The notes below the pieces were generated by a model. The model was not told the origin of the DNA, did no database searches, and saw only the letters and a list, made by a program, of their open reading frames with translations. A DNA stretch of 64,000 bases from Pseudisothecium myosuroides. Its lineage: Eukaryota > Streptophyta > Bryopsida > Hypnales > Lembophyllaceae. The stretch covers positions 3,410,001-3,474,000 of the forward strand of contig OX637297.1 in assembly GCA_951799445.1 (NCBI GenBank), read 5' to 3'. A program made the translations under genes and the position numbers. This document shows, one piece after another, positions 1 to 64,000 of the stretch; positions within the stretch are counted from its first letter, which is position 1; every line of letters starts with the position of its first letter.

Positions 1-1294
1 ATGCATGCACGTATCAAATTCCATGACAATTTTCAGATGGGGCCATCAATGGCAAAGCCCATTTCATTCCCGATTTCTTTTATTTCACGTGAAGCTCACT
101 TTACCAACAAGCAAGATTCAAAACTAGTGGTGTAATCTAAGTTGTAAGAATAATTACAACTTTCTCAATAAAATTTTATGCATGCACGTACGAAATTCCG
201 TGAAATTTTTCAAACATGGCAATTCAATGGCTGATCCCATTTTAGTCCAGATTTCTTTTTACTTCACGTGAAGATGAAACTTCCAATGGGCAAGACTTAA
301 AACTAGTGGTGGAATTTTAATTGTAAGAATAATTACAACTTCTTCAATAGAATTTTATGCATGCACGTATGAAAATCGATGACATTTTTCAGATGGGGCC
401 TTCCAATGGCAAAGCCCATTTCATTCCTAATTTCTTTTAGCTTCACTTGAAGATGAAATTTCCAATAGGCAAGACTTGAAACTAGTGGTGGAATCATAGT
501 TGTAAGAATAATTACAACTTCTTCAATAGAATTTTATGCATGCACGTATAAAATTCCATGACATTCTTCAGATGGGGCCATAAATGGCAGAGCCCATTTC
601 ACTCCTCATTTCTTTCATTTCACGTGAAGATCACTTTACCAACAAGCATTACGCAAAACTAATGGTGGAATCTTAGTTGTCAGAGTTATTACAAATTCCT
701 CAATAGAATTTTATACATGCAAGTACGAAATTCCAAAACATTTTTCAGTTGGGGCCAGCAATGCCAGAGCCCATTTCACTCCTGATTTCTTATATTTCAC
801 GTGAAGATGAATCTACCAACCGGCAAAACTTGAAACTAGTGGTGGAATCTTAGTTCTAAGAAAAATTACAACTTCTTCAATAGAATTTTATACATGCACG
901 TATGAAATTCCATGACAATTTGCAGATGCGGCCATCAATGGCAGAGCCCATTTCATTCCCAATTTCTTTTATTTCACGTGAGATCACTTTACTAACAAGC
1001 AAGACTCAAAACTAGTGGTGGAATCTAAGTTGTATGAGTAATTATAACTTCCTCAACAAAATTTTATGCATGCACGTATGAAATTCCATGACATTTTGCA
1101 GATGGGGCCATCAATGGCAGAGCCCATTTCATTCCCGATTTCTTATATTTCACGTGAAGAACACTTTACCAAGAAGCAAGACGCAAAACTAGTGGTGGAA
1201 TCTAAGTTGTAAGAATAATTATAACTTCCTCAATAAAATTCTATGCATGCACGCATGAAATTTAATGACATTCTTCAGATGGGGCCATAAATGG
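1..1294. repeat. Sat1 satellite array, about 177-bp monomer (block 1)
   Basis: Head-to-tail monomers, each marked by ATGCATGCACGTATGAAATT, then a GATGGGGCCATCAATGG block, TTTCACGTGAAGAT, ACTAGTGGTGGAATC and TTGTAAGAATAATTACAA. Measured spacing between successive ATGCATGCACG marks elsewhere in the array is 177 bp. Monomers fall into variants differing mainly after the CACGTG palindrome (a GATCACTTTACC type and a GATGAAACTTCC type). No coding potential. The block is broken at 1294 by a solo LTR. Confidence 0.95.
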
Positions 1295-1639
1295 TGTGGG
1301 CGCTAGATTACCCACCCTTGGTAATAAAGCGAACACCGACCAGGTTCTATGCCTTTATCCACATTTTTTAATATATGGGGGTGATGTGAGCGTGGTCCAC
1401 TGTGCCTTCCAAGCAATGGATCTTTTTTGCTAACGGTTCCTAAGTGTCGTGGATGGCAGCGAATAATTAGTAATGCATGTAGTAACTCACAAGTTAACTG
1501 CGATGTTTAGAGTGATGGTGAAATCCGAACTCCCTAACTATCTATCCTATGTCGAGGGTCGACTGAGTAGTCGGCGTCATTTATAACGTCCCTAACTACA
1601 TAAAAAGGGGAACCCCTATGTTCCTTCCATGAACCCCTA

Positions 1640-2770
1640 AGACTATCTTGGGTTTCTAAGACTTCACCTAGGAGTTCTACTTTTAAAAACTACCCCTAAA
1701 GTTCCAACTTCGGAATGTAACTCTAGATTTTACTTCTTTAACTTGATTCTTAAATATTAACTACCGACTTGTGCTCGATGTTTTGACTTTTGACTCTAGG
1801 TTTCTATTCCTAAATTAACTCTAAGATTTACCCTTGAATTTTAACTCTATGTTTTAACTTTTAACTCTAAGTTTTTACTCCTAAATTAACTCTAAGATTT
1901 ACCCTTGAATTTTAACTCTATGTTTTAACTTTTAACTCTAAGTTTTTACTCCTAAATTAACTCTAAGATTTACCCTTGAATTTTAACTCTATGTTTTAAC
2001 TTTTAACTCTAAGTTTTTACTCCTAAATTAACTCTAAGATTTACCCTTGAATTTTAACTCTATGTTTTAACTTTTAACTCTAAGTTTTTACTTCTAGAAT
2101 TAATTCTAAATTTTAACCTCTAGGTTTGACTCTATGTTTTCACTTTGACTCTAGATCTTTTCTACTTCCAACAACTAACTCTAACTTTAACTTCTACCTC
2201 TTAACTTTTAGCTTCTACTTTTAGCCTTTCACTATAACTTTTTACTCCCCAATTGACTCTAAAGTTTAACCTTTAAATTTAATCTTAACTTTTGACTTTT
2301 GACTTTTGACTTTCTACTTCCAACTTTAATCCTATCGTTTTAATCCTAGTTTAACTCTAAGTGTTATCCTCCTAAATTTAACTCCAATTTTTTAACTCTA
2401 GGGCTTAACTTCTAAACTTATTTCCACAGTTTACTCTGAGTTTTGACTTCTAATTTTAACTCTATTTCTAACTAAAAATCTACTCGTAATTTCTACCCCC
2501 TAAATTTAGTCCAAGGTTTTACTTTTTAATTTCTACTTCCCACTCGGAATTTTTTACTCCTAATTAACCCTAACTTCCTTTTCTAAGCTACCCTAAGGTT
2601 TCACTGGAAATTTTAATCCCCTAAGTTAAACTTCCAAATTAATTCTACTTTTTAACTTCCCAAAGTTAACTCTAGATTTTGACCTTAGAATTTTAACTTT
2701 AAGAAATAAAATGTAAATTGATTCTAATTCTAACCGCTAATTAATCCCTAATTTTAATCCTAAATTCTCT
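1640..2770. repeat. Low-complexity U5 tract of degenerate TTTTAACTCTA units
   Basis: About 1.1 kb made almost wholly of 10-12 bp variants of TTTTAACTCTA and TTTACTTCTA, strongly C+T on this strand (A+G on the transcribed strand). Equivalent tracts occur at 22500-23400 (reverse strand), 37270-38110, 39650-40580 and 55760-56610 in the other LTR copies. It therefore belongs to the LTR leader-like part and is not a local accident. Confidence 0.8.
1805..2095. repeat. 71-bp tandem repeat, four copies
   Basis: The phrase CCCTTGAATTTTAACTC recurs at about 1831, 1902, 1973 and 2044, exactly 71 bp apart, with almost no divergence. The homologous place in the LTR at 39255 has only a single unit plus a degenerate second. 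This is a recent local expansion in the solo LTR. Confidence 0.9.
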
Positions 2771-3831
2771 TTCTAATTTAAACCCCTAAGGTCCGTCCAT
2801 GATTCTTTTTGGATGATTTCTACTCAAAATTCCTCCGTCCTACCCCCTACCGCTTAACTTAGCCTAACGCGGTCAGTTTACGGTCAAATCTTAATTATAA
2901 GATGTTTTCGGAAACCCCTATCACTAATCTATAGACTTTTGAATCTAAACTTCTAATTTGTACTAATCACGGCTCGCTATTCACACTTTTAGGGCTGATT
3001 AAGGAAATCAATGCTAATTAGGGAAAATACCAAGGGTTAATTTCAAAAACTCACCTCTTCACTACCGGTGTCGGAAATCACTTCGTCCACGTCCACGTAG
3101 ACATCCTCATGCTCCATAGCAATCCTTTGTTTTGTTTGATTTTTCCCAAGCTCACCGCTTATTGAGAAAATATTACACCCTTGCAATCTAACTTCCTTCT
3201 TTCCCTTCCTCCTTCTTTTTCTTTCTTCCTCCCTTCTTCTACACTAGTACTATTCCACCTAAGCTTTTATGAGTCTTACACTATGGTCTCCAATTTCAAG
3301 GAGGTTTTTAAGATGCCAACTATCCTCTTACACAATTTTGCCTTTGTGTCATCCTATCCTCCTCCCAACGGTCACCACGAATTCTCAAGATTTCCTTTTC
3401 TAATCCTACCTAAGCCTAAGCCTAGGTCACTATTTATCGTCTCTCTCACCTCTCCCCTATTTCATTCGATTGTTCTCTATCCTTCCTCTATTGTGTGTAG
3501 AGTGTTTTGTAGTTGTTGGTGAGGGTGAGACTTCTTTGTGTGCAGGTACGGTGGTGCTCCGCTCTTTTCTCCCTTCTCCCTTTTTGATTTTAGACCCTAA
3601 TCCCTACTTAGCAATAGGTCAGCCCCCCATTTTCCTTTGTTTTGTTTATCTAGTGTGAGAGAAACCAAAAATCAAGAAAAAAGGAGTTCAAAAATGGGGA
3701 CCGAACTGGGGCCCCAACTGCCTGCCGGACCAAGCCTGGCCTCCCGGCTGGCTGGCTAGCTGCTGGGGGGTCGGGTTCAAACAAAATAAATAAATAATTT
3801 ATTTATTTGTTTTCTTTTGATATCGGATGAT

Positions 3832-3985
3832 GTGACCTGGTCTGTTCTGGCTCTCGACTTGATCTGGTCTGTTTGGTTCCCGACTTGATCTGGTCTGTTT
3901 GGTTCTCGACTGATCTGGTCTGTTTGGTTCTCGACTTGATCTGGTCTGTTTGGTTCTCAACTTGATCTGGTTTGTTTTGGCTCTG
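3832..3985. repeat. 27-bp repeat GATCTGGTCTGTTTGGTTCT
   Basis: Six or so copies of GATCTGGTCTGTTTGGTTCT followed by CGACTT, one copy with a 1-bp deletion. A shorter homologous array lies at 41679-41800 in the second subfamily A LTR. Subfamily B LTRs have unrelated GTATGCTGGC-type micro-repeats at this position. Confidence 0.85.
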
Positions 3986-4029
3986 GACCTTGACTACTAA
4001 GGGAAAACTGGATTTTTGGGCAACTGGAT

Positions 4030-4310
4030 TTTTGGTGAACTAAGGGAAAGAAAACTTGGAGAAAATAGAACTTGGGGAAATAGAACTTGGGGAAAATAGG
4101 ACTTGAGGGAAAATAGAACTTGGGAAAAACAACTTGGAGAAAATAGGACTTGAGGGAAATAGAACTTGGGGAAAATAAGACTTGGGAAAAATAGAACTTG
4201 GGGAAAATAGGACTTGGGGAACAACTTAGTCACACTAAAACTTGGGGAACACTCAGACTCACTAAACACTTGGGGAGCAACTTAGACACACTAAACACTT
4301 GGGGAACAAC
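4030..4310. repeat. 17-bp AACTTGGGGAAAATAG micro-repeat
   Basis: More than ten degenerate copies of AACTTGGGGAAAATAG, changing into AACTTAGACACACTAAACAC units at the right side. Homologous to 41870-42110 in the other subfamily A LTR. The minus strand of this tract gives an open frame of repeated Phe-Pro-Ser units (3997-4269) that is a by-product of the repeat, not a gene. Confidence 0.8.
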
Positions 4311-4539
4311 TAAACTAAAGAAAACGTTGGGATTAACTAAACTTCACTAAATGCAAAGGAACCTACATATCTTGGAAGCTAAACTCTGGAGGTTTCCACA
4401 AAGGTCTTGGAAACTAGACTTTGGAACTAAACACGAGGGAGGTGCAAAGCTTCGCCGTTAGATTGGTTTTAACACCAACTTTAGGACTTCTTGGCACCTC
4501 GGGGGTTCAAAGCTCCGCCGTCTACACTTTTAACACACG

Positions 4540-4905
4540 CTTTAGGACTTCAACTTTGTCACTAGTTCAAAGCTTCGCCGTCCCGGAGGGGGGTCCACTC
4601 AACAAGGAGAAGATTAGAAGAGGGTTTGGGATAACTTTAGAAAACATGCACAAAGGAGGTTCAAAGCTTCGCCGTCCCGGAGGGGGGGTCCACTCAACAA
4701 GGAGAAGATTAGAAGAGGGTTTGAGATAACTTAGAAAACATGCACAAAGGAGGTTCAAAGCTTCGCCGTCCCGGAGGGGGGTCCACTCAACAAGGAGAAG
4801 ATTAGAACAAGGTTTGGAATAACTTTAGAAAATATGCACAAAGGAGGTTCAAAGCTTCGCCGTCCCGGAGGGGGGTCCACTCAACAAAGAGAAGGTTAGA
4901 AGAGG
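4540..4905. repeat. 94-bp tandem repeat with AGCTTCGCCGTC core, four copies
   Basis: AGCTTCGCCGTCCCGGAGG starts at 4571, 4665, 4759 and 4853, exactly 94 bp apart. Each unit continues GTCCACTCAACAAGGAGAAG. Two further isolated cores (AGCTTCGCCGTTAG near 4446 and AGCTCCGCCGTC near 4509) show that the core was already repeated at about 60 bp before the 94-bp expansion. The same core appears in every LTR copy. Confidence 0.88.
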
Positions 4906-5320
4906 GTGTAAGAAAAACACAAAGAGAAAACACACAAGTTAGACCACGTGGCAACACAAAGCTCACACGCTAAAGGCCCCCCAAAGCGGCATCGCCAAGG
5001 TACGGTGGGGGGTGACTTTAGGATTAGTGCAAGATACAAAAAGACTCTTAAACTTCACAGGTTAGACCACAACACGTACAAGAGGGAGAGAGAGGCTCTC
5101 CACTCACAACAAAGTACCAAAAACTTCACAAAAGAGTACACAAAGCAAAGTAGAAGGACCCCCAAGGACCTTCAAAGCTTGAAAATAAGCAACAATGGAG
5201 CCAAAAGTGCTCCGAAAACACCGTAGAGGTTTTTGGCTTCAAACGCCAAAATATCCAAAATAACTTGGACCCACGGACCCAAAACAAGAATTGGGGGTGT
5301 TCTAGAGAGAGAAATGGGGC

Positions 5321-5331
5321 CCTTATATAGG
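5321..5331 (-). promoter_or_regulatory. LTR TATA box (CTATATAAGG, minus strand)
   Basis: The minus strand reads AAACCTATATAAGGGCCCC, conserved in every full LTR copy. It marks the promoter of the LTR about 1.29 kb from the U3 end at 6617, so U3 is about 1.3 kb and R plus U5 about 4 kb in this copy. Sequence match only; the start site is inferred. Confidence 0.7.
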
Positions 5332-6617
5332 TTTCCAAGGGCTCACCCCTCCCTCTAGAGTTCTAAGGTAACCTTATCAACGGGGATTTTCATCCTCATC
5401 CTCAAAGATTTTCATCCTACATCCTAAATTTCTACTTCTACCATCTATGCTGGACCAACATCCTAACTTTTGGAGATTAGCTCCAATCGCCGAACGGATT
5501 GCGCTGTTGGATCCAGAACGCCGTGTTTAGTCCTAGATTCCTCTACCCCCGTACCGAGGCCAAAAACCCATCGTAGGCTAATTTTGTTTAAAAACCAAAT
5601 CGTGGTAAAATCCTAGATCTTGGGGGTCTCCTATTTTGAGAAATGTGAATAGCCTAGGGTCTCCGGTAGGTGCGAGAGAGTCGGGAAGGACTTTTGGTTG
5701 ACTTCGTTTCGCCATCGTATGGTCCCGGAATGCCGGTCAACGTGGCGGGGACCCCGCCACGTGGTTAATTCCCGAGGAATCTCGCCGGTTCGGGTATTTG
5801 CCGCTATCGGAATGTCGTGAAACTTCACGGAGCGCATTATTAACATAAAACAAGCTAGTCTAATTTTTAGTGAGATTTTACTGTAACCTGGGTAATTTCC
5901 ATGAAATTCCCGTTGGAGGTTAGGAGGGTTGACCACCCGGAAAAAGGTTCTTCTGCAAGTCGGAAGATGCCGGGATTTTTCACGTGACCTCTCAGGGAGT
6001 TGCATGAAAGACGTGCGGGTGTGTTTCCGTACCTGGCACGATTGGTCAATGGAGATTTAAACTGGACATCTCCTTGAAGTAGTGACGGTGCGGGAATCTT
6101 CTGCAGGTGGAGGAATCTTGGCGAACCGATTTCGCCGTTGGACTCCTGGCATGGGATTCACCCTAGAACACCATCCTTGGGCTGTAGATTCCTCCACGGC
6201 CCGGTCTTGCGTGAGTGGCTCCTGCATGCTAACAATTGGGATTTTGGGAATTCGTCGATCTAATGGGGAATTCTAAATCTAAGTCTAGGACCCGACCTAG
6301 TGGCCTTGCTGTGGATCCCTCGGACCGACCTAGCCATGAATCGCCACATTCATGGTGGGATTTAGCCCTTTTGGGGCTGTGTGACTCGAATCTTCCAAAT
6401 CTAACCTTTTTCTTATTTCTACACTCTTTTTAGGCAAGGTTTGGGGGATTCTAAGTAAAAAACACAAATCTAGACCAAATACTATAATGGGTATGACACA
6501 ACCCTATTTCGGTTCTACACTCTTTTTATGGATTTTTCTATACTTTTATCAACTTTAAATTGCAAATTTCCAAAAAAATAATTCTACGAGTCCCAAGTGA
6601 CAAATTGGGAGCTCACA

Positions 6618-9600
6618 AATGGCAGAGGCCATTTCACTCCTGATTTCTTTTATTTCACGTGAAGATCACTTTACCAACAAGCAAGACTCAAAACTAGTAG
6701 TGGAATCTAAGTTGTAAAAGTAATTACAACTTTCTCAATAAAATTTATGCATGCATGTATGAAATTCCATGACATTTTGCAGATGGGTCCATCAATGGCA
6801 GAGCCCATTTCATTCCCGATTTCTTTTATTTCACGTGAAGGTGAATTTACCAACCAGCAAGACGGAAATCTAGTGGTGGAATCTAGATTGTAAGAATAAT
6901 TACAACTTACTCAATAAAATTCTATCCATGCACGTATAGATTTCCATGACATTCTTCAAATGGGGCTTTCAATGGTAGAGTCCATTTCCTCCTGATTTCT
7001 TTTATTTCACGTGAAGATGAATTTACCAACAAGCAAAACGCAAAACTAGTGGTGGAATGTAAGTTGTAAGAGTATTTACAAACTTCTCAATAACATTATA
7101 TGCATGCACGTATGAGCTCCATGACATTTTGCAGATGGGGCCATCAATGGCGGAGCCCATTTCATTCCCGATTTCTTTTATTTCACGTAAAGATCACTTT
7201 ACCAACAAGTAAGAAGCAAAACTAGTGGTGGAATCTAAATTGTAAGAATAATTACAACTTACTCAATAGATTTCTATGCATGCACGTATGAAATTCCATG
7301 ACATTTTTTAGATGGGGCCAGAAATGGCAGAGCCCATTTCATTCTTGATTTCTTTTATTTCACGTAAAGATCACTTTACCAACAAGTAAGAAGCAAAACT
7401 AGTGGTGGAATCTAAATTGTAAGAGTAATTACGACTTATTCAGTAGAATTCTATGCATGCACGTATGAAATTCCATGACATTTTTCAGATGGGGCCATCA
7501 ATGGCAGAGCCCATTTCATTCCCGATTTCTTTTATTTCATGTGAAGATTACTTTACCAACAACCAAGACGCAAAACTAGTGGTGGAATCTACATTGTAAG
7601 AATAATTACAACTTATTCAGTAGAATTTTATGCATGCACGTCTGAAATCGCATTACATTTTTTGAACATGGCCATTCAATGGCTGAGCCCATTTCATTCC
7701 CGATTTTTTCTTATTTCATGTGAACATGAAACTTCCAATGGGCAGGACTTGAAACTAGTGGTGAAATCTTAGTTCTAAGAATAATTACAACTTCTTCAAT
7801 AAAATTTTATGCATGCACGTATGAAATTCCATGACTTTTTTCAGATGGGGCCATCAATGGCAAAGCCCATTTTGTTCCCGATTTTTTTTATTTCACGTGA
7901 AGATCACTTTACCAACAAGCAAGACGCAAAACTAGTGGTGGAATCTTAGTTGTCAGAGTTATTACAACTTATTCAGTAGAATTCTATGCATGCACGTATG
8001 AAATTCCATGACAATTTGCAGATGCGGCCATCAATGGCAGAGCCCATTTCATTCCCAATTTCTTTTATTTCACGTGAAGATCACTTTACTAACAAGTAAG
8101 ACTCAAAACTAGTGGTGGAATCTAAGTTGTAAGAGTAATTATAACTTCCTCAACAAAATTTTATGCATGCACGTATGAAATTCCATGACATTTTTCAGAT
8201 GGGGCCATCAATGGCAGAGCCCATTTCATTCCCGATTTCTTATATTTCACGTGAAGAACACTTTACCAACAAGCAAGACGCAAAACTAGTGGTGGAATCT
8301 AAATTGTAAGAGTAATTACAAAGTTCTCAATAAATTTTTATACATGCACGTATGAAATTCCATGACTTTTTTCAGATGGGGCCATCAATGGCAGAGCCCA
8401 TTTCACTCCTGATTTCTTTTATTTCACGTGAAGATCACTTTACCAACAAGTAAGACACAAAACTAGTGGTGGAATCTAAATTGTAAAATTACTTACAACT
8501 TCCTCAATAGAACTTTATGCATGCACATATGAAATTCCTTGACATTTTGCAGATGGGGCCTTTCAATGGCAAAGCCGATTTCTTTTCCAATTTCTTTCTA
8601 CTTCACGTGAAGATAAAACTTCCAATGGGCAAGACTTGAAACTAGTGGTGGAATCTTAGTTCTAAGAATAATTACAACTTCTTCAATAAATTTTTATGCA
8701 TGCATGTATGAAATTCCATGACAATTTGCAGATGGGGCCATCAATGGCAGAGCCCATTTCATTCCTGATTTCTTTTATTTCACGTGAAGATCACTTTACC
8801 AACAAACAAGACGCAAAACTAGTGGTGCAATCTAAATTGTAAGAGTAATTACAACTTAATCAATATAATTTTATGCATACATGAATGAAATTTCATGACA
8901 TTTTGCAGATGGGGCCATCAATGGCAGAGCCCATTTCATTCCCGATTTCTTTAATTTCACGTGAAGATCACTTTACCAACAAGCAAGACTTGAAACTAGT
9001 GGTGGAATCTTAGTGGTAAGAATCATTACAACTTAATCAGTAGAATTTTATGCATGCATGTATGCAATTCCATGACATTTTGCAGATGGGGCCATCAATG
9101 GAGAGCCCATTTCATTCCCGATTTCTTTTATTTTACACAAAGATCACTTTACCAACAAGCATTACCCAAAACTAGTGGTGGAATCTTAGTTGTCAGAGTT
9201 ATTACAAATTCCTCAATAGAATTTTATGCATACAAGTACGAAACTCCAAAACATTCTTCAATTGGGGCCATCAATGGCAGAGCCCATTTCACTCCTGATT
9301 TCTTATATTTCACGAGAAGATGATTCTACCAACCGGCAAGACGCAAAAAGAGTGGTGGAATCTAAGTTATACGAATAATTACAACTTTCTCAATAAATTA
9401 TATGCATGCACGTATGAAATTCCATGACATTTTTCAGATGGGGCCATTAATGGCAGAGCCCACTTCATTCCTGATTTCTTTATATTTCACGTCAAGATGA
9501 AACTTGCAATGGGCAAGACTTGAAACTAGTGGTCGAATCTTAGTGGTAAGAATCATTACAACTTAATCAGTAGAATTTTATGCATGCACGTATGAAATTC

Positions 9601-9977
9601 CATGACAATTTGCAGATGGGGCCATCAATGACGGAGCCCATTTCATTCCTGATTTTTTTAATTTCACGTGAAGATCACTTTACCAACAAGCAAGACTCAA
9701 AACTAGTGGTGGAATCTAAGTGGTAAGAGTAATTACAACTACCTCAATAAAATTTTATGCATGCACGTATGAAATTCCATTCCATTTTCCAAACATGGCC
9801 ATTCATTGGCTGAGCCCATTTCATTCCCGATTTTTTCTTATTTCATGTGAAGGTGAAACTTCCAATCGGTAAGACTTGAAACTAGTGGTGGAATTTCAGT
9901 TGTAAAAATAATTACAACTTCTTCAATAGAATTTTATGCATGCACGTATGAAATTCCATGACATTTTTCAGATGGGG
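6618..9977. repeat. Sat1 satellite array (block 2)
   Basis: About 19 monomers of the roughly 177-bp satellite, starting at the right copy of the AATGG duplication. Contains at least three monomer variants, including a rarer one with AACATGGCCATTCAATGGCT near 7670 and 9790 in place of GATGGGGCCATCAATGGC. Open frames such as 9054-9323 are satellite by-products. Confidence 0.95.
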
Positions 9978-10540
9978 CTCGGGGGGGTCACTTAGAGTGT
10001 CCATTAGAAAACACGTGCGAACAAAACTTTGGACCCCCTATATTATATCCTAAAATTTAAATAAAATGAAATAAAAAAATATGACTAGATTTTCCTACTT
10101 CAAAAGTTTATGTTTTGAATTATTGATAATTTTATTTGTTAATGATAATTAGTTACAAATTTTTGAAGTAATTAGATACACTGTACAACTAAAAAATAAC
10201 TTTCACACCCCTATATTATATCCTAAAAAATTGTCTAAAAAGTGAACAAAAAATTCCTAAAAATAGCTCTCTATTGAAAGTTCATTTTGAGTTGAGTATT
10301 GATGCAATGGTCATCTAAATGTGATCTCTATAAATATTTGAGTTGAAAAACATGCCGTTTTAGGCCATTTTCAACCTCTTGTACAAATCATTTCAACTAT
10401 TATTTTAGTTTGAAATTTTGGCAATAGAAACCTATAGTCATTATTAAGCAACCCTCAAAATTTTAAGTTGAAATTATAGTTCATTAGAAACCACTTGTTC
10501 GCACGTGGTTTGTAGTAAAATACTAGGTGCCCCCCCCGAG
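9978..10540. mobile_element. Non-autonomous hAT-like element (563 bp)
   Basis: Ends CTCGGGGGGGTCACTTAG on the left and, reverse-complemented, CTCGGGGGGGGCACCTAG on the right, with the inverted similarity continuing about 50 bp (shared CACGTGCGAACAA). The 8-bp direct repeat AGATGGGG flanks it at 9970-9977 and 10541-10548, which points to the hAT superfamily. The interior is A+T rich with two direct copies of CCCTATATTATATCCTAAAA. It has no coding frame. The ends differ from those of the giant hAT at 11145, so it was probably moved by another transposase. Confidence 0.85.
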
Positions 10541-11144
10541 AGATGGGGTCATCAATGGCAAAGCCCATTTCGTTCGTGATTTCTTTTTACTTCACGTGAA
10601 GATGAAACTTCCAATGGGCAAGACTTGAAACTAGTGGTGGAATCTAAGTTGTAAGAATAATTACAACTTCCTCAATAAAATTTTATGCATGCACGTATGA
10701 AATTCCATGACATTCTTCAGATGGAGCCAATCAATGGCAAAGCCCATTTCATTCCCGATTTCTTTTTACTTCATGTGAAGATAAAACTTCCAATGGGCAA
10801 GACTTGAAACTAGTGGTGGAATCTTAGTTGTAAGAATAATTACAACTTCTTCAATAAAATTTTATGGATGCACGTATGAAATTCCATGACATTTTTCAAA
10901 TGGGGCCATCAATGGCAAAGCCCATTTCATTCCCGATTTCTTTTAACTTCACGTGAAAATGAAGTTTCCAATGCACAAGACTCAGAACTAGTGGTTTAAT
11001 TTTAGTGGTAAGAGTAATTACAACTTCTTCAATAGAATTTTATGCATGCACGTATGAAATTCCATGACATTTTTCAGATGGGGCCTTTCAATGGCAAAGC
11101 CCATTTCATTCTCGATTTCTTTTTACTTCACGTGAAGATGAAAC
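10541..11144. repeat. Sat1 satellite array (block 3)
   Basis: About three and a half monomers of the GATGAAACTTCC variant between two DNA transposons. The last monomer is cut at GATGAAAC (11137-11144), which is the left target duplication of the giant hAT. Confidence 0.95.
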
Positions 11145-11164
11145 CAGGGTTGTCACATCGGACG
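11145..11164 (+). repeat. Left terminal inverted repeat of giant hAT
   Basis: CAGGGTTGTCACATCGGACG. The first 12 bases match the reverse complement of the right end (CAGGTTTGTCACACCGCC) with one mismatch; weaker similarity continues inward. Directly preceded by GATGAAAC. Confidence 0.92.
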
Positions 11165-11329
11165 AGGCAGGGTCACTGGACGTCCTGGATGGACGGGCGG
11201 CCCGGACAGGACAACCGGACGGTCTGGATGACTTCAAATTTCAGCGGGCTGGAATGTTTTGGCAAGTAAAAAAAATTACACTAATTTACCTTTACCTCGT
11301 GATGTGGCGTGGTGTCTGAAGACGTGGAA

Positions 11330-11825
11330 TTCTATGCTGGAATCGGGCGCGGACGCTAGGGACGCAGACGCAAAGGGGGGCGGAAACGTCCTTGTCTTGG
11401 CGTGAATTCATATAGGCGGATACTGAACAGGCCAGGGCGCGGACGGTAAAGTGTGGGTGGGAACTTTGATGTACGGGCGTGGACTCATCTGGGCGCGGAT
11501 GTACAGTGCCTAGGCGCGGACGGTTAAGTGCGGGCGGAAACTCTGCTGTATGGGCGTGGACTCAGACGGGCGCGGACGTACAGTGCTTGGGCGCGGACGT
11601 ATTTGGTTGGGTGGAAACGCATAATCATGGGCGCGGACTTTGAGCGGCGGCACCGTCAAATGTCGGGGCGGGGATTTAATGGTTCGGGCGGAAACGTTGT
11701 TGTCCGGGCGCGGACTCTGACAGGCTAAAACGTGCAGCGTTTGGGCGCGGACTTAGTATGTCTAGGCGTGGACTCTACTGGGCTCGGGCGTGGACCCTGC
11801 CAGGCTGGTGCGCGGACTTTGAAAT
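11330..11825 (+). repeat. Left subterminal GC-box array (GGGCGCGGAC motif)
   Basis: About 20 degenerate copies of GGGCGCGGAC or GGGCGTGGAC(T), spaced roughly 20-30 bp, CpG-rich against an A+T-rich neighbourhood. The right end has the same motif in reverse orientation (34398-34650), the arrangement expected of subterminal transposase-binding sites in hAT elements. Binding is inferred. Confidence 0.75.
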
Positions 11826-12150
11826 AGCTTTATGTTTTAAGGGTTTAAGGGTTCTTTTTTCATGGAATTAGGATGAAATTAGTTGATAATAAAAGTTTGT
11901 GGCACTTTCAATTAATCTTATCCTTTAAGAAATGTTAAGCATATGCTGCCAGTTACAGTTGACCAACGAATTGAAAATACATCACAAATTCAACACGAGT
12001 ACAAAACTACAAATGCACAATTCTTCATAAAAACCAAAAATGTTTATAGATTTTGTGCATTGCAAACCACACAATACAATGAACACATACTTCTATAAAA
12101 TGTAGATTGGTTATCTAAAGCACTCTTGCTCTTTCTACTGGATCTTCCTT
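11826..12150. other. A+T-rich 3' flank of the hAT transposase
   Basis: About 300 bp with no reading frame or repeat that I recognise. It probably holds the 3' untranslated region and polyadenylation region of the minus-strand transposase gene; TTTAAGGGTTTAAGGG near 11838 is a chance telomere-like run. Confidence 0.4.
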
Positions 12151-15100
12151 TCAAGTGCTTGAATTTCCTTGAACACCTACTGTTGCTTCCCCTGCATTAT
12201 TCAAACGATTTGATCTATGGCGTTCTTGGGTAGCAGGTCCTGCCAAGCAAGCATCTAGAATGCACACATCCTCATCTGCTGGTGCTTCATCACAATTGGT
12301 GTCAAACTCGTATTCGTCCTCTTCTTTGTCTTCATCTTCTGCACTACCGAGTGCCCCTTCTTTGTCACCATGAATCGATGTTCGAGGACCCTCAACTTCT
12401 GAATTTTCATTTCGAAGCTCAATGGTTCCACCTTTTCTATTCCTCATACTTACTATTTTCTTGTGTCGCTTCGCAGCGAGATCCTCTACATCAGAGTTTA
12501 TAGCTAGGCCCCTTCGAACTCTAGGAACAACAAATGCTGGGGTTGATAAGGTGGGGCCCGGAGTGTACGTCTCTAGGAACGGCGCTATCACCTCATCAGG
12601 ACGTCGTACTCCAATTCCCCGTAGAGGACGTTTTGGTGCCCTTGATGATGACGGAGCACCTGTGGCCCTTCCTCCACGAGAAACGGGACGTGGCAACCTA
12701 TATTGGCCCACTGGGTGAGGACCAGGACGAGGGGGTTTAGGGGGTCTACCACCCCTAGTAGCATTTGAAACATTATTCACGGTCACCTCAGCATTCTCCA
12801 CAGGGCTTATTCCTTCATTGAAGTTGAAAATGTCCATAGGGTCAGTAGCTTGGATAGGGGGGGGTGGAACGTTGTGCCGACGGTCTTGATCTTTGACCAA
12901 CAACAGGAACTGAGGCACAAGCTAGCACATTCGGAGGATTGTGTGTTTGTCGACTATTGTCTTATACATGGTCGCGGTGTAAAGGCCTCCCACCACCAAT
13001 GTTGGGAGGATTTGTGGCAGTAGGTTCAGTTGTTGATGTACTCCCAATGTTTGGTCTATAGCACCCTGATACAAATGTATTGCCACCACGTTGGCTGCTC
13101 GATCCACCACGTCGACCACCCGCCGCACCACGTCCTTGACTACTGTCGCCATCGTGGACAGACCCTTGATTGTTTGGAGTTGTACGGTTACCCAAATTCC
13201 CTCCATTGCCATCGTTGCGGTCATCTCTATTTCTGCCATTATTTCTAGGGGGATGGTTGTCGTCATTGTTGTCATCGTTGTCGGGGTTATCAAGATTGTC
13301 AAGATTTGTTGCATTCGGTTCATCGCTCTCTGAAGAAGAAGATAAATTGTTCACCCCAGCAACACCTTCATTTTCATGGGGGGGAGGTGAAAGACTGCGA
13401 CGGGGCATGGGACCACCCCAACGGTCATGGGGAATATTGTCCTCCTCATCACGTCCGTCCCTGTAGTAGTTCCTTGCTTCTTCAAAGTGATTGGCACCCT
13501 CCCTCCAAAGATCACAGTTCACTTGGTATGTCGAAGGGGCTTTGTTCACTTCTATGTTGTCTTGAGCCTCATCCTTTGCATGCATTGCATTAAATACGCG
13601 ATTAGGTTCACCAACTGGAACGGGGCCAAGGGCATCCGGATCGGAATCCTCCGAGTAAACATTTGCATCATACCAATGAACTGGATCAGCCCCAGGTTTC
13701 TGACAAAGGACACGGCTATTGGTATAAATGTATACCAATGATTCTGCCTTTTCCACTGCAAGTCGGTTTCGGCTTCTATTGTGGACAAAAGAATACATAC
13801 TCCAATTCTGTTCACAAGACGATGTTGAACACGTGAGGGATAAAACACGGACAACAATCTTTGACAAGGCACGGTCTCCAATCCTATGCCACCATTGGTG
13901 GGGGAGCATGCCGGCCTCACGGATGTTGGGGGATTCTTCATGGCTATACGGTCCAACGCCCTCTTCATATTGTGTTAATTCCGCCAAGACATCATCAAAT
14001 CGTACACCCACTATACCCTCTAGTTTACGGATGATCCGATACAATGCTCGAAGGGCAACTCCATCAATCTTAAGATGCGGGTGATTTCTGATGTATGGGT
14101 TTAATAGTGCACCTGCATAGTGAAGATCAGAATATGCCATTGCCCATCTTTTGTCGAAGGACGCCTCCAGAGCGTCAGCCACTTGAGGCGGCAGAGAGAA
14201 GGGAGGCTCTCTCAATGAGAACACATGTCCTCGCAAGTTGTGCATTGTGAGCCATGCCTTGCCCATGGTAGCTTCGCGACCATCGAACACTCGCAAGGCC
14301 TTCAATACATCTTCCACTATGTGTACATAGTTCACATACCGTTGTCAGAAGCCAAGATTATTGATGGTGTCGACTACAACATCTGCCAAGGTACGTGGCT
14401 GCTCCCCATTTTGTCTATTTTGTAGCCCCGCAACATAATTGAGAACACGTGGTTGTTGAACCAAGGCCTCTGGTTGTGGTCTTAGTAAGACCAAACGTTG
14501 TAGCATGAGGAAATTGCAAGCAAATTGAGTTTCCGCGAGTACTAACAGTTGTTTATTCGGGCTCAACTCGCGAAAAGTGGACATTGTCGCATGATGGCCC
14601 CTAATGTATTGGCACACCCTTTTTGCCCTAAGAATTAAATCTTTAAATTGATCGACCTTGGCCCAATCTTCCAACAGCAGATCCAATGCGTGCGCCACGC
14701 AACCCTGCTTAAAAATGTGCTTGTATGTGATGATAAGATCATCCACTGCCCCAAGCATGTTTGCTGCGTTGTCCGTACAAATTTGAGTTACGTTTTTGGC
14801 ACCCACCTTCTCGATGAATACTTTCAATTGATCTGCTATATAGATCATACTTTTCGTATGCCCGGAAGTGTCTATGGATCTGAGGAACAAGTCACCAGTG
14901 GGGCATGACATCATTACATTCATGAAGGGACGTCGATTGACATCATCCCAACCATCAGTGTATATTGACACCCCATAATTTTTCACCGCAAAAGCCGTTT
15001 TCGCTTGAATCTCATTCTCAATCTGTAACTTCTTGGGTTCAATTGATTGAGTCCTCAACTTATGGTAGGATGGCGGAGAGTATTCAAATCATGCCAATGA

Positions 15101-15724
15101 CGTTGCCTTCAACGCCTCGATGAACGCTGGATTCCTCGCCACATTAAATGGCACATTTGCTTCATAGAAAAAGCTCGCCCACTTTTCATCCAACTCCTTC
15201 TTCTTTGCAATATTGAGGGCATCGCTCATGCGTTGCTACTGTAATGGGCCAGATCTTGTGGAATTTGATGCAACTAGACTTGAGGATTTGTGAGGAGGTT
15301 GCGTTGATTCATTTGTGTTCCCCCCATCTCCAGTCATCCCTTCCGTTGCTCCATTTTGAGTGGATTGGCTCGAACTACCTGTTGGAGGTACTCGGGATGG
15401 CCCGTTGGGAGCTGACAGAGCATCCTGCATGTCCTCTGCACTCATCCGTTGCAGAACAAAGTTTCCACAATTGGAAAATTTCTGTCGCACAGCTCAAGGT
15501 ATATTAGGACACAACGACCTCTCTGACTTTGACCTGTATCCGAAATGCTTAAAAGAACGCTCACGTTTGTAGCTGAATGTCGCATTGCAGAAATTGCAAA
15601 TCACTTTAATCCTACAATCTAAAAACTTGTACCACGGTTCCCACTCTTTTGTTTGCTTCCGCAAACTTGCCATCATGATTATCAATGGATGTAAATGTTC
15701 TCCTGGTATAGGCCGGAACTTCAA
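12151..15724 (-). pseudogene. hAT transposase (BED-DUF659-hATC), decayed
   Basis: Would cut and paste the element by recognising its ends in the nucleus. One minus-strand frame runs from 15724 to 12962. First comes a BED-like finger (CNFC near 15590, then H and C), then a Ser/Thr-rich linker. The DUF659-type catalytic core has TDGWDD (first acidic residue near 14955), TDNAAN (second, near 14772) and GCVAHALDLLLEDW. The C-terminal dimerisation region has FDKRW, DLHYAGALLNP, WWHRIGD, RVLSLTCSTSSCEQNWS and RNRL near 13800. An Asn/Asp-rich tail follows. Four in-frame stops interrupt it (15494 TGA, 15236 TAG, 15089 TGA, 14345 TGA) and TAA at 12962 ends the frame. A Pro/Arg-rich then acidic tail (12918-12151) continues in another frame, probably after a small indel. 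The stop at 14345 falls where the family has the Trp of an FW motif. It appears intronless. Start uncertain: Met near 15673 is the best candidate. This copy cannot make full-length enzyme without readthrough. Confidence 0.9.
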
Positions 15725-15928
15725 CGTTGGATTAAGGCCAGTAACAACAAAATAGTGCTAGTAACAACTGTTAGCGCTGGTCGTCCACTAGAAGTGATTT
15801 TGACATCACCTCAGCATCAAACCAGGGCTGTCTTTCATCCACTATCTCTATCAACCTAGGAGCCCAAAATAGAGTCCTAGAACAGAGGCACGAGTGAAAA
15901 ACGTAAGGCCCTCTCCTGCTGCCTGCTG

Positions 15929-15937
15929 CTTATATAC
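15929..15937 (-). promoter_or_regulatory. TATA box of hAT transposase gene
   Basis: The minus strand reads CAGTATATAAGCAGC about 200 bp upstream of the first transposase codons, immediately at the edge of the GC-box array that begins at about 15945. Same layout as for genes B and C. Confidence 0.7.
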
Positions 15938-15944
15938 TGTTTTG

Positions 15945-16225
15945 TTGTAGGGGCGGGGACCTACCTCGTATGGGCGTGAGCTTAATGCACTGGCGCGGAT
16001 GTTGGAGGAATACGCGCGGACGCAGTGGGCTAGGGCGCGGACGCTGCAATTCAGGCGTGGACGTAATCGTGTCGCAGAGGGCGGGGCGGGGACGAGAAGG
16101 CACGGGCGGGAACTTAATTGCATATGTCCGTGCCAGGCTATAAGTCACCACCTAGGGACGTCCGCGCCCAGACGCGGGGTCGGGGCGCGGACTGAATGCG
16201 CACCCCGCAGAATGCGCGCGCGTCA
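15945..16225 (+). repeat. GC-box array between hAT transposase and gene A
   Basis: About 12 copies of GGGCGGGGAC, GGCGCGGATG and GGGCGTGGACG-like motifs. It lies between the divergent TATA-like boxes of the transposase (15929) and gene A (16229), so it may be a shared bidirectional promoter. Regulatory role inferred from position. Confidence 0.7.
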
Positions 16226-16228
16226 GGT

Positions 16229-16239
16229 ACCATAAGTAC
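16229..16239 (+). promoter_or_regulatory. TATA-like element of gene A
   Basis: ACCATAAGTACCCGCCCGGCC resembles the region at gene B (CTATATAAGTGTCTGCCCAGCC on its own strand), so it may be a degraded homologous TATA box about 190 bp before the gene A ATG. Weak as a TATA box on its own. Confidence 0.4.
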
Positions 16240-16425
16240 CCGCCCGGCCAGGCACGGTCTCCAATGCTACCTTGGTCAGCCCCAAAATCTTGGAGTTCAC
16301 CTTTGAGCTCTAAGTTGGGGCTTTGGACCTCGGCAGCCTGGACACATGTAGCATCACTCCACTCGTTCATTTTGCTACTTGTGACCCTAGCTTGTACTTA
16401 GCCTTCGTTGACATCTTTGTGAAGT

Positions 16426-17520
16426 ATGTCCGAACAAAGTGAAGCATTGAATGTAACAGTAGATGTTCCTCGTACTATGAGGCCTCGTGATGTTGGGAGG
16501 AGTCACAATTGCAAGGCATCCAAAAAGCAGTTGCATATCCTACTCGATGTGAACAACCTTGCTTTTGCTGGTTGGAAAACTGAACCGCAACCTTGGACCC
16601 AGAAAACCTGTGACAAATACATTGAATGGTGCCACGTAGATAAATTGTTTCCACACAGTGTGCACAAGAAACACTGCAAAAACCAGGTGGCCAACCTTCA
16701 CTACTACAAAGACCCGGAGTTCCTTGAAAGATGCATCCAAGTGTCTCAACACGTCTATAATACTGCATACGTAGGTAGGAACAAATGCAGTCTTGCCATC
16801 TTGCGTATGGTGTATGCGGAAGAGAAACTCCTTCGTAGAGTAGACTGGAGTACGATAAAGACAAGTTCGACGCAGATTGTGAAAGCTCTAGAGGGCATTG
16901 ACATCCCACAAGAACGGAAGTATAAAAAATACGGGGGCCTTAGTAAGGCAAAAAAAGACATACTAAACATTCTAGATGTGTGTGTCGAGTGGTCCGAAGA
17001 CTCTGATGTTGACCTCAAATCAGGATGCACGAAAGAGGAGAGGGATGACAGATTTAAAAGTCTGCGAGACACTCAACTACGTTGTTACTAAGAGTCTCTA
17101 GTAGAAGACGGAGGCATTGAAGATGTTCATGTTGGAAAGGAAGAAACAAAAAATGACAATGTAGTACCTGCGCCGTCATCCAATCTAGTTGAGAATTTTG
17201 ACAAACACCTTGCCGAACTTGACATGTGGGACCAAGCGGCACTAAGGAATTCTACCAAAGGAACTATGTTAGAACCTCCCATGGTGGCACAAGGGTTATT
17301 ACATTTGCTGGAAGAGGAAACATGGATGTCCAACCGAGACAACGCATCCTTGCTCAAAATGATTGAAGACCTGCAAATTGAAGTCTCGCAACTCCATCAA
17401 GAAAATGATGAACTCGATATGCGCATAGAAATCATGAAAAGAGATTTTTGTATTAAGGAGGAAGCATACAAGAAGAATATTGCTGACCTCGAGGCTCGAG
17501 CACGCATGCCACCATTCTGA
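16426..17520 (+). pseudogene. Cargo gene A: LAF-GW domain plus coiled coil
   Basis: Unrecognised protein of about 364 codons with one in-frame TAA (17089-17091); the frame stays open on both sides. Residues about 38-160 hold a domain shared with gene B: LAFAGWKTEPQPW, then YIEWCHVDK, FP, ANL, DPEF, CIQV, RN and VDWSTIK, all at matching spacing. The C-terminal 60 residues (from about 17340) show heptad-like Leu/Ile spacing, so a coiled coil is likely. It has no RING, unlike B. The ATG at 16426 follows a roughly 190-bp leader after the TATA-like box. It is divergent from the transposase across the 15945-16225 array, so the two may be co-regulated. Function unknown. The YIEWC segment and helical look faintly recall the N-terminal SAM-like fold of tyrosine recombinases, but no catalytic domain follows. 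A DNA-binding or accessory role is a guess. Confidence 0.72.
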
Positions 17521-18045
17521 GGAAGCATGACCTCATTGGATTGACACTAAAACCGCCAACAATGCGGTCAGGGATTTACTCAAATAGACCTGGGGACACA
17601 AGGGCATCGTATTTTGGTAGGTATGATTAAACTTAGGAACATTCATGACCCAAAAAAAGGCCATGTCCTCATGTGTGAACAATGCTTGTTTTATAAAGCT
17701 AACTTTGAGCTTCAATGCTAAACCCCCTTGTGCATGTCAAAGGTCATGATTATACCCACAACCCCATGTTGCTTAATTAGTGTGTGATGGTCTATGAATG
17801 CACTTTTTCCAATTGAATGCCAAAAAATGTCTAAAGCACACCGTACAAAGGTTTAGGAAAGTTAGATTGTTTTAGGTTCACATGATCTTTTATGAATGTT
17901 ACTTTGAAAGTTCAAGTTAAATAACATTTGAATTTTTCGAATATATTGTCAGCATCACCAACTATTGCCGAAGGCCATTTCAATTGTTAAATTTTTTTCA
18001 TTTTGAACAAAGGACATTTCGTCATAAGGCTTGCCAAATTTTTGC
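17521..18045. other. Non-coding 3' flank of gene A
   Basis: A+T-rich sequence with no credible frame. Likely the 3' untranslated region and a spacer before the Sat2 repeats. No terminal motifs of a nested element seen. Confidence 0.4.
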
Positions 18046-18265
18046 ATGGGACTAAAAATAAAGTGAATGCCAATCTAATGATTTAAAATTTGACTCCACC
18101 ACTTAGGCATTTGCTTCTGCTCCCTCCCCATTTTTTTATCACAAGTAAGTCCCCACTTAATGATTTAAAATTTGACTCCACCACTTAAGCATTTGCTTCC
18201 ACTCCCTCCCCAATTTTTTTTATCAAAACTGAATCCCCACTCAACCATCTAAAAGCATTCACTTT
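18046..18265 (+). repeat. Sat2 repeats, 83-bp monomer (block 1)
   Basis: Two to three units of TTTAAAATTTGACTCCACC, ACTTAGGCATTTGCTTCC, ACTCCCTCCCCATTTTTT, ATCACAAGTAAGTCCCCACT. Monomer spacing measured at 24028-24111 is 83 bp. All Sat2 blocks left of 24180 are in this orientation. Confidence 0.85.
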
Positions 18266-18274
18266 GGGTTTTGG

Positions 18275-18500
18275 GGGGTGCTCGAGTGCGGACTTAGGGC
18301 GCGGACTTAAGAGAGTTTTGGTTCACTCCCAAATGCTCCTGGTTTTCGGGACTGTTCGGGCGCGGACTTAAGGCAGTTTCTGAAAGCCTCCTAGTTTTTG
18401 GGATTGTTCAGGCGCGGACGTAGGGGCGCGGACTTAATCGTGGGCGCGGACGCATGGCGGGGACTCAATCACGAGCGCGGACAGAGGGCATGGGCGCGGA
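18275..18500 (+). repeat. GC-box array, internal copy 1
   Basis: About nine copies of GGGCGCGGACTTAA-like motifs. Together with the following 150 bp (GGCATGGGATTCTCCCTCC, GGAAGCTCATTCTTGCTCC) it is repeated at 24215-24590, showing a duplicated block of about 1.16 kb once the inserted LTR is discounted. No gene follows it directly. Confidence 0.75.
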
Positions 18501-18684
18501 CTCAAGAATCCAGCAAACCGCCCATTCCCAGCCACTTTGACCTCGGCATGGGATTCTCCCTCCCCATTCAAAGTAGTCTCCATTAAGTTCGTGGAAGCTC
18601 ATTCTTGCTCCCATATTTGGATCATTGAATATGCAAATGAAGGAGTTCAAGTACCTTCTCATCAATTGGTCCATGTTCCTTCAC

Positions 18685-19005
18685 CACCCTCCCCATTTAA
18701 TTTTAATAAAAAAAGTCAATCCCAACTCAATGATATAAAATTTGACTCCACCACTTAAGCATTTGCTTCCACTCCCTCCCCATTTTTTATATCACAAGTG
18801 AGTCCCCATCTCAATGATTTAAAATTTGTTTTTATCACTTAGGCATTTGGTTACACTCCCTTTCCATTTATTTTGAATCACAAGTAAGTCCCCACTCAAT
18901 GATTTAAAATTTGACTCTATCACCTGGGCATTTGCTTCTATTCCCTCCCCATTTAAAAAAAATAAGTGAATGCCAACCCCATGATTTAAAATTTGACTCC
19001 ACCAC
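18685..19005 (+). repeat. Sat2 repeats (block 2, left of inserted LTR)
   Basis: Four units of the 83-bp repeat in plus orientation, cut at GACTCCACCAC. ACCAC (19001-19005) is the left target duplication of the nested LTR. Confidence 0.85.
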
Positions 19006-22000
19006 TGTGAGCTCCCAATTTGTCACTTGGGACTCGTAGAATTATTTTTTTGGAAATTTGCAATTTAAAGTTGATAAAAATATAGAAAAACCCATAAAAA
19101 GAGTGTAGAACCGAAATAGGGTTGTGTCATACCCATTATAGTATTTGGTCTAGATTTGTGTTTTTTACTTAGAATCCCCCAAACCTTGCCAAAAAATAGT
19201 ATAGAAATAACGAAAAGGTTAGATTTGGAGGATTCGAGTCACACAGCCCCAAAAGGGCTAAATCCCACCATGAATGTGGCGATTCATGGCTAGGTCGGTC
19301 CGAGGGATCCACAGCGAGGCCACTAGGTCGGGTCCTAAAGTTAGATTTAGAATTCCCCATTAGATCGACGAATTCCCAAAATCCTGATTATTAGCATGCA
19401 GGAGCCACTCACGCAAGACCGAGCCCGTAGAGGAATCTACAGCCCAGGGATGGTATTCTAGGGTGAATCCCATGCCAGGAGTCCAATGGCGAAATCGGTT
19501 TGCCAAGATTCTTCCACCTGCAAAAGATTCCCGCACCGTCGCTAATTCGAGGAGATGGCCAGTTTTAAATCTCCATTGACCAATCGTGCCAGGTACGGAA
19601 ACACACCCGCACGTCTTTCATGCGACTCCCTGAGAGGTCACGTGAAAAATCCCGGCATCTTCCGACTTGCAGAAGAATCTTTTTCGGGTGGTCAACCCTC
19701 CTAACCTCCAACGGGAATTTCATGGAAATTATCCAGGTTACAATAAAATCTCACTAAAAATTAGACTAGCTTGTTTTATGTTAATAATGCGCTCCGTGAG
19801 GTTTCATGACATTCCGATAGCGGCAAGTACCTGAACCGGCGAGATTCCTCGGAAATTAACCACGTGGCGGGGTCCCAGCCACGTTGACCGGCATCCCGGG
19901 CCCATACAATGGCGAAACGAAGTCAACCAAAAGTCCTTCCCGACTCTCTTGCACCTATCGGAGACCCTAGGCTATTCACATTTCTCAAAATAGGAGACCC
20001 CCAAGATCTAGGATTTTACCACGATTTGGTTTTTAAACTAAATTAGTCTACGATGGGTTTTTGGCCTCGGTACGGGGGGTAGGGTTGTACAGGACTAAAC
20101 ACGGCGATCTGGATCCAACGGCGCAATCCGTTCGGCAATTGGAGCTAATCTCCAAAAGTTAGGATGTTGGTCTAGCATAGATGGTAGAAGTAGAAATTTA
20201 GGATGTAAGATGAAAATCTTTGAGGATAAGGATGAAAATCCCCATTGATAAGGTTACCTTAGAGCTTTAGAGAGAGGGGTGAGCCCTTGGGAAACCTATA
20301 TAAGGGCCCCATTTCTCTCTCTAAAACACCCCTTCACTTTTGTTTGGGTTCGTGGGTCCAATTTGCTTTGGATATTTTGGCGTTTGAAGCCAAAAACCTC
20401 TACGGTGTTTTTGGAGCACTTTTTGCTCCATTGTTGCTAGATTTCAAGCTTTAAAGGTCCTTAGGGAGTCCTTCTATCTTGCCTTGTGTACTTCTCATAC
20501 GTTGTTGTACCTTTGTTACGAATTAAGAGTCCTCGTTTCTCTCTTGTAGTTCCTTTGTGATCTAACTTGTGAGTTTAGGAGTCTTTTGGTGTCTTGTCCG
20601 AATCCTAAAGTCACCCCCCACCGTACCTTGGCGATGCCGCTTTGGGGGGCCTTTAGCTTGTGAAGTTGTGTATCTTTACGTGTCCTAACCGTGTTGTTTT
20701 TCCTCACTTGTGTATTCTCATCCTCTTCTAATCTTCCCCTTGTTGTGTGGACCTCCCCTCGGGACGACGAAGCTTTGGCTTTGTCACGTGTGTTTCTCAA
20801 GTCTGTCTTTTCTACCTTCTTCTAATATTTCCCTTGTTGCGTGGACCCCCCCTCGGGACGGCGAAGCTTTGGCTTTGTCACGTGTGTTCCTTAAGTTTGT
20901 CTTTTCTACCTTCTTCTAATATTCCCCTTGTTGTGTGAAACCCCCCATGGCGTCGAAGCTTTGCACTAGTGACCACGTCAAGTCCTATAGTGTGTGTTAA
21001 AATAGTCTTAGACGGCGGAGCTTTGAACTCGTGGAGTGTTACAAGTCCTAAAGTTGGTGTTAAAACCAATTTTACGGCGGAGCCTTGAACCTCCATAGCC
21101 TTAGATTCCAAAGTCTAGTTTCCAAGACCTTCTTGGAAAAGTCCAGAGTTTAGCTTCCAAGATTGGTCACGAGTTTCTAGGAAGAGAGTGACCATCCCGT
21201 AATACTTAGCTTAGGTGACCATTCTAAAAATTTGGGGCCTAACTCCCCGGACGGCGAAGCTTTGATCCTGGCCCTAACCCCCTACTAAAAAACCAATTTA
21301 AGTTTGTGTTAGTGGGTTCCCCTAAGGGAACCCGGTTGTGTAGATTTTTTGGGAAGGGCAGCTAGTACCCCGGACCAGCATATAGCCAGCATACAGCCAG
21401 CCATACTGGACCGGCATACCAGACCAGCCGGCAGCCAGCCATACAGCCAGCATACATCGGGCAGTCAGCTTAACTGAGCTGAACATCAACATTGGGCTAG
21501 TCTGTTTGACTGAACTGAACATCAGCCATCGGGCTAGTCAGCTTGGCTAACTGAACTAAATTTCTGGATTTCTAGAACTAAACGGGACGATGCCCTGCAG
21601 AGCCCTAACCACCCTTTTTTTTTTATTTTTTGATCTTTTAAAGTCTGAAATTTTGGAATCCAGTTGGGGAGAGGAAAAAACTCAACTTGGAACTTCAAAA
21701 ACACAAGAGAAAGGGGGGGAGAAATAGAAGCTGCCACTCCACGCGCCACCTGCACAAAAACATCCGATCCTACCTGCATCACCACTCACACCTACACACA
21801 ATGGAAGGAAATTGGGGAGAAGGATGTGTTATAGGAGTGGAAAGGAGAGAGACGATGAATAGTGCCTAGCTAGGAGATTAGGTAGGAAATCTAGAAGAAC
21901 TCCTTGCAACCGTTGGGAGGAGGATTAGGATGACACAAAGCAAAGTTGCGTAAGAGGGTAGGAGGCTCATTAAAACTTCACAAAGTTTGAGACTAGAAGC

Positions 22001-23781
22001 GTAAGACCACCATCACCACGGTTGGTGGAATAGTTCAAGAGTAGAAGAAAGAGGCGGAGAGAAAGAAAAGGAGAAGGAAATGGGGGGAAAGGGTTAGAAC
22101 ATCATACGTGTAACGTTTTCTTTTCTACAAATTAAGCCGTGGGCCTTGAAAAAAATAAAATAAATAAAAACCGTAATACAAAAATAAAAGAAGACAATCG
22201 CGAGTGGTCACCATGGAGCACGAGGACGCGCATGTGGACGGGGATGACGTCATTTCCGACACTAGCAGTAACGAGGTGGATCATTAAACTAATCCTAGTC
22301 GTTTCTCCCTAATTAGCATTTGTTTTCCTAATCAGCCCTTAGAGCGTGATTAGCATCCAAGATTAGCGTGAATTAGAACTTTAGATTCAAAAGTTGATAG
22401 ATTAGGGATAGAGGGTTCCAAAAACATCTTATAATTAAGATTCGACCGTAAACTGACCGCGTTAGGCTAAGTTAAGCGGTAGGGGGTAGAACGGAGGAAT
22501 TTTAATTAAATTTGATCCACAAGGAACAATGGACGGAAATTAGGATTAGATTAGAAGGAGAATTTAGGATAAAAATTAAAGATCAATTAACGGTTAAAAA
22601 CCTAGAATTAAATTAAGATTTTAATTAGGGAAGTTAAAATTCAAAAGTCGAAATTTGGAGTTAACTTTGGGAAGTAAAAAGTAGAGTAGGAAATAGAAGT
22701 CAAAAGTAGAATCCACTTAGGAAGTAGATTGTTGAGTTAAAAATAGAGTTAAAATTAGAAGTCAAAACCCTAAAATTAAAAGTTGGAATTAAATTTAGGA
22801 GGATAACATTTAGAGTTAATCTAGGATTAAAACGATAGGATTAAATTTGGAAGTAGAAGTCAAAGTCAAAAGTCAAAAGTTTAGATTAAATTAAAAGGTT
22901 AAATTTTAGTCAATTGGGGAGTAAAAGGTTAGAGTGAAAAGCTAAAAGTAGAAGTTAAAAGTTAGAGGTAGAAGTTAAATTTTAGAGTTAGTTGGAAGTA
23001 GAAAAATCTAGAGTCAAAGTGAAAACGTAGAATCAAACCTAGAGGTTAAAATTGGGGATTAATTTTAGAAGTAAAAATTTAGAGTTAAAAGTCAAAAACC
23101 TAGAGTTAAATTAGGAGTAAAAATCTACAATAAAAAGTGAAAAGTTAGAGTTAATTTTAGAGAATAAATCTTAGAGTAGTTTAGAAGTAAGAACATAGAA
23201 TTAAAAGTGAAACTTAGAATTAGCCTAGAAGGTTAAAACTTGGAAGTTAGGAGTTGAAGTTGATTTAGAAGTAAAAACCTAGAGTCAAAAGTCAAAACAA
23301 AGAATTGAAGTCAGTAGTTAATATCTAGAACCAAGTTGAAGAAGTAAAATCTAGAGTTATATTCAGAAATTGGAACTTTAGGGGTAGCTTTTAAAAGTAG
23401 AACTTCTAGGTGGAGTCTTAGAAACCCAAGATAGTCTTAGGGGTTCATGGAAGGAACATAGGGGTTCCCTTTTTTACGTAGTTAGGAACGTTAGAAATGA
23501 CGCCAACTACCCAGTCTACCCTCGACATAGGATAGATAGTTAGGGAATCAAGATTTCACCATCACTTTGAACATTGCAGTTAACTTGTGAGTTACTACAT
23601 GCATTACTAATTATTCGCTGCCATCCACGACCCTTAGGAAACGTTAGCAAAAAAGATCCATTGCTTGGAAGGCACAGTGGACCGCGCTCACAACACCCCC
23701 ATATATTAAAAAAGTGGATAAAGGCATAGAACCTGGTCGGTGTTCGCTTTATTACCAAGGGTGGGTAATCTAGCGCCCACA
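19006..23781 (+). mobile_element. Solo long LTR, subfamily B, nested in the giant hAT (4,776 bp)
   Basis: Begins TGTGAGCTCCCAATTTG and ends TCTAGCGCCCACA. The 5-bp duplication ACCAC flanks it (19001-19005, 23782-23786), and the Sat2 monomer is intact across the two flanks. It is in the opposite orientation to the other LTRs here. U3 contains the TATA box at 20296. The central module has the GTATGCTGGC micro-repeats of subfamily B (21360-21540, reverse strand). No internal retroelement sequence remains. Its presence dates the giant hAT insertion as the older event at this place. Confidence 0.93.
20296..20306 (+). promoter_or_regulatory. LTR TATA box (CCTATATAAGG)
   Basis: AAACCTATATAAGGGCCCC on the plus strand, 1.29 kb from the U3 end, identical to the other LTR copies. 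The remaining 3.4 kb to 23781 would be R plus U5, unusually long for a plant LTR. Confidence 0.7.
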
Positions 23782-24180
23782 ACCACTTAGGCATTTGCTT
23801 CCACTCCCTTCCCATTTTTTTTTATCACAAGTAAGTCCCCACTCAATGATTTAAAATTTGACTCCACCACGTAGGCATTTGGTTCTACTCCCTCCCCATT
23901 TAAAAAAAAATAAGTGAATGCCAACCCCCATGATTTAAAATTTGACTCCACCACTTAGGCATTTGCTTCTGCTCCCTCCCCATTTTTTTTTATCACAAGT
24001 AAGTCCCCACTCAATGATATAAAATTTGACTCCACCACTTAGGCATTTGCTTCCACTCCCTCCCCATTTTTTTTATCACAAGTAAGTCCCCACTCAATGA
24101 TTTAAAATTTGACTCCACCACTTAGGCATTTGGTTCCACTCCCTCCCCATTTAAAAAAAATAAATGAATGCCAACCCAAG
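23782..24180 (+). repeat. Sat2 repeats (block 3, right of inserted LTR)
   Basis: Five units of the 83-bp repeat, GACTCC marks at 24028 and 24111 exactly 83 bp apart. Starts with the right copy of the ACCAC duplication and continues the monomer interrupted at 19005. Confidence 0.88.
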
Positions 24181-24214
24181 TTTTTGAAGGGTTTTAGGGT
24201 TTAGGGTTTAGAGT

Positions 24215-24450
24215 TCAGGGCTGTCCGGGCACGAACTCATGGGCGCGGACTTAAAGGAGTTCTGGTTCACTCCCGAATGCTCCTGGTTTTCGAGACTGTT
24301 CGGGCGCGGACTTATGGCAATTCTTGAAAGCCTCCTGGGTTTCGGGACTGTTCAGACGCAGACGTAGTGGCGCGGACTTAATCGCAGGCGCGGACTTAGG
24401 GTAGGGATTTAATCACGGGCGCGGACGTAGGGGCGCGGACTCAAGAATCC
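24215..24450 (+). repeat. GC-box array, internal copy 2
   Basis: Copies of GGGCGCGGACTTA-like motifs, homologous to 18275-18500 including the intervening text CTCCTGGTTTTCG. A short run GGGTTTTAGGGTTTAGGGTTT precedes it at 24190-24210. Confidence 0.75.
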
Positions 24451-24599
24451 AGCAGACTGCCCAGTCCCAGCCACTTTGACCTCGGCATGGGATTCTCCCT
24501 CCCTATTCAAAGTAGTCTCCATTAAATTTGTGGAAGCTCATTCTTGCTCCTAAGTTTGGATCATTGAATATGCAAATGAAGGAGTTCAACTACTACAAT

Positions 24600-26040
24600 T
24601 TTCAAATGATTTCACGCCCCAAGTTGAGCTCAAATGCCTAAAATACTACGTTGTGTTTCTAATTAAATGCTATTCTTTAATTAGACATGCAAATTTCCGG
24701 AGGGATTTATTGGACTTCCTTTGCCAAAAAAGGTTATTTCTAGACAAGCATTTCTTGACTTCATTGTCGAATTTGGAAAGAGAGGATGAGGACCGAGGCC
24801 CTTTTATTTATTTTTCCTTCTTTGAAGTAGAATGTTTTTTACTTTTTTATTCATATTAATGTCCTCGATTTTGAAGTGTTCATATTCAAGAAATAGGATT
24901 TAATAGGAAAAGCTTAGAAACAATTAAAAAATTCCTTTGGAGCAAATTGTTTTCCCTAGCAAGGCTTCATTTATACTTTTAATTCTTTAAATTACCAAGT
25001 AGAGAAGTTGGGATTAAGAGGAGGGCACTTGAACTATTAAATTTTTTTGTCATCTGGACTTTAAAGGTTTCTTTCTTATAAGGCTTTAAACATTTAATTA
25101 TTGGATGAAGAAAAAAAAGGTTGGGGTGTAATCCATTAAGCATACATTATTTTTTAATGTGGAGTATCTACATTACCTCCTTGGAAGGCTTTGTAATTTT
25201 AATTGTTGGAAACAAGAAAGAAGGGGTTGATCGGGACTCGAGAGACCCTTCAAATATTAATTTTTTTGAAATCGAACTCCATAGGGGGTAATCCACGTAG
25301 AAGGCTTGAAATATAATTGTTAGAAAAAGAAAAAATGGAAAGAGAGGGAGGCTTTCAAAATATAATTGTTAGAAACTTAGAATAAGAAAATGAATTCTAT
25401 TTTGCTTGAAATTTGTCCAATACTTTGAAGCCACTCCTTCATTTTCTATTGCCAACAATTTGCAATAGGCAAATTCAAAGACTTCAAATCTTTTTGGACA
25501 AGGTGCAACTAAACGAAGTTTATGCACTTCAAATGCAAATGTCTGGCAATCCATGTGGTCACCACTTCTTATACTTCAAAGGTTGAATTCATTTCCTCAC
25601 AAGGGATTATTCCTTTGGTTTTAGAAATTGCAAATAACATATTACTAGGGAGGCACTTAAACTATTTATTTTGGAGCAAGTTTTAAAACAAAAAGGTTTT
25701 CTTCACAAAATATATAAGGATGAATTAGGTTTCATATTTGAGTCTCAAAGGAAGGTGTTCACTTTGGCATTTATGCCTGTAAAAGGAATGTTACGTAACA
25801 AGATATTGTAGTGGCTTCATAGTTATTTCTAATGTCTATGAAATGAACAATTCCAAATAGCACATTTGCACATAATAAAAAGAGAAGTATATATGTATTT
25901 CATACCCATCATATAGTACAAAATTGAAAAAAAATGTATGAGGTGATCACTGTACATTTTACAAGTAGCCGTACATTAGCGTATATAGTACTTTACACTG
26001 AAAAAAAATTTCTATAAGCCTGTGTAAAGTCTACTGCTAT
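24600..26040. other. A+T-rich spacer downstream of gene B
   Basis: About 1.4 kb, A+T-rich, with many runs such as AATATAATTGTTAGAAA (twice near 25310 and 25365). I see no protein of recognisable composition, no terminal repeats and no RNA gene. It contains the 3' side of minus-strand gene B. Confidence 0.4.
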
Positions 26041-26091
26041 ATACTTCTATCTGATTTGCCTTCTTCTTCACCGTAGTACACGGGAGTGCAG

Positions 26092-28421
26092 TCAATCGAT
26101 ATTCATGGGGCTGCCTGCCGTGCCACTCGGGCCTGCTTCATTGTCGTTTCCCCCCGCTTCTACAATGTGGTCTTCGTCTGAGCCTAGACGAAGTCGTCGA
26201 ACTTTAGACCGGGTTCGTCTTGCTGGTCCATCCACCTCCAATACAGCCCTCATAAACTGTGAGTTCTGCATTTGTTGAAGAGCTTGTCAAGTCCCTGGAC
26301 TGTATTTGTCAAGCAAAAAATCTATTGCATCGGACTTAAAAATCTCTCTCCACTCGAATTCCGATCTGGCAAGCATCTCGGATTGGGAAGGTATTTCATA
26401 TCCGGATTTGTCTATGATCCGAACTCCATCATCATTAGTGATACGGACTCCATCAATGCTCCATAGCCATGATTTGAGGTGAGGTCCCATACGGAATTTT
26501 AGAGTATCTTCGTCCCAATGTCCATTGAAGCACTGGTAGAAGAAATTCCGTTTCCTGAGACTGAACTTGTCCTTCATTGGGATCAAATTCTTGCACACTC
26601 GCATAACTTCATTTAGATTTCTCTCCCAACCCCATTCATTAAAGAGATGTGGTTTTTGCAAAGAGTGGTGCTTGTAACGCCAACTCCACACAAGGTCTTG
26701 TCCCCATACATTGTGATCATCAGGGGCATTATATACATCGAATTCCCAATTTGGAGGCATATATGAAACCAACCCAAACAGCTCGTACAAGCGCTCGTAG
26801 AAAGGAGCCTTTCATATTGCACACCGTCTACAAGTTATCATCAAGCTGATCAAGCAAATTGGGTGGTAGAGGTGCTCGCATGTGCCTAAGTGCATTGCAC
26901 CTTCGGGGCCAAATGGATTCATACAAATGGGGCACAAAGTACCGTCAAACACAAAGATTGAAGGCTTTGGCCACAACAACATTGGCTTGCCCGGAAGCGA
27001 AGAGATCGCATTTTTGAAATCCCAGTTGTGTTGGGACCAGTCAATGATGGTTTGATTGCCCGCAATTTTTTGGGTTGCCATCTCCGCAAGGTTGAAAAGG
27101 TCATCTACATTGGCCCATGACGTTAAGCCGAAAACCCTTTCTTGATTGTGTTGAAAGTAATTGTTGGCAACCTTCTTGAACTCCACAGCCATTTGTTTGT
27201 TCTGATCCGTTGTGAAGATGCATGCCAACTTCCACTGATAATATTGCTCTACCAATGTATCCAAATGACTTTGAAGATCAACATTTTGGGCACGTACTTT
27301 TGTGAGTTCTTCAGTATTTGGAAGTGTTTGCCCCCCCCCTTGCCTTCCACAACTGCGACACTCATAATGGCATTCAAAGTATCAAACGACAGTGAATCTT
27401 GCGTTGGTGTCATGGATGCAGCAACTTCTACAGCATGAGTCACAATATTTTCTTGCATCTGAGGTATTTCCATGCCATCTGCTTCCTCATGCATGCCTTC
27501 ACGATGCCCTCTTGGGTCAGCAACCTCAGTTCTCATTGTAGCAGCTTCTAGAGCTTGCCGAAGTTCTTGTATGTCACGTTCTTGCTTTGCAAGTAGGTCG
27601 TTTTTCTCCTTCAATTGGGTAACGAATTGGGCGGACGCAGCAGACAAGTCATGAATGATGTCATCTTTTTGGCCCAATTCATTCTTCAAATTGTTGATAG
27701 TATCGGCCGCAACAATAGCAGCTGCTGTCCGCACCACGTCATCTTCGCCCGTTGCTACATTTCCTTGTATTGCATCCAAAGCAGTTTGTAGTGCCTTCCT
27801 TCTCTTGGCTTGTTGCTGCGCTTTACGGCCAAGTGGACGTGGTGGAGTATGAGTTCCATCTGAGTCGCTATCTGTAGCGGAATCATTGGTCTCGTAGTTG
27901 TCAACTGAATCAATTTGCGTCCGGACACTACCCAAACCACCCTCTGGAAACTTTTTTGCCTTTGGAATGAATCCGTTGGCAGGAGTTGGAACTATAACGT
28001 TTGAGCCAACATCTTTCAAGGTCGACCAATCCACTTGCTTTTCAAGCTTGATTTTGGCGTGGACACCTCGTGCAATGAAAAGATTCACTTCGTTTCGTTT
28101 CACGTGGGGCTGGTTGTACAAAAATTGGTAGACTTCAATGCAATGATTTTTGAATTCTGGGTCGTTGCAGTGCTTCAAGTTGGCTTTGTGAAAATGACGA
28201 TGGAAATTGTGTCGTTCTTCTGGAAAGACCTTGTCAATATGGCACCACTCAATGTACTGAGCGCATATATCAGCATTCCATGGATCAGGCTCCTCCCTCC
28301 ATCCCCTGAATGCAAGTTTATTTGGATTTCTCAATACGTGTAGCCGCTTGCGGTGTTTCTGTCTCGGTCGTAAGCAATTTTTGTCTTTCTCTGCCTTCGT
28401 CAGCCTCTGTGGTGTTTCCAT
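26092..28421 (-). pseudogene. Cargo gene B: LAF-GW domain, coiled coil, RING-H2, basic tail
   Basis: Minus-strand gene of about 776 residues. Start METPQ at 28421, chosen because a TATA box lies 135 bp upstream and the longer frame would begin inside it. Domain 1 matches gene A: LAFRGWREEPDPW, YIEWCHIDK, FP, ANL, DPEF, CIEV, RN and VDWSTLK. Then come Pro/Ser/Asp-rich sequence and a long coiled coil (to about 27460). The RING-H2 has CPIC, CEHLYHPIC, ten residues, then CAI followed by a TGA (26812-26814) exactly where the last zinc-ligand Cys should be, then KAPF. A Trp-rich region follows, then TGA (26287-26289), and the same frame goes on to a basic tail (RRTRSKVRRLRL) ending TGA at 26092. 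A one-base loss in a G9 run (27331-27339) shifts the frame between coiled coil and RING. RING-H2 proteins are usually ubiquitin ligases; that role here is inferred. Confidence 0.78.
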
Positions 28422-28555
28422 CGCTCGTAGAAATCGAAGAAAAAACGTGTGGGTGTAATGTAAGAAGGCCCTACAATGACGCCCAACCAACCAGCTCAAA
28501 GAGAATTGGAGGAGGAGGGAATTTGTGAGGCGAGTAATGAGTGGCTGGGCAGACA

Positions 28556-28565
28556 CTTATATAGC
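28556..28565 (-). promoter_or_regulatory. TATA box of gene B
   Basis: The minus strand reads GGCTATATAAGTGTCTG, 135 bp before the ATG at 28421, with a GC-box array directly behind it (28575-28815). Confidence 0.75.
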
Positions 28566-28574
28566 CGTTGGGGG

Positions 28575-28815
28575 GCGCAAGCGCTGCGCGTGGACGTAAT
28601 CGCGTCAAGGCGCGGATGGAAGGACCGACATGGGGACGGACTTGCAACAGGGCGGGGACTCAAGGTCCCAGGCGAGGACGGAATTGCGACAAAGCGGGGA
28701 CGGAAGGTCCACTGCGCGGACGTAATCGCGGCCGGGCGTGGACGGGTGCAGGTCCAAGCGTGGACGTAATCCGTTCCGGGCGTGGATATAGTCTGTTCCG
28801 GGCGTGGATGTTATC
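28575..28815 (+). repeat. GC-box array upstream of gene B
   Basis: About 12 copies of GGGCGTGGACGTAATC, GGCGGGGACT and related motifs at 18-25 bp spacing, reaching to within 10 bp of the TATA box. The motif is on the strand opposite to gene B, whereas at gene C it is on the gene strand, so orientation to the gene is not fixed. Confidence 0.75.
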
Positions 28816-28924
28816 TCTTATTTACCAGAAAATCTTCGTTGCCACACCCAAAACAAAAGTAAAATTCATTTTCAAAACCAAAAAAAAATAACTCAGAAAT
28901 CCATAACTTTCTAACCATACGTTA

Positions 28925-29475
28925 GAAAATGGGGAGGGGACTGACGGAGTGGAAGCAAATGCCTAAGTGGTGGAGTGAAATTCTAAATCATTGAGTGGGG
29001 ACTTACTCGTGATAAAAAAAATGGGGAGGGAGTGGAACCAAATGCCTAAGTGGTGGAGTGAAATTTTAAATCATTGAGTGGGGACTTACTTTTGATAAAA
29101 AAAAATGGGGAGGGAAAGGAACCAAATGCCTAAGTGGTGGAGTGAAATTTTAAATCATTGAGTGGGGACTTACTTGTGATAAAAAATATAGGGAGGAAGT
29201 GGAACCAAATACTTAAGTAGTGGAGTCAAATTTTAAATCATTGAGTGGGGATTTACTTGTGATAAAAAAAATGGGGAGGAAGTGGAAGAAAATGCCTAAG
29301 TGATGGAGTCAAATTTTAAATCATGGGGTTGACATTCACTTTTTTTTTTTTAAATGGAAAGGGAGTGGAAGCAAATGCTTAAGTGATGGAGTCAAATTTT
29401 AAATGTTTGAGCGGGGATTTACTTGTAAAAAAAAATGGAGAGGGAGTGGAACCAAATGCTTAAGTGGTGGAATGG
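28925..29475 (-). repeat. Sat2 repeats (block 4, reverse orientation)
   Basis: Six to seven units of the 83-bp repeat, here as GGAGGGAGTGGAACCAAATG and CTAAGTGGTGGAGTC, that is, inverted with respect to the blocks left of 24180. Confidence 0.88.
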
Positions 29476-29479
29476 GATG

Positions 29480-29630
29480 CGCGCGTGGACTTATTCTTGT
29501 CCGGGCGTGGACTTATTCGAAATGGGCGTGGACTTCTTTGTGTTCGGGCGTGGACTTAATCGGGTCTGGGCGTGGACTTAATCAGGTCGAGCGTGGACTT
29601 AATCGGGCCGGGCGTGGACTTAATCGACTG
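29480..29630 (+). repeat. GC-box array, internal copy 3
   Basis: Seven very regular copies of GGGCGTGGACTTAATCGG at about 20-24 bp spacing. The cleanest example of the motif in the window, and the start of a tandemly duplicated 1.2-kb block. Confidence 0.8.
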
Positions 29631-30035
29631 CAATTGCAAGTGAGGTCAATAAGATTTGAAGAAACAAATCCTAAAGCATGAAGGTCCAACCAACCATTTA
29701 AGCTACGGAGTTGTAGCGACATGGAGTCCTCTTTCTTCCCTAGAGGTCATGGGTTCGAATCTTACCCAGCCTTGATTAGCACCTATAAATATAATTAACT
29801 GCTAAGACAATTCAAGGCACTAAAGATGTTTATAGCTGTTAATCAGGGCTTTTATTTGGCATAAGGACTTTTGTCGATTTTTATCGTGTCATTTGAGCTT
29901 CTTACATTTGTAATTGTTTTGACGATGCTTACTTGTCTTTATAGTTGTGGCAATTGATATATTGTGTCTTTATAGTTGTTGCGATTCTTTGTTCACTATG
30001 GATGGGAAAAAGTTTGATAAAATTGGGGGGGGATT
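29631..30035 (+). repeat. Unit of a 1.2-kb tandem duplication, with Pol III B-box-like sequence
   Basis: CAATTGCAAGTGAGGTCAAT begins at 29631 and again at 30828, 1,197 bp later, and both copies run on for about 400 bp in step. GGTTCGAATC at 29752-29761 fits the tRNA-type B box, so a relic of a tRNA-derived SINE is possible. No convincing A box or A-rich tail was found. Confidence 0.55.
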
Positions 30036-30760
30036 TACTTGTGAAAAAAAAATGGGGAGGGAGTGAAACCAAAGACTTATGTAATGGAGTCAAATTTTGA
30101 ATGTTTGATTGGGAATTTACTATTTCAATTGTGATTAAGAAAATGGGGAGGGAGTGGAATCAAATGCTTAAGTGATGGTGTCAAATTTTAAAGGTTTGAC
30201 TAGGGATTTACTTGTGATAAAAAAAATGGAGAGGGAATAGAAGCAAATACTGATGTGATGGAGTCAAATTTTAGATGTTTGAGTGGAGATTTACTTGTGA
30301 TCCAAAAAATGGGGAGGGAGTGGAACCAAATGCTTAAGTGATGGAGTCAAATTTTAAATCATTGAGTGGAGATTTACTTGTGATAAAAAAAATGGAGAGG
30401 GAGTGGAAGCAAATGCTTAAGTGGTGGAGTCAGATTTTAAATCATGGGGTTGGCATTCACTTATTTTTTTTAAATGGGGAGGGAGTGGAACCAAATGCTT
30501 AAGTGGTGGAGTCAAATTTTAAATCATTGAGTGGGGACTTACTTGTGATAAAAAAAAATGGGGAGGGAGTGGAACCAAATGCTTAAGTGGTGGAGTCAAA
30601 TTTTAAATCATGGGGTTGGCATTCACTTATTTTTTTAAAAATGGGAAGGGAGTGGAACCAAATGCTTAAGTGATGGAGTCAAATTTTAAATGTTTGAATG
30701 GGGATTTACTTGTAGAAAAAAAAATGGGAGTGGAACCAAATCCTTAAGTGGTGGAATGGA
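30036..30760 (-). repeat. Sat2 repeats (block 5, reverse orientation)
   Basis: About nine units of the 83-bp repeat, some diverged. Lies between the two copies of the GC-box plus unique unit. Confidence 0.88.
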
Positions 30761-30764
30761 ATGC

Positions 30765-30827
30765 GGGCGTGGACTTATTCGAAATGGGCGTGGACTTAGT
30801 CAGGTCGGGCGTGGACTTAATCGATTG
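30765..30827 (+). repeat. GC-box array, internal copy 4 (short)
   Basis: Three copies of GGGCGTGGACTTA, homologous to 29480-29630 but with fewer units. Confidence 0.75.
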
Positions 30828-31230
30828 CAATTGCAAGTGAGGTCAATAAGATTTGAAGAAACAAATCCTAAAGCATGAAGGTCCAGCCAACCATTTCAGC
30901 TACGGGGTTGTAGCTACATGGAGTCCTCTTTCTTTCCTAGAGGTCATGGGTTCGAAATTGAAGAATGGTTGTACCTAGCACTAATTAACACCTACAAATA
31001 TAATTAACTGCCAAGACAAGTCGAGGCACTAAAGATGTTTGTAGCTGTTAATTAGTGCTTTTATTTGGCGTAAGAATTTTTGTCGATTTTTGTCGTGCCG
31101 TTTGAGTTTCTTACATTTGTAATGTTTTTGACGATGCCTACTTGTCTTTATAGTTGTGGCAATTGATATATGAAAGGGATGCGATTCTTTGTTTATTATA
31201 GATGAGAAAAAGTTTGATAGAATTGGAGGG
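30828..31230 (+). repeat. Second unit of the 1.2-kb tandem duplication
   Basis: Copy of 29631-30035 at about 90 percent by eye. The B-box-like site is changed to GGTTCGAAAT, and a short segment after it differs (TTGAAGAATGGTTGTACC). A microdeletion near 31175 removes one TATAGTTGT unit. Confidence 0.7.
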
Positions 31231-31640
31231 GGGGAGGGTACTTGTGGAAAAAAAAATGGGGAGGGAGTGAAACCAAAGACTTAAGTGATGGAGTGAAATT
31301 TTGAATGTTTGATTGGGGATTTACTATTTCAGTTGTGAAAAAAAAAATGGGAAGGGACTGGAAGCAAATGCCTAAGTGATGGAGTCAAACTTTGAATGTG
31401 ACTAGGGATTTACTTGGGGAAAAAAAATGGAGAGGGAGTGGAAGCAAATACTGAAGTGATGGAGTCAAATTTTATATCATTGAGTGGGGATTTTCTTGTG
31501 ATTAAAAAAATGGGGAGGGAGTGGAACCAAATGCTTAAGTGATGGAGTCAAATTTTAGATGTTTGAGTGGGGATTTACTTGTGATTAAAAAATGGGGAAG
31601 GAGTGGAACCAAATGCTTAAATGATGGAGTGAAATTTGAC
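31231..31640 (-). repeat. Sat2 repeats (block 6, reverse orientation)
   Basis: About five units of the 83-bp repeat up to the GC-box array of gene C. Confidence 0.85.
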
Positions 31641-31644
31641 ATCC

Positions 31645-32036
31645 GTTAGTCGGGGACTCAATCGGTCGGTCGGGGACAGAGTGGAGGCACACAGTGTCCG
31701 GGCGGGGACGCAATCAATCCGGGCGGGAACGGAAATGGACGGGCGGGGACGTAAGGGAACTTTGTCGGTCGGGGCAGGAACTCTGTGAGGAGGGGCGGGA
31801 ACGTATAAACGGGCGCATGCGGATGTTGGCGGGGACTTAATCGAGCTGGGCGGGTATGCCATTGGTCGGGTGGGGACTTATTAGGAACGGGCGCGGACTG
31901 GTGGAGTTGGGCGGGGACGTAGTGGCGCAAGGGCGGGGACGTAATCGAGCGGCTATGGAGTACTGTCGGGATCGGGGCGGGAATGCTATGAGAGGGGCGG
32001 GAACTTAGCCAGGGGCGCATGCAGCTATCGGGGTGG
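31645..32036 (+). repeat. GC-box array upstream of gene C
   Basis: About 16 copies, mostly of the form GGGCGGGGACTTAATCG, ending a few bases before the TATA box at 32040. The subtype GGGCGGGGAC is predominant here, against GGGCGCGGAC or GGGCGTGGAC in the other arrays. Confidence 0.78.
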
Positions 32037-32039
32037 GGG

Positions 32040-32049
32040 CTTATATAAT
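32040..32049 (+). promoter_or_regulatory. TATA box of gene C
   Basis: GGCTTATATAATCCCC, 176 bp upstream of the gene C ATG and at the edge of the GC-box array, the same architecture as for gene B and the transposase. Confidence 0.78.
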
Positions 32050-32215
32050 CCCCTCCCCCTTCATTCTCCCTTGCCAAGCCCTCTCCGGATGCCTCCCAGG
32101 TTAGATCACTTTGTGACCTAATTAGAGAGATTGGTGGAGTTTAGGGCTTGGCCCTAACAGCATACCCGTTTTTTTTGCCCTTTTTTCCAACGAATACGAA
32201 GTATTGTTTTTGAAA

Positions 32216-33799
32216 ATGGCAGCAGAAAGGAGTGCTTCATCGGGGAAGCGTTCGATGTATGTGGATTTAGATAGGCCTGATGAAGAAGATTTTCCATCAA
32301 CAGACACGTCAATGGCCTCAGCTTCATCGAGGCCTTCATCATCATCGGGGAAGAAGAGGGCGAAGAAGCCGCCGAGCCCAGGTTGGCCCCCACAACCCTA
32401 CTTACATGAAAGTAGGTTAATATTGGTGGAGTGGTACAAAGTGTGGAGCATTGAATCGATGGAGAGGAACTATGTGAACAGGAACATCATTGTTTACGAT
32501 GCACTGATAGAACATTTGCGGAAAGAGTTGGAGAATAAGTTAGTTGAATCAGAGCAATTCAATAATTACTCAGATTACTGGTTACACTCAGAGTTCTTGG
32601 ATAACACGGTGGTACAACTTACTACCAATCTTGTGGAAAATTGGCGCTATTGTACCAAAAAAAGGGAAGACAAGAGCAACTGGGATGAAGTAGATAGAGA
32701 GTTTGCTTCAAAATTACGCATGGTTCAAACATGGTGTCGGCAGTTTAGTGTAAGTTGCCACAAACAAAAACAACCATGGAAGAAAACAGTGGAAGACAAA
32801 ATTTTGACTGAATGTGTGAGCGGATCAATGTTCTGGCTAGCACCATCAGTTAAAGTGATACAAATGCTAGGGCGAAAGACGGAAGGTGCATATGGGACCA
32901 TCAGGAAGGTGCGACTTACCAAACTTTCAAACATTCCCAACTGGATGGATTTTGCGGGGAAGATTTTGAAGACACTAAATGAAAAGGAAAAACGTTGCAA
33001 TATGTTGATGGAGGCTACGGGATGTCCAGTACAGCATCCAGGCATCATTAGACTCACATACATGCATCCAAAAATGATGGAAGGCTATTCGCTTTGGTGG
33101 AATGGGGGATCTTTAATTTCTTTTTGATGCAAGTTTGATTCCACAGTTCCCTCAGATGCGAGCGAGGAGGAAATTCTGAACATGACTGATACAGTGTTGA
33201 CATTGAAGGAACTGCAGTGGGTCGCTACATACCGCAAAAATCGCACTCACTTAGCACTGTCATTACTTGTTATTGTGGGGAAATACCACGAGGCTGACTA
33301 CATATACAATGATATATTGACATCCAATATTTTGCTCCATTTTGCTCCAAGGAAAAAGAATATAGTATATTTGGGGATTTGTGATTGGGGACTTTCAAGT
33401 CGAGTTGTGGAAAAGGCGCCGTCAAGATACAATTATCGAACTGAGAAAGAACTTCAGGACGTGAAAAAAGTCCGTCAGTTTGCTGCTCCAGAATTGTTCT
33501 TTGTATATGGTGACCAAGGCTCAGAAGACTCACTTGAGGTCATGGAAAAAAAACACTTATACTCCAAAGCTGCTGATGCACATGCAGCAGGATGGATAGC
33601 AGCTCAAATTTGGAAAGAAGACTGGGATCCAATTTATTTCAACAAAGAACGGCTATGGCAATATAAACACCTAATATCGAAATTGCATAGCCTCCAAATA
33701 GAGGATCCACAAGAAAGGGCGTCCATCCCGGAGGTTCTCGATAAATTGAGGATGACACCATTATGTAAGAGTATGCCTGAGTGTTGTTACCGAAGATAG
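32216..33799 (+). pseudogene. Cargo gene C: divergent protein kinase-like protein
   Basis: About 527 codons in one frame with a single internal TGA (33125-33127); start MAAERS at 32216. The N-terminus is Ser-rich and basic (GKKRAKKPPS, a possible nuclear signal), followed by a helical region of about 150 residues that I do not recognise. The kinase-like part starts near residue 220: glycine loop EGAYGTIRKV, FAGKILK with the expected Lys (32960), HPGIIRL, catalytic-loop equivalent YNDILTSNILL (Asp at 33310, HRD replaced by YND), DFG replaced by DWG (33383), and FAAPELF for APE. Asp, Asn and Lys positions are kept, so activity is possible, but the HRD His and Arg are absent. The TGA lies between the N- and C-lobe motifs, so this copy would be cut in two. 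It is divergent from gene B. Substrate unknown. Confidence 0.8.
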
Positions 33800-34385
33800 T
33801 AATTTTCTTGTTTTCATTCTTGAAAGTTTAGCATATGATAGTTAGGTTGAAGGCAAAGATTATAGTTCACTTGTAATCCTCATAGAGGAACATGTATATT
33901 TGGCATCAGCTGAACGCCATCCTATATATATATACCTATGGATATATTCAAAATACTATTGTATGCAATTCTTTTATTTGTTTTCCCTGGCATCAAGTAG
34001 AAGAAGGTGATCTATACATGTCCAAATTCTAAAATGATACAACCATAACCCTAACAAACTTAATAAAAAATTTTAAGAATGAAAATTAATTATTTCATTA
34101 TTTTTTTTCCGCAGACTCTCAACTCAATTCTTCACTATAAAGATTGGAAGCTCAAAACCATCTAGTGCAAAATTACTTAAGTTAAACAAGGTTCACAAAC
34201 AAAACATCTAAACCTCCATTGTCTTGAAAAACTTGTTTTTTTCACTTTAAAAGCAGATATCTTACAATTTGTGAATCCTAAACTTTGGAATTTTTTCCAC
34301 ACATTCTCATACTAGTGAGGTGAAAGATCCTATGTTTAGGAGAGAGAATTTTTCTTTTCAATTTTTTGAACTTTTTTCTTGGACC
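33800..34385. other. A+T-rich 3' flank of gene C
   Basis: No frame or repeat recognised. TATATATATACC near 33925 and scattered AATAAA-like sequences fit a 3' untranslated region and spacer. Confidence 0.4.
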
Positions 34386-34397
34386 TTCAGGGTTCAA

Positions 34398-34650
34398 TTC
34401 GGCCTCAGCGTCTGCGCCCCACCCGACAAACGTTCACACCCGACAGAGAGTCCACGCCCAGACCAAATAGAGTCTGCGTCCACCACAGAGTCCGTGCAAG
34501 TACCGACAGACCTCCACGCCCATCCACGCGTCCTCGCCCCTACCCGACTAAGGTTCGTGCCCGTCAATGCGTCCGTGCCCACACCATTTTACGTCGCCGC
34601 CCAGGATAACGTTCGCGCCCCCAACCTGCTTACGTCCACGTCCTGAACCG
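34398..34650 (-). repeat. Right subterminal GC-box array (inverted)
   Basis: About ten copies of GTCCACGCCC and GTTCGCGCCC, the reverse complement of the motif in all other arrays. Mirrors 11330-11825, as expected for the two subterminal regions of a hAT element. Confidence 0.78.
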
Positions 34651-34793
34651 CGCTGGCAGCCAGGTGTCTGTCACTGTGGACAAGGTAAATCCACGTCTAC
34701 ATATTTTAACCTTGTCAAAAAGTCAATCGGGCGTTGACTACATCGGACGGCTGGCACCTCTACCAGACGGGCAAATCAGGCGGGCGGGCGGTC

Positions 34794-34813
34794 TAGGCGG
34801 TGTGACAAACCTG
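34794..34813 (-). repeat. Right terminal inverted repeat of giant hAT
   Basis: Ends GTGACAAACCTG, followed directly by GATGAAAC (34814-34821), the right copy of the 8-bp target duplication. Confidence 0.92.
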
Positions 34814-36888
34814 GATGAAACTTCCAATGGGCAAGACTTGAAACTAGTGGTAGAATCTTAGTTATAAGAATAATTACAACTTCTTCAATAGAATTATATG
34901 CATGCGCGTATGAAATTCCATGACAAGTTTCAGATGGGGCCATCAATGGCAAAGTCCATTTCATTCCCGATTTCTTTTATTTTAGATGAAGATCACTTTA
35001 CCAACACGCAAGACGCAAAACTAGTAGTTTAATCTAAGTTGTAAGAACAATTACAACTTCCTCAATAAAATTTTATACATGCACGTATGAAATTCCATGA
35101 CATTTTTCAGATAGGGCAATTCAATGCCAAAGCCCATTTCATTCCCGATTTCTTTTTACTTCACGTGAAGATGAAACTTCCAATGGGCAAGACTTGAAAC
35201 TAGTGGTGGAATCTAAGTTGTAAGAAAAATTACAACTTCCTCAATAGAATTTTATACATGCACATATGAAATTCCATGACATTTTTCAGATGGGGCCATC
35301 AATGGCAGAGCCCATTTTATTCTCGATTTCTTTAATTTCACGTGATGATCAGTTTACAAACAAGCAAGACGCAAAACTAGTGGTGGAATCTAAGTTCTTA
35401 GAGTAATTACAACTGCCTCAATAGAATTTTATGCATGCACGTATGCAATTCCATGACATTTTGCAGATGGGGCCATCAATGGCAGAGCCCATTTCATTCC
35501 CAATTTCTTTTATTTAACGTGAAGATCACTTTACCAACAAGCATTACGCAAAACTAGTGGTGGAATCTTAGTTGTCAAAGTTATTACAAATTCCTCAATA
35601 GAATTTTATGTATGCACGTATGAAATTCCATGACAATTTGCAGATGGAGCCATCAATAAGAGAGCCCATTTCATTCCCGATTTCTTTTATTTCACGTGAA
35701 GATCACTTTACCAACAAGTAAGACGCAAAACTAGTGGTGGAATCTAAATTCTAAGAATAATTACAACTTACTCAGTAGAAATTTATGCATGCACATATGA
35801 AATTCCATGACATTTTTCAGATGAGGCCATCAATGGCAGAGCCCATTTCATTCCTGATTTCTTTTATTTCACATGAAGATCACTTTACCAACAAGTAAGA
35901 CGCAAAACTAGTGGTGGAATCTAAATTGTAAGAATAAATACAAAGTCCTCAATAAAATTTTATGCATGCACGTATGAAATTCCATGACATTTTTCAGATG
36001 GGGCTATCAATAGCAGAGCCCATTTTACTCTTGATTTCTTTTATTTCATGTGAAGATCACTTTACCAACAAGCAAGACGCAAAACTAGTGGTGGAATCTA
36101 AGTTGTAAGAGTAATTACAAAGTTTTCAATAAAAAAATTTGCATGCACGTATGAAATTTCATGACATTTTTCAGATGGGGCCATCACTGCCAGAGCCCAT
36201 TTCATTCCCGATTTCTTTTATTTCACTTGAAGATGAATTAACCAACCGGCAAGACTTGAAACTAGTGGTGGAATCATAGTTGTAAGAATAATTACAACTT
36301 ACTGAATAAAACTTTATGCATGCACGTATAAAGTTCCATGACATTTTTCAAATAGGGCCATCAATGGCAGAGCCCATTTCACTCCTGATTTCTTTTATTT
36401 CACGTGAAGATGAATTTACCAACCAGTAAGACGCAAAACTAGTGGTGGAATCATAGTTGTAAGAATAATTACAACTTCCTCAATAAAATTCTATGCATGC
36501 ACGTATGAAATTCCATGACATTCTTCAGACGTGGCCGTAAATGGCAGAGCTCATTTCACTCCTGATTTCTTTAATTTCACGTGAAGATCACTTTACTAAT
36601 AAGCATTACGCAAATCTAGTGGTGGAATCATAGTTGTCAGAGTTAGTACAAATTCCTCAATAAAATTTTATGCATGCACGTATGCAATTCCATGACATTT
36701 TGCAGATGGGGCCATCAACGGCAGTGCCCCTTTCATTCCCGATTTCTTTTACTTCACGTGAAGATCACTTTACCAACAAGCAAGACGCAGAACTAGTGGT
36801 GGAATCTAAATTGTAAGAGTAATTACAACTTACTCAATAGAATTTTATGCATGCACATATGAAATTCCATGACATTATCCCGATGGGG
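34814..36888. repeat. Sat1 satellite array (block 4)
   Basis: About 12 monomers. Resumes at exactly the base where block 3 stopped. Ends in a monomer with a changed ATCCCGATGGGG, where the composite retroelement begins. Confidence 0.95.
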
Positions 36889-39254
36889 TGTGGGCGCTAG
36901 ATTACCCACCCTTGGTAATAAAGCGAACACTGACCAGGTTCTATGCCTTTATCCACATTTTTAATATATGGGGGTGTTGTGAGCGCGGTCCACTATGCCT
37001 TTCAAGCAATGGATCTTTTTTGCTAACGTTTCCTAAGGGTCGTGGATGGCAGCGAATAATTAGTAATGCATGTAGTAACTCACAAGTTAACTGCGATGTT
37101 CAGAGTGATGGTGAAATCCTGACTCCCTAACTATCTATCCTATGTCGAGGGTCGACTGGGTAGTTGGCGTCATTTCTAACGTCCCTAACTACGTAAAAAG
37201 GGGAACCCCTATGTTCCTTCCATGAACCCTTAAGACTATCTTGGGTTTCTAAGACTCCACCTAGAAGTTCTACTTTTAAAAGCTACCCCTAAAGTTCCAA
37301 CTTCTTAATGTAACTCTAGATTTTACTTCTTCAACTTGGTTCTAGGTATTAACTACCGACTTCTATTCTATGTTTTGACTTTTGACTCTAGGTTTTTACT
37401 TCTAAATCAACTTCAACTCCTAACTTCCAAGTTTTAACCTTCTAGGGTAATTCTAAGTTTCACTTTTAATTCTATATTCTCATTTCTAAACTACTCTAGG
37501 ATTTACCCTCTAAAGTTAACTCTAACTTTTCACTTTTTTACTGTAGATTTTTACTCCTAATTTAACTCTAGGTTTTTGACTTTTAACTCTAAATTTTTAC
37601 TTCTAAAATTAATCCCCAATCTTAACCTCCGAATTTAACTCTACATTCTCACTTTGACTCTAGATTTTTCTACTTCCAACTAACTCTAAAATTTTACTTC
37701 TACCTCTAAGTTTTAACTTCTACTTTTAGCTTTTCACTCTAACCTTTTACTCCCCTATTGACTTTAAAATTTAACCTTTAAATTCAATCTAAACTTTTGA
37801 CTTTTGACTCCTACTTCCAAATTTAATCCTATCGTTTTAATCCTAGATTAACTCTAAATGTTACCCTCCTAAATTTAATTCCAACTTTTAACTCTAGGGT
37901 TTTGACTTCTAATTTTAACTCTATTTCTAACTCAACAATCTACTTCCTAAGTGGATTCTACTTTTGACTTCTATTTCCTACTCTACTTTTTACCTCCCAA
38001 AGTTAACTCCAAATTTCGACTTTTGAATTTTAACTTCCCTAATTAAAATCTTAATTTAACTCTAGGTTCTTAAACCGTTATTTGATCTTTAATTTTAATC
38101 CTAAATTCTCCTTCTAATCTAATCCTAATTTCCGTCCATTGTTCCTTGTGGATCAAATTTAATTAAAATTCCTCCGTTCTAACCCCTACCGCTTAACTTA
38201 GCCTAACGCGGTCAGTTTACGGTCAAATCTTAATTATAAGATGTTTTTGGAAACCTCTATCACTAATCTATAACTTTTTGAATCTAAACTTCTAATTTGC
38301 ACTAATCTCGGGTGCTAATCACGCTCTAAGGGCTGATTAGGAAAATAAATGCTAATTAGGGAGAAACATCACAGATTAAATCAAAAACTCACCTCTTCAC
38401 TACCGGTGTCGGAAATAACTTCGTCCACGTCCACGTGTACATCCTCACGCTCCATGGTAGTCTTTGGCTTTGTTTTGAATTTTTTCCGAGCTCACCGCTT
38501 ATTGAGAAAATATTACAATTTTTGATGATCTAAACTCCCTCTTTCCCTTCCTCCTTTCTTTCTTTCTTCCCCTCTCTTCTACACTAGCACTATTCCACCT
38601 AAGCTTTTATGAGTCTTACACTATGGTTTCAAACTACGAGAAGGGTTTAAATGTTCTTCCTACCCTCTTATGCAACCTTGCTTTGTGTCATCCTAATCCT
38701 CCTCCCAACGGTTGCAAGGAGTTCTTCTAGATTTCCTACCTAATCTCCTAGCTAGGCACTATTCATCGTCTCTCTCCTTTCCACTCCTATAACACAACCT
38801 TCTCCCTAATTTCCTTCCATTGTGTGTAGGTGTGAGTGGTGATGCAGGTAGGATCGGATGTTTTTGTGCAGGTGGCGCGTGGAGTGGCAGCTTCTATTTC
38901 TCCCCCCCTTTCTCTTGTGTTTTTGAAGTTCCAAGTTGAGTTTTTTCCTCTCCCCAACTGGATTCCAAAATTTCACACTTTAAGAGATCAAAAAATAAAA
39001 AAAAGGGTGTTTGGGGCCTCGTAGGGCATCGTCCCGTTTAGTTCTGGAAATCTAGAAATTTAGTTCAGTTAGCCAAGCTGACTAGCCCGATGGCTGATGT
39101 TCAGTTCAGTCAAACAGACTAGCCCGATGCTGATGTTCAGCTCAGTCAAGCTGACTGCCCGATGTATGCTGGCTGTATGGCGGGCTGCCGGCTGGTCTGG
39201 TATGCCGGTCCGGTATGGTTGGCTGTATGCTGGCCGGTATGCTGGCCCGGTATG
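36889..39254 (-). mobile_element. Truncated subfamily B LTR (2,366 bp)
   Basis: Corresponds base for base in length to 55385-57750 (also 2,366 bp), with only a few differences noticed (for example three in the first 60 bp and almost none in the next 350). It breaks inside the GTATGCTGGC micro-repeat, where the subfamily A LTR starts. The missing half is the U3/R side. Confidence 0.85.
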
Positions 39255-42200
39255 TGTGGGCGCTAGATTACCCACCCTTGATAATAAAGCGAACACCAAC
39301 CAGGTTCTATGCCTTTATCCACAATTTTTAATATATGGGGGTGATGTGAGCCCTGTCCACTATGCCTTCCAAGCAATGGATCTTTTTTGCTAACGTTTCC
39401 TAAGTGTCGTGGATGGCAGCAAATAATTAGAATGCATGTAATAACTCACAAGGTAACTATAAGCTCAGGGATAATGGTAAACTTCTAACTCCCTAACTAT
39501 CTATCCTATGTCGAGGGTCGACTGGGTAGCTGGCGTCATTTCTAACGTCCCTAACTACGTAAAAAGGGGAACCCCTATGTTCCTTCCATGAACCTCCAAG
39601 GCTATCTTGGGTTTTTAAAACTCCACCTAGAAGTTCTACTTTTAAAAGCTACCCCTAAAGTTCCAACTTCGGAATGTAACTCTAGATTTTACTTCTTTAA
39701 CTTGATTCTAAATATTAACTACCGACTTTTGCTCTATGTTTTGACTTTTGACTCTAGGTTTCTATTCCTAAATTAACTCTAAGATTTATCCTTGAATTTT
39801 AACTCTATGTTTTAACTTTTAACTCTAAGTTTTTACTCCTAAATTAACTCTAAACTCTACCCTTGAATTTTAACTCTAGATTTTTGACTTTTAACTCTAA
39901 ATTTTACTTCTAAAATTAATCCCAAATTTTAACTTCTAGGTTTGACTCTACGTTTTCACTTTGACTCTAGATTTTTTCTACTTCCAACAACTAACTCTAA
40001 CTTTAACTTCTACCTCTAATTTTTAACTTCTACTTTTAGCTTTTCACTCTAACTTTTTACTCCCCAATTGACTCTAAAGTTTAACCTTTAAATTTAATCT
40101 TAACTTTTGACTTTTGACCTTTGACTTTCTACTTCCAACTTTAATCCTATCGTTTTAATCCTAGTTTAACTCTAAGTGTTATCCTCCTAAATTTAATTCC
40201 AACTTTTAACTCTAGGGCTTAACTTCTAAACTTACTTCCACAATTTACTCTGAGTTTTGACTTCTAATTTTAACTCTATTTCTAACTCAAAAATCTACTC
40301 GTAATTTCTACCTCCTAAATTTAGTCCAAAGTTTTACTTTTTAATTTCTACTTCCCACTCGGATTTTTTACTCCTAATTAACACTAACTTCCTTTTCTAA
40401 ACTACCCTAAGGTTTCACTGGAAATTTTAACCCCCTAAGTTAAACTTCCAAATTAATTCTACTTTTTAACTTCCCAAAGTTAACTCTAGAGTTTGACCTT
40501 AGAATTTTAACTTTAAGAAATAAAATGTAAATTGATTCTAATTCTAACCGCTAATTAATCCCTAATTTTAATCCTAAATTCTCTTTCTAATTTAAACCCC
40601 TAAGGTCCGTCCATGATTCTTTTTGGATGATTTCTACTCAAAATTCCTCCGTCCTACCCCCTACCGCTTAACTTAGCCTAACGCGGTCAGTTTACGGTCG
40701 AATCTTAATTATAAGATGTTTTCGGAAACCTCTATTCCTAATCTATCAACTTTTGAATCTAAACTTCTAATTTACACTAATCTCGGATGCTAATCACGCT
40801 CTAAGGGCTGATTAGGAAAATAAATGCTAATTAGGGAGAAACATCAAAGATTAAATCAAAAACTCACCTCTTCACTACCGGTTTCGGAAATAACTTCGTC
40901 CACGTCCACGTGTACATCCTCATGCTCCATGGTAATCTTTGGTTTTTGTTTGATTTTCCAAGCTCACCGCTTATTTAGAAAATATTTCAATTTTTGATGA
41001 TCTAAACTCTTTCTTTCTTCTTCTCCCTTCTTTTCTTTCTTCCTCTCTCCTTCTACACTAGTACTATTCCACCTAAATTTTTATGAGTCTTACACTATGG
41101 TCTCAAACTTCAAGGAGTTTTTTAAGATGCCAACTATCCTCTTACACAATTTTGCCTTTGTGTCATCCAAATCCTTCTCTCAACGGTCACCACAAATTCT
41201 CAAGATTTTTTTTTAGGTCGACCTACTCTAAGCCTAGGTCACTATTCATCGTCTCTCTCACCTCTCCCCTATTTCATTCGACTTTTCTCTACCCTTCCTC
41301 CATTGTGTGTAGAGTGTTTTGTAGTTGTTGGTGAGGGTGAGACTTCCTTGTGTGCAGGTACGGTGGTGCTCCGCTCTTTTCTCCCTTCTCCCTTTTTGAT
41401 TTTAGACCCTAATCCCTACCCCAATCCCTACTTAGCAATAGGTCAGCCCCCCATTCTCCTTTGTTTTGTTTATCTTGTCTTTATTTTGTTCTGGTGTGAG
41501 AGAAACCAAAAATCAAGAAAAAGGAGTCCAAAAATGGGGACCGAACTAGGGCCCCAACTGCCTGCCGAACCAAGCCTGGCCTTCCGGCTGGCTGGCTAGC
41601 TGTTGGGGGGTCGGGTTCAACAAAATAAATAAATAAATATTTATTTATTTGTTTTCTTTTGATATTCTGATGATGTGACCTGGTCTGTTTGGTTCTTGAC
41701 TTGATCTGGTCTGTTCTGGCTCTCGACTTGATCTGGTCTATTTGGTTCTTGACTGATCTGGTCTGTTTGGTTCTCGACTTCATATGGTCTGTTTTAGCTC
41801 TGGACCTTGACCACTAAGGAAAAACTGGATTTTTGGCAAAGTGGGTTTTTGGTGAACTAAGGGAAAAAACTTGGGGAAAATAGAACTTGGGGAAAATAGG
41901 ACGAGGGAAATAGAACTTGGGGAAAATAAACTTGGGGAAAAATAGGACTTGAGGGAAATAGAACTTGGGGAAAATAAGACTTGGGAAAAATAGAACTTGG
42001 GGAACAACTAGACTCACTAAACACTTGGGGAGCAACTTAGACACACTAAAACTTGGGGAACACTCAGACTCACTAAACACTTGGGGAACAACTAAACTAA
42101 AGAAAACTTTGGGATTAACTAAACTTCACTAAATGCGAAGGAACCTACATATCTTGGAAGCTAAACTCTCGAGGTTTCTACAAAGGTCTTGGAAACTAGA

Positions 42201-43872
42201 CTTTGGAACTAAACACGGGGGAGGTGCAAAGCTTTGCCGTTAGATTGGTTTTAACATCAACTTTAGGACTTCTTGACACCTCGGGGGTTCAAAGCTCCGT
42301 CGTCTACACTTTTAACACACGCTTTAGGACTTCAACTTTGTCACTAGTTCAAAGCTTCGCCGTCTCGGAGGGAGGTCCACTCAACAAGGAGAAGATTAAA
42401 AGAGGGTTTGGGATAACTTTAGAAAACATGCACAAAGGAGGTTTAAAGCTTTGCCGTCCCGGAGGGAGTCCACTCAACAAGGAGAAGGTTAGAAGAGTGT
42501 GTAAGAAAAACACAAAGAAAAAACACACAAGTTAGACCACGTGGCAACACAAAGCTCACACGCTAAAGGCCCCCCAAAGCGGCATCGCCAAGGTACGGTT
42601 GGGGGTGACTTTAGGATTAGTGCAAGATACAAAAAAGACTCTTAAACTTCACAAGTTCGACTACAACACATACAAGAGGGAGAGAGAGGCTCTCCACTTA
42701 CAACAAGGTACCAAAAACTTCACAAAAGAGTACACAAAGCAAAGTAAAAGGACCCCCAAGGACCTTCAAAGCTTGAAAATAAGCAACAATGGAGCCAAAA
42801 GTGCTCCGAAAACACCGTAGAGGTTTTTGGCTTCAAACGCCAAAATATCCAAAATAACTTGGACCCACGGACCCAAAACAAGAATTGAAGGTCTTCTAGA
42901 GAGAGAAATGGGGCCCTTATATAGGTTTCCAAGGGCTCACCCCTCCCTCTAGAGTTCTAAGGTAACCTTATCAACGGGGATTTTCATCCTCATCCTCAAA
43001 GATTTTCATCCTACATCCTAAATTTCTACTTCTACCATCTATGCTGGACCAACATCCTAACTTTTGGAGATTAGCTCCAATCGCCGAACGGATTGCGCCG
43101 TTGGATCCAGAACGCCGTGTTTAGTCCAAGATCCCCTAGCCCCCCGTACCGAGGCCAAAAACCCATCGTAAGCTAATTTAGTTTAAAAACCAAATCGTGG
43201 TAAAATCCTAGATCTTGGGGGTCTCCTATTTTGAGAAATGTGAATAGCCTAGGGTCTCCGATACCGTGCGGGTGTGTTTCCGTACCTAGCACGATTGGTC
43301 AATGGAGATTTAAAACTGGCCATCTCCTTGAATTAGTGACGGTGCGGGAATCTTCTGCAGGTGGAGGAATCTTGGCGAACCAATTTCGCCGTTGGACTCC
43401 TGGCATGGGATTCACCCTAGAATACCATCCCTGGGCTGTAGATTCCTCCATGGGCCCGATCTTGCGTGAGTGGCTCCTGCATGCTAACAATCGGGATTTT
43501 GGGAATTCGTCGATCTAATGGGAATTCTAAATCTAACTCTAGGACCCGACCTAGTGGCCTCGCTGTGGATCCCTCGGATCGACCTAGCCATGAATCGCCA
43601 CATTCATGGTGGGATTTAGCCCTTTTGGGGCTGTGTGACTCGAATCCTCCAAATCTAACCTTTTCGTTATTTCTATACTATTTTTAGGCAAGGTTTGGGG
43701 GATTCTAAGTAAAAAACACAAATCTAGACCAAATACTATAATGGGTATGATACAACCCTATTTCGGTTCTACACTCTTTTTATGGGTTTTTCTATACTTT
43801 TAACAACTTTAAATTGCAAATTTCCAAAAAAAGTAATTCTACGAGTCCCAAGTGACAAATTGGGAGCTCACA
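39255..43872 (-). mobile_element. Full LTR, subfamily A (4,618 bp)
   Basis: TGTGGGCGCTAG to GAGCTCACA. Closest to the solo LTR at 1295-6617, sharing its GATCTGGTCTG module, but with fewer tandem units and a U3 deletion near 43265 that removes about 330 bp, including the perfect palindrome. TATG occurs on both sides (39251-39254, 43873-43876), possibly a 4-bp duplication. However, the sequence after 43876 is not the continuation of the left LTR, so simple nesting does not explain the structure. Confidence 0.8.
42917..42926 (-). promoter_or_regulatory. LTR TATA box, minus strand
   Basis: Same CTATATAAGGGCCCC context as in the other copies. Position fits a U3 shortened by the deletion near 43265. 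Confidence 0.65.
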
Positions 43873-43876
43873 TATG

Positions 43877-44470
43877 GCGGCCATCTGCGGTATGATTTGC
43901 AAAATCATGAGGACCCAACATCTCTTGCTACGACTGTTTGGGTACACGGTCAATTTCGAGATGAAACCTAATGACAGATTAGAAACCAAGATGTGACTCT
44001 ATCTAAAAGGATGTTATTCCTATCAAGAGACTCTTGATGGATTAACTGACAGGGGGGAAGAGAGCAGAGGGAGTAGTCCACCTTCCAAGTGGAAGGGCTA
44101 GGGGTGGTCAAAGGAAGTTTGACCCCCGTAGACTTATCACTCATTTTTTTTGTTCATTTTCTATTTATTCTAGTTTTTAATTTTCTTGTTGTTTCCCCAT
44201 CCGCCTCGAACGGAGTCGACTTGGATCTGTAGATAAAAAATGTAAAAAAAATCCGCCATCCGCCCTCAACGGAGTGAGTTTGGACCTAAGGGGGAGATAG
44301 AAGTAGAGAGGGAGACCCCTGTCCTCCTTTGATACAGCAAATCGGGACACTATAGATAAAAAATATTTCAAACCCGCCTTCCTCCATCAACGGAGTGAGT
44401 TTGGACTAATGAGATGAAATAAAAGAAAAAGAAAAACAGAAAGGAAAAGCATAAATGGAAAAGACAAGTG
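43877..44470. other. Retroelement internal sequence with AACGGAGTGAGTTTGGA repeats
   Basis: No gene seen. Three spaced copies of a CGCC...AACGGAGT(G/C)GA.TTGGA phrase at about 44200, 44265 and 44385, and a weaker fourth near 45525. There is no purine-rich tract next to the LTR end at 43872, where a minus-strand element should have its polypurine tract, so this side is probably rearranged. Confidence 0.45.
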
Positions 44471-44859
44471 GTTTGAGACCTCAATGTTCGGGAGCTTCAC
44501 TTGTGAAAGTGTCTTCCGTCGTGGAGGCCGCAGCATTTCTTGCCATCTTGTCACTAGCTCAGATAGGGGGCGCCCTAGTGCCTGGCTTGAGGTTCAAACC
44601 TGCATTGCCTAGGGAAAATTGAGGTATCTTGACCGCGATGAGGCTGCGGTCTGCAGGTTGCCGGCTGCCGCGGCGGAAGACGTCCGTCGGTTTGCTTTGG
44701 TGGTATATAAGCTGGTGCCGGTGCCGGCCTGGTCCATCCCCTGTTGTACAGTGTCAAGGATTTTTTTTTTTTTTTTTTTTTGTTGGCTAAGTATATACAG
44801 GGCAGTAGGGTTTATATCTTGCCCAGAATTAATGCTATGTACAAAGAGGTTGGACCAGC

Positions 44860-45498
44860 TCATATTCCAAAGAACACGCGTAGTTGGTCCAGGACCTCAA
44901 AGATGTAGCGAGGATACTGGCCTTGACTGATAGGCTGGAGCTCTAGTCCGCGGACTGCCAGCAAGTGGCCGCCGGCCACGGAGTTTCTTGTGATGCTGAT
45001 GGCGGGGCGCTCACTTGAAAATTGGCCCGTCACCAAAAGGTGGTGGCCCAACAAGATGTTGTGATCCTCCACGAGAATCATAAGTGAGCGGATCCCGTTT
45101 GGCCTAGGTTGCTTGATGTCCCTGGCTAGAGGGTTTCTTGCCAGTGGAATCTCGCGACCCGGTTGCTCCTCCTCGTCACGTAGTCTCCGTCGTGAGTTAG
45201 GCAACCTGCCTGGAATTGCAAGTCCGTCTCCAGCAGGGTTAGCCGTTGGATCGAGTGCGAGCTCTTCCGAAAGTTGGAGTGGAAGCTCCTCAGTCGGTGT
45301 GGATGGTTCGTCTGTTGATGTAGATAACATGGTTGGTAACATGAGGACGTCTCTCGCCACCTCGTCCACCGAGGTTGGGGTCAGTGACGACGACCTGGCG
45401 CCCGTGGGGGGTGGCAGGTGAAGATGAAGAAGAGGGCGAGGATGGCGGAGCCGCGGGTGAGGTCCCTGGGGACTCGTTGTCTCTGACCGACATGACAT
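44860..45498 (-). CDS. Unrecognised 212-residue ORF in retroelement
   Basis: ATG at 45498 to a stop at 44860. The first 100 residues are Pro/Ser/Thr-rich and acidic; the rest is more globular (VEDHNILLGHHLLVTGQF, RYIFEVLDQLRVFF). I know no family for it. The composition of the N-terminal part is like a linker of a retroviral-type polyprotein. It may be a fragment of the internal region of the surrounding element. Codon use is not degraded by stops, unlike gag-protease. Confidence 0.4.
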   Translation of the reverse strand: MSCRSETTSPQGPHPRLRHPRPLLHLHLPPPTGARSSSLTPTSVDEVARDVLMLPTMLSTSTDEPSTPTEELPLQLSEELALDPTANPAGDGLAIPGRLPNSRRRLRDEEEQPGREIPLARNPLARDIKQPRPNGIRSLMILVEDHNILLGHHLLVTGQFSSERPAISITRNSVAGGHLLAVRGLELQPISQGQYPRYIFEVLDQLRVFFGI

Positions 45499-46074
45499 CT
45501 ACACTACCCTATCCCCCTTGTCCTCCCCAAATGGAGTTGGTTTGGACCTGCAATGTAAGGGTTTGACGTATCTATCTGCCAGAGCAGATTTTGAAAAAGA
45601 AGAAGTCTTGAAGAGACTGAACAGCGAGGAACAATGGTAAACAAGGAAAATAGGTAGAGATCAAATGTGAAGAGAAGATAACGAAGACAAGCGGAGGGGA
45701 GATAGAAGGGCGCAGGCGCCCAAAGACTGTGAAATCGCTCCGCTGTTCGAGAGAATGCTAGACTAGGACGTAGATGATGCTTTCCCAGATCTCTCCATAG
45801 TTAACAACGGGAATCTGCACAGGCCAAGGATGCTGAAGCACAAAGAGGAAGAAATTAAAACCAAAGCGAGAGATGAGGAAGTGGGAGAAGCTGCGTTTCT
45901 CAACACAGAGAATTTTGATCTGAAGCGCGACTAGTAAGACTGTTGGCAGGTTGAACCATCCATGGTCCATGTGTTACTCGAGTGGTACCTGCACATGACG
46001 CTGCCAGTAGCTTAAAAGTACAAGGGTTGCCCCCCCATTCTTATACCCTAACGTGGGGGACATGATGTAAGGTG

Positions 46075-46470
46075 TCAGTCCTAAACTAGCCGTTTTTTAA
46101 GCCTTCTGCATTATTACAACGGTCTAGTATCTAGTGCCCCTTCTTAAACTAGCCGCCTCGTTAGCATATCAGCAGGTTCGACGGTCTAGCAAGGGACGAG
46201 TGTCTTCCTTTCAGCCGCCCTTTCATCCTCTTTGCGGGCTTCTATTATGACGATCTGACAAGGTTAGTACCCACTCAACTAGCCGCTATTTCATCCACTA
46301 TGTGGCTTCTATTACAACGGTCTAGGGAGTACCTAATCTAAGTGAAAGGTCATCTGTCTTCCACATGACGCTAACTCCAACAGGTTGGTGATGTGTTGGG
46401 CTTAGGTCTGGGCAGTTCCCAACACACTCATGTGTTGGGCCCAAGTATGAGCAATTCCCAACACACTTGA
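46075..46470. repeat. Degenerate 60-bp and 39-bp direct repeats
   Basis: Four diverged units with ACTAGCCG...TTCTATTACAACGGTCTA between 46083 and 46325, then two 39-bp units of the form TGTGTTGGG(n)CCCAACACAC at about 46391 and 46430. Each 39-bp unit has inverted ends that could fold. No gene. Confidence 0.6.
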
Positions 46471-46479
46471 CGTTTTCCT

Positions 46480-46990
46480 GTCCTACTAAAAGTTAGGTAA
46501 GCTAGAACGGTCAACAAAGTTGATTGGCCTTGCGGCTTTTGGCCCCGCGGCTTTTACTTTTACGTTAGATGTGAACCATCTTCAAGAATCTTAATATTCT
46601 TGATTCTTCCCAAGGGGTAGATGGATTAGTCCCAAAATAACATCCACCACTATGTACCAGAAAGTGGAGAATGTTAAAATCTTGACCTGGCCCCAAAATA
46701 ACAACCACCTCTCTGTATTTTTCCTACTTCTAAAATCCCATAGGGATTTGGGAGATCATGCAATAGTGAACTTTTGGAACCTTCAATTTTTTTAGGATTT
46801 TCAAAGATTTTTCAAGCTTTCATTTTTTTGGTATTTTTTGGGGTTTTTTCTAGCTCTCTTACTATCCCATGTAAATAATAAGATGGTAGCTATTAAATTT
46901 TTTTTGTTCTGGAGGGCTAAATAGGCCTTTTACACAATCATCTATAATATAAGGCTAACCTTATATTATTAATAATCGTAACCAGGAACG
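46480..46990. other. Non-coding stretch in retroelement
   Basis: A+T-rich, no frame of note. AATATAAGGCTAACCTTATATT at 46946-46967 is an inverted repeat with the potential for a short hairpin. Confidence 0.4.
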
Positions 46991-46992
46991 GT

Positions 46993-48069
46993 TTAGGCGC
47001 CCAGAAACCAACAAGACATGGTTTGGCAAAGAAGGGTGGCAGAGATACCTAGTACCTGGCCAGTGGGTGGTTGCTCTTTGTTATCAAGCGTGGTAGGTGC
47101 TGCAGGACTTACCAGTGGCTGCAGCTCGTCCTCCTCTTGCCCCCGTGGCGCTTCTAGAGCCCTTACTTGCTGCTGCCAAGCGTGCGGAGCATTGTGTATT
47201 CCGTACGGGATGACTCCAACAGAGGCCGTTGCTACCTCGTGCATGGCCGACAAGGTCTCAGCAATCTCTTCCTCGTTGGTTAGCTCTAGGACTTCTCCCC
47301 ATTGGCCATGTATTCCCGGAATCCACCACTCTGGAGGATGACAGTTGAATGGGAAATCGCGGATCGCAATAGGATTGTTGTCCTCGTCACTGAGATAGTC
47401 CCCTAGTTGCGGGTCACCATCTTCAATCTCTTGGAGTTGGCAGCGCATCGGCTCGGACGTGTTTGGAATGGACCTTAGCGCAGGTAGTACCGTGTTTGAA
47501 GTTGGGGGTAGATCTTCGCCCATGACGTGGGGGGCGTTGTTGGGCACGACCAATGTTCCTCCCGTGTCGCAATAAAGGATTCTAGGAGGTGCAGGGCAAC
47601 GGGAACATGTGATTTGGAGCGGCCCGCGTCGGTGGGGAAGAGTGATACCTGAAGTCATGACTGTGAAGGCTGTCCGCGTCCCCTCAGGACTGAGTTGCAG
47701 CCAACGTGGTGGCCGTGGAGCAACTATTCGGTGTGGGACGTGCCGGCCTCGGTGGTCGTCTCCAAGGTGGTGGTTGGCATTTGCCCTGACCTCGTCGTTG
47801 GGTATCATGCTCTGGCCGGATTCTGGTGTAGGAGCTAATTCGGCTTCGTTCTCTGGATCCAAGCTATCGGTGGAGACTTCGATAGCTATACTTTGCGCGG
47901 TGCTTGGATCGTTTTGAATTGCGGAGGTGCAGATGATGACCAACGCATCTTTGCTGGAGTCGGGGTGCTCTTGAAGCCATTCCTCGAATGGCGTATGGTC
48001 CTCTAACCCATACAGACCTAAGCCTAAACATTTCATCTTACCTAGGTCAGTGGTTGCCGAGGCCTGCAT
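46993..48069 (-). CDS. Unrecognised 358-residue ORF, possible polyprotein linker
   Basis: ATG at 48069. Begins MQASATTDLGKMKCLGLGLYG, where the Gly-rich part is a little like the G-patch-type segment found after protease in Ty3-type polyproteins. Then acidic, Pro-rich sequence with GDYLSDEDNNP, PPEWWIPG and a Gln/Ala-rich end. The same frame is nearly open upstream (one TAG near 48090), so it may be the part of the gag-pol frame that follows the protease, separated from it by the 48.1-51.6 kb segment. No reverse transcriptase motifs. Function unknown; the placement is inference. Confidence 0.42.
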   Translation of the reverse strand: MQASATTDLGKMKCLGLGLYGLEDHTPFEEWLQEHPDSSKDALVIICTSAIQNDPSTAQSIAIEVSTDSLDPENEAELAPTPESGQSMIPNDEVRANANHHLGDDHRGRHVPHRIVAPRPPRWLQLSPEGTRTAFTVMTSGITLPHRRGPLQITCSRCPAPPRILYCDTGGTLVVPNNAPHVMGEDLPPTSNTVLPALRSIPNTSEPMRCQLQEIEDGDPQLGDYLSDEDNNPIAIRDFPFNCHPPEWWIPGIHGQWGEVLELTNEEEIAETLSAMHEVATASVGVIPYGIHNAPHAWQQQVRALEAPRGQEEDELQPLVSPAAPTTLDNKEQPPTGQVLGISATLLCQTMSCWFLGA

Positions 48070-48119
48070 AGTTTGTGTCGTACGCGCAATCTAGGCGTAA
48101 GTATCCTTAACACCAAAAT

Positions 48120-49200
48120 GATGGTAAGATAACACGAAATATCGTCCCAGGAGATTCTAGTATGTTTCAGCAAGCTAAGGAGTTTCCGGATTGTAATCCA
48201 AACAACAAAACCCCAAGCAACACCTCTTTCTTTTCCTATTTCTTACACAATGGTCTTCCGGATCCCAATCCGGATCTACCCCTTTCCAGTTTTTGAGTTG
48301 ATCCGGATTCCGGGTTTCACTTCTCAACTTCAACTGGTTTTCTATTCCCCTGTTTTACCCTCAGGGTGTCCGCATTTGATCTTTTAGAGGGGTAGGAACA
48401 CACCACTCATAGACATCTATCTCTCTGCACAAAACTTCACACAAAACAATCCTAACCGAGTTTTTATTGTAGAATAGAGAAAGTATTCATCCTCACGATT
48501 CCCCGGGTAGCTTGCCCGGAAAACAGGTCACTCAGGATTGCATCCTTCCGCTTCTACTACAACGACAGATCAAGACAGCCGGAACTGGAAGAGATTCGTG
48601 CATCTATCTACCAGACTGATCCTATGGTTGGCAGACCTTCCGGTGAGTGGGGATTTTCCGCTGGCGGTCGCTTATCTCCGCTCAGAACCCTCCCTGGATT
48701 TCGGACTCGCATCCGCACCACTCCTTAGAATTGGATCACCGTTACGGCAATTTAAAGGTACCACGCACAAGTCCTTACTCACAAGTCTAGTAAAGTTTCC
48801 TCACAAACTTACTCGCTCAAAACAGGTCCGACTAATTCTCAACCCGGATTCCCCCTCATCCGCCCTCTCTCACACTTTCACCATTCATAAACGATTCAAG
48901 AAGACGCACACATAGCCAGAAATCTGAATGTCCACTTAGTGGCTCAGATTAGAGAAAAGAGAATATGAACATAAACTAATGCACACAAAATGGGCAAGGC
49001 TGGAATGAAAGGGCAATACGCTGCCCTTTCACTTAAAACCCAAACAAAAAGCCAAAAAAAGAACACCTGAAAATCCAGGTGACCAATCAGTAATCAACCG
49101 TAATATCCGGAAAGTTCAAAGTCAACTACTCCTAAGAATCCGGAATCGGGCCCCACGCACAGAAAACCCGCTCCAGATTAAAAATCCTAAAACTGCAAAC
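48120..49200. other. Non-coding flank rich in CCGGAT
   Basis: About 1.1 kb with many CCGGA/TCCGG words, the same bias as in the neighbouring two-part gene and its upstream region (51110-51580), but unlike the surrounding retroelement. Probably the 3' part of a separate inserted unit. The plus-strand open frame at 48538-48915 is not supported by any family resemblance. Confidence 0.4.
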
Positions 49201-49207
49201 ATACTAA

Positions 49208-51108
49208 TTACTTTCCCCGCTTTGATTTCTTCGCGCTGCTACTTGGCCCTGCAGGTGGTTTCCTGCTCCCTTTCGGTGGAGTGGACTTCGTTGCAGCCCG
49301 GGTCGGAATCTTCTGCTGGATCGGCGGCGGGTCGTCATCCGAATCCGTCTCATCGCCAGAAGTGAATTCCCCCTTCTCGGACTCTTGGATCATCTCCACT
49401 CTGGTCTCTTTCTCTGGCGAATCATCCAGCTGAATCGGTGTTGTATTCCTCTTGGGCGATGCCTTCTGCATATAAGTAAAGTCGACCGGATTGGTCCGAG
49501 CCGGATTCGACAAGGCCTCCATCCGGTGGATTAAATCGCTCCGGACGGATGTCCCGGATGCCGGAACAGAACTCCCTGCTTCTACCAGAATCGACTGGAC
49601 ACTCCTCGTCTGGTCAAACTTAGTGGTCTTCGTCTGGATCCGTGCCTGACCTGGAGTAGGTCTTGGGGATGCCGGTAAACCGATCCCTGACCCCGGCTTC
49701 TGGGGCGTCTTCAACAAGTCGACGTTGGGCAGCTCCGGAAAGTGGGTGAAGTCCAAGGGCTTATTCGGGTCAAGGTGCCCCAACAGTTGCACCATCTCCT
49801 TCAAAATCCCTTCCATCCGGGCCTGGAAGTCCACCAAAATAGTTACCACCTTGGACCCGGATAAGTGGCCTATGCCACTCAGCTGATTGGTGAAGAGTCG
49901 GGATTTGACCACAGCTTCCGCGGGCTGCTCCACCAACGTGGTCAAATTGTGGACAAGTTGGAGAGCTTCCGCCTCCTTCTGCCGTGCAACTGCGGCATCC
50001 GTCTCCGCCCAGTTCACCCGACCTAACAGGTCATCCCTTTCCTTCTCCAAGCTCTTGATCCGCTCGTCCTTCTCACGAATCAGATCCGGGCTCGATAGTT
50101 TCCGGATCTGATTTATGATATCTTCCGGCTCCACCTTCAGCTCTGCAGCAATCCCTGGATCATGTCGAACATCCCGAAATACATGTGCTTGGCCTCCTCC
50201 ATCCACTGCGTTCCGGCGTCGAAGAAGTCCGACTGCGGTTCTGGTTCCGGGGGTTGACTCGGCTCTCCCTTTTCCGAGGTCAACTGTTCCACCCTTGAGT
50301 TCGGATTGGTCGACTTCCTTCTCTTCTCCCGCTTGTCGACCAGGTCCTGCTGCTGCGGTTCTTCTTCCTCGTCCTCGTCTTCTTCTTCTTCCTCCTCCTC
50401 TCCCTCAATTGAAGTATCCGGTGGAATTTCGTGCGTGAGGCCATACTTCACTATTTCTAATCCGGTGTTGTAAATCACCATCTCTTCACTCATCAGCACC
50501 TCCTGATGGTGATACAGGTGAAACAGGTACGGACTGAGAAGACTTGGCTTCCCCTTTCCTATGTGCGACACGAGCTTTTTTACCATCCCGGCTAGGACTT
50601 TCCCCCAGTGAACTACCTTATCTTCTAAAGCCCCAAAGATAGTGTTGGCCACTATAACCGTAACTCGGGTGGACTTTTCCGGATACATAATCGGAATCAA
50701 GAATTCCAACACCCGTTTCTGCCTAGCATCCTTACAGTCACTCACTGGGTATCCGTCCTTAGTGGTAACCGGATTGCGGAACTTCCCAATCCCGTATGTC
50801 TCTACCCGAGAACCTAATCCGGATCTGTCCTTCCCAAACCCGTATACGTCAGCCCATACATCCGCCGTCCATGCTCCGGGTTGGCCTCTCACAGTCAACT
50901 CGAAATGATTCGGGACTTCCGAGATCAGCTGCTCCAGCATCTCCGCGTTCTTAACATTCCACGATCGGTGGATCAAACCTACGCACCCCATCCGGGTCAG
51001 ATCTGTCTCTAACTCCTTCCGGTGCTTTGGGTCGGCGGGTATGGCCGGTCTAACTATCCGAGCTGTGACAGAAGGTCGGCGCGCTACCGGTTTGCTGGAC
51101 TCCGCCAT
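49208..51108 (-). pseudogene. Split gene: globular domain, acidic run, coiled coil, Lys tail
   Basis: Two overlapping minus-strand frames, 51108-50137 (323 codons) and 50206-49208 (332 codons), which join by a one-base shift near 50150 to a protein of about 650 residues. Part 1 has a globular domain (LTRMGCVGLIHRSWN, ADVYGFGKDRSGLG, YLFHLYHHQEVL) and then an uninterrupted Glu/Asp run. Part 2 has a coiled coil (EKDERIKSLEKERDDLLGRV) and ends in a Ser/Lys/Pro-rich basic tail. The architecture resembles proteins often labelled putative plant transposon protein or Gag-like, with low certainty. Upstream, AGTACTTAAACCC could be a weak TATA region near 51270. Either a nested element's gag or captured sequence. 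Confidence 0.5.
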
Positions 51109-51584
51109 AGTTTACCGACGCCGACTACTAAATCCGGTGCAGTCGGCACCAACCTCACCAGTCTCTCCCTGTCGCGATCTCTAACTCACCACTCTTTCTC
51201 TCAGCTAAGTGCGCAAGACAATCAGCAAAGTGAAGAATGAGGAAGATTAGGTCTGGCGAGGGTTTAAGTACTAGTCGAGCTGCCGACCGTTCCCCTTGAC
51301 GAACGGAAAGAGGTCCGTTCCCGTAACGGTTCCCTAGCGGCGTAGGTCGGATACCTATTCCGTAGCTTGTTCCGATCCGGCCTAACTCGGATTCAAGATC
51401 CGTTCCTGCTCTCGGAAAAATCCAATTTACAGGATCTGAAATCTCGGATTCTAACTATCCGGAATCTATCTGTATCCGAATCTAATTTCCTTCTTCCTAC
51501 CAAAATTTTGAAATTTTTGCCTAACTCCTAACCTATTTCTATGCTATACCTCTCCCTTATGAGTTTCCGTACTCCCACAGTTGA

Positions 51585-54174
51585 GTGGCAAGAATTCAAA
51601 GGTGACAATGTAATCGACTCCCCCGGTCTAAATCCGGAGGTCTTTGATTCGGCCAATGGTCTTGACCGGTTGCTGATCAGCGCATTTGAGGGTCACGCAA
51701 GAAGGGTGTGTAATCTCTAGACCTAACTTGCGCATAGTATAGGTTGGCATGATGTTGACGCCGCTGCCGTCATCCACTAGGGTCCGGGGGATGATCTTGT
51801 CAACTATTTTGACTTCAATCTCCACCGCTTCAAAGCTCTCCAAGGTGGTTCGAAGGTCCTTGCAGGACGTTTTGACTAGTGGGGTAGATTCTTCAAAGTC
51901 AGACTCCAGCTCTTCGGGGGTGACTTGGGATGCAACTCAGTTGACAGAGGCGAGCTTAGGAGCGCGGGGAATGGTGGCCCCCTTCTTTAGCTGTTTGCGT
52001 AAGGCGGGAGAGGTCTTGACCAGCTGTCTACAGGAGATGTTTGCTTTGGTGTGTGCCAAGTCCCCCCACAAGTCATAGGGGCCAGAGGGGTTGTTAGTTC
52101 TTCAGGCTTTAGGCCGATGGGGAAGAACCCTAGAAGGAAAGGCATCCCCCTGTTGGACGAATTGGTATTCGTTCTCGTCCATCTCAGTGCGAGTGGGGAG
52201 ATTCTCGTGGGAGCGTACCTCCTTCGTAGTGTCCCTTAGTGTACTCTGGAGGTCAGAGAACTGAGGGGAGCCTTGAGAGGATTCCAGGGGAATGCCACTA
52301 TGGGGACTAGAGTCAGGGGAATCTATATTTCCAGGCTCGGGTAGTGGAGGAGGGATCATCTGTGCTCCTTCTCTCGTGACTACGAGAGCGGGTAGCACTT
52401 CTTGACGGAAGGTATCCTTTGCCGGTTTGACTTCCTCAGGTTCAATTGCGACGTACATACTCTGATGACACTCATGAGCCCTGGAGGACTCTGCCATGGT
52501 GGCTGCCACAAATCTAACATCTTGTGTCACTTGAGGGGATAAGGCTGAGTTCAACGGAATGGTACCTTGGGCAGTTTGGACTGCCGCTGGGGGATTTTGT
52601 GTTTGTCTGTTGTTGGCATGGTCATAGTACATGTTTGGTGGTCTGGTCGACACAACGAGGTCGGCAAAGCGGACGCCTCTTTGGTTGTCTTGCGCCTGCT
52701 TGGCGTAGTCTGCTTTAGGAAACTCCAATGGAATGACTCTATCTGCCGTTGTACACCGGATCGTGGGGTGGGGACCATCACAACATTCGCACCTGACGTT
52801 GTTTTGAGCCCAGCAGTCGCCTGGAGCATGTCGCCTCTTGCAAGTGGAATATGCATCAACGATGTTGGATCGTCCCTGATGTGCGGCATTGGGATGCCGG
52901 TACGACTGTGGCTCTCGCGGTCGTGGTGGTGGAGGATCGTCCTTCAACAGCGGACAGAAAGGGGGCGTGTGATTTTTCTGGCCACAATGGTTGCACCACA
53001 TAGTGGTTGCGTGTTGATCCGACTCATGGTATCTTGGGCGAGCTGGCGGGGCTTGTCCTCGAACTAGAAACGCCATTTGATTGGCCAACTCGCGCACCGC
53101 TTGCGTCATCTCCCCCAAAACTTGCCGCATCTCTGTTCGTAACTCATCGACAGGCGCGGTTAGCGTTAGCATGGGTTCGTGGGTAGATAGTGGGTTTACC
53201 TTGAGGGTGGTCGAGTGGTACGGCCCCATACTCATCGCTTGGTTATGGACCAAGATGAAAGCTGGGATGGGGTCCAACCCTTGCCGTACCATCCGATCGT
53301 TCTCCTTTTCGATGAGTTCGACATCGTATGCTGCGCGGACAGCGTCCTCGAGAATTTCTGGCCTACGTGCTAGAATGTCTCGGATGAGTGGAGGGTTGTT
53401 AATCCCCTTGATGAAGTAGTATCGAATTGTGTCATTGTTGAGTAGATTACCCACGAAACGAGTACATACCATTTGAAATCTCGTGATGTAGGAAGTCACA
53501 TCCTCCGTGAAGTCCTTACGGATCCGGTGTAGGGCGGCCAGAGCATGCTGTTGCCCCATTGCCGGTCGGAACTTCCAGAGGAAGGCCGTCTGAAGTTGCT
53601 GGTATGTGGTAAATACACCTTCGCCATGAGATCGATACCATGAGTAAGCTGCTCCTACCAACGTGCTGGGGAACCAAATCAAATAGTAGCCAGGGTTAGT
53701 GACCAGACTAGATATGAGAGCTTCCTCGAACTTTTCCACGTGGGCTGTGGGATCATCGTCCCTATCCCCCGAAAACCTGGGTAGGTTGTGAGGGATAGGC
53801 ACTTCCCGCAGTCCTTCCGGTACCATGATGGGCAACCTTCTTGGTAGCATCATCGGATCGATGTCTAGCACGAAGGGCGCTGCTGGCGGAACATCGCCGG
53901 CGTTGAGCGGACCAGGAGGTCTAAGAGGCTCGTGGCCGTCCATCTCCCCGGATGAGTCCGACGCACTTACTCTTTTGACAGGTTCGGGGAGGTGGATTTC
54001 TTCTTCAATATTCCTCGGTGAGCCTACCCTTATTAGGGGTTCGGGCGAATTAAGGTCTTCCCGGATTGATGCCGTGGGGGATGTTGGTGGCGTTAGTCGG
54101 GACGAACTCCCGCCTCCACCTCTAGGTCGCGCTACCCTTTTGGGTCTCGGGGATTTTGAAGACTTTGGTGGCAT
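51585..54174 (-). pseudogene. Ty3-type gag-protease, three in-frame stops
   Basis: Structural capsid polyprotein plus aspartic protease of the surrounding retrotransposon. ATG at 54174. Residues about 160-260 are a retrotransposon gag domain (WFPSTLVGAAYSWY, FLWKF, RIRKDFTEDVTSYITRF). A zinc knuckle CNHCGQKNHTPPFC (394-407, C-x2-C-x4-H-x4-C) and a second Cys-rich segment (445-475) follow. The frame has TGA at 52102, TGA at 51937 and TAG at 51628, but stays aligned from gag into a protease with LVDDGSGVNIM near 51765 (DDG in place of the usual D-T/S-G) and TGGVDYIVTFEFLPL. It stops making family sense after about 51585, where foreign sequence starts. The 690-codon piece 54174-52102 is open and could still make Gag. 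Confidence 0.85.
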
Positions 54175-54292
54175 CTAACTCTAGGCGAGTCGAGGTATAC
54201 ACCAATCAAATCCACGCATATATATATAATAAGTCAATACAACACAAATACCAAATCAAATCCATACTATATGTAGTAATCGAGCTATGGAT

Positions 54293-55324
54293 CTAGACGG
54301 GCACTAGGGTTGTCCCATAAAGGGCCAAACTAGCTGCAATTTCCACCGCGGTCGGCCGGTACTCGAAGAAGTAGGGGGCCTGCTCCCTTTCGATGCAGTC
54401 AATGGACGCTTGGTGGCAAATCCAAGAGTCCTCGTTCGTAAAGAACGTAGCGTTCTTGATACGGACAAAGCGTGTTCTCTTTCCTCGACATGGGTACCGA
54501 TAGAAGAGAGGGTGAAATTGAGGCTGATGCAAAGTTTCAAGCCCCGGTGCTGTATTAAGCACCACTCGGATGTCTTCGGCGTCTTCACACGGCTCCGAGC
54601 ACGGCTCACAAGCTGAGTGATATTCGGTGATGTAGTTCAGCTGGTGCACGGTGGCGGCGTGGAAGGGCACGTAGCGGGTCGAGATGCCCTTGCACCCTTC
54701 TTTGGTGAGATGGCCACCGTGGTCGTGCCACGATCGGAAGTGTTGGAGACAAGTGTAGGGATTCTCTGGTACCTGAAGGTTTTCGACGTCTGACGCGTCG
54801 AACCGATACAACTGGCCGTCAAAGAGGGGCTTCGGGGCCTTATAGCGTATGTCGATGTGTGGCAGCTCTTGCAAGGGCGCGTCACGCTGATGTGATGGAA
54901 GTCGCGAGCCGAAACACTCTCTCACATAGTGATTTTTGAAAAAACAAAAGTGGACCACTAGGTGCCAATAGAAACAGATGTGCTTGTGGAAACTGTGTGA
55001 CGGTACTCCGAATGACCCTGCTGCGATTGCGTGGGCAATCTCCGGAGTATGCCGATTTGGGTCGTGCAAGTAGAGGCGAACAAGATGCGCCCAATACTCG
55101 AAGGATATTTTTAGCGCCCTTGGGCCGGTTGCCAAATCTGCTAACGAGATTATCTGGACAATATCCTCTTCTCCCTGGCCAAGTTCGAAGTCAGAGTAAT
55201 TCTTGAGGGGTATCCCGTGGAAAGTAGAAGCCCAGACCTCGAGGTCGGAATGGCCCCTAGTATCGGAAACCGGCTCGGATGATCCCGAGTCAGAGCCGCC
55301 TTCAAAGTCCTTCACATGCAACAC
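54293..55324 (-). CDS. Retroelement ORF1, upstream of gag, no Met codon
   Basis: A 343-codon open frame directly after the primer-binding site and before gag. Acidic Ser-rich start, then a globular part rich in His, Tyr, Trp and Cys (HKHICFYWHLVVHFCFFKNHYVRE split over 55000-54900, CLQHFRSWHDHGGH, CEPCSEPC). Not one Met occurs, so translation would need splicing, a non-AUG start (GTG at 55324) or fusion to an upstream exon. An extra ORF before gag is known in Ogre-type elements. I recognise no sequence motif of a known function. The frame is intact although gag-protease has stops. Confidence 0.6.
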   Translation of the reverse strand: MLHVKDFEGGSDSGSSEPVSDTRGHSDLEVWASTFHGIPLKNYSDFELGQGEEDIVQIISLADLATGPRALKISFEYWAHLVRLYLHDPNRHTPEIAHAIAAGSFGVPSHSFHKHICFYWHLVVHFCFFKNHYVRECFGSRLPSHQRDAPLQELPHIDIRYKAPKPLFDGQLYRFDASDVENLQVPENPYTCLQHFRSWHDHGGHLTKEGCKGISTRYVPFHAATVHQLNYITEYHSACEPCSEPCEDAEDIRVVLNTAPGLETLHQPQFHPLFYRYPCRGKRTRFVRIKNATFFTNEDSWICHQASIDCIEREQAPYFFEYRPTAVEIAASLALYGTTLVPV

Positions 55325-55362
55325 TTGTTAGTCAACATGCAATTGTGATCTAATGTTTTCAT

Positions 55363-55380
55363 CTCCCGGCAGATGTACCA
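55363..55380 (-). other. Putative primer-binding site
   Basis: On the minus strand, four bases after the LTR end CCCACA, TGGTACATCTGCCGGGAG. It starts with TGG, complementary to the CCA end of tRNAs. I could not name the tRNA from memory. Confidence 0.5.
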
Positions 55381-55384
55381 AAAC

Positions 55385-58300
55385 TGTGGGCGCTAGATTA
55401 TCCACCCTTGGTAATAAAGCAAACACCGACCAGGTTCTATGCCTTTATCCACATTTTTAATATATGGGGGTGTTGTGAGCGCGGTCCACTATGCCTTTCA
55501 AGCAATGGATCTTTTTTGCTAACGTTTCCTAAGGGTCGTGGATGGCAGCGAATAATTAGTAATGCATGTAGTAACTCACAAGTTAACTGCGATGTTCAGA
55601 GTGATGGTGAAATCCTGACTCCCTAACTATCTATCCTATGTCGAGGGTCGACTGGGTAGTTGGCGTCATTTCTAACGTCCCTAACTACGTAAAAAGGGGA
55701 ACCCCTATGTTCCTTCCATGAACCCTTAAGACTATCTTGGGTTTCTAAGACTCCACCTAGAAGTTCTACTTTTAAAAGCTACCCCTAAAGTTCCAACTTC
55801 TTAATGTAACTCTAGATTTTACTTCTTCAACTTGGTTCTAGGTATTAACTACCGACTTCTATTCTATGTTTTGACTTTTGACTCTAGGTTTTTACTTCTA
55901 AATCAACTTCAACTCCTAACTTCCAAGTTTTAACCTTCTAGGGTAATTCTAAGTTTCACTTTTAATTCTATATTCTCATTTCTAAACTACTCTAGGATTT
56001 ACCCTCTAAAGTTAACTCTAACTTTTCACTTTTTTACTGTAGATTTTTACTCCTAATTTAACTCTAGGTTTTTGACTTTTAACTCTAAATTTTTACTTCT
56101 AAAATTAATCCCCAATCTTAACCTCCGAATTTAACTCTACATTCTCACTTTGACTCTAGATTTTTCTACTTCCAACTAACTCTAAAATTTTACTTCTACC
56201 TCTAAGTTTTAACTTCTACTTTTAGCTTTTCACTCTAACCTTTTACTCCCCTATTGACTTTAAAATTTAACCTTTAAATTCAATCTAAACTTTTGACTTT
56301 TGACTCCTACTTCCAAATTTAATCCTATCGTTTTAATCCTAGATTAACTCTAAATGTTACCCTCCTAAATTTAATTCCAACTTTTAACTCTAGGGTTTTG
56401 ACTTCTAATTTTAACTCTATTTCTAACTCAACAATCTACTTCCTAAGTGGATTCTACTTTTGACTTCTATTTCCTACTCTACTTTTTACCTCCCAAAGTT
56501 AACTCCAAATTTCGACTTTTGAATTTTAACTTCCCTAATTAAAATCTTAATTTAACTCTAGGTTCTTAAACCGTTATTTGATCTTTAATTTTAATCCTAA
56601 ATTCTCCTTCTAATCTAATCCTAATTTCCGTCCATTGTTCCTTGTGGATCAAATTTAATTAAAATTCCTCCGTTCTAACCCCTACCGCTTAACTTAGCCT
56701 AACGCGGTCAGTTTACGGTCAAATCTTAATTATAAGATGTTTTTGGAAACCTCTATCACTAATCTATAACTTTTTGAATCTAAACTTCTAATTTGCACTA
56801 ATCTCGGGTGCTAATCACGCTCTAAGGGCTGATTAGGAAAATAAATGCTAATTAGGGAGAAACATCACAGATTAAATCAAAAACTCACCTCTTCACTACC
56901 GGTGTCGGAAATAACTTCGTCCACGTCCACGTGTACATCCTCACGCTCCATGGTAGTCTTTGGCTTTGTTTTGAATTTTTTCCGAGCTCACCGCTTATTG
57001 AGAAAATATTACAATTTTTGATGATCTAAACTCCCTCTTTCCCTTCCTCCTTTCTTTCTTTCTTCCCCTCTCTTCTACACTAGCACTATTCCACCTAAGC
57101 TTTTATGAGTCTTACACTATGGTTTCAAACTACGAGAAGGGTTTAAATGTTCTTCCTACCCTCTTACGCAACCTTGCTTTGTGTCATCCTAATCCTCCTC
57201 CCAACGGTTGCAAGGAGTTCTTCTAGATTTCCTACCTAATCTTCTAGCTAGGCACTATTCATCGTCTCTCTCCTTTCCACTCCTATAACACATCCTTCTC
57301 CCTAATTTCCTTCCATTGTGTGTAGGTGTGAGTGGTGATGCAGGTAGGATCGGATGTTTTTGTGCAGGTGGCGCGTGGAGTGGCAGCTTCTATTTCTCCC
57401 CCCCTTTCTCTTGTGTTTTTGAAGTTCCAAGTTGAGTTTTTTCCTCTCCCCAACTGGATTCCAAAATTTCACACTTTAAAAGATCAAAAAATAAAAAAAA
57501 GGGTGTTTGGGGCCTCGTAGGGCATCGTCCCGTTTAGTTCTGGAAATCTAGAAATTTAGTTCAGTTAGCCAAGCTGACTAGCCCGATGGCTGATGTTCAG
57601 TTCAGTCAAACAGACTAGCCCGATGCTAATGTTCAGCTCAGTCAAGCTGACTGCCCGATGTATGTTGGCTGTATGGCGGGCTGCCGGCTGGTCTGGTATG
57701 CCGGTCCGGTATGGCTAGCTGTATGCTGGCCGGTATGCTGGCCCGATATGCTGGTTGTATGCTGGTCCGGGGTACTAGCTGCCCTTCCCAAAAAATCCAC
57801 ACAACCGGGTTCCCTTAGGGGAACCCACTAACACAAACTTAAATTGGATTTTTAGTAGGGGGTTAGGGCTAGGATCGAAGCTTCGCCGTCCGGGGAGTTA
57901 GGCCCCAAATTTTTAGAACGGTCACCTAAGCTAAGTGTTACGGAATGGTCACTCTCTTCCTAGAAACTCGTGACCAATCTTGGAAGCTAAACTCTGGACT
58001 TTTCCAAGAAGGTCTTGGAAACTAGACTTTGGAATCTAAGGCTATGGAGGTTCAAGGCTCCGCCGTAAAATTGGTTTTAACACCAACTTTAGGACTTGTA
58101 ACACTCTACGGGTTCAAAGCTCCGCCGTCTAAGACTATTTTAACACACACTATAGGACTTGATGTGGTCACTAGTCCAAAGCTTCGCCGCCGTGGGGGGT
58201 TTCACATAATAAGGGGAATATTAGAAGAAGGTAGAAAAGACAAACTTAAGGAACACACGTGACAAAGCCAAAGCTTCGCCGTCCCGAGGGGGGGTCCACA

Positions 58301-60047
58301 CAACAAGGGGAAGATTAGAAGAGGATGAGAATACACAAGTGAGGAAAAAACAACACGGTTAGGACACGTAAAGACACACAACTTCACAAGCTAAAGGCCC
58401 CCCAAAGCGGCATCGCCAAGGTACGGTGGGGGGTGACTTTAGGATTAGGACAAGACACCAAAAGACTCCTAAACTCACAAGTTAGATCACAAAGGAACTA
58501 CAAGAGAGAAACGAGGACTCTTAACTTGTAACAAAGGTACAACAACGTATGAGAAGTACACAAGGCAAGATAGAAGGACCCCCTATTGTAAGGACCTTCA
58601 AAGCTTGAAATCTAGCAACAATGGAGCAAAAAGTGCTCCAAAAACACCGTAGAGGTTTTTGGCTTCAAACGCCAAAATATCCAAAGCAAATTGGACCCAC
58701 GAACCCAAACAAAAGTGAGGGGGTATTTTAGAGAGAAAAATGGGGCCCTTATATAGGTTTCCCAAGGGCTCACCCCTCTCTCTAAAGCTCTAAGGTAACC
58801 TTGTCAACGGGGATTTTCATCCTCATCCTCAAAGATTTTCATCCTACATCCTAAATTTCTACTTCTACCATCTATGCTGGACCAACATCCTAACTTTTGG
58901 AGAATAGCTCCAATCGCCGAACGGATTGCGCCGTTGGATCCAGAACGCCGTGTTTAGTCCTAGATCCCCCTACCCTCCGTATCGAGGCCAAAAACCCATC
59001 GTAGGCTAATTTAGTTTAAAAAACAAATTGTGGTAAAATCCTAGATCTTGGGGGTCTCCTATTTTGAGAAATGTGAATAGCCTAGGGTCTCCGGTAGGTG
59101 CGAGAGAGTCGGGAAGGACTTTTGGTTGACTTCGTTTCGCCATCGTATGGGCCCGAGATGCCGGTCAACGTGGCGGGGACCCCGCCACGTGGTTAATTCC
59201 CGAGGAATCTCGCCGGTTTGGGTACTTGCCGCTATCGGAATGTCGTGAAACTTCACGGAGCGCATTATTAACATAAAACAAGCTAGTCTAATTTTTAGTG
59301 AGATTTTATTGTAACCTGGGTAATTTCCATGAAATTCCCGTTGGAGGTTAGGAGGGTTGACCACCCGGAAAAGGTTCTTCGGCAAGTCGGAAGATGCCGG
59401 GATTTTTCACGTGACCTCTCAGGGAGTCACATGAAAGACGTGCGGGTGTGTTTCCGTACCTAGCACGATTGGTCAATAGAGATTTAAAACTGGCCATCTC
59501 CTCGAATTAGCGACGGTGCGGGAATCTTCTGCAGGTGGAGGAATCTTGGCGAACCGATTTCGCCGTTGGACTCCTGGCATGGGATTCACCCTAGAATACC
59601 ATCCCTGGGCTGTAGATTCCTCCATGGGCCCGATCTTGCGTGAGTGGCTCCTGCATGCTAACAATCGGGATTTTGGGAATTTGTCGATCTAATGGGGAAT
59701 TCTAAATCTAACTCTAGGACCCAACCTAGTGGCCTCGCTGTGGATCCCTCGGATCGACCTAGCCATGAACCGCCACATTCATGGTGGGATTTAGCCCTTT
59801 TGGGGCTGTGTGACTCGAATCCTCCAAATCTAACCTTTTCGTTATTTCTATACTATTTTCAGGCAAGGTTTGGGGGATTCTAAGTAAAAAACACAAATCT
59901 AGACCAAATACTATAATGGGTATGACACAACCCTATTTCGGTTCTACACTCTTTTTATGGGTTTTTCTATACTTTTATCAACTTTAAATTGCAAATTTCC
60001 AAAAAATATAATTCTACGAGTTCCAAGTGACAAATTGGGAGCTCACA
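55385..60047 (-). mobile_element. Complete subfamily B LTR (4,663 bp), 5' LTR of the element
   Basis: TGTGGGCGCTAG to GAGCTCACA. On the minus strand: U3 from 60047, TATA at 58748-58757, then about 3.4 kb of R and U5 containing the AGCTTCGCCGTC cores, GTATGCTGGC micro-repeats and the T-rich tract. Near-identical to 36889-39254 where both exist, which suggests recent insertion. Confidence 0.92.
58748..58757 (-). promoter_or_regulatory. LTR TATA box driving the retroelement
   Basis: CTATATAAGGGCCCC on the minus strand, 1.29 kb from the outer LTR end. It would drive the genomic transcript through 55385 into ORF1 and gag. Confidence 0.7.
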
Positions 60048-62821
60048 CGGGGCAGAGCCCATGCCTTTCCCGATTTCTTTTATTTCACGTAAAGATGAAT
60101 TTACCAACCGGCAAGACTTAAAACTAGTGGTGGAATCTTAGTTCTAAGAATAATTACAATTGCTTCAATAGAATTTTATGCATGCAAGTATAAAATTCCA
60201 TGACATCTTTCAGATCGGGCCAGCAATGGCTAAGCCCCATTTCATCCCGGATTTCTTTTATTTCATATGAAGATGAATTTACCAACCAGCAAGACGCAAG
60301 ACCAGTGGTGGAATCTAAGTTGTAAGAATAATTACATTTTCCTCAATAAAATTCTATGCATGCACGTATAAAATTCCATGTTATTGTTCAAACATGGCCA
60401 GTCAATGGCTGAGCCCATTTCATTCCTGATTTCTTTTATTTCACGTGAAGATCACTTTTCTAACAAGGATTACGCAAAACTAGTGGTAGAATCTTAGTTG
60501 TTAGGGTAATTACAACTTCCTCAATCGAATTTTATGCATGCACGTATGAAATTCCATGACATTTTCTAGATGGGGCCATCAATGGCAAAGCATATTTCAT
60601 TCCCGATTTCTTTTATTTTAGATGAAGATAACTTTACCAACAAGCAAGACTCAAAACTAGTGGTGGAATCTAAATTGTAAGATTAGTTACAACTTCTTCA
60701 ATAAAATTTTATGCATGCACGTATGAAATTCCATGAAATTTTTCAAACTTGGCCAGTCAATGGCTAAGCCCATTTCATTGTTGATTTCTTTTTACTTCAC
60801 TTTAAGATGAAACTTCCAATGGGCATGACTTAAAACTAGTGGTGGAATCTTAGTTGTAAGAATAATTACAACTTCCTCAATAGAATTTTATGCATGCACG
60901 TATAAAATTCCATGACATTTTCTTGATGGGACCATCAATGGCAGAGCCCATTTCATTCTTGATTTCTTTTATTTCACGTGAAGATGAATTTACCAACCGG
61001 CAAGATTCAAAACTAGTGGTGGAATCTAAATTGTAAAAATTATTACAACTTCTTCAATAGAATTTTATGCATGCACGTATGAAATTCCATGACATTTTTC
61101 TGATGGGGCCATCAATGGCAGAGCTCATTTCATTCTCGATTTCTTTTATTACACGTGAAGATCACTTTACCAACAAGCATTACGCAAAACTAGTGGTGGA
61201 ATCTAAGTTGTCAAAGTTATTACAAATTCCTCAGTAAAACTTTATGCATGCACGTATGCAATTCCATGACATTTTTCTGATGGGGCCATCAATGGCAGAG
61301 CCCATTTCATTCCCGATTTCTTTTATTTCACGTGAAGATGAATTTACCAACCGGCAAGATTCAAAACTAGTGGTGGAATCTAAATTGTAAAAATTATTAC
61401 AACTTCTTCAATAGAATTTTATGCATGCACGTATGAAATTCCATGACATTTTTCTGATGGGGCCATCAATGGCAGAGCCCATTTCATTCCTGATTTCTTT
61501 AATTTCACGTGAAGATCACTTGACCAACAAGCAAAACGCAAAACTAGTCGTGGAAACTCAGTTGTAAGAATAATTACAACTTCTTCAATAGAGTTTTATG
61601 CATGCACGTATGAAATTTTATGACATTTTTCCGATGATGCCTTTCAATGGCAAAGCCCATTTCATTCCCGATTTCTTTTCACTTCACGTGAAAATGAAAT
61701 TTCCAATGGCTAAGACTTAAAACTAGTGGAGGAATCATAGTTGTAAGAATAATTACAACTTCTTCAATAAAAAATTTATACATTCACATATGAAATTCCA
61801 TGACAATTTGCAGATGGGGCCATCAATGGCAGAGCCCATTTCATTCCCGATTTCTTTAATTTCACGTGAAGATGAAACTTCCAATCGGCAAGACTTGAAA
61901 CTAGTGGTGAAATCTTAGTTGTAAGAATAATTACAACTTCTTCAATAGAATTTTATGCATGCACGTATGAAATTCCATGACATTTTGCAGATGGGACCAT
62001 CAATGGCAGAGCCCATTTCATTCCTGATTTCTTTTATTTCACGTGAAGATGAATTTACCAACCGGCAAGATTCAAAACTAGTGGTGGAATCTAAATTGTA
62101 AAAATTATTACAACTTCTTCAATAGAATTTTATGCATGCACGTATAAACTTCCATGACATTTTTCTGATGGGGCCATCAATGGCAGAGCCCATTTCATTC
62201 CTGATTTCTTTTATTACACATGAAGATCACTTTACCAACAAGCATTACGCAAAACTAGTGGTGGAATCTTAGTTGTCAAAGTTATTACAAATTCCTCAGT
62301 AAAATTTTATGCATGCATGTATGCAATTCCATGACATTTTGCAGATGGGGCCATCAATGGCAGAGCCCATTTCATTCCCGATTTCTTTAATTTCACGTGA
62401 AGATGAAACTTCCAATGGGCAAGACTTGAAACTAGTGGTGGAATCTTAGTTGTAAGAATAATTACAACTTCTTCAATAGAATTTTATGCATGCACGTATG
62501 AAATTCCATGACATTTTTTAGATGGGGCCTTTCAATGGCACAGCCCATTTCATTCCCGATTTCTTTTTTACTTCACGTGAAGTTGAAACTTCCAATGGGC
62601 AGGACTTGAAACTAGTGGTGGAATCTAAGTTGTAAGAATAATTACAACTTCCTCCATAAAATTTTAGGCATGCACATATGAAATTCCATGACATCTTTCA
62701 AATGGGGCCATCAATGGCAAAGCCCATTTCATTCCCGATTTCTTTTTACTTCACCTGAAGATGAAATCTCCAATGCGCAAGACTTGAAACTAGTGGTGGA
62801 ATCTGAGTTGTAAGAATAATT
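60048..62821. repeat. Sat1 satellite array (block 5) with higher-order structure
   Basis: About 15-16 monomers; ATGCATGCACG marks at 61067, 61244, 61421 and 61598 are 177 bp apart. Distinct monomer types recur in order: the CCGGCAAGATTC type at 61001, 61365 and 62066, and the TTCCTCAGTAAAA type near 61220 and 62285. Confidence 0.93.
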
Positions 62822-63038
62822 CACTAGGAGAAAACTGCGTTAGAACCTAGGAAAACACGTGGGATTGGTTTTGTTGAGTTCCTAGTTTCCAACGCAGATT
62901 TTTGCGTTGCAATACGTTTCTGCATTGGAATTTCTGCGCAAAAACGCGTTGGAACGCAAAAATCTGCATTGGAAACTAGGAACTCAACAAACCAGTGCCA
63001 CGTGTTTTCCTAGGTTCCAATGCAGTGTTCTTCTAGTG
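62822..63038. mobile_element. Foldback CACTA-like MITE (217 bp)
   Basis: Starts CACTAGGAGAAAACTGCGTT and ends in the near reverse complement (TGCAGTGTTCTTCTAGTG). The arms pair over most of the length, including CCTAGGAAAACACGTG, and around a centre near 62930. The 3-bp flanks are ATT and AAT, an imperfect duplication in a Sat1 monomer. CACTA ends point to the CACTA superfamily, but the element is nearly a full hairpin. No coding. Confidence 0.82.
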
Positions 63039-63636
63039 AATACAACTTCTACAATAGAATTTTATGCATGGACGTATGAAATTCCATGACATTTTTCAGA
63101 TTGCGCCATCAATGGCAGAGCCCATTTCATTCCTGATTTCTTTCATTTCACGTGAAGCTGAATTTCCCAACAAGCAAGACACCAAACTAGTGGTGGAATC
63201 TAAATTGTAAGAATAATTACAACTTTTTCAATAAAATTTTATGCATGCACGTATGAAATTCCATGACATTTTTTAGATGGTGCCATCAATGGCTGAGCCC
63301 ATTTCATTCCCGATTTCTTTTATTTCACGTGAAGATCACTTTACCAACGAGCAAGACTTGAAACTAGTGGTGGAATTTAAATTGTAAGAATAATTACAAC
63401 TTCCTCAATCAAATTCTATGTATGCACGTATGAAATTCTATGACATTTTTCAAACATGGCCAGTCAATGGTAGAGCCCATTTCATTCCTGATTTCTTTTT
63501 ACTTCACGTGAAGATGAATTTTCCAATGGGCAAGACTCAAAACTAGTGGTGGAATCTAAGTTGTAAGAATAATTACAACTTTCTCAATCGAATTTTATGC
63601 ATGCACGTATGAAATTCCATGACATTTTTCAGATGG
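63039..63636. repeat. Sat1 satellite array (block 6)
   Basis: Three and a half monomers, ending at CATTTTTCAGATGGGG where a different satellite begins. Confidence 0.93.
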
Positions 63637-64000
63637 GGTATTTACAAGTTGTACATTTGTTTTGGCCTTGTTTTGGATACCAATTTCATGACATTTGAGA
63701 TTTTGGTTATTTCAACTTCAATGCATGGCCAATTGTTTTTTTCTTTCTTTCTCGTAGTATATGTTAGAAAATCGGGCATTAAATTTAGTGCAGTCATGAA
63801 TTGTTAATTCTTGGAGTAATTTCAACTTGTACATTTTTTTTGGCCCTCTTTTGGTTACTAATTTCATGACATTTGAGATTTTGGTTCTTCAAACTACAGT
63901 GCATGGCCAATTGTCTTTTTTTTTCTTTCTCGTAGCATATGTTAGAAAATTTGGCACTAAATTTAGTGCAGTTATGAATTGTTAATCCTTGGATTGTTTA
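63637..64000. repeat. Sat3 satellite, about 178-bp monomer (runs off the window)
   Basis: Two units in tandem: TTCATGACATTTGAGATTTTGG starts at 63685 and 63863, 178 bp apart, with GCATGGCCAATTGT and ATGTTAGAAAAT in both. A little resemblance to Sat1 (CATGACATTT) suggests distant common origin. The open frame at 63619-63807 is a by-product. Confidence 0.8.

Follow-up and report, generated by a model that had tools for sequence, protein, structure and literature searches.

A giant hAT transposon copy and its relatives with a recurrent set of extra genes in the moss Pseudisothecium myosuroides

The hAT elements are the textbook small cut-and-paste transposons, with target-site duplications (TSDs) of Ac-type (nTnnnnAn) or Buster-type preference, and hAT vectors are able to move more than 20 kb. 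Members of the superfamily (Ac, hobo, Hermes, Tol2, BuT2) have 8-bp TSDs, short terminal inverted repeats (TIRs) and a hAT dimerisation domain in the transposase, all of which are also found in the elements described here. However, the literature describes hAT elements as 2.5–5 kb long (PMC3942097), a range that is characteristic rather than defining, whereas the elements measured here span 17.6–33.5 kb across families and contain two or more extra genes. Among titles and the opening lines of abstracts in the open-licence PMC literature, no giant multi-gene hAT was found.

Several large elements invite comparison. ToxhAT/ToxTA (14 kb), from fungal wheat pathogens, is a large class II element once named a hAT, and its cargo genes recall the extra genes here; according to its authors it duplicates a 2-bp TA, has TIRs of 74 bp and is proposed to be a non-autonomous Tc1/mariner element (PMC12506042), whereas the elements described here encode a hAT transposase of their own and duplicate 8 bp. 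Starships, the giant transposons of fungi, are similar in their size and in having several genes per mobile unit, and the same article identifies the Starship captain as a tyrosine recombinase (DUF3435) (PMC12506042). No Pfam match to DUF3435, which marks the 5' edge of a Starship, appeared among 18 proteins scanned from the present elements. Maverick/Polinton elements have an integrase and a capsid. They are, like the elements here, large multi-gene DNA elements, at about 20–40 kb, and encode their own DNA polymerase (PMC8232201). Among the 18 Pfam-scanned proteins, no polymerase, integrase or capsid family was matched at a convincing score, a DNA_pol_B_thumb match at E 0.22 being noise.

The window, as we call the 64,000-nucleotide stretch that was analysed (contig OX637297.1, positions 3,410,001 to 3,474,000), holds on sequence grounds a single giant hAT DNA transposon in decayed form. 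The element spans window positions 11145–34813 (23,669 bp, of which 18,888 bp remain once a later solo LTR is subtracted); its ends are hAT-type, and a perfect 8-bp duplication, GATGAAAC, was read directly on both flanks (11137–11144 and 34814–34821). The left TIR, CAGGGTTGTCAC (11145–11156, plus strand), was read directly and recovered by a motif scan of the window, and is complementary at 11 of 12 positions to the right TIR (34802–34813, minus strand), which reads GTGACAAACCTG forward and CAGGTTTGTCAC on the minus strand. The insertion site is a monomer of a 177-bp satellite, and an adjoining monomer of the same type retains the empty-site form, with GATGAAAC present once at the corresponding position (35170–35177); other monomers differ from GATGAAAC there. 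A sequence-only reading of this DNA had proposed exactly such a hAT insertion into a satellite monomer, 23.7 kb long or about 18.9 kb without the LTR, and the ends and duplication bear it out. Within the window the 12-mer end occurs at three places with at most two mismatches, which is no excess over chance for the 12-mer alone, and what carries the case is the way the ends pair, together with the duplication and the further copies. Across the genome, exact matches to the 12-mer lie at 79 places, versus 24 for the reversed control.

The solo LTR (19006–23781; TG...CA) is a 4.8-kb insert with a 5-bp ACCAC duplication, lies outside the element proper, and is absent from the corresponding place in the other fetched copies of the same family (family I), in keeping with the later insertion that had been suggested. 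G-rich subterminal repeats (GGACG/GGGCG/GGACT) at the left end (11145–11894, plus strand) form a predicted transposase-binding region with 33 G-strand versus 2 C-strand motifs in 750 bp, and recur in inverted orientation at the right end (34314–34813, minus strand) with 13 versus 4 motifs in 500 bp, these being counts made without a shuffle control in a family where the motif abounds along the whole element. Inside the element, an approximately 83-bp unit forms tandem arrays (28946–31637) in inverted orientation to those at 18050–19006 and 23782–24152, and duplicated blocks are also present.

The decayed transposase gene (12151–15664, minus strand) was delimited by open reading frames (ORFs), Pfam and comparison with relatives. 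Its DUF659 (within 14345–15088, minus strand; E 3e-37) and hAT dimerisation domain (within 12962–14344, minus strand; E 1e-7) score above the Pfam cut-offs, as do Dimer_Tnp_hAT and DUF659 in the transposases of families IV and V; those of families II and III were assigned by homology. A tail ORF (12151–12921, minus strand) resembles the family-II tail by eye. The N-terminal end has a finger-like region, and candidate catalytic Asp, Asp and Glu positions (RNase-H-like DDE) were picked out by eye only. Compared with its relatives, the window copy bears several stops in the transposase and further stops in the RING finger and the kinase, a decay that the sequence-only reading had not mentioned.

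The remaining genes are predicted to encode an N-domain paralogue, a RING-H2 ubiquitin ligase and a protein kinase. The first (16423–17520, plus strand) has an N-terminal domain in common with the RING protein and, by eye, a coiled-coil-like tail. The RING-H2 gene (26167–28457, minus strand) comprises the N-domain and coiled coil (within ORF 27249–28556, minus strand), a RING finger whose last metal-binding segment is interrupted by a stop (within ORF 26812–27381, minus strand) and a conserved C-terminal domain with a poor predicted model (pLDDT 59.5). Its RING Pfam matches are weak and below cut-offs (best 7e-5), and RING and kinase scores fall below the curated cut-offs also in the relatives scanned; a C3H2C3 metal-binding pattern is present by eye in the RING proteins of families II, III and V. 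The kinase gene (32126–33799, plus strand), an N-terminal region followed by a kinase domain at about 32837–33799, is split by a stop between two ORFs, and its Pkinase match (3.6e-6) is below cut-off. Across 10 aligned sequences there is no variation at the catalytic Asp and Asn or in the DWG with its metal-binding Asp (D62, N67, D86), and the best PDB relative is VRK1, a weak match at E 0.007. For the N-domain, a Foldseek search with the predicted model found nothing in the PDB and only E > 6 against viral models, and a PDB profile search gave a best E of 0.35; with no fold match, the role proposed for this domain below is a guess. A viral origin was considered and rejected, as N-domain and kinase profile scans of viral contigs returned 41 and 9 pattern stretches, respectively, and no relative.

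Both ends and an individual 8-bp duplication were found in all seven fetched family-I copies, the window included. Six of these contain all four genes (transposase, N-domain, RING and kinase), are colinear and have the same gene order by match coordinates, while the seventh is an 8.7-kb internal deletion derivative that kept both ends. Further loci that combine these ends with all four genes, which the sequence-only reading had proposed looking for, therefore exist. Colinear blocks (those of at least 250 bp were kept) cover most of the 18.9-kb core at 76–96% identity, and nested insertions differ from copy to copy. It might be supposed that small unrelated elements piled up here and that the outer hAT ends enclose the genes by accident, given that nested insertions are frequent and that tandem arrays and duplicated blocks lie inside. 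But core order and intergenic sequence are repeated in the six copies at different, unrelated sites, 27 of 41 family-V intervals measure 26–29 kb, and no TIR-like site beyond the ends, with at most two mismatches, exists inside the window element. The colinear family-I copies and the recurrent 27.7-kb family-V units largely refute such an assembly, which we dropped as having a next to negligible chance of being right.

The family-I copies are also decayed: stop codons interrupt these genes in every one of the seven, and dN/dS inside the family is 0.39–0.72, for which reasons the family of the window copy has probably lost its autonomy. This decay, and a deletion derivative that retains both ends, would suit a scenario in which the transposase today moves small derivatives only and the giant form spread mainly through segmental duplication or satellite exchange. 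That scenario is very improbable, however, since segmental duplication makes no TSD and all ten fetched family-I and family-V copies with both ends read have their own. The 12 TSDs read in families I, II, III and V show no clear consensus by eye.

Where ends were found, the TIR core is 10–12 bp long and reads CAGGGTTGTC(AC) or CTGGGTTGTC. Family II, which has the end CAGGGTTGTC in common with family III, is represented by one copy of 17,586 bp with a TSD match at 7 of 8 bases and has no separate N-domain paralogue among the matches listed. The single family-III copy (33,510 bp, perfect TSD CTTCCCTT) contains an 850-aa RING ORF, two N-domain ORFs, a kinase and a transposase; judged by eye, it was inserted into a pol frame of Ty3 type. 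Family IV resembles the window element in its related DUF659/hAT transposase, encoded in a 1076-aa frame, and its kinase, but differs in that none of 20 copies, chosen by eye on the basis of identity and frame, has a RING/N-domain match within 15 kb, and one of the 20 has such a match when the distance is widened to 35 kb. No convincing TIR/TSD pair was found in the 15 kb fetched for family IV. The full kit thus appears dispensable for some relatives, given family II without the paralogue among the matches listed and family IV without RING within 15 kb.

Family V has the end CTGGGTTGTC, and of its 43 left ends 41 have a right-end partner, at a median interval of 27,758 bp. The paired intervals contain a transposase in 36 cases, RING in 39 and kinase in 39, with all three in 36 of 41, and in the three copies fetched the TSDs are perfect and mutually different. 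Gene order, although common to the family-I copies, differs between families I, III and V, which amends the plan that had been put forward.

Kit genes and transposase are also associated across the genome, far more often than random placement would give, in protein-search counts that are lower bounds covering the best-scoring candidates only. Outside contig C11, 60 of 94 kinase matches lie at most 35 kb from a transposase match (null mean 1.9, maximum 7 in 1000 draws), after five split kinase and four split N-domain/RING pieces were dropped. Likewise, 65 of 107 transposase matches off C11 have a RING/N-domain match within 15 kb (null mean 1.3, maximum 5 in 500), a count on 250 rows in total, for which five small-contig N-domain rows were dropped and the added and merged rows chosen by eye. 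Both nulls used random positions, with the lengths of contigs C5, C8 and C10 estimated. Among the matches listed, 55 of 145 kinase matches are without a transposase match inside 35 kb, and 59 of 150 transposase matches are without a RING/N-domain match inside 15 kb; of the 133 rows in one further protein-match listing, 45 were used after selection by eye on identity and frame.

Comparison of families I and II indicates that the transposase and the kit genes are apparently under purifying selection. By pairwise counts without a formal test, dN/dS is about 0.13 for DUF659 and 0.16 for the hAT C-terminal part, about 0.16 for the RING finger and 0.25 for the RING C-terminus (the RING N-part is saturated), and about 0.25 for the kinase domain and 0.30 for the kinase N-terminal part.

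The extra genes might nevertheless be host cargo, an ordinary hAT having captured host RING and kinase genes that today work to the host's benefit, in the manner of fungal Starships. Both genes have recognizable cellular domains, and extra DNA would be tolerable for large hAT-like elements. We consider this unlikely, because the same gene types occur across families with transposase identities of only 35–47%, and because every family-V-type kinase match of at least 85% identity, drawn from the best 86 of 323 candidates, is tied to family-V ends: 39 of the 42 are enclosed by paired ends, and the remaining 3 have an unpaired end no more than about 25 kb away. Nor was a host-like single-copy source seen among those best 86, although host kinases may fall below the cut. 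In family V, then, the genes were not found at fixed places without hAT ends, the case that was to count against the original proposal. That proposal's "cargo-bearing hAT" stands as regards extra genes between hAT ends, but "cargo" understates the set, since the genes recur in diverged families; they look like a recurrent kit rather than a one-off capture.

The ends, the 8-bp duplications, the colinearity of copies found at unrelated sites and the gene–end association thus give good reason to think that the window copy was inserted as one unit and belongs to a group of giant hATs in which a recurring set of genes accompanies the transposase and likely assists transposition or escape from silencing. 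We also lean, with more reserve, toward a broader reading: an undescribed lineage of giant self-mobilising hATs with its own evolved regulatory system (a RING ligase, new-fold N-domain adaptors and a kinase of divergent type). In this reading the system would have been passed on together with the transposase across families so old that transposase identity is down to 35%, and the elements would still be moving, in units of ~27.7 kb; it would be a multi-gene operating kit and not cargo. Movement would be by cut and paste, with the encoded transposase binding the GGACG-type repeats that lie in inverted orientation near the two ends, and kit and transposase would have been inherited together across families. 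The shared N-domain may act as an adaptor, or may bind DNA or protein, and thereby recruit the RING ligase to the element itself or to a silencing factor of the host; the kinase, for its part, may modify the transposase, the ligase or chromatin proteins.

If this is true, a eukaryotic cut-and-paste transposon is able to carry a multi-gene control system, and an operating kit exists in a superfamily thought to be minimal. It raises the testable question of whether transposon-encoded ubiquitin ligases and kinases influence how active the transposase is or how the host silences the element. In genome annotation, the kinase and RING genes of these elements could be miscounted as host gene families. 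Family V, which is young, offers experimentally tractable material owing to its near-identical copies and open frames: 12 of 38 transposase matches and 27 of 42 kinase matches are full length and free of stops.

The window element, a hAT transposon at 11145–34813, has the ends, the 8-bp duplication and the satellite target that the sequence-only reading ascribed to it, and a single GATGAAAC stands at the corresponding place of the adjacent same-type satellite monomer (window 35170–35177). The ~177-bp satellite arrays that form the insertion target lie at window 1–1294, 6618–9978, 10541–11144, 34841–36888, 60051–62821 and 63041–63636. The later LTR is a 4,776-bp solo LTR (19006–23781; TG...CA, duplication ACCAC); the other copies fetched have none in this position, and subtracting it together with the 5-bp duplication ACCAC leaves 18,888 bp. 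It is related to an LTR-type element at window 36886–60047 (minus strand), whose LTR-like flanks are long and internally repetitive.

All four genes first attributed to the element were located: the hAT transposase (12151–15664, minus; DUF659 and hAT dimerisation domains by Pfam), with a finger-like N-terminus and a tail recognised against related families II and III; a paralogue (16423–17520, plus) that shares the N-terminal domain of the RING protein (the N-domain); the RING-H2 gene itself (26167–28457, minus); and a kinase gene (32126–33799, plus). The window copy is, on the evidence of its reading frames, a fossil, because stops interrupt the transposase, the RING finger and the kinase relative to their relatives. 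Arrays of an ~83-bp unit also occur within the element (18050–19006, 23782–24152, 28946–29471, 30022–30755 and 31333–31637), inverted relative to each other on the two flanks of the RING gene.

Related hAT families in this genome are numbered I–V; the window element belongs to family I, sampled as the window plus six copies fetched from loci with both ends and genes together. Both ends and an 8-bp duplication were found in 7/7, each duplication matching on both flanks and differing in sequence from copy to copy, and in the copies on contigs C1 and C6 one terminal C is replaced by T. The sequence-only reading had looked to intact copies with the same four genes to establish the family; six of the seven carry all four. 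Stops lie in these genes in the window copy and in every one of the six others. The seventh, of 8,677 bp, retains both ends along with transposase and kinase but no longer has the RING and N-domain genes. Nested insertions and this single deletion account for the spread in copy size, 8.7 to 37.1 kb. At least three more broken copies occur (C6:29.07–29.15 Mb, C8:1.54–1.55 Mb and C3:3.32–3.41 Mb), two of them extending over ~80 kb each.

Family V, whose terminal inverted repeat (TIR) is CTGGGTTGTC, provides the genome-wide evidence. Three copies are flanked by perfect duplications, at C2:17532480–17560291 (27,812 bp, GTCCTGCT), C1:432286–459250 (26,965 bp, ACCAATGA) and C3:27286398–27314143 (27,746 bp, ATTATAAT), and their compared end regions are 99.2–99.5% identical apart from a single 242-bp segment in the C3 copy (93.8%). 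In the C2 copy, open frames cover the transposase (1149 aa), part of the RING protein (839 aa), the N-domain (two frames, 349 and 381 aa) and the kinase (497 aa). With two mismatches allowed, the end 24-mers match 43 places (left) and 44 (right), against 0 for the reversed control, and for 41/43 left ends a right end in facing orientation lies no more than 80 kb away. The paired intervals have a median of 27,758 bp, with 27/41 between 26 and 29 kb and extremes of 7.9 and 54.6 kb; transposase matches fall in 36/41, RING in 39/41, kinase in 39/41 and all three in 36/41, the two intervals devoid of all three lying near each other on C2 (44.79–44.83 Mb). Among matches listed, 3/42 kinase matches (≥85% identity) fall outside the intervals, each within ~25 kb of an unpaired end, as do 2/38 transposase matches; six of the 45 RING matches taken also lie outside, three adjoining unpaired ends and three being 70–72% relatives. 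These elements inserted as single units with 8-bp staggered joining, recur as units, and have their genes linked to their ends, and we are highly confident that they constitute giant multi-gene hAT units.

The remaining families vary in content. One family II copy (C2:27267532–27285117; 17,586 bp; TIR CAGGGTTGTCAT), its two duplications unlike at one base, carries transposase, RING and kinase genes, with no separate N-domain paralogue among the best 150 of 470 candidates. Alongside transposase and kinase, one family III copy (C7:13651194–13684703; 33,510 bp; duplication CTTCCCTT) contains an 850-aa RING frame and two N-domain frames (518 and 498 aa). Frames on both its flanks resemble, by eye, pieces of a Ty3-type polymerase gene, which makes another transposon the probable target; the copy seemingly splits that frame, again by eye, which would order the two insertions in age. 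Family IV comprises ~20 closely scoring transposase-plus-kinase units with genes mostly ~5 kb apart (for example C2:10766780–10774018, with a 1076-aa transposase frame in the fetched copy). Among matches listed, RING or N-domain matches lie within 15 kb of 0/20 and within 35 kb of 1/20, which counts against a universal gene set; ends were looked for in the 15 kb fetched for this family and not found.

Across all families, and among matches listed, 90/145 kinase matches (after removal of five split pieces) have a transposase match no farther than 35 kb away, 40/145 have both a transposase and an N-domain or RING match within that distance, and 91/150 transposase matches have a RING or N-domain match within 15 kb. 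With the crowded contig C11 excluded, the values are 60/94 for kinase near transposase (random-position mean 1.9, maximum 7 in 1000) and 65/107 for transposase near RING or N-domain (random mean 1.3, maximum 5 in 500).

Simple pairwise counts of dN/dS between the window copy and family II give ~0.13 (DUF659) and ~0.16 (hAT C-terminal part) for the transposase, ~0.16 (finger) and ~0.25 (C-terminus) for the RING protein, and ~0.25 (domain) and ~0.30 (N-terminal part) for the kinase; silent sites are saturated in the RING N-part and in most deeper comparisons. Among family I copies the ratio averages 0.39–0.72, as expected when most of them are dead. Kinase catalytic residues are retained in alignment, with only distant likeness to VRK1, and the family V kinase is distantly like other Ser/Thr kinases. 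The N-domain model is mainly helical with a confident core (pLDDT 94–98 by blocks, mean 83.6). Structure searches gave no match in the PDB and none of note among viral models, nor was there a PDB sequence relative below E 0.3; the N-domain is therefore a candidate new fold, a missing match being weak evidence. Fifty-two N-domain relatives in a large protein collection (precomputed Pfam domain in 0/52), together with nine kinase and 17 RING relatives, make it likely that these proteins extend beyond this genome.

GGACG-type subterminal motifs are inverted near the two ends (raw counts 33:2 and 13:4 in family I, 12:1 and 10:2 in family II), an arrangement that fits the expectation for transposase-binding repeats and supports reading them as putative sites of this kind. 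The bias is weaker in families III and V, and in family I the same strand bias runs all along the element (165:53). The RING protein, N-domain protein and kinase may assist transposition or counter silencing, and we lean slightly towards such an auxiliary role.

The elements are like described hATs in duplication, ends and transposase, but differ in size and gene content. One account gives hATs as 2.5–5 kb (PMC3942097), and the 14-kb ToxhAT is now regarded as Tc1/mariner-like by those studying it (PMC12506042). Searches of an open-licence library brought up no giant multi-gene hAT; there may be accounts of one that are unpublished, behind subscription or in repeat databases.

Contig C11, which carries the window (16.9 Mb, ~4% of the genome), holds 43/150 transposase, 51/145 kinase and 40/95 N-domain matches among those listed. 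Stops in many of these would be consistent with a chromosome of low recombination, possibly a sex chromosome. Finally, 260-aa N-domain frames with identical scores occur on small contigs C49, C105, C179 and C217 and at the start of C10 (C10:3182), perhaps marking an unplaced repeated region.
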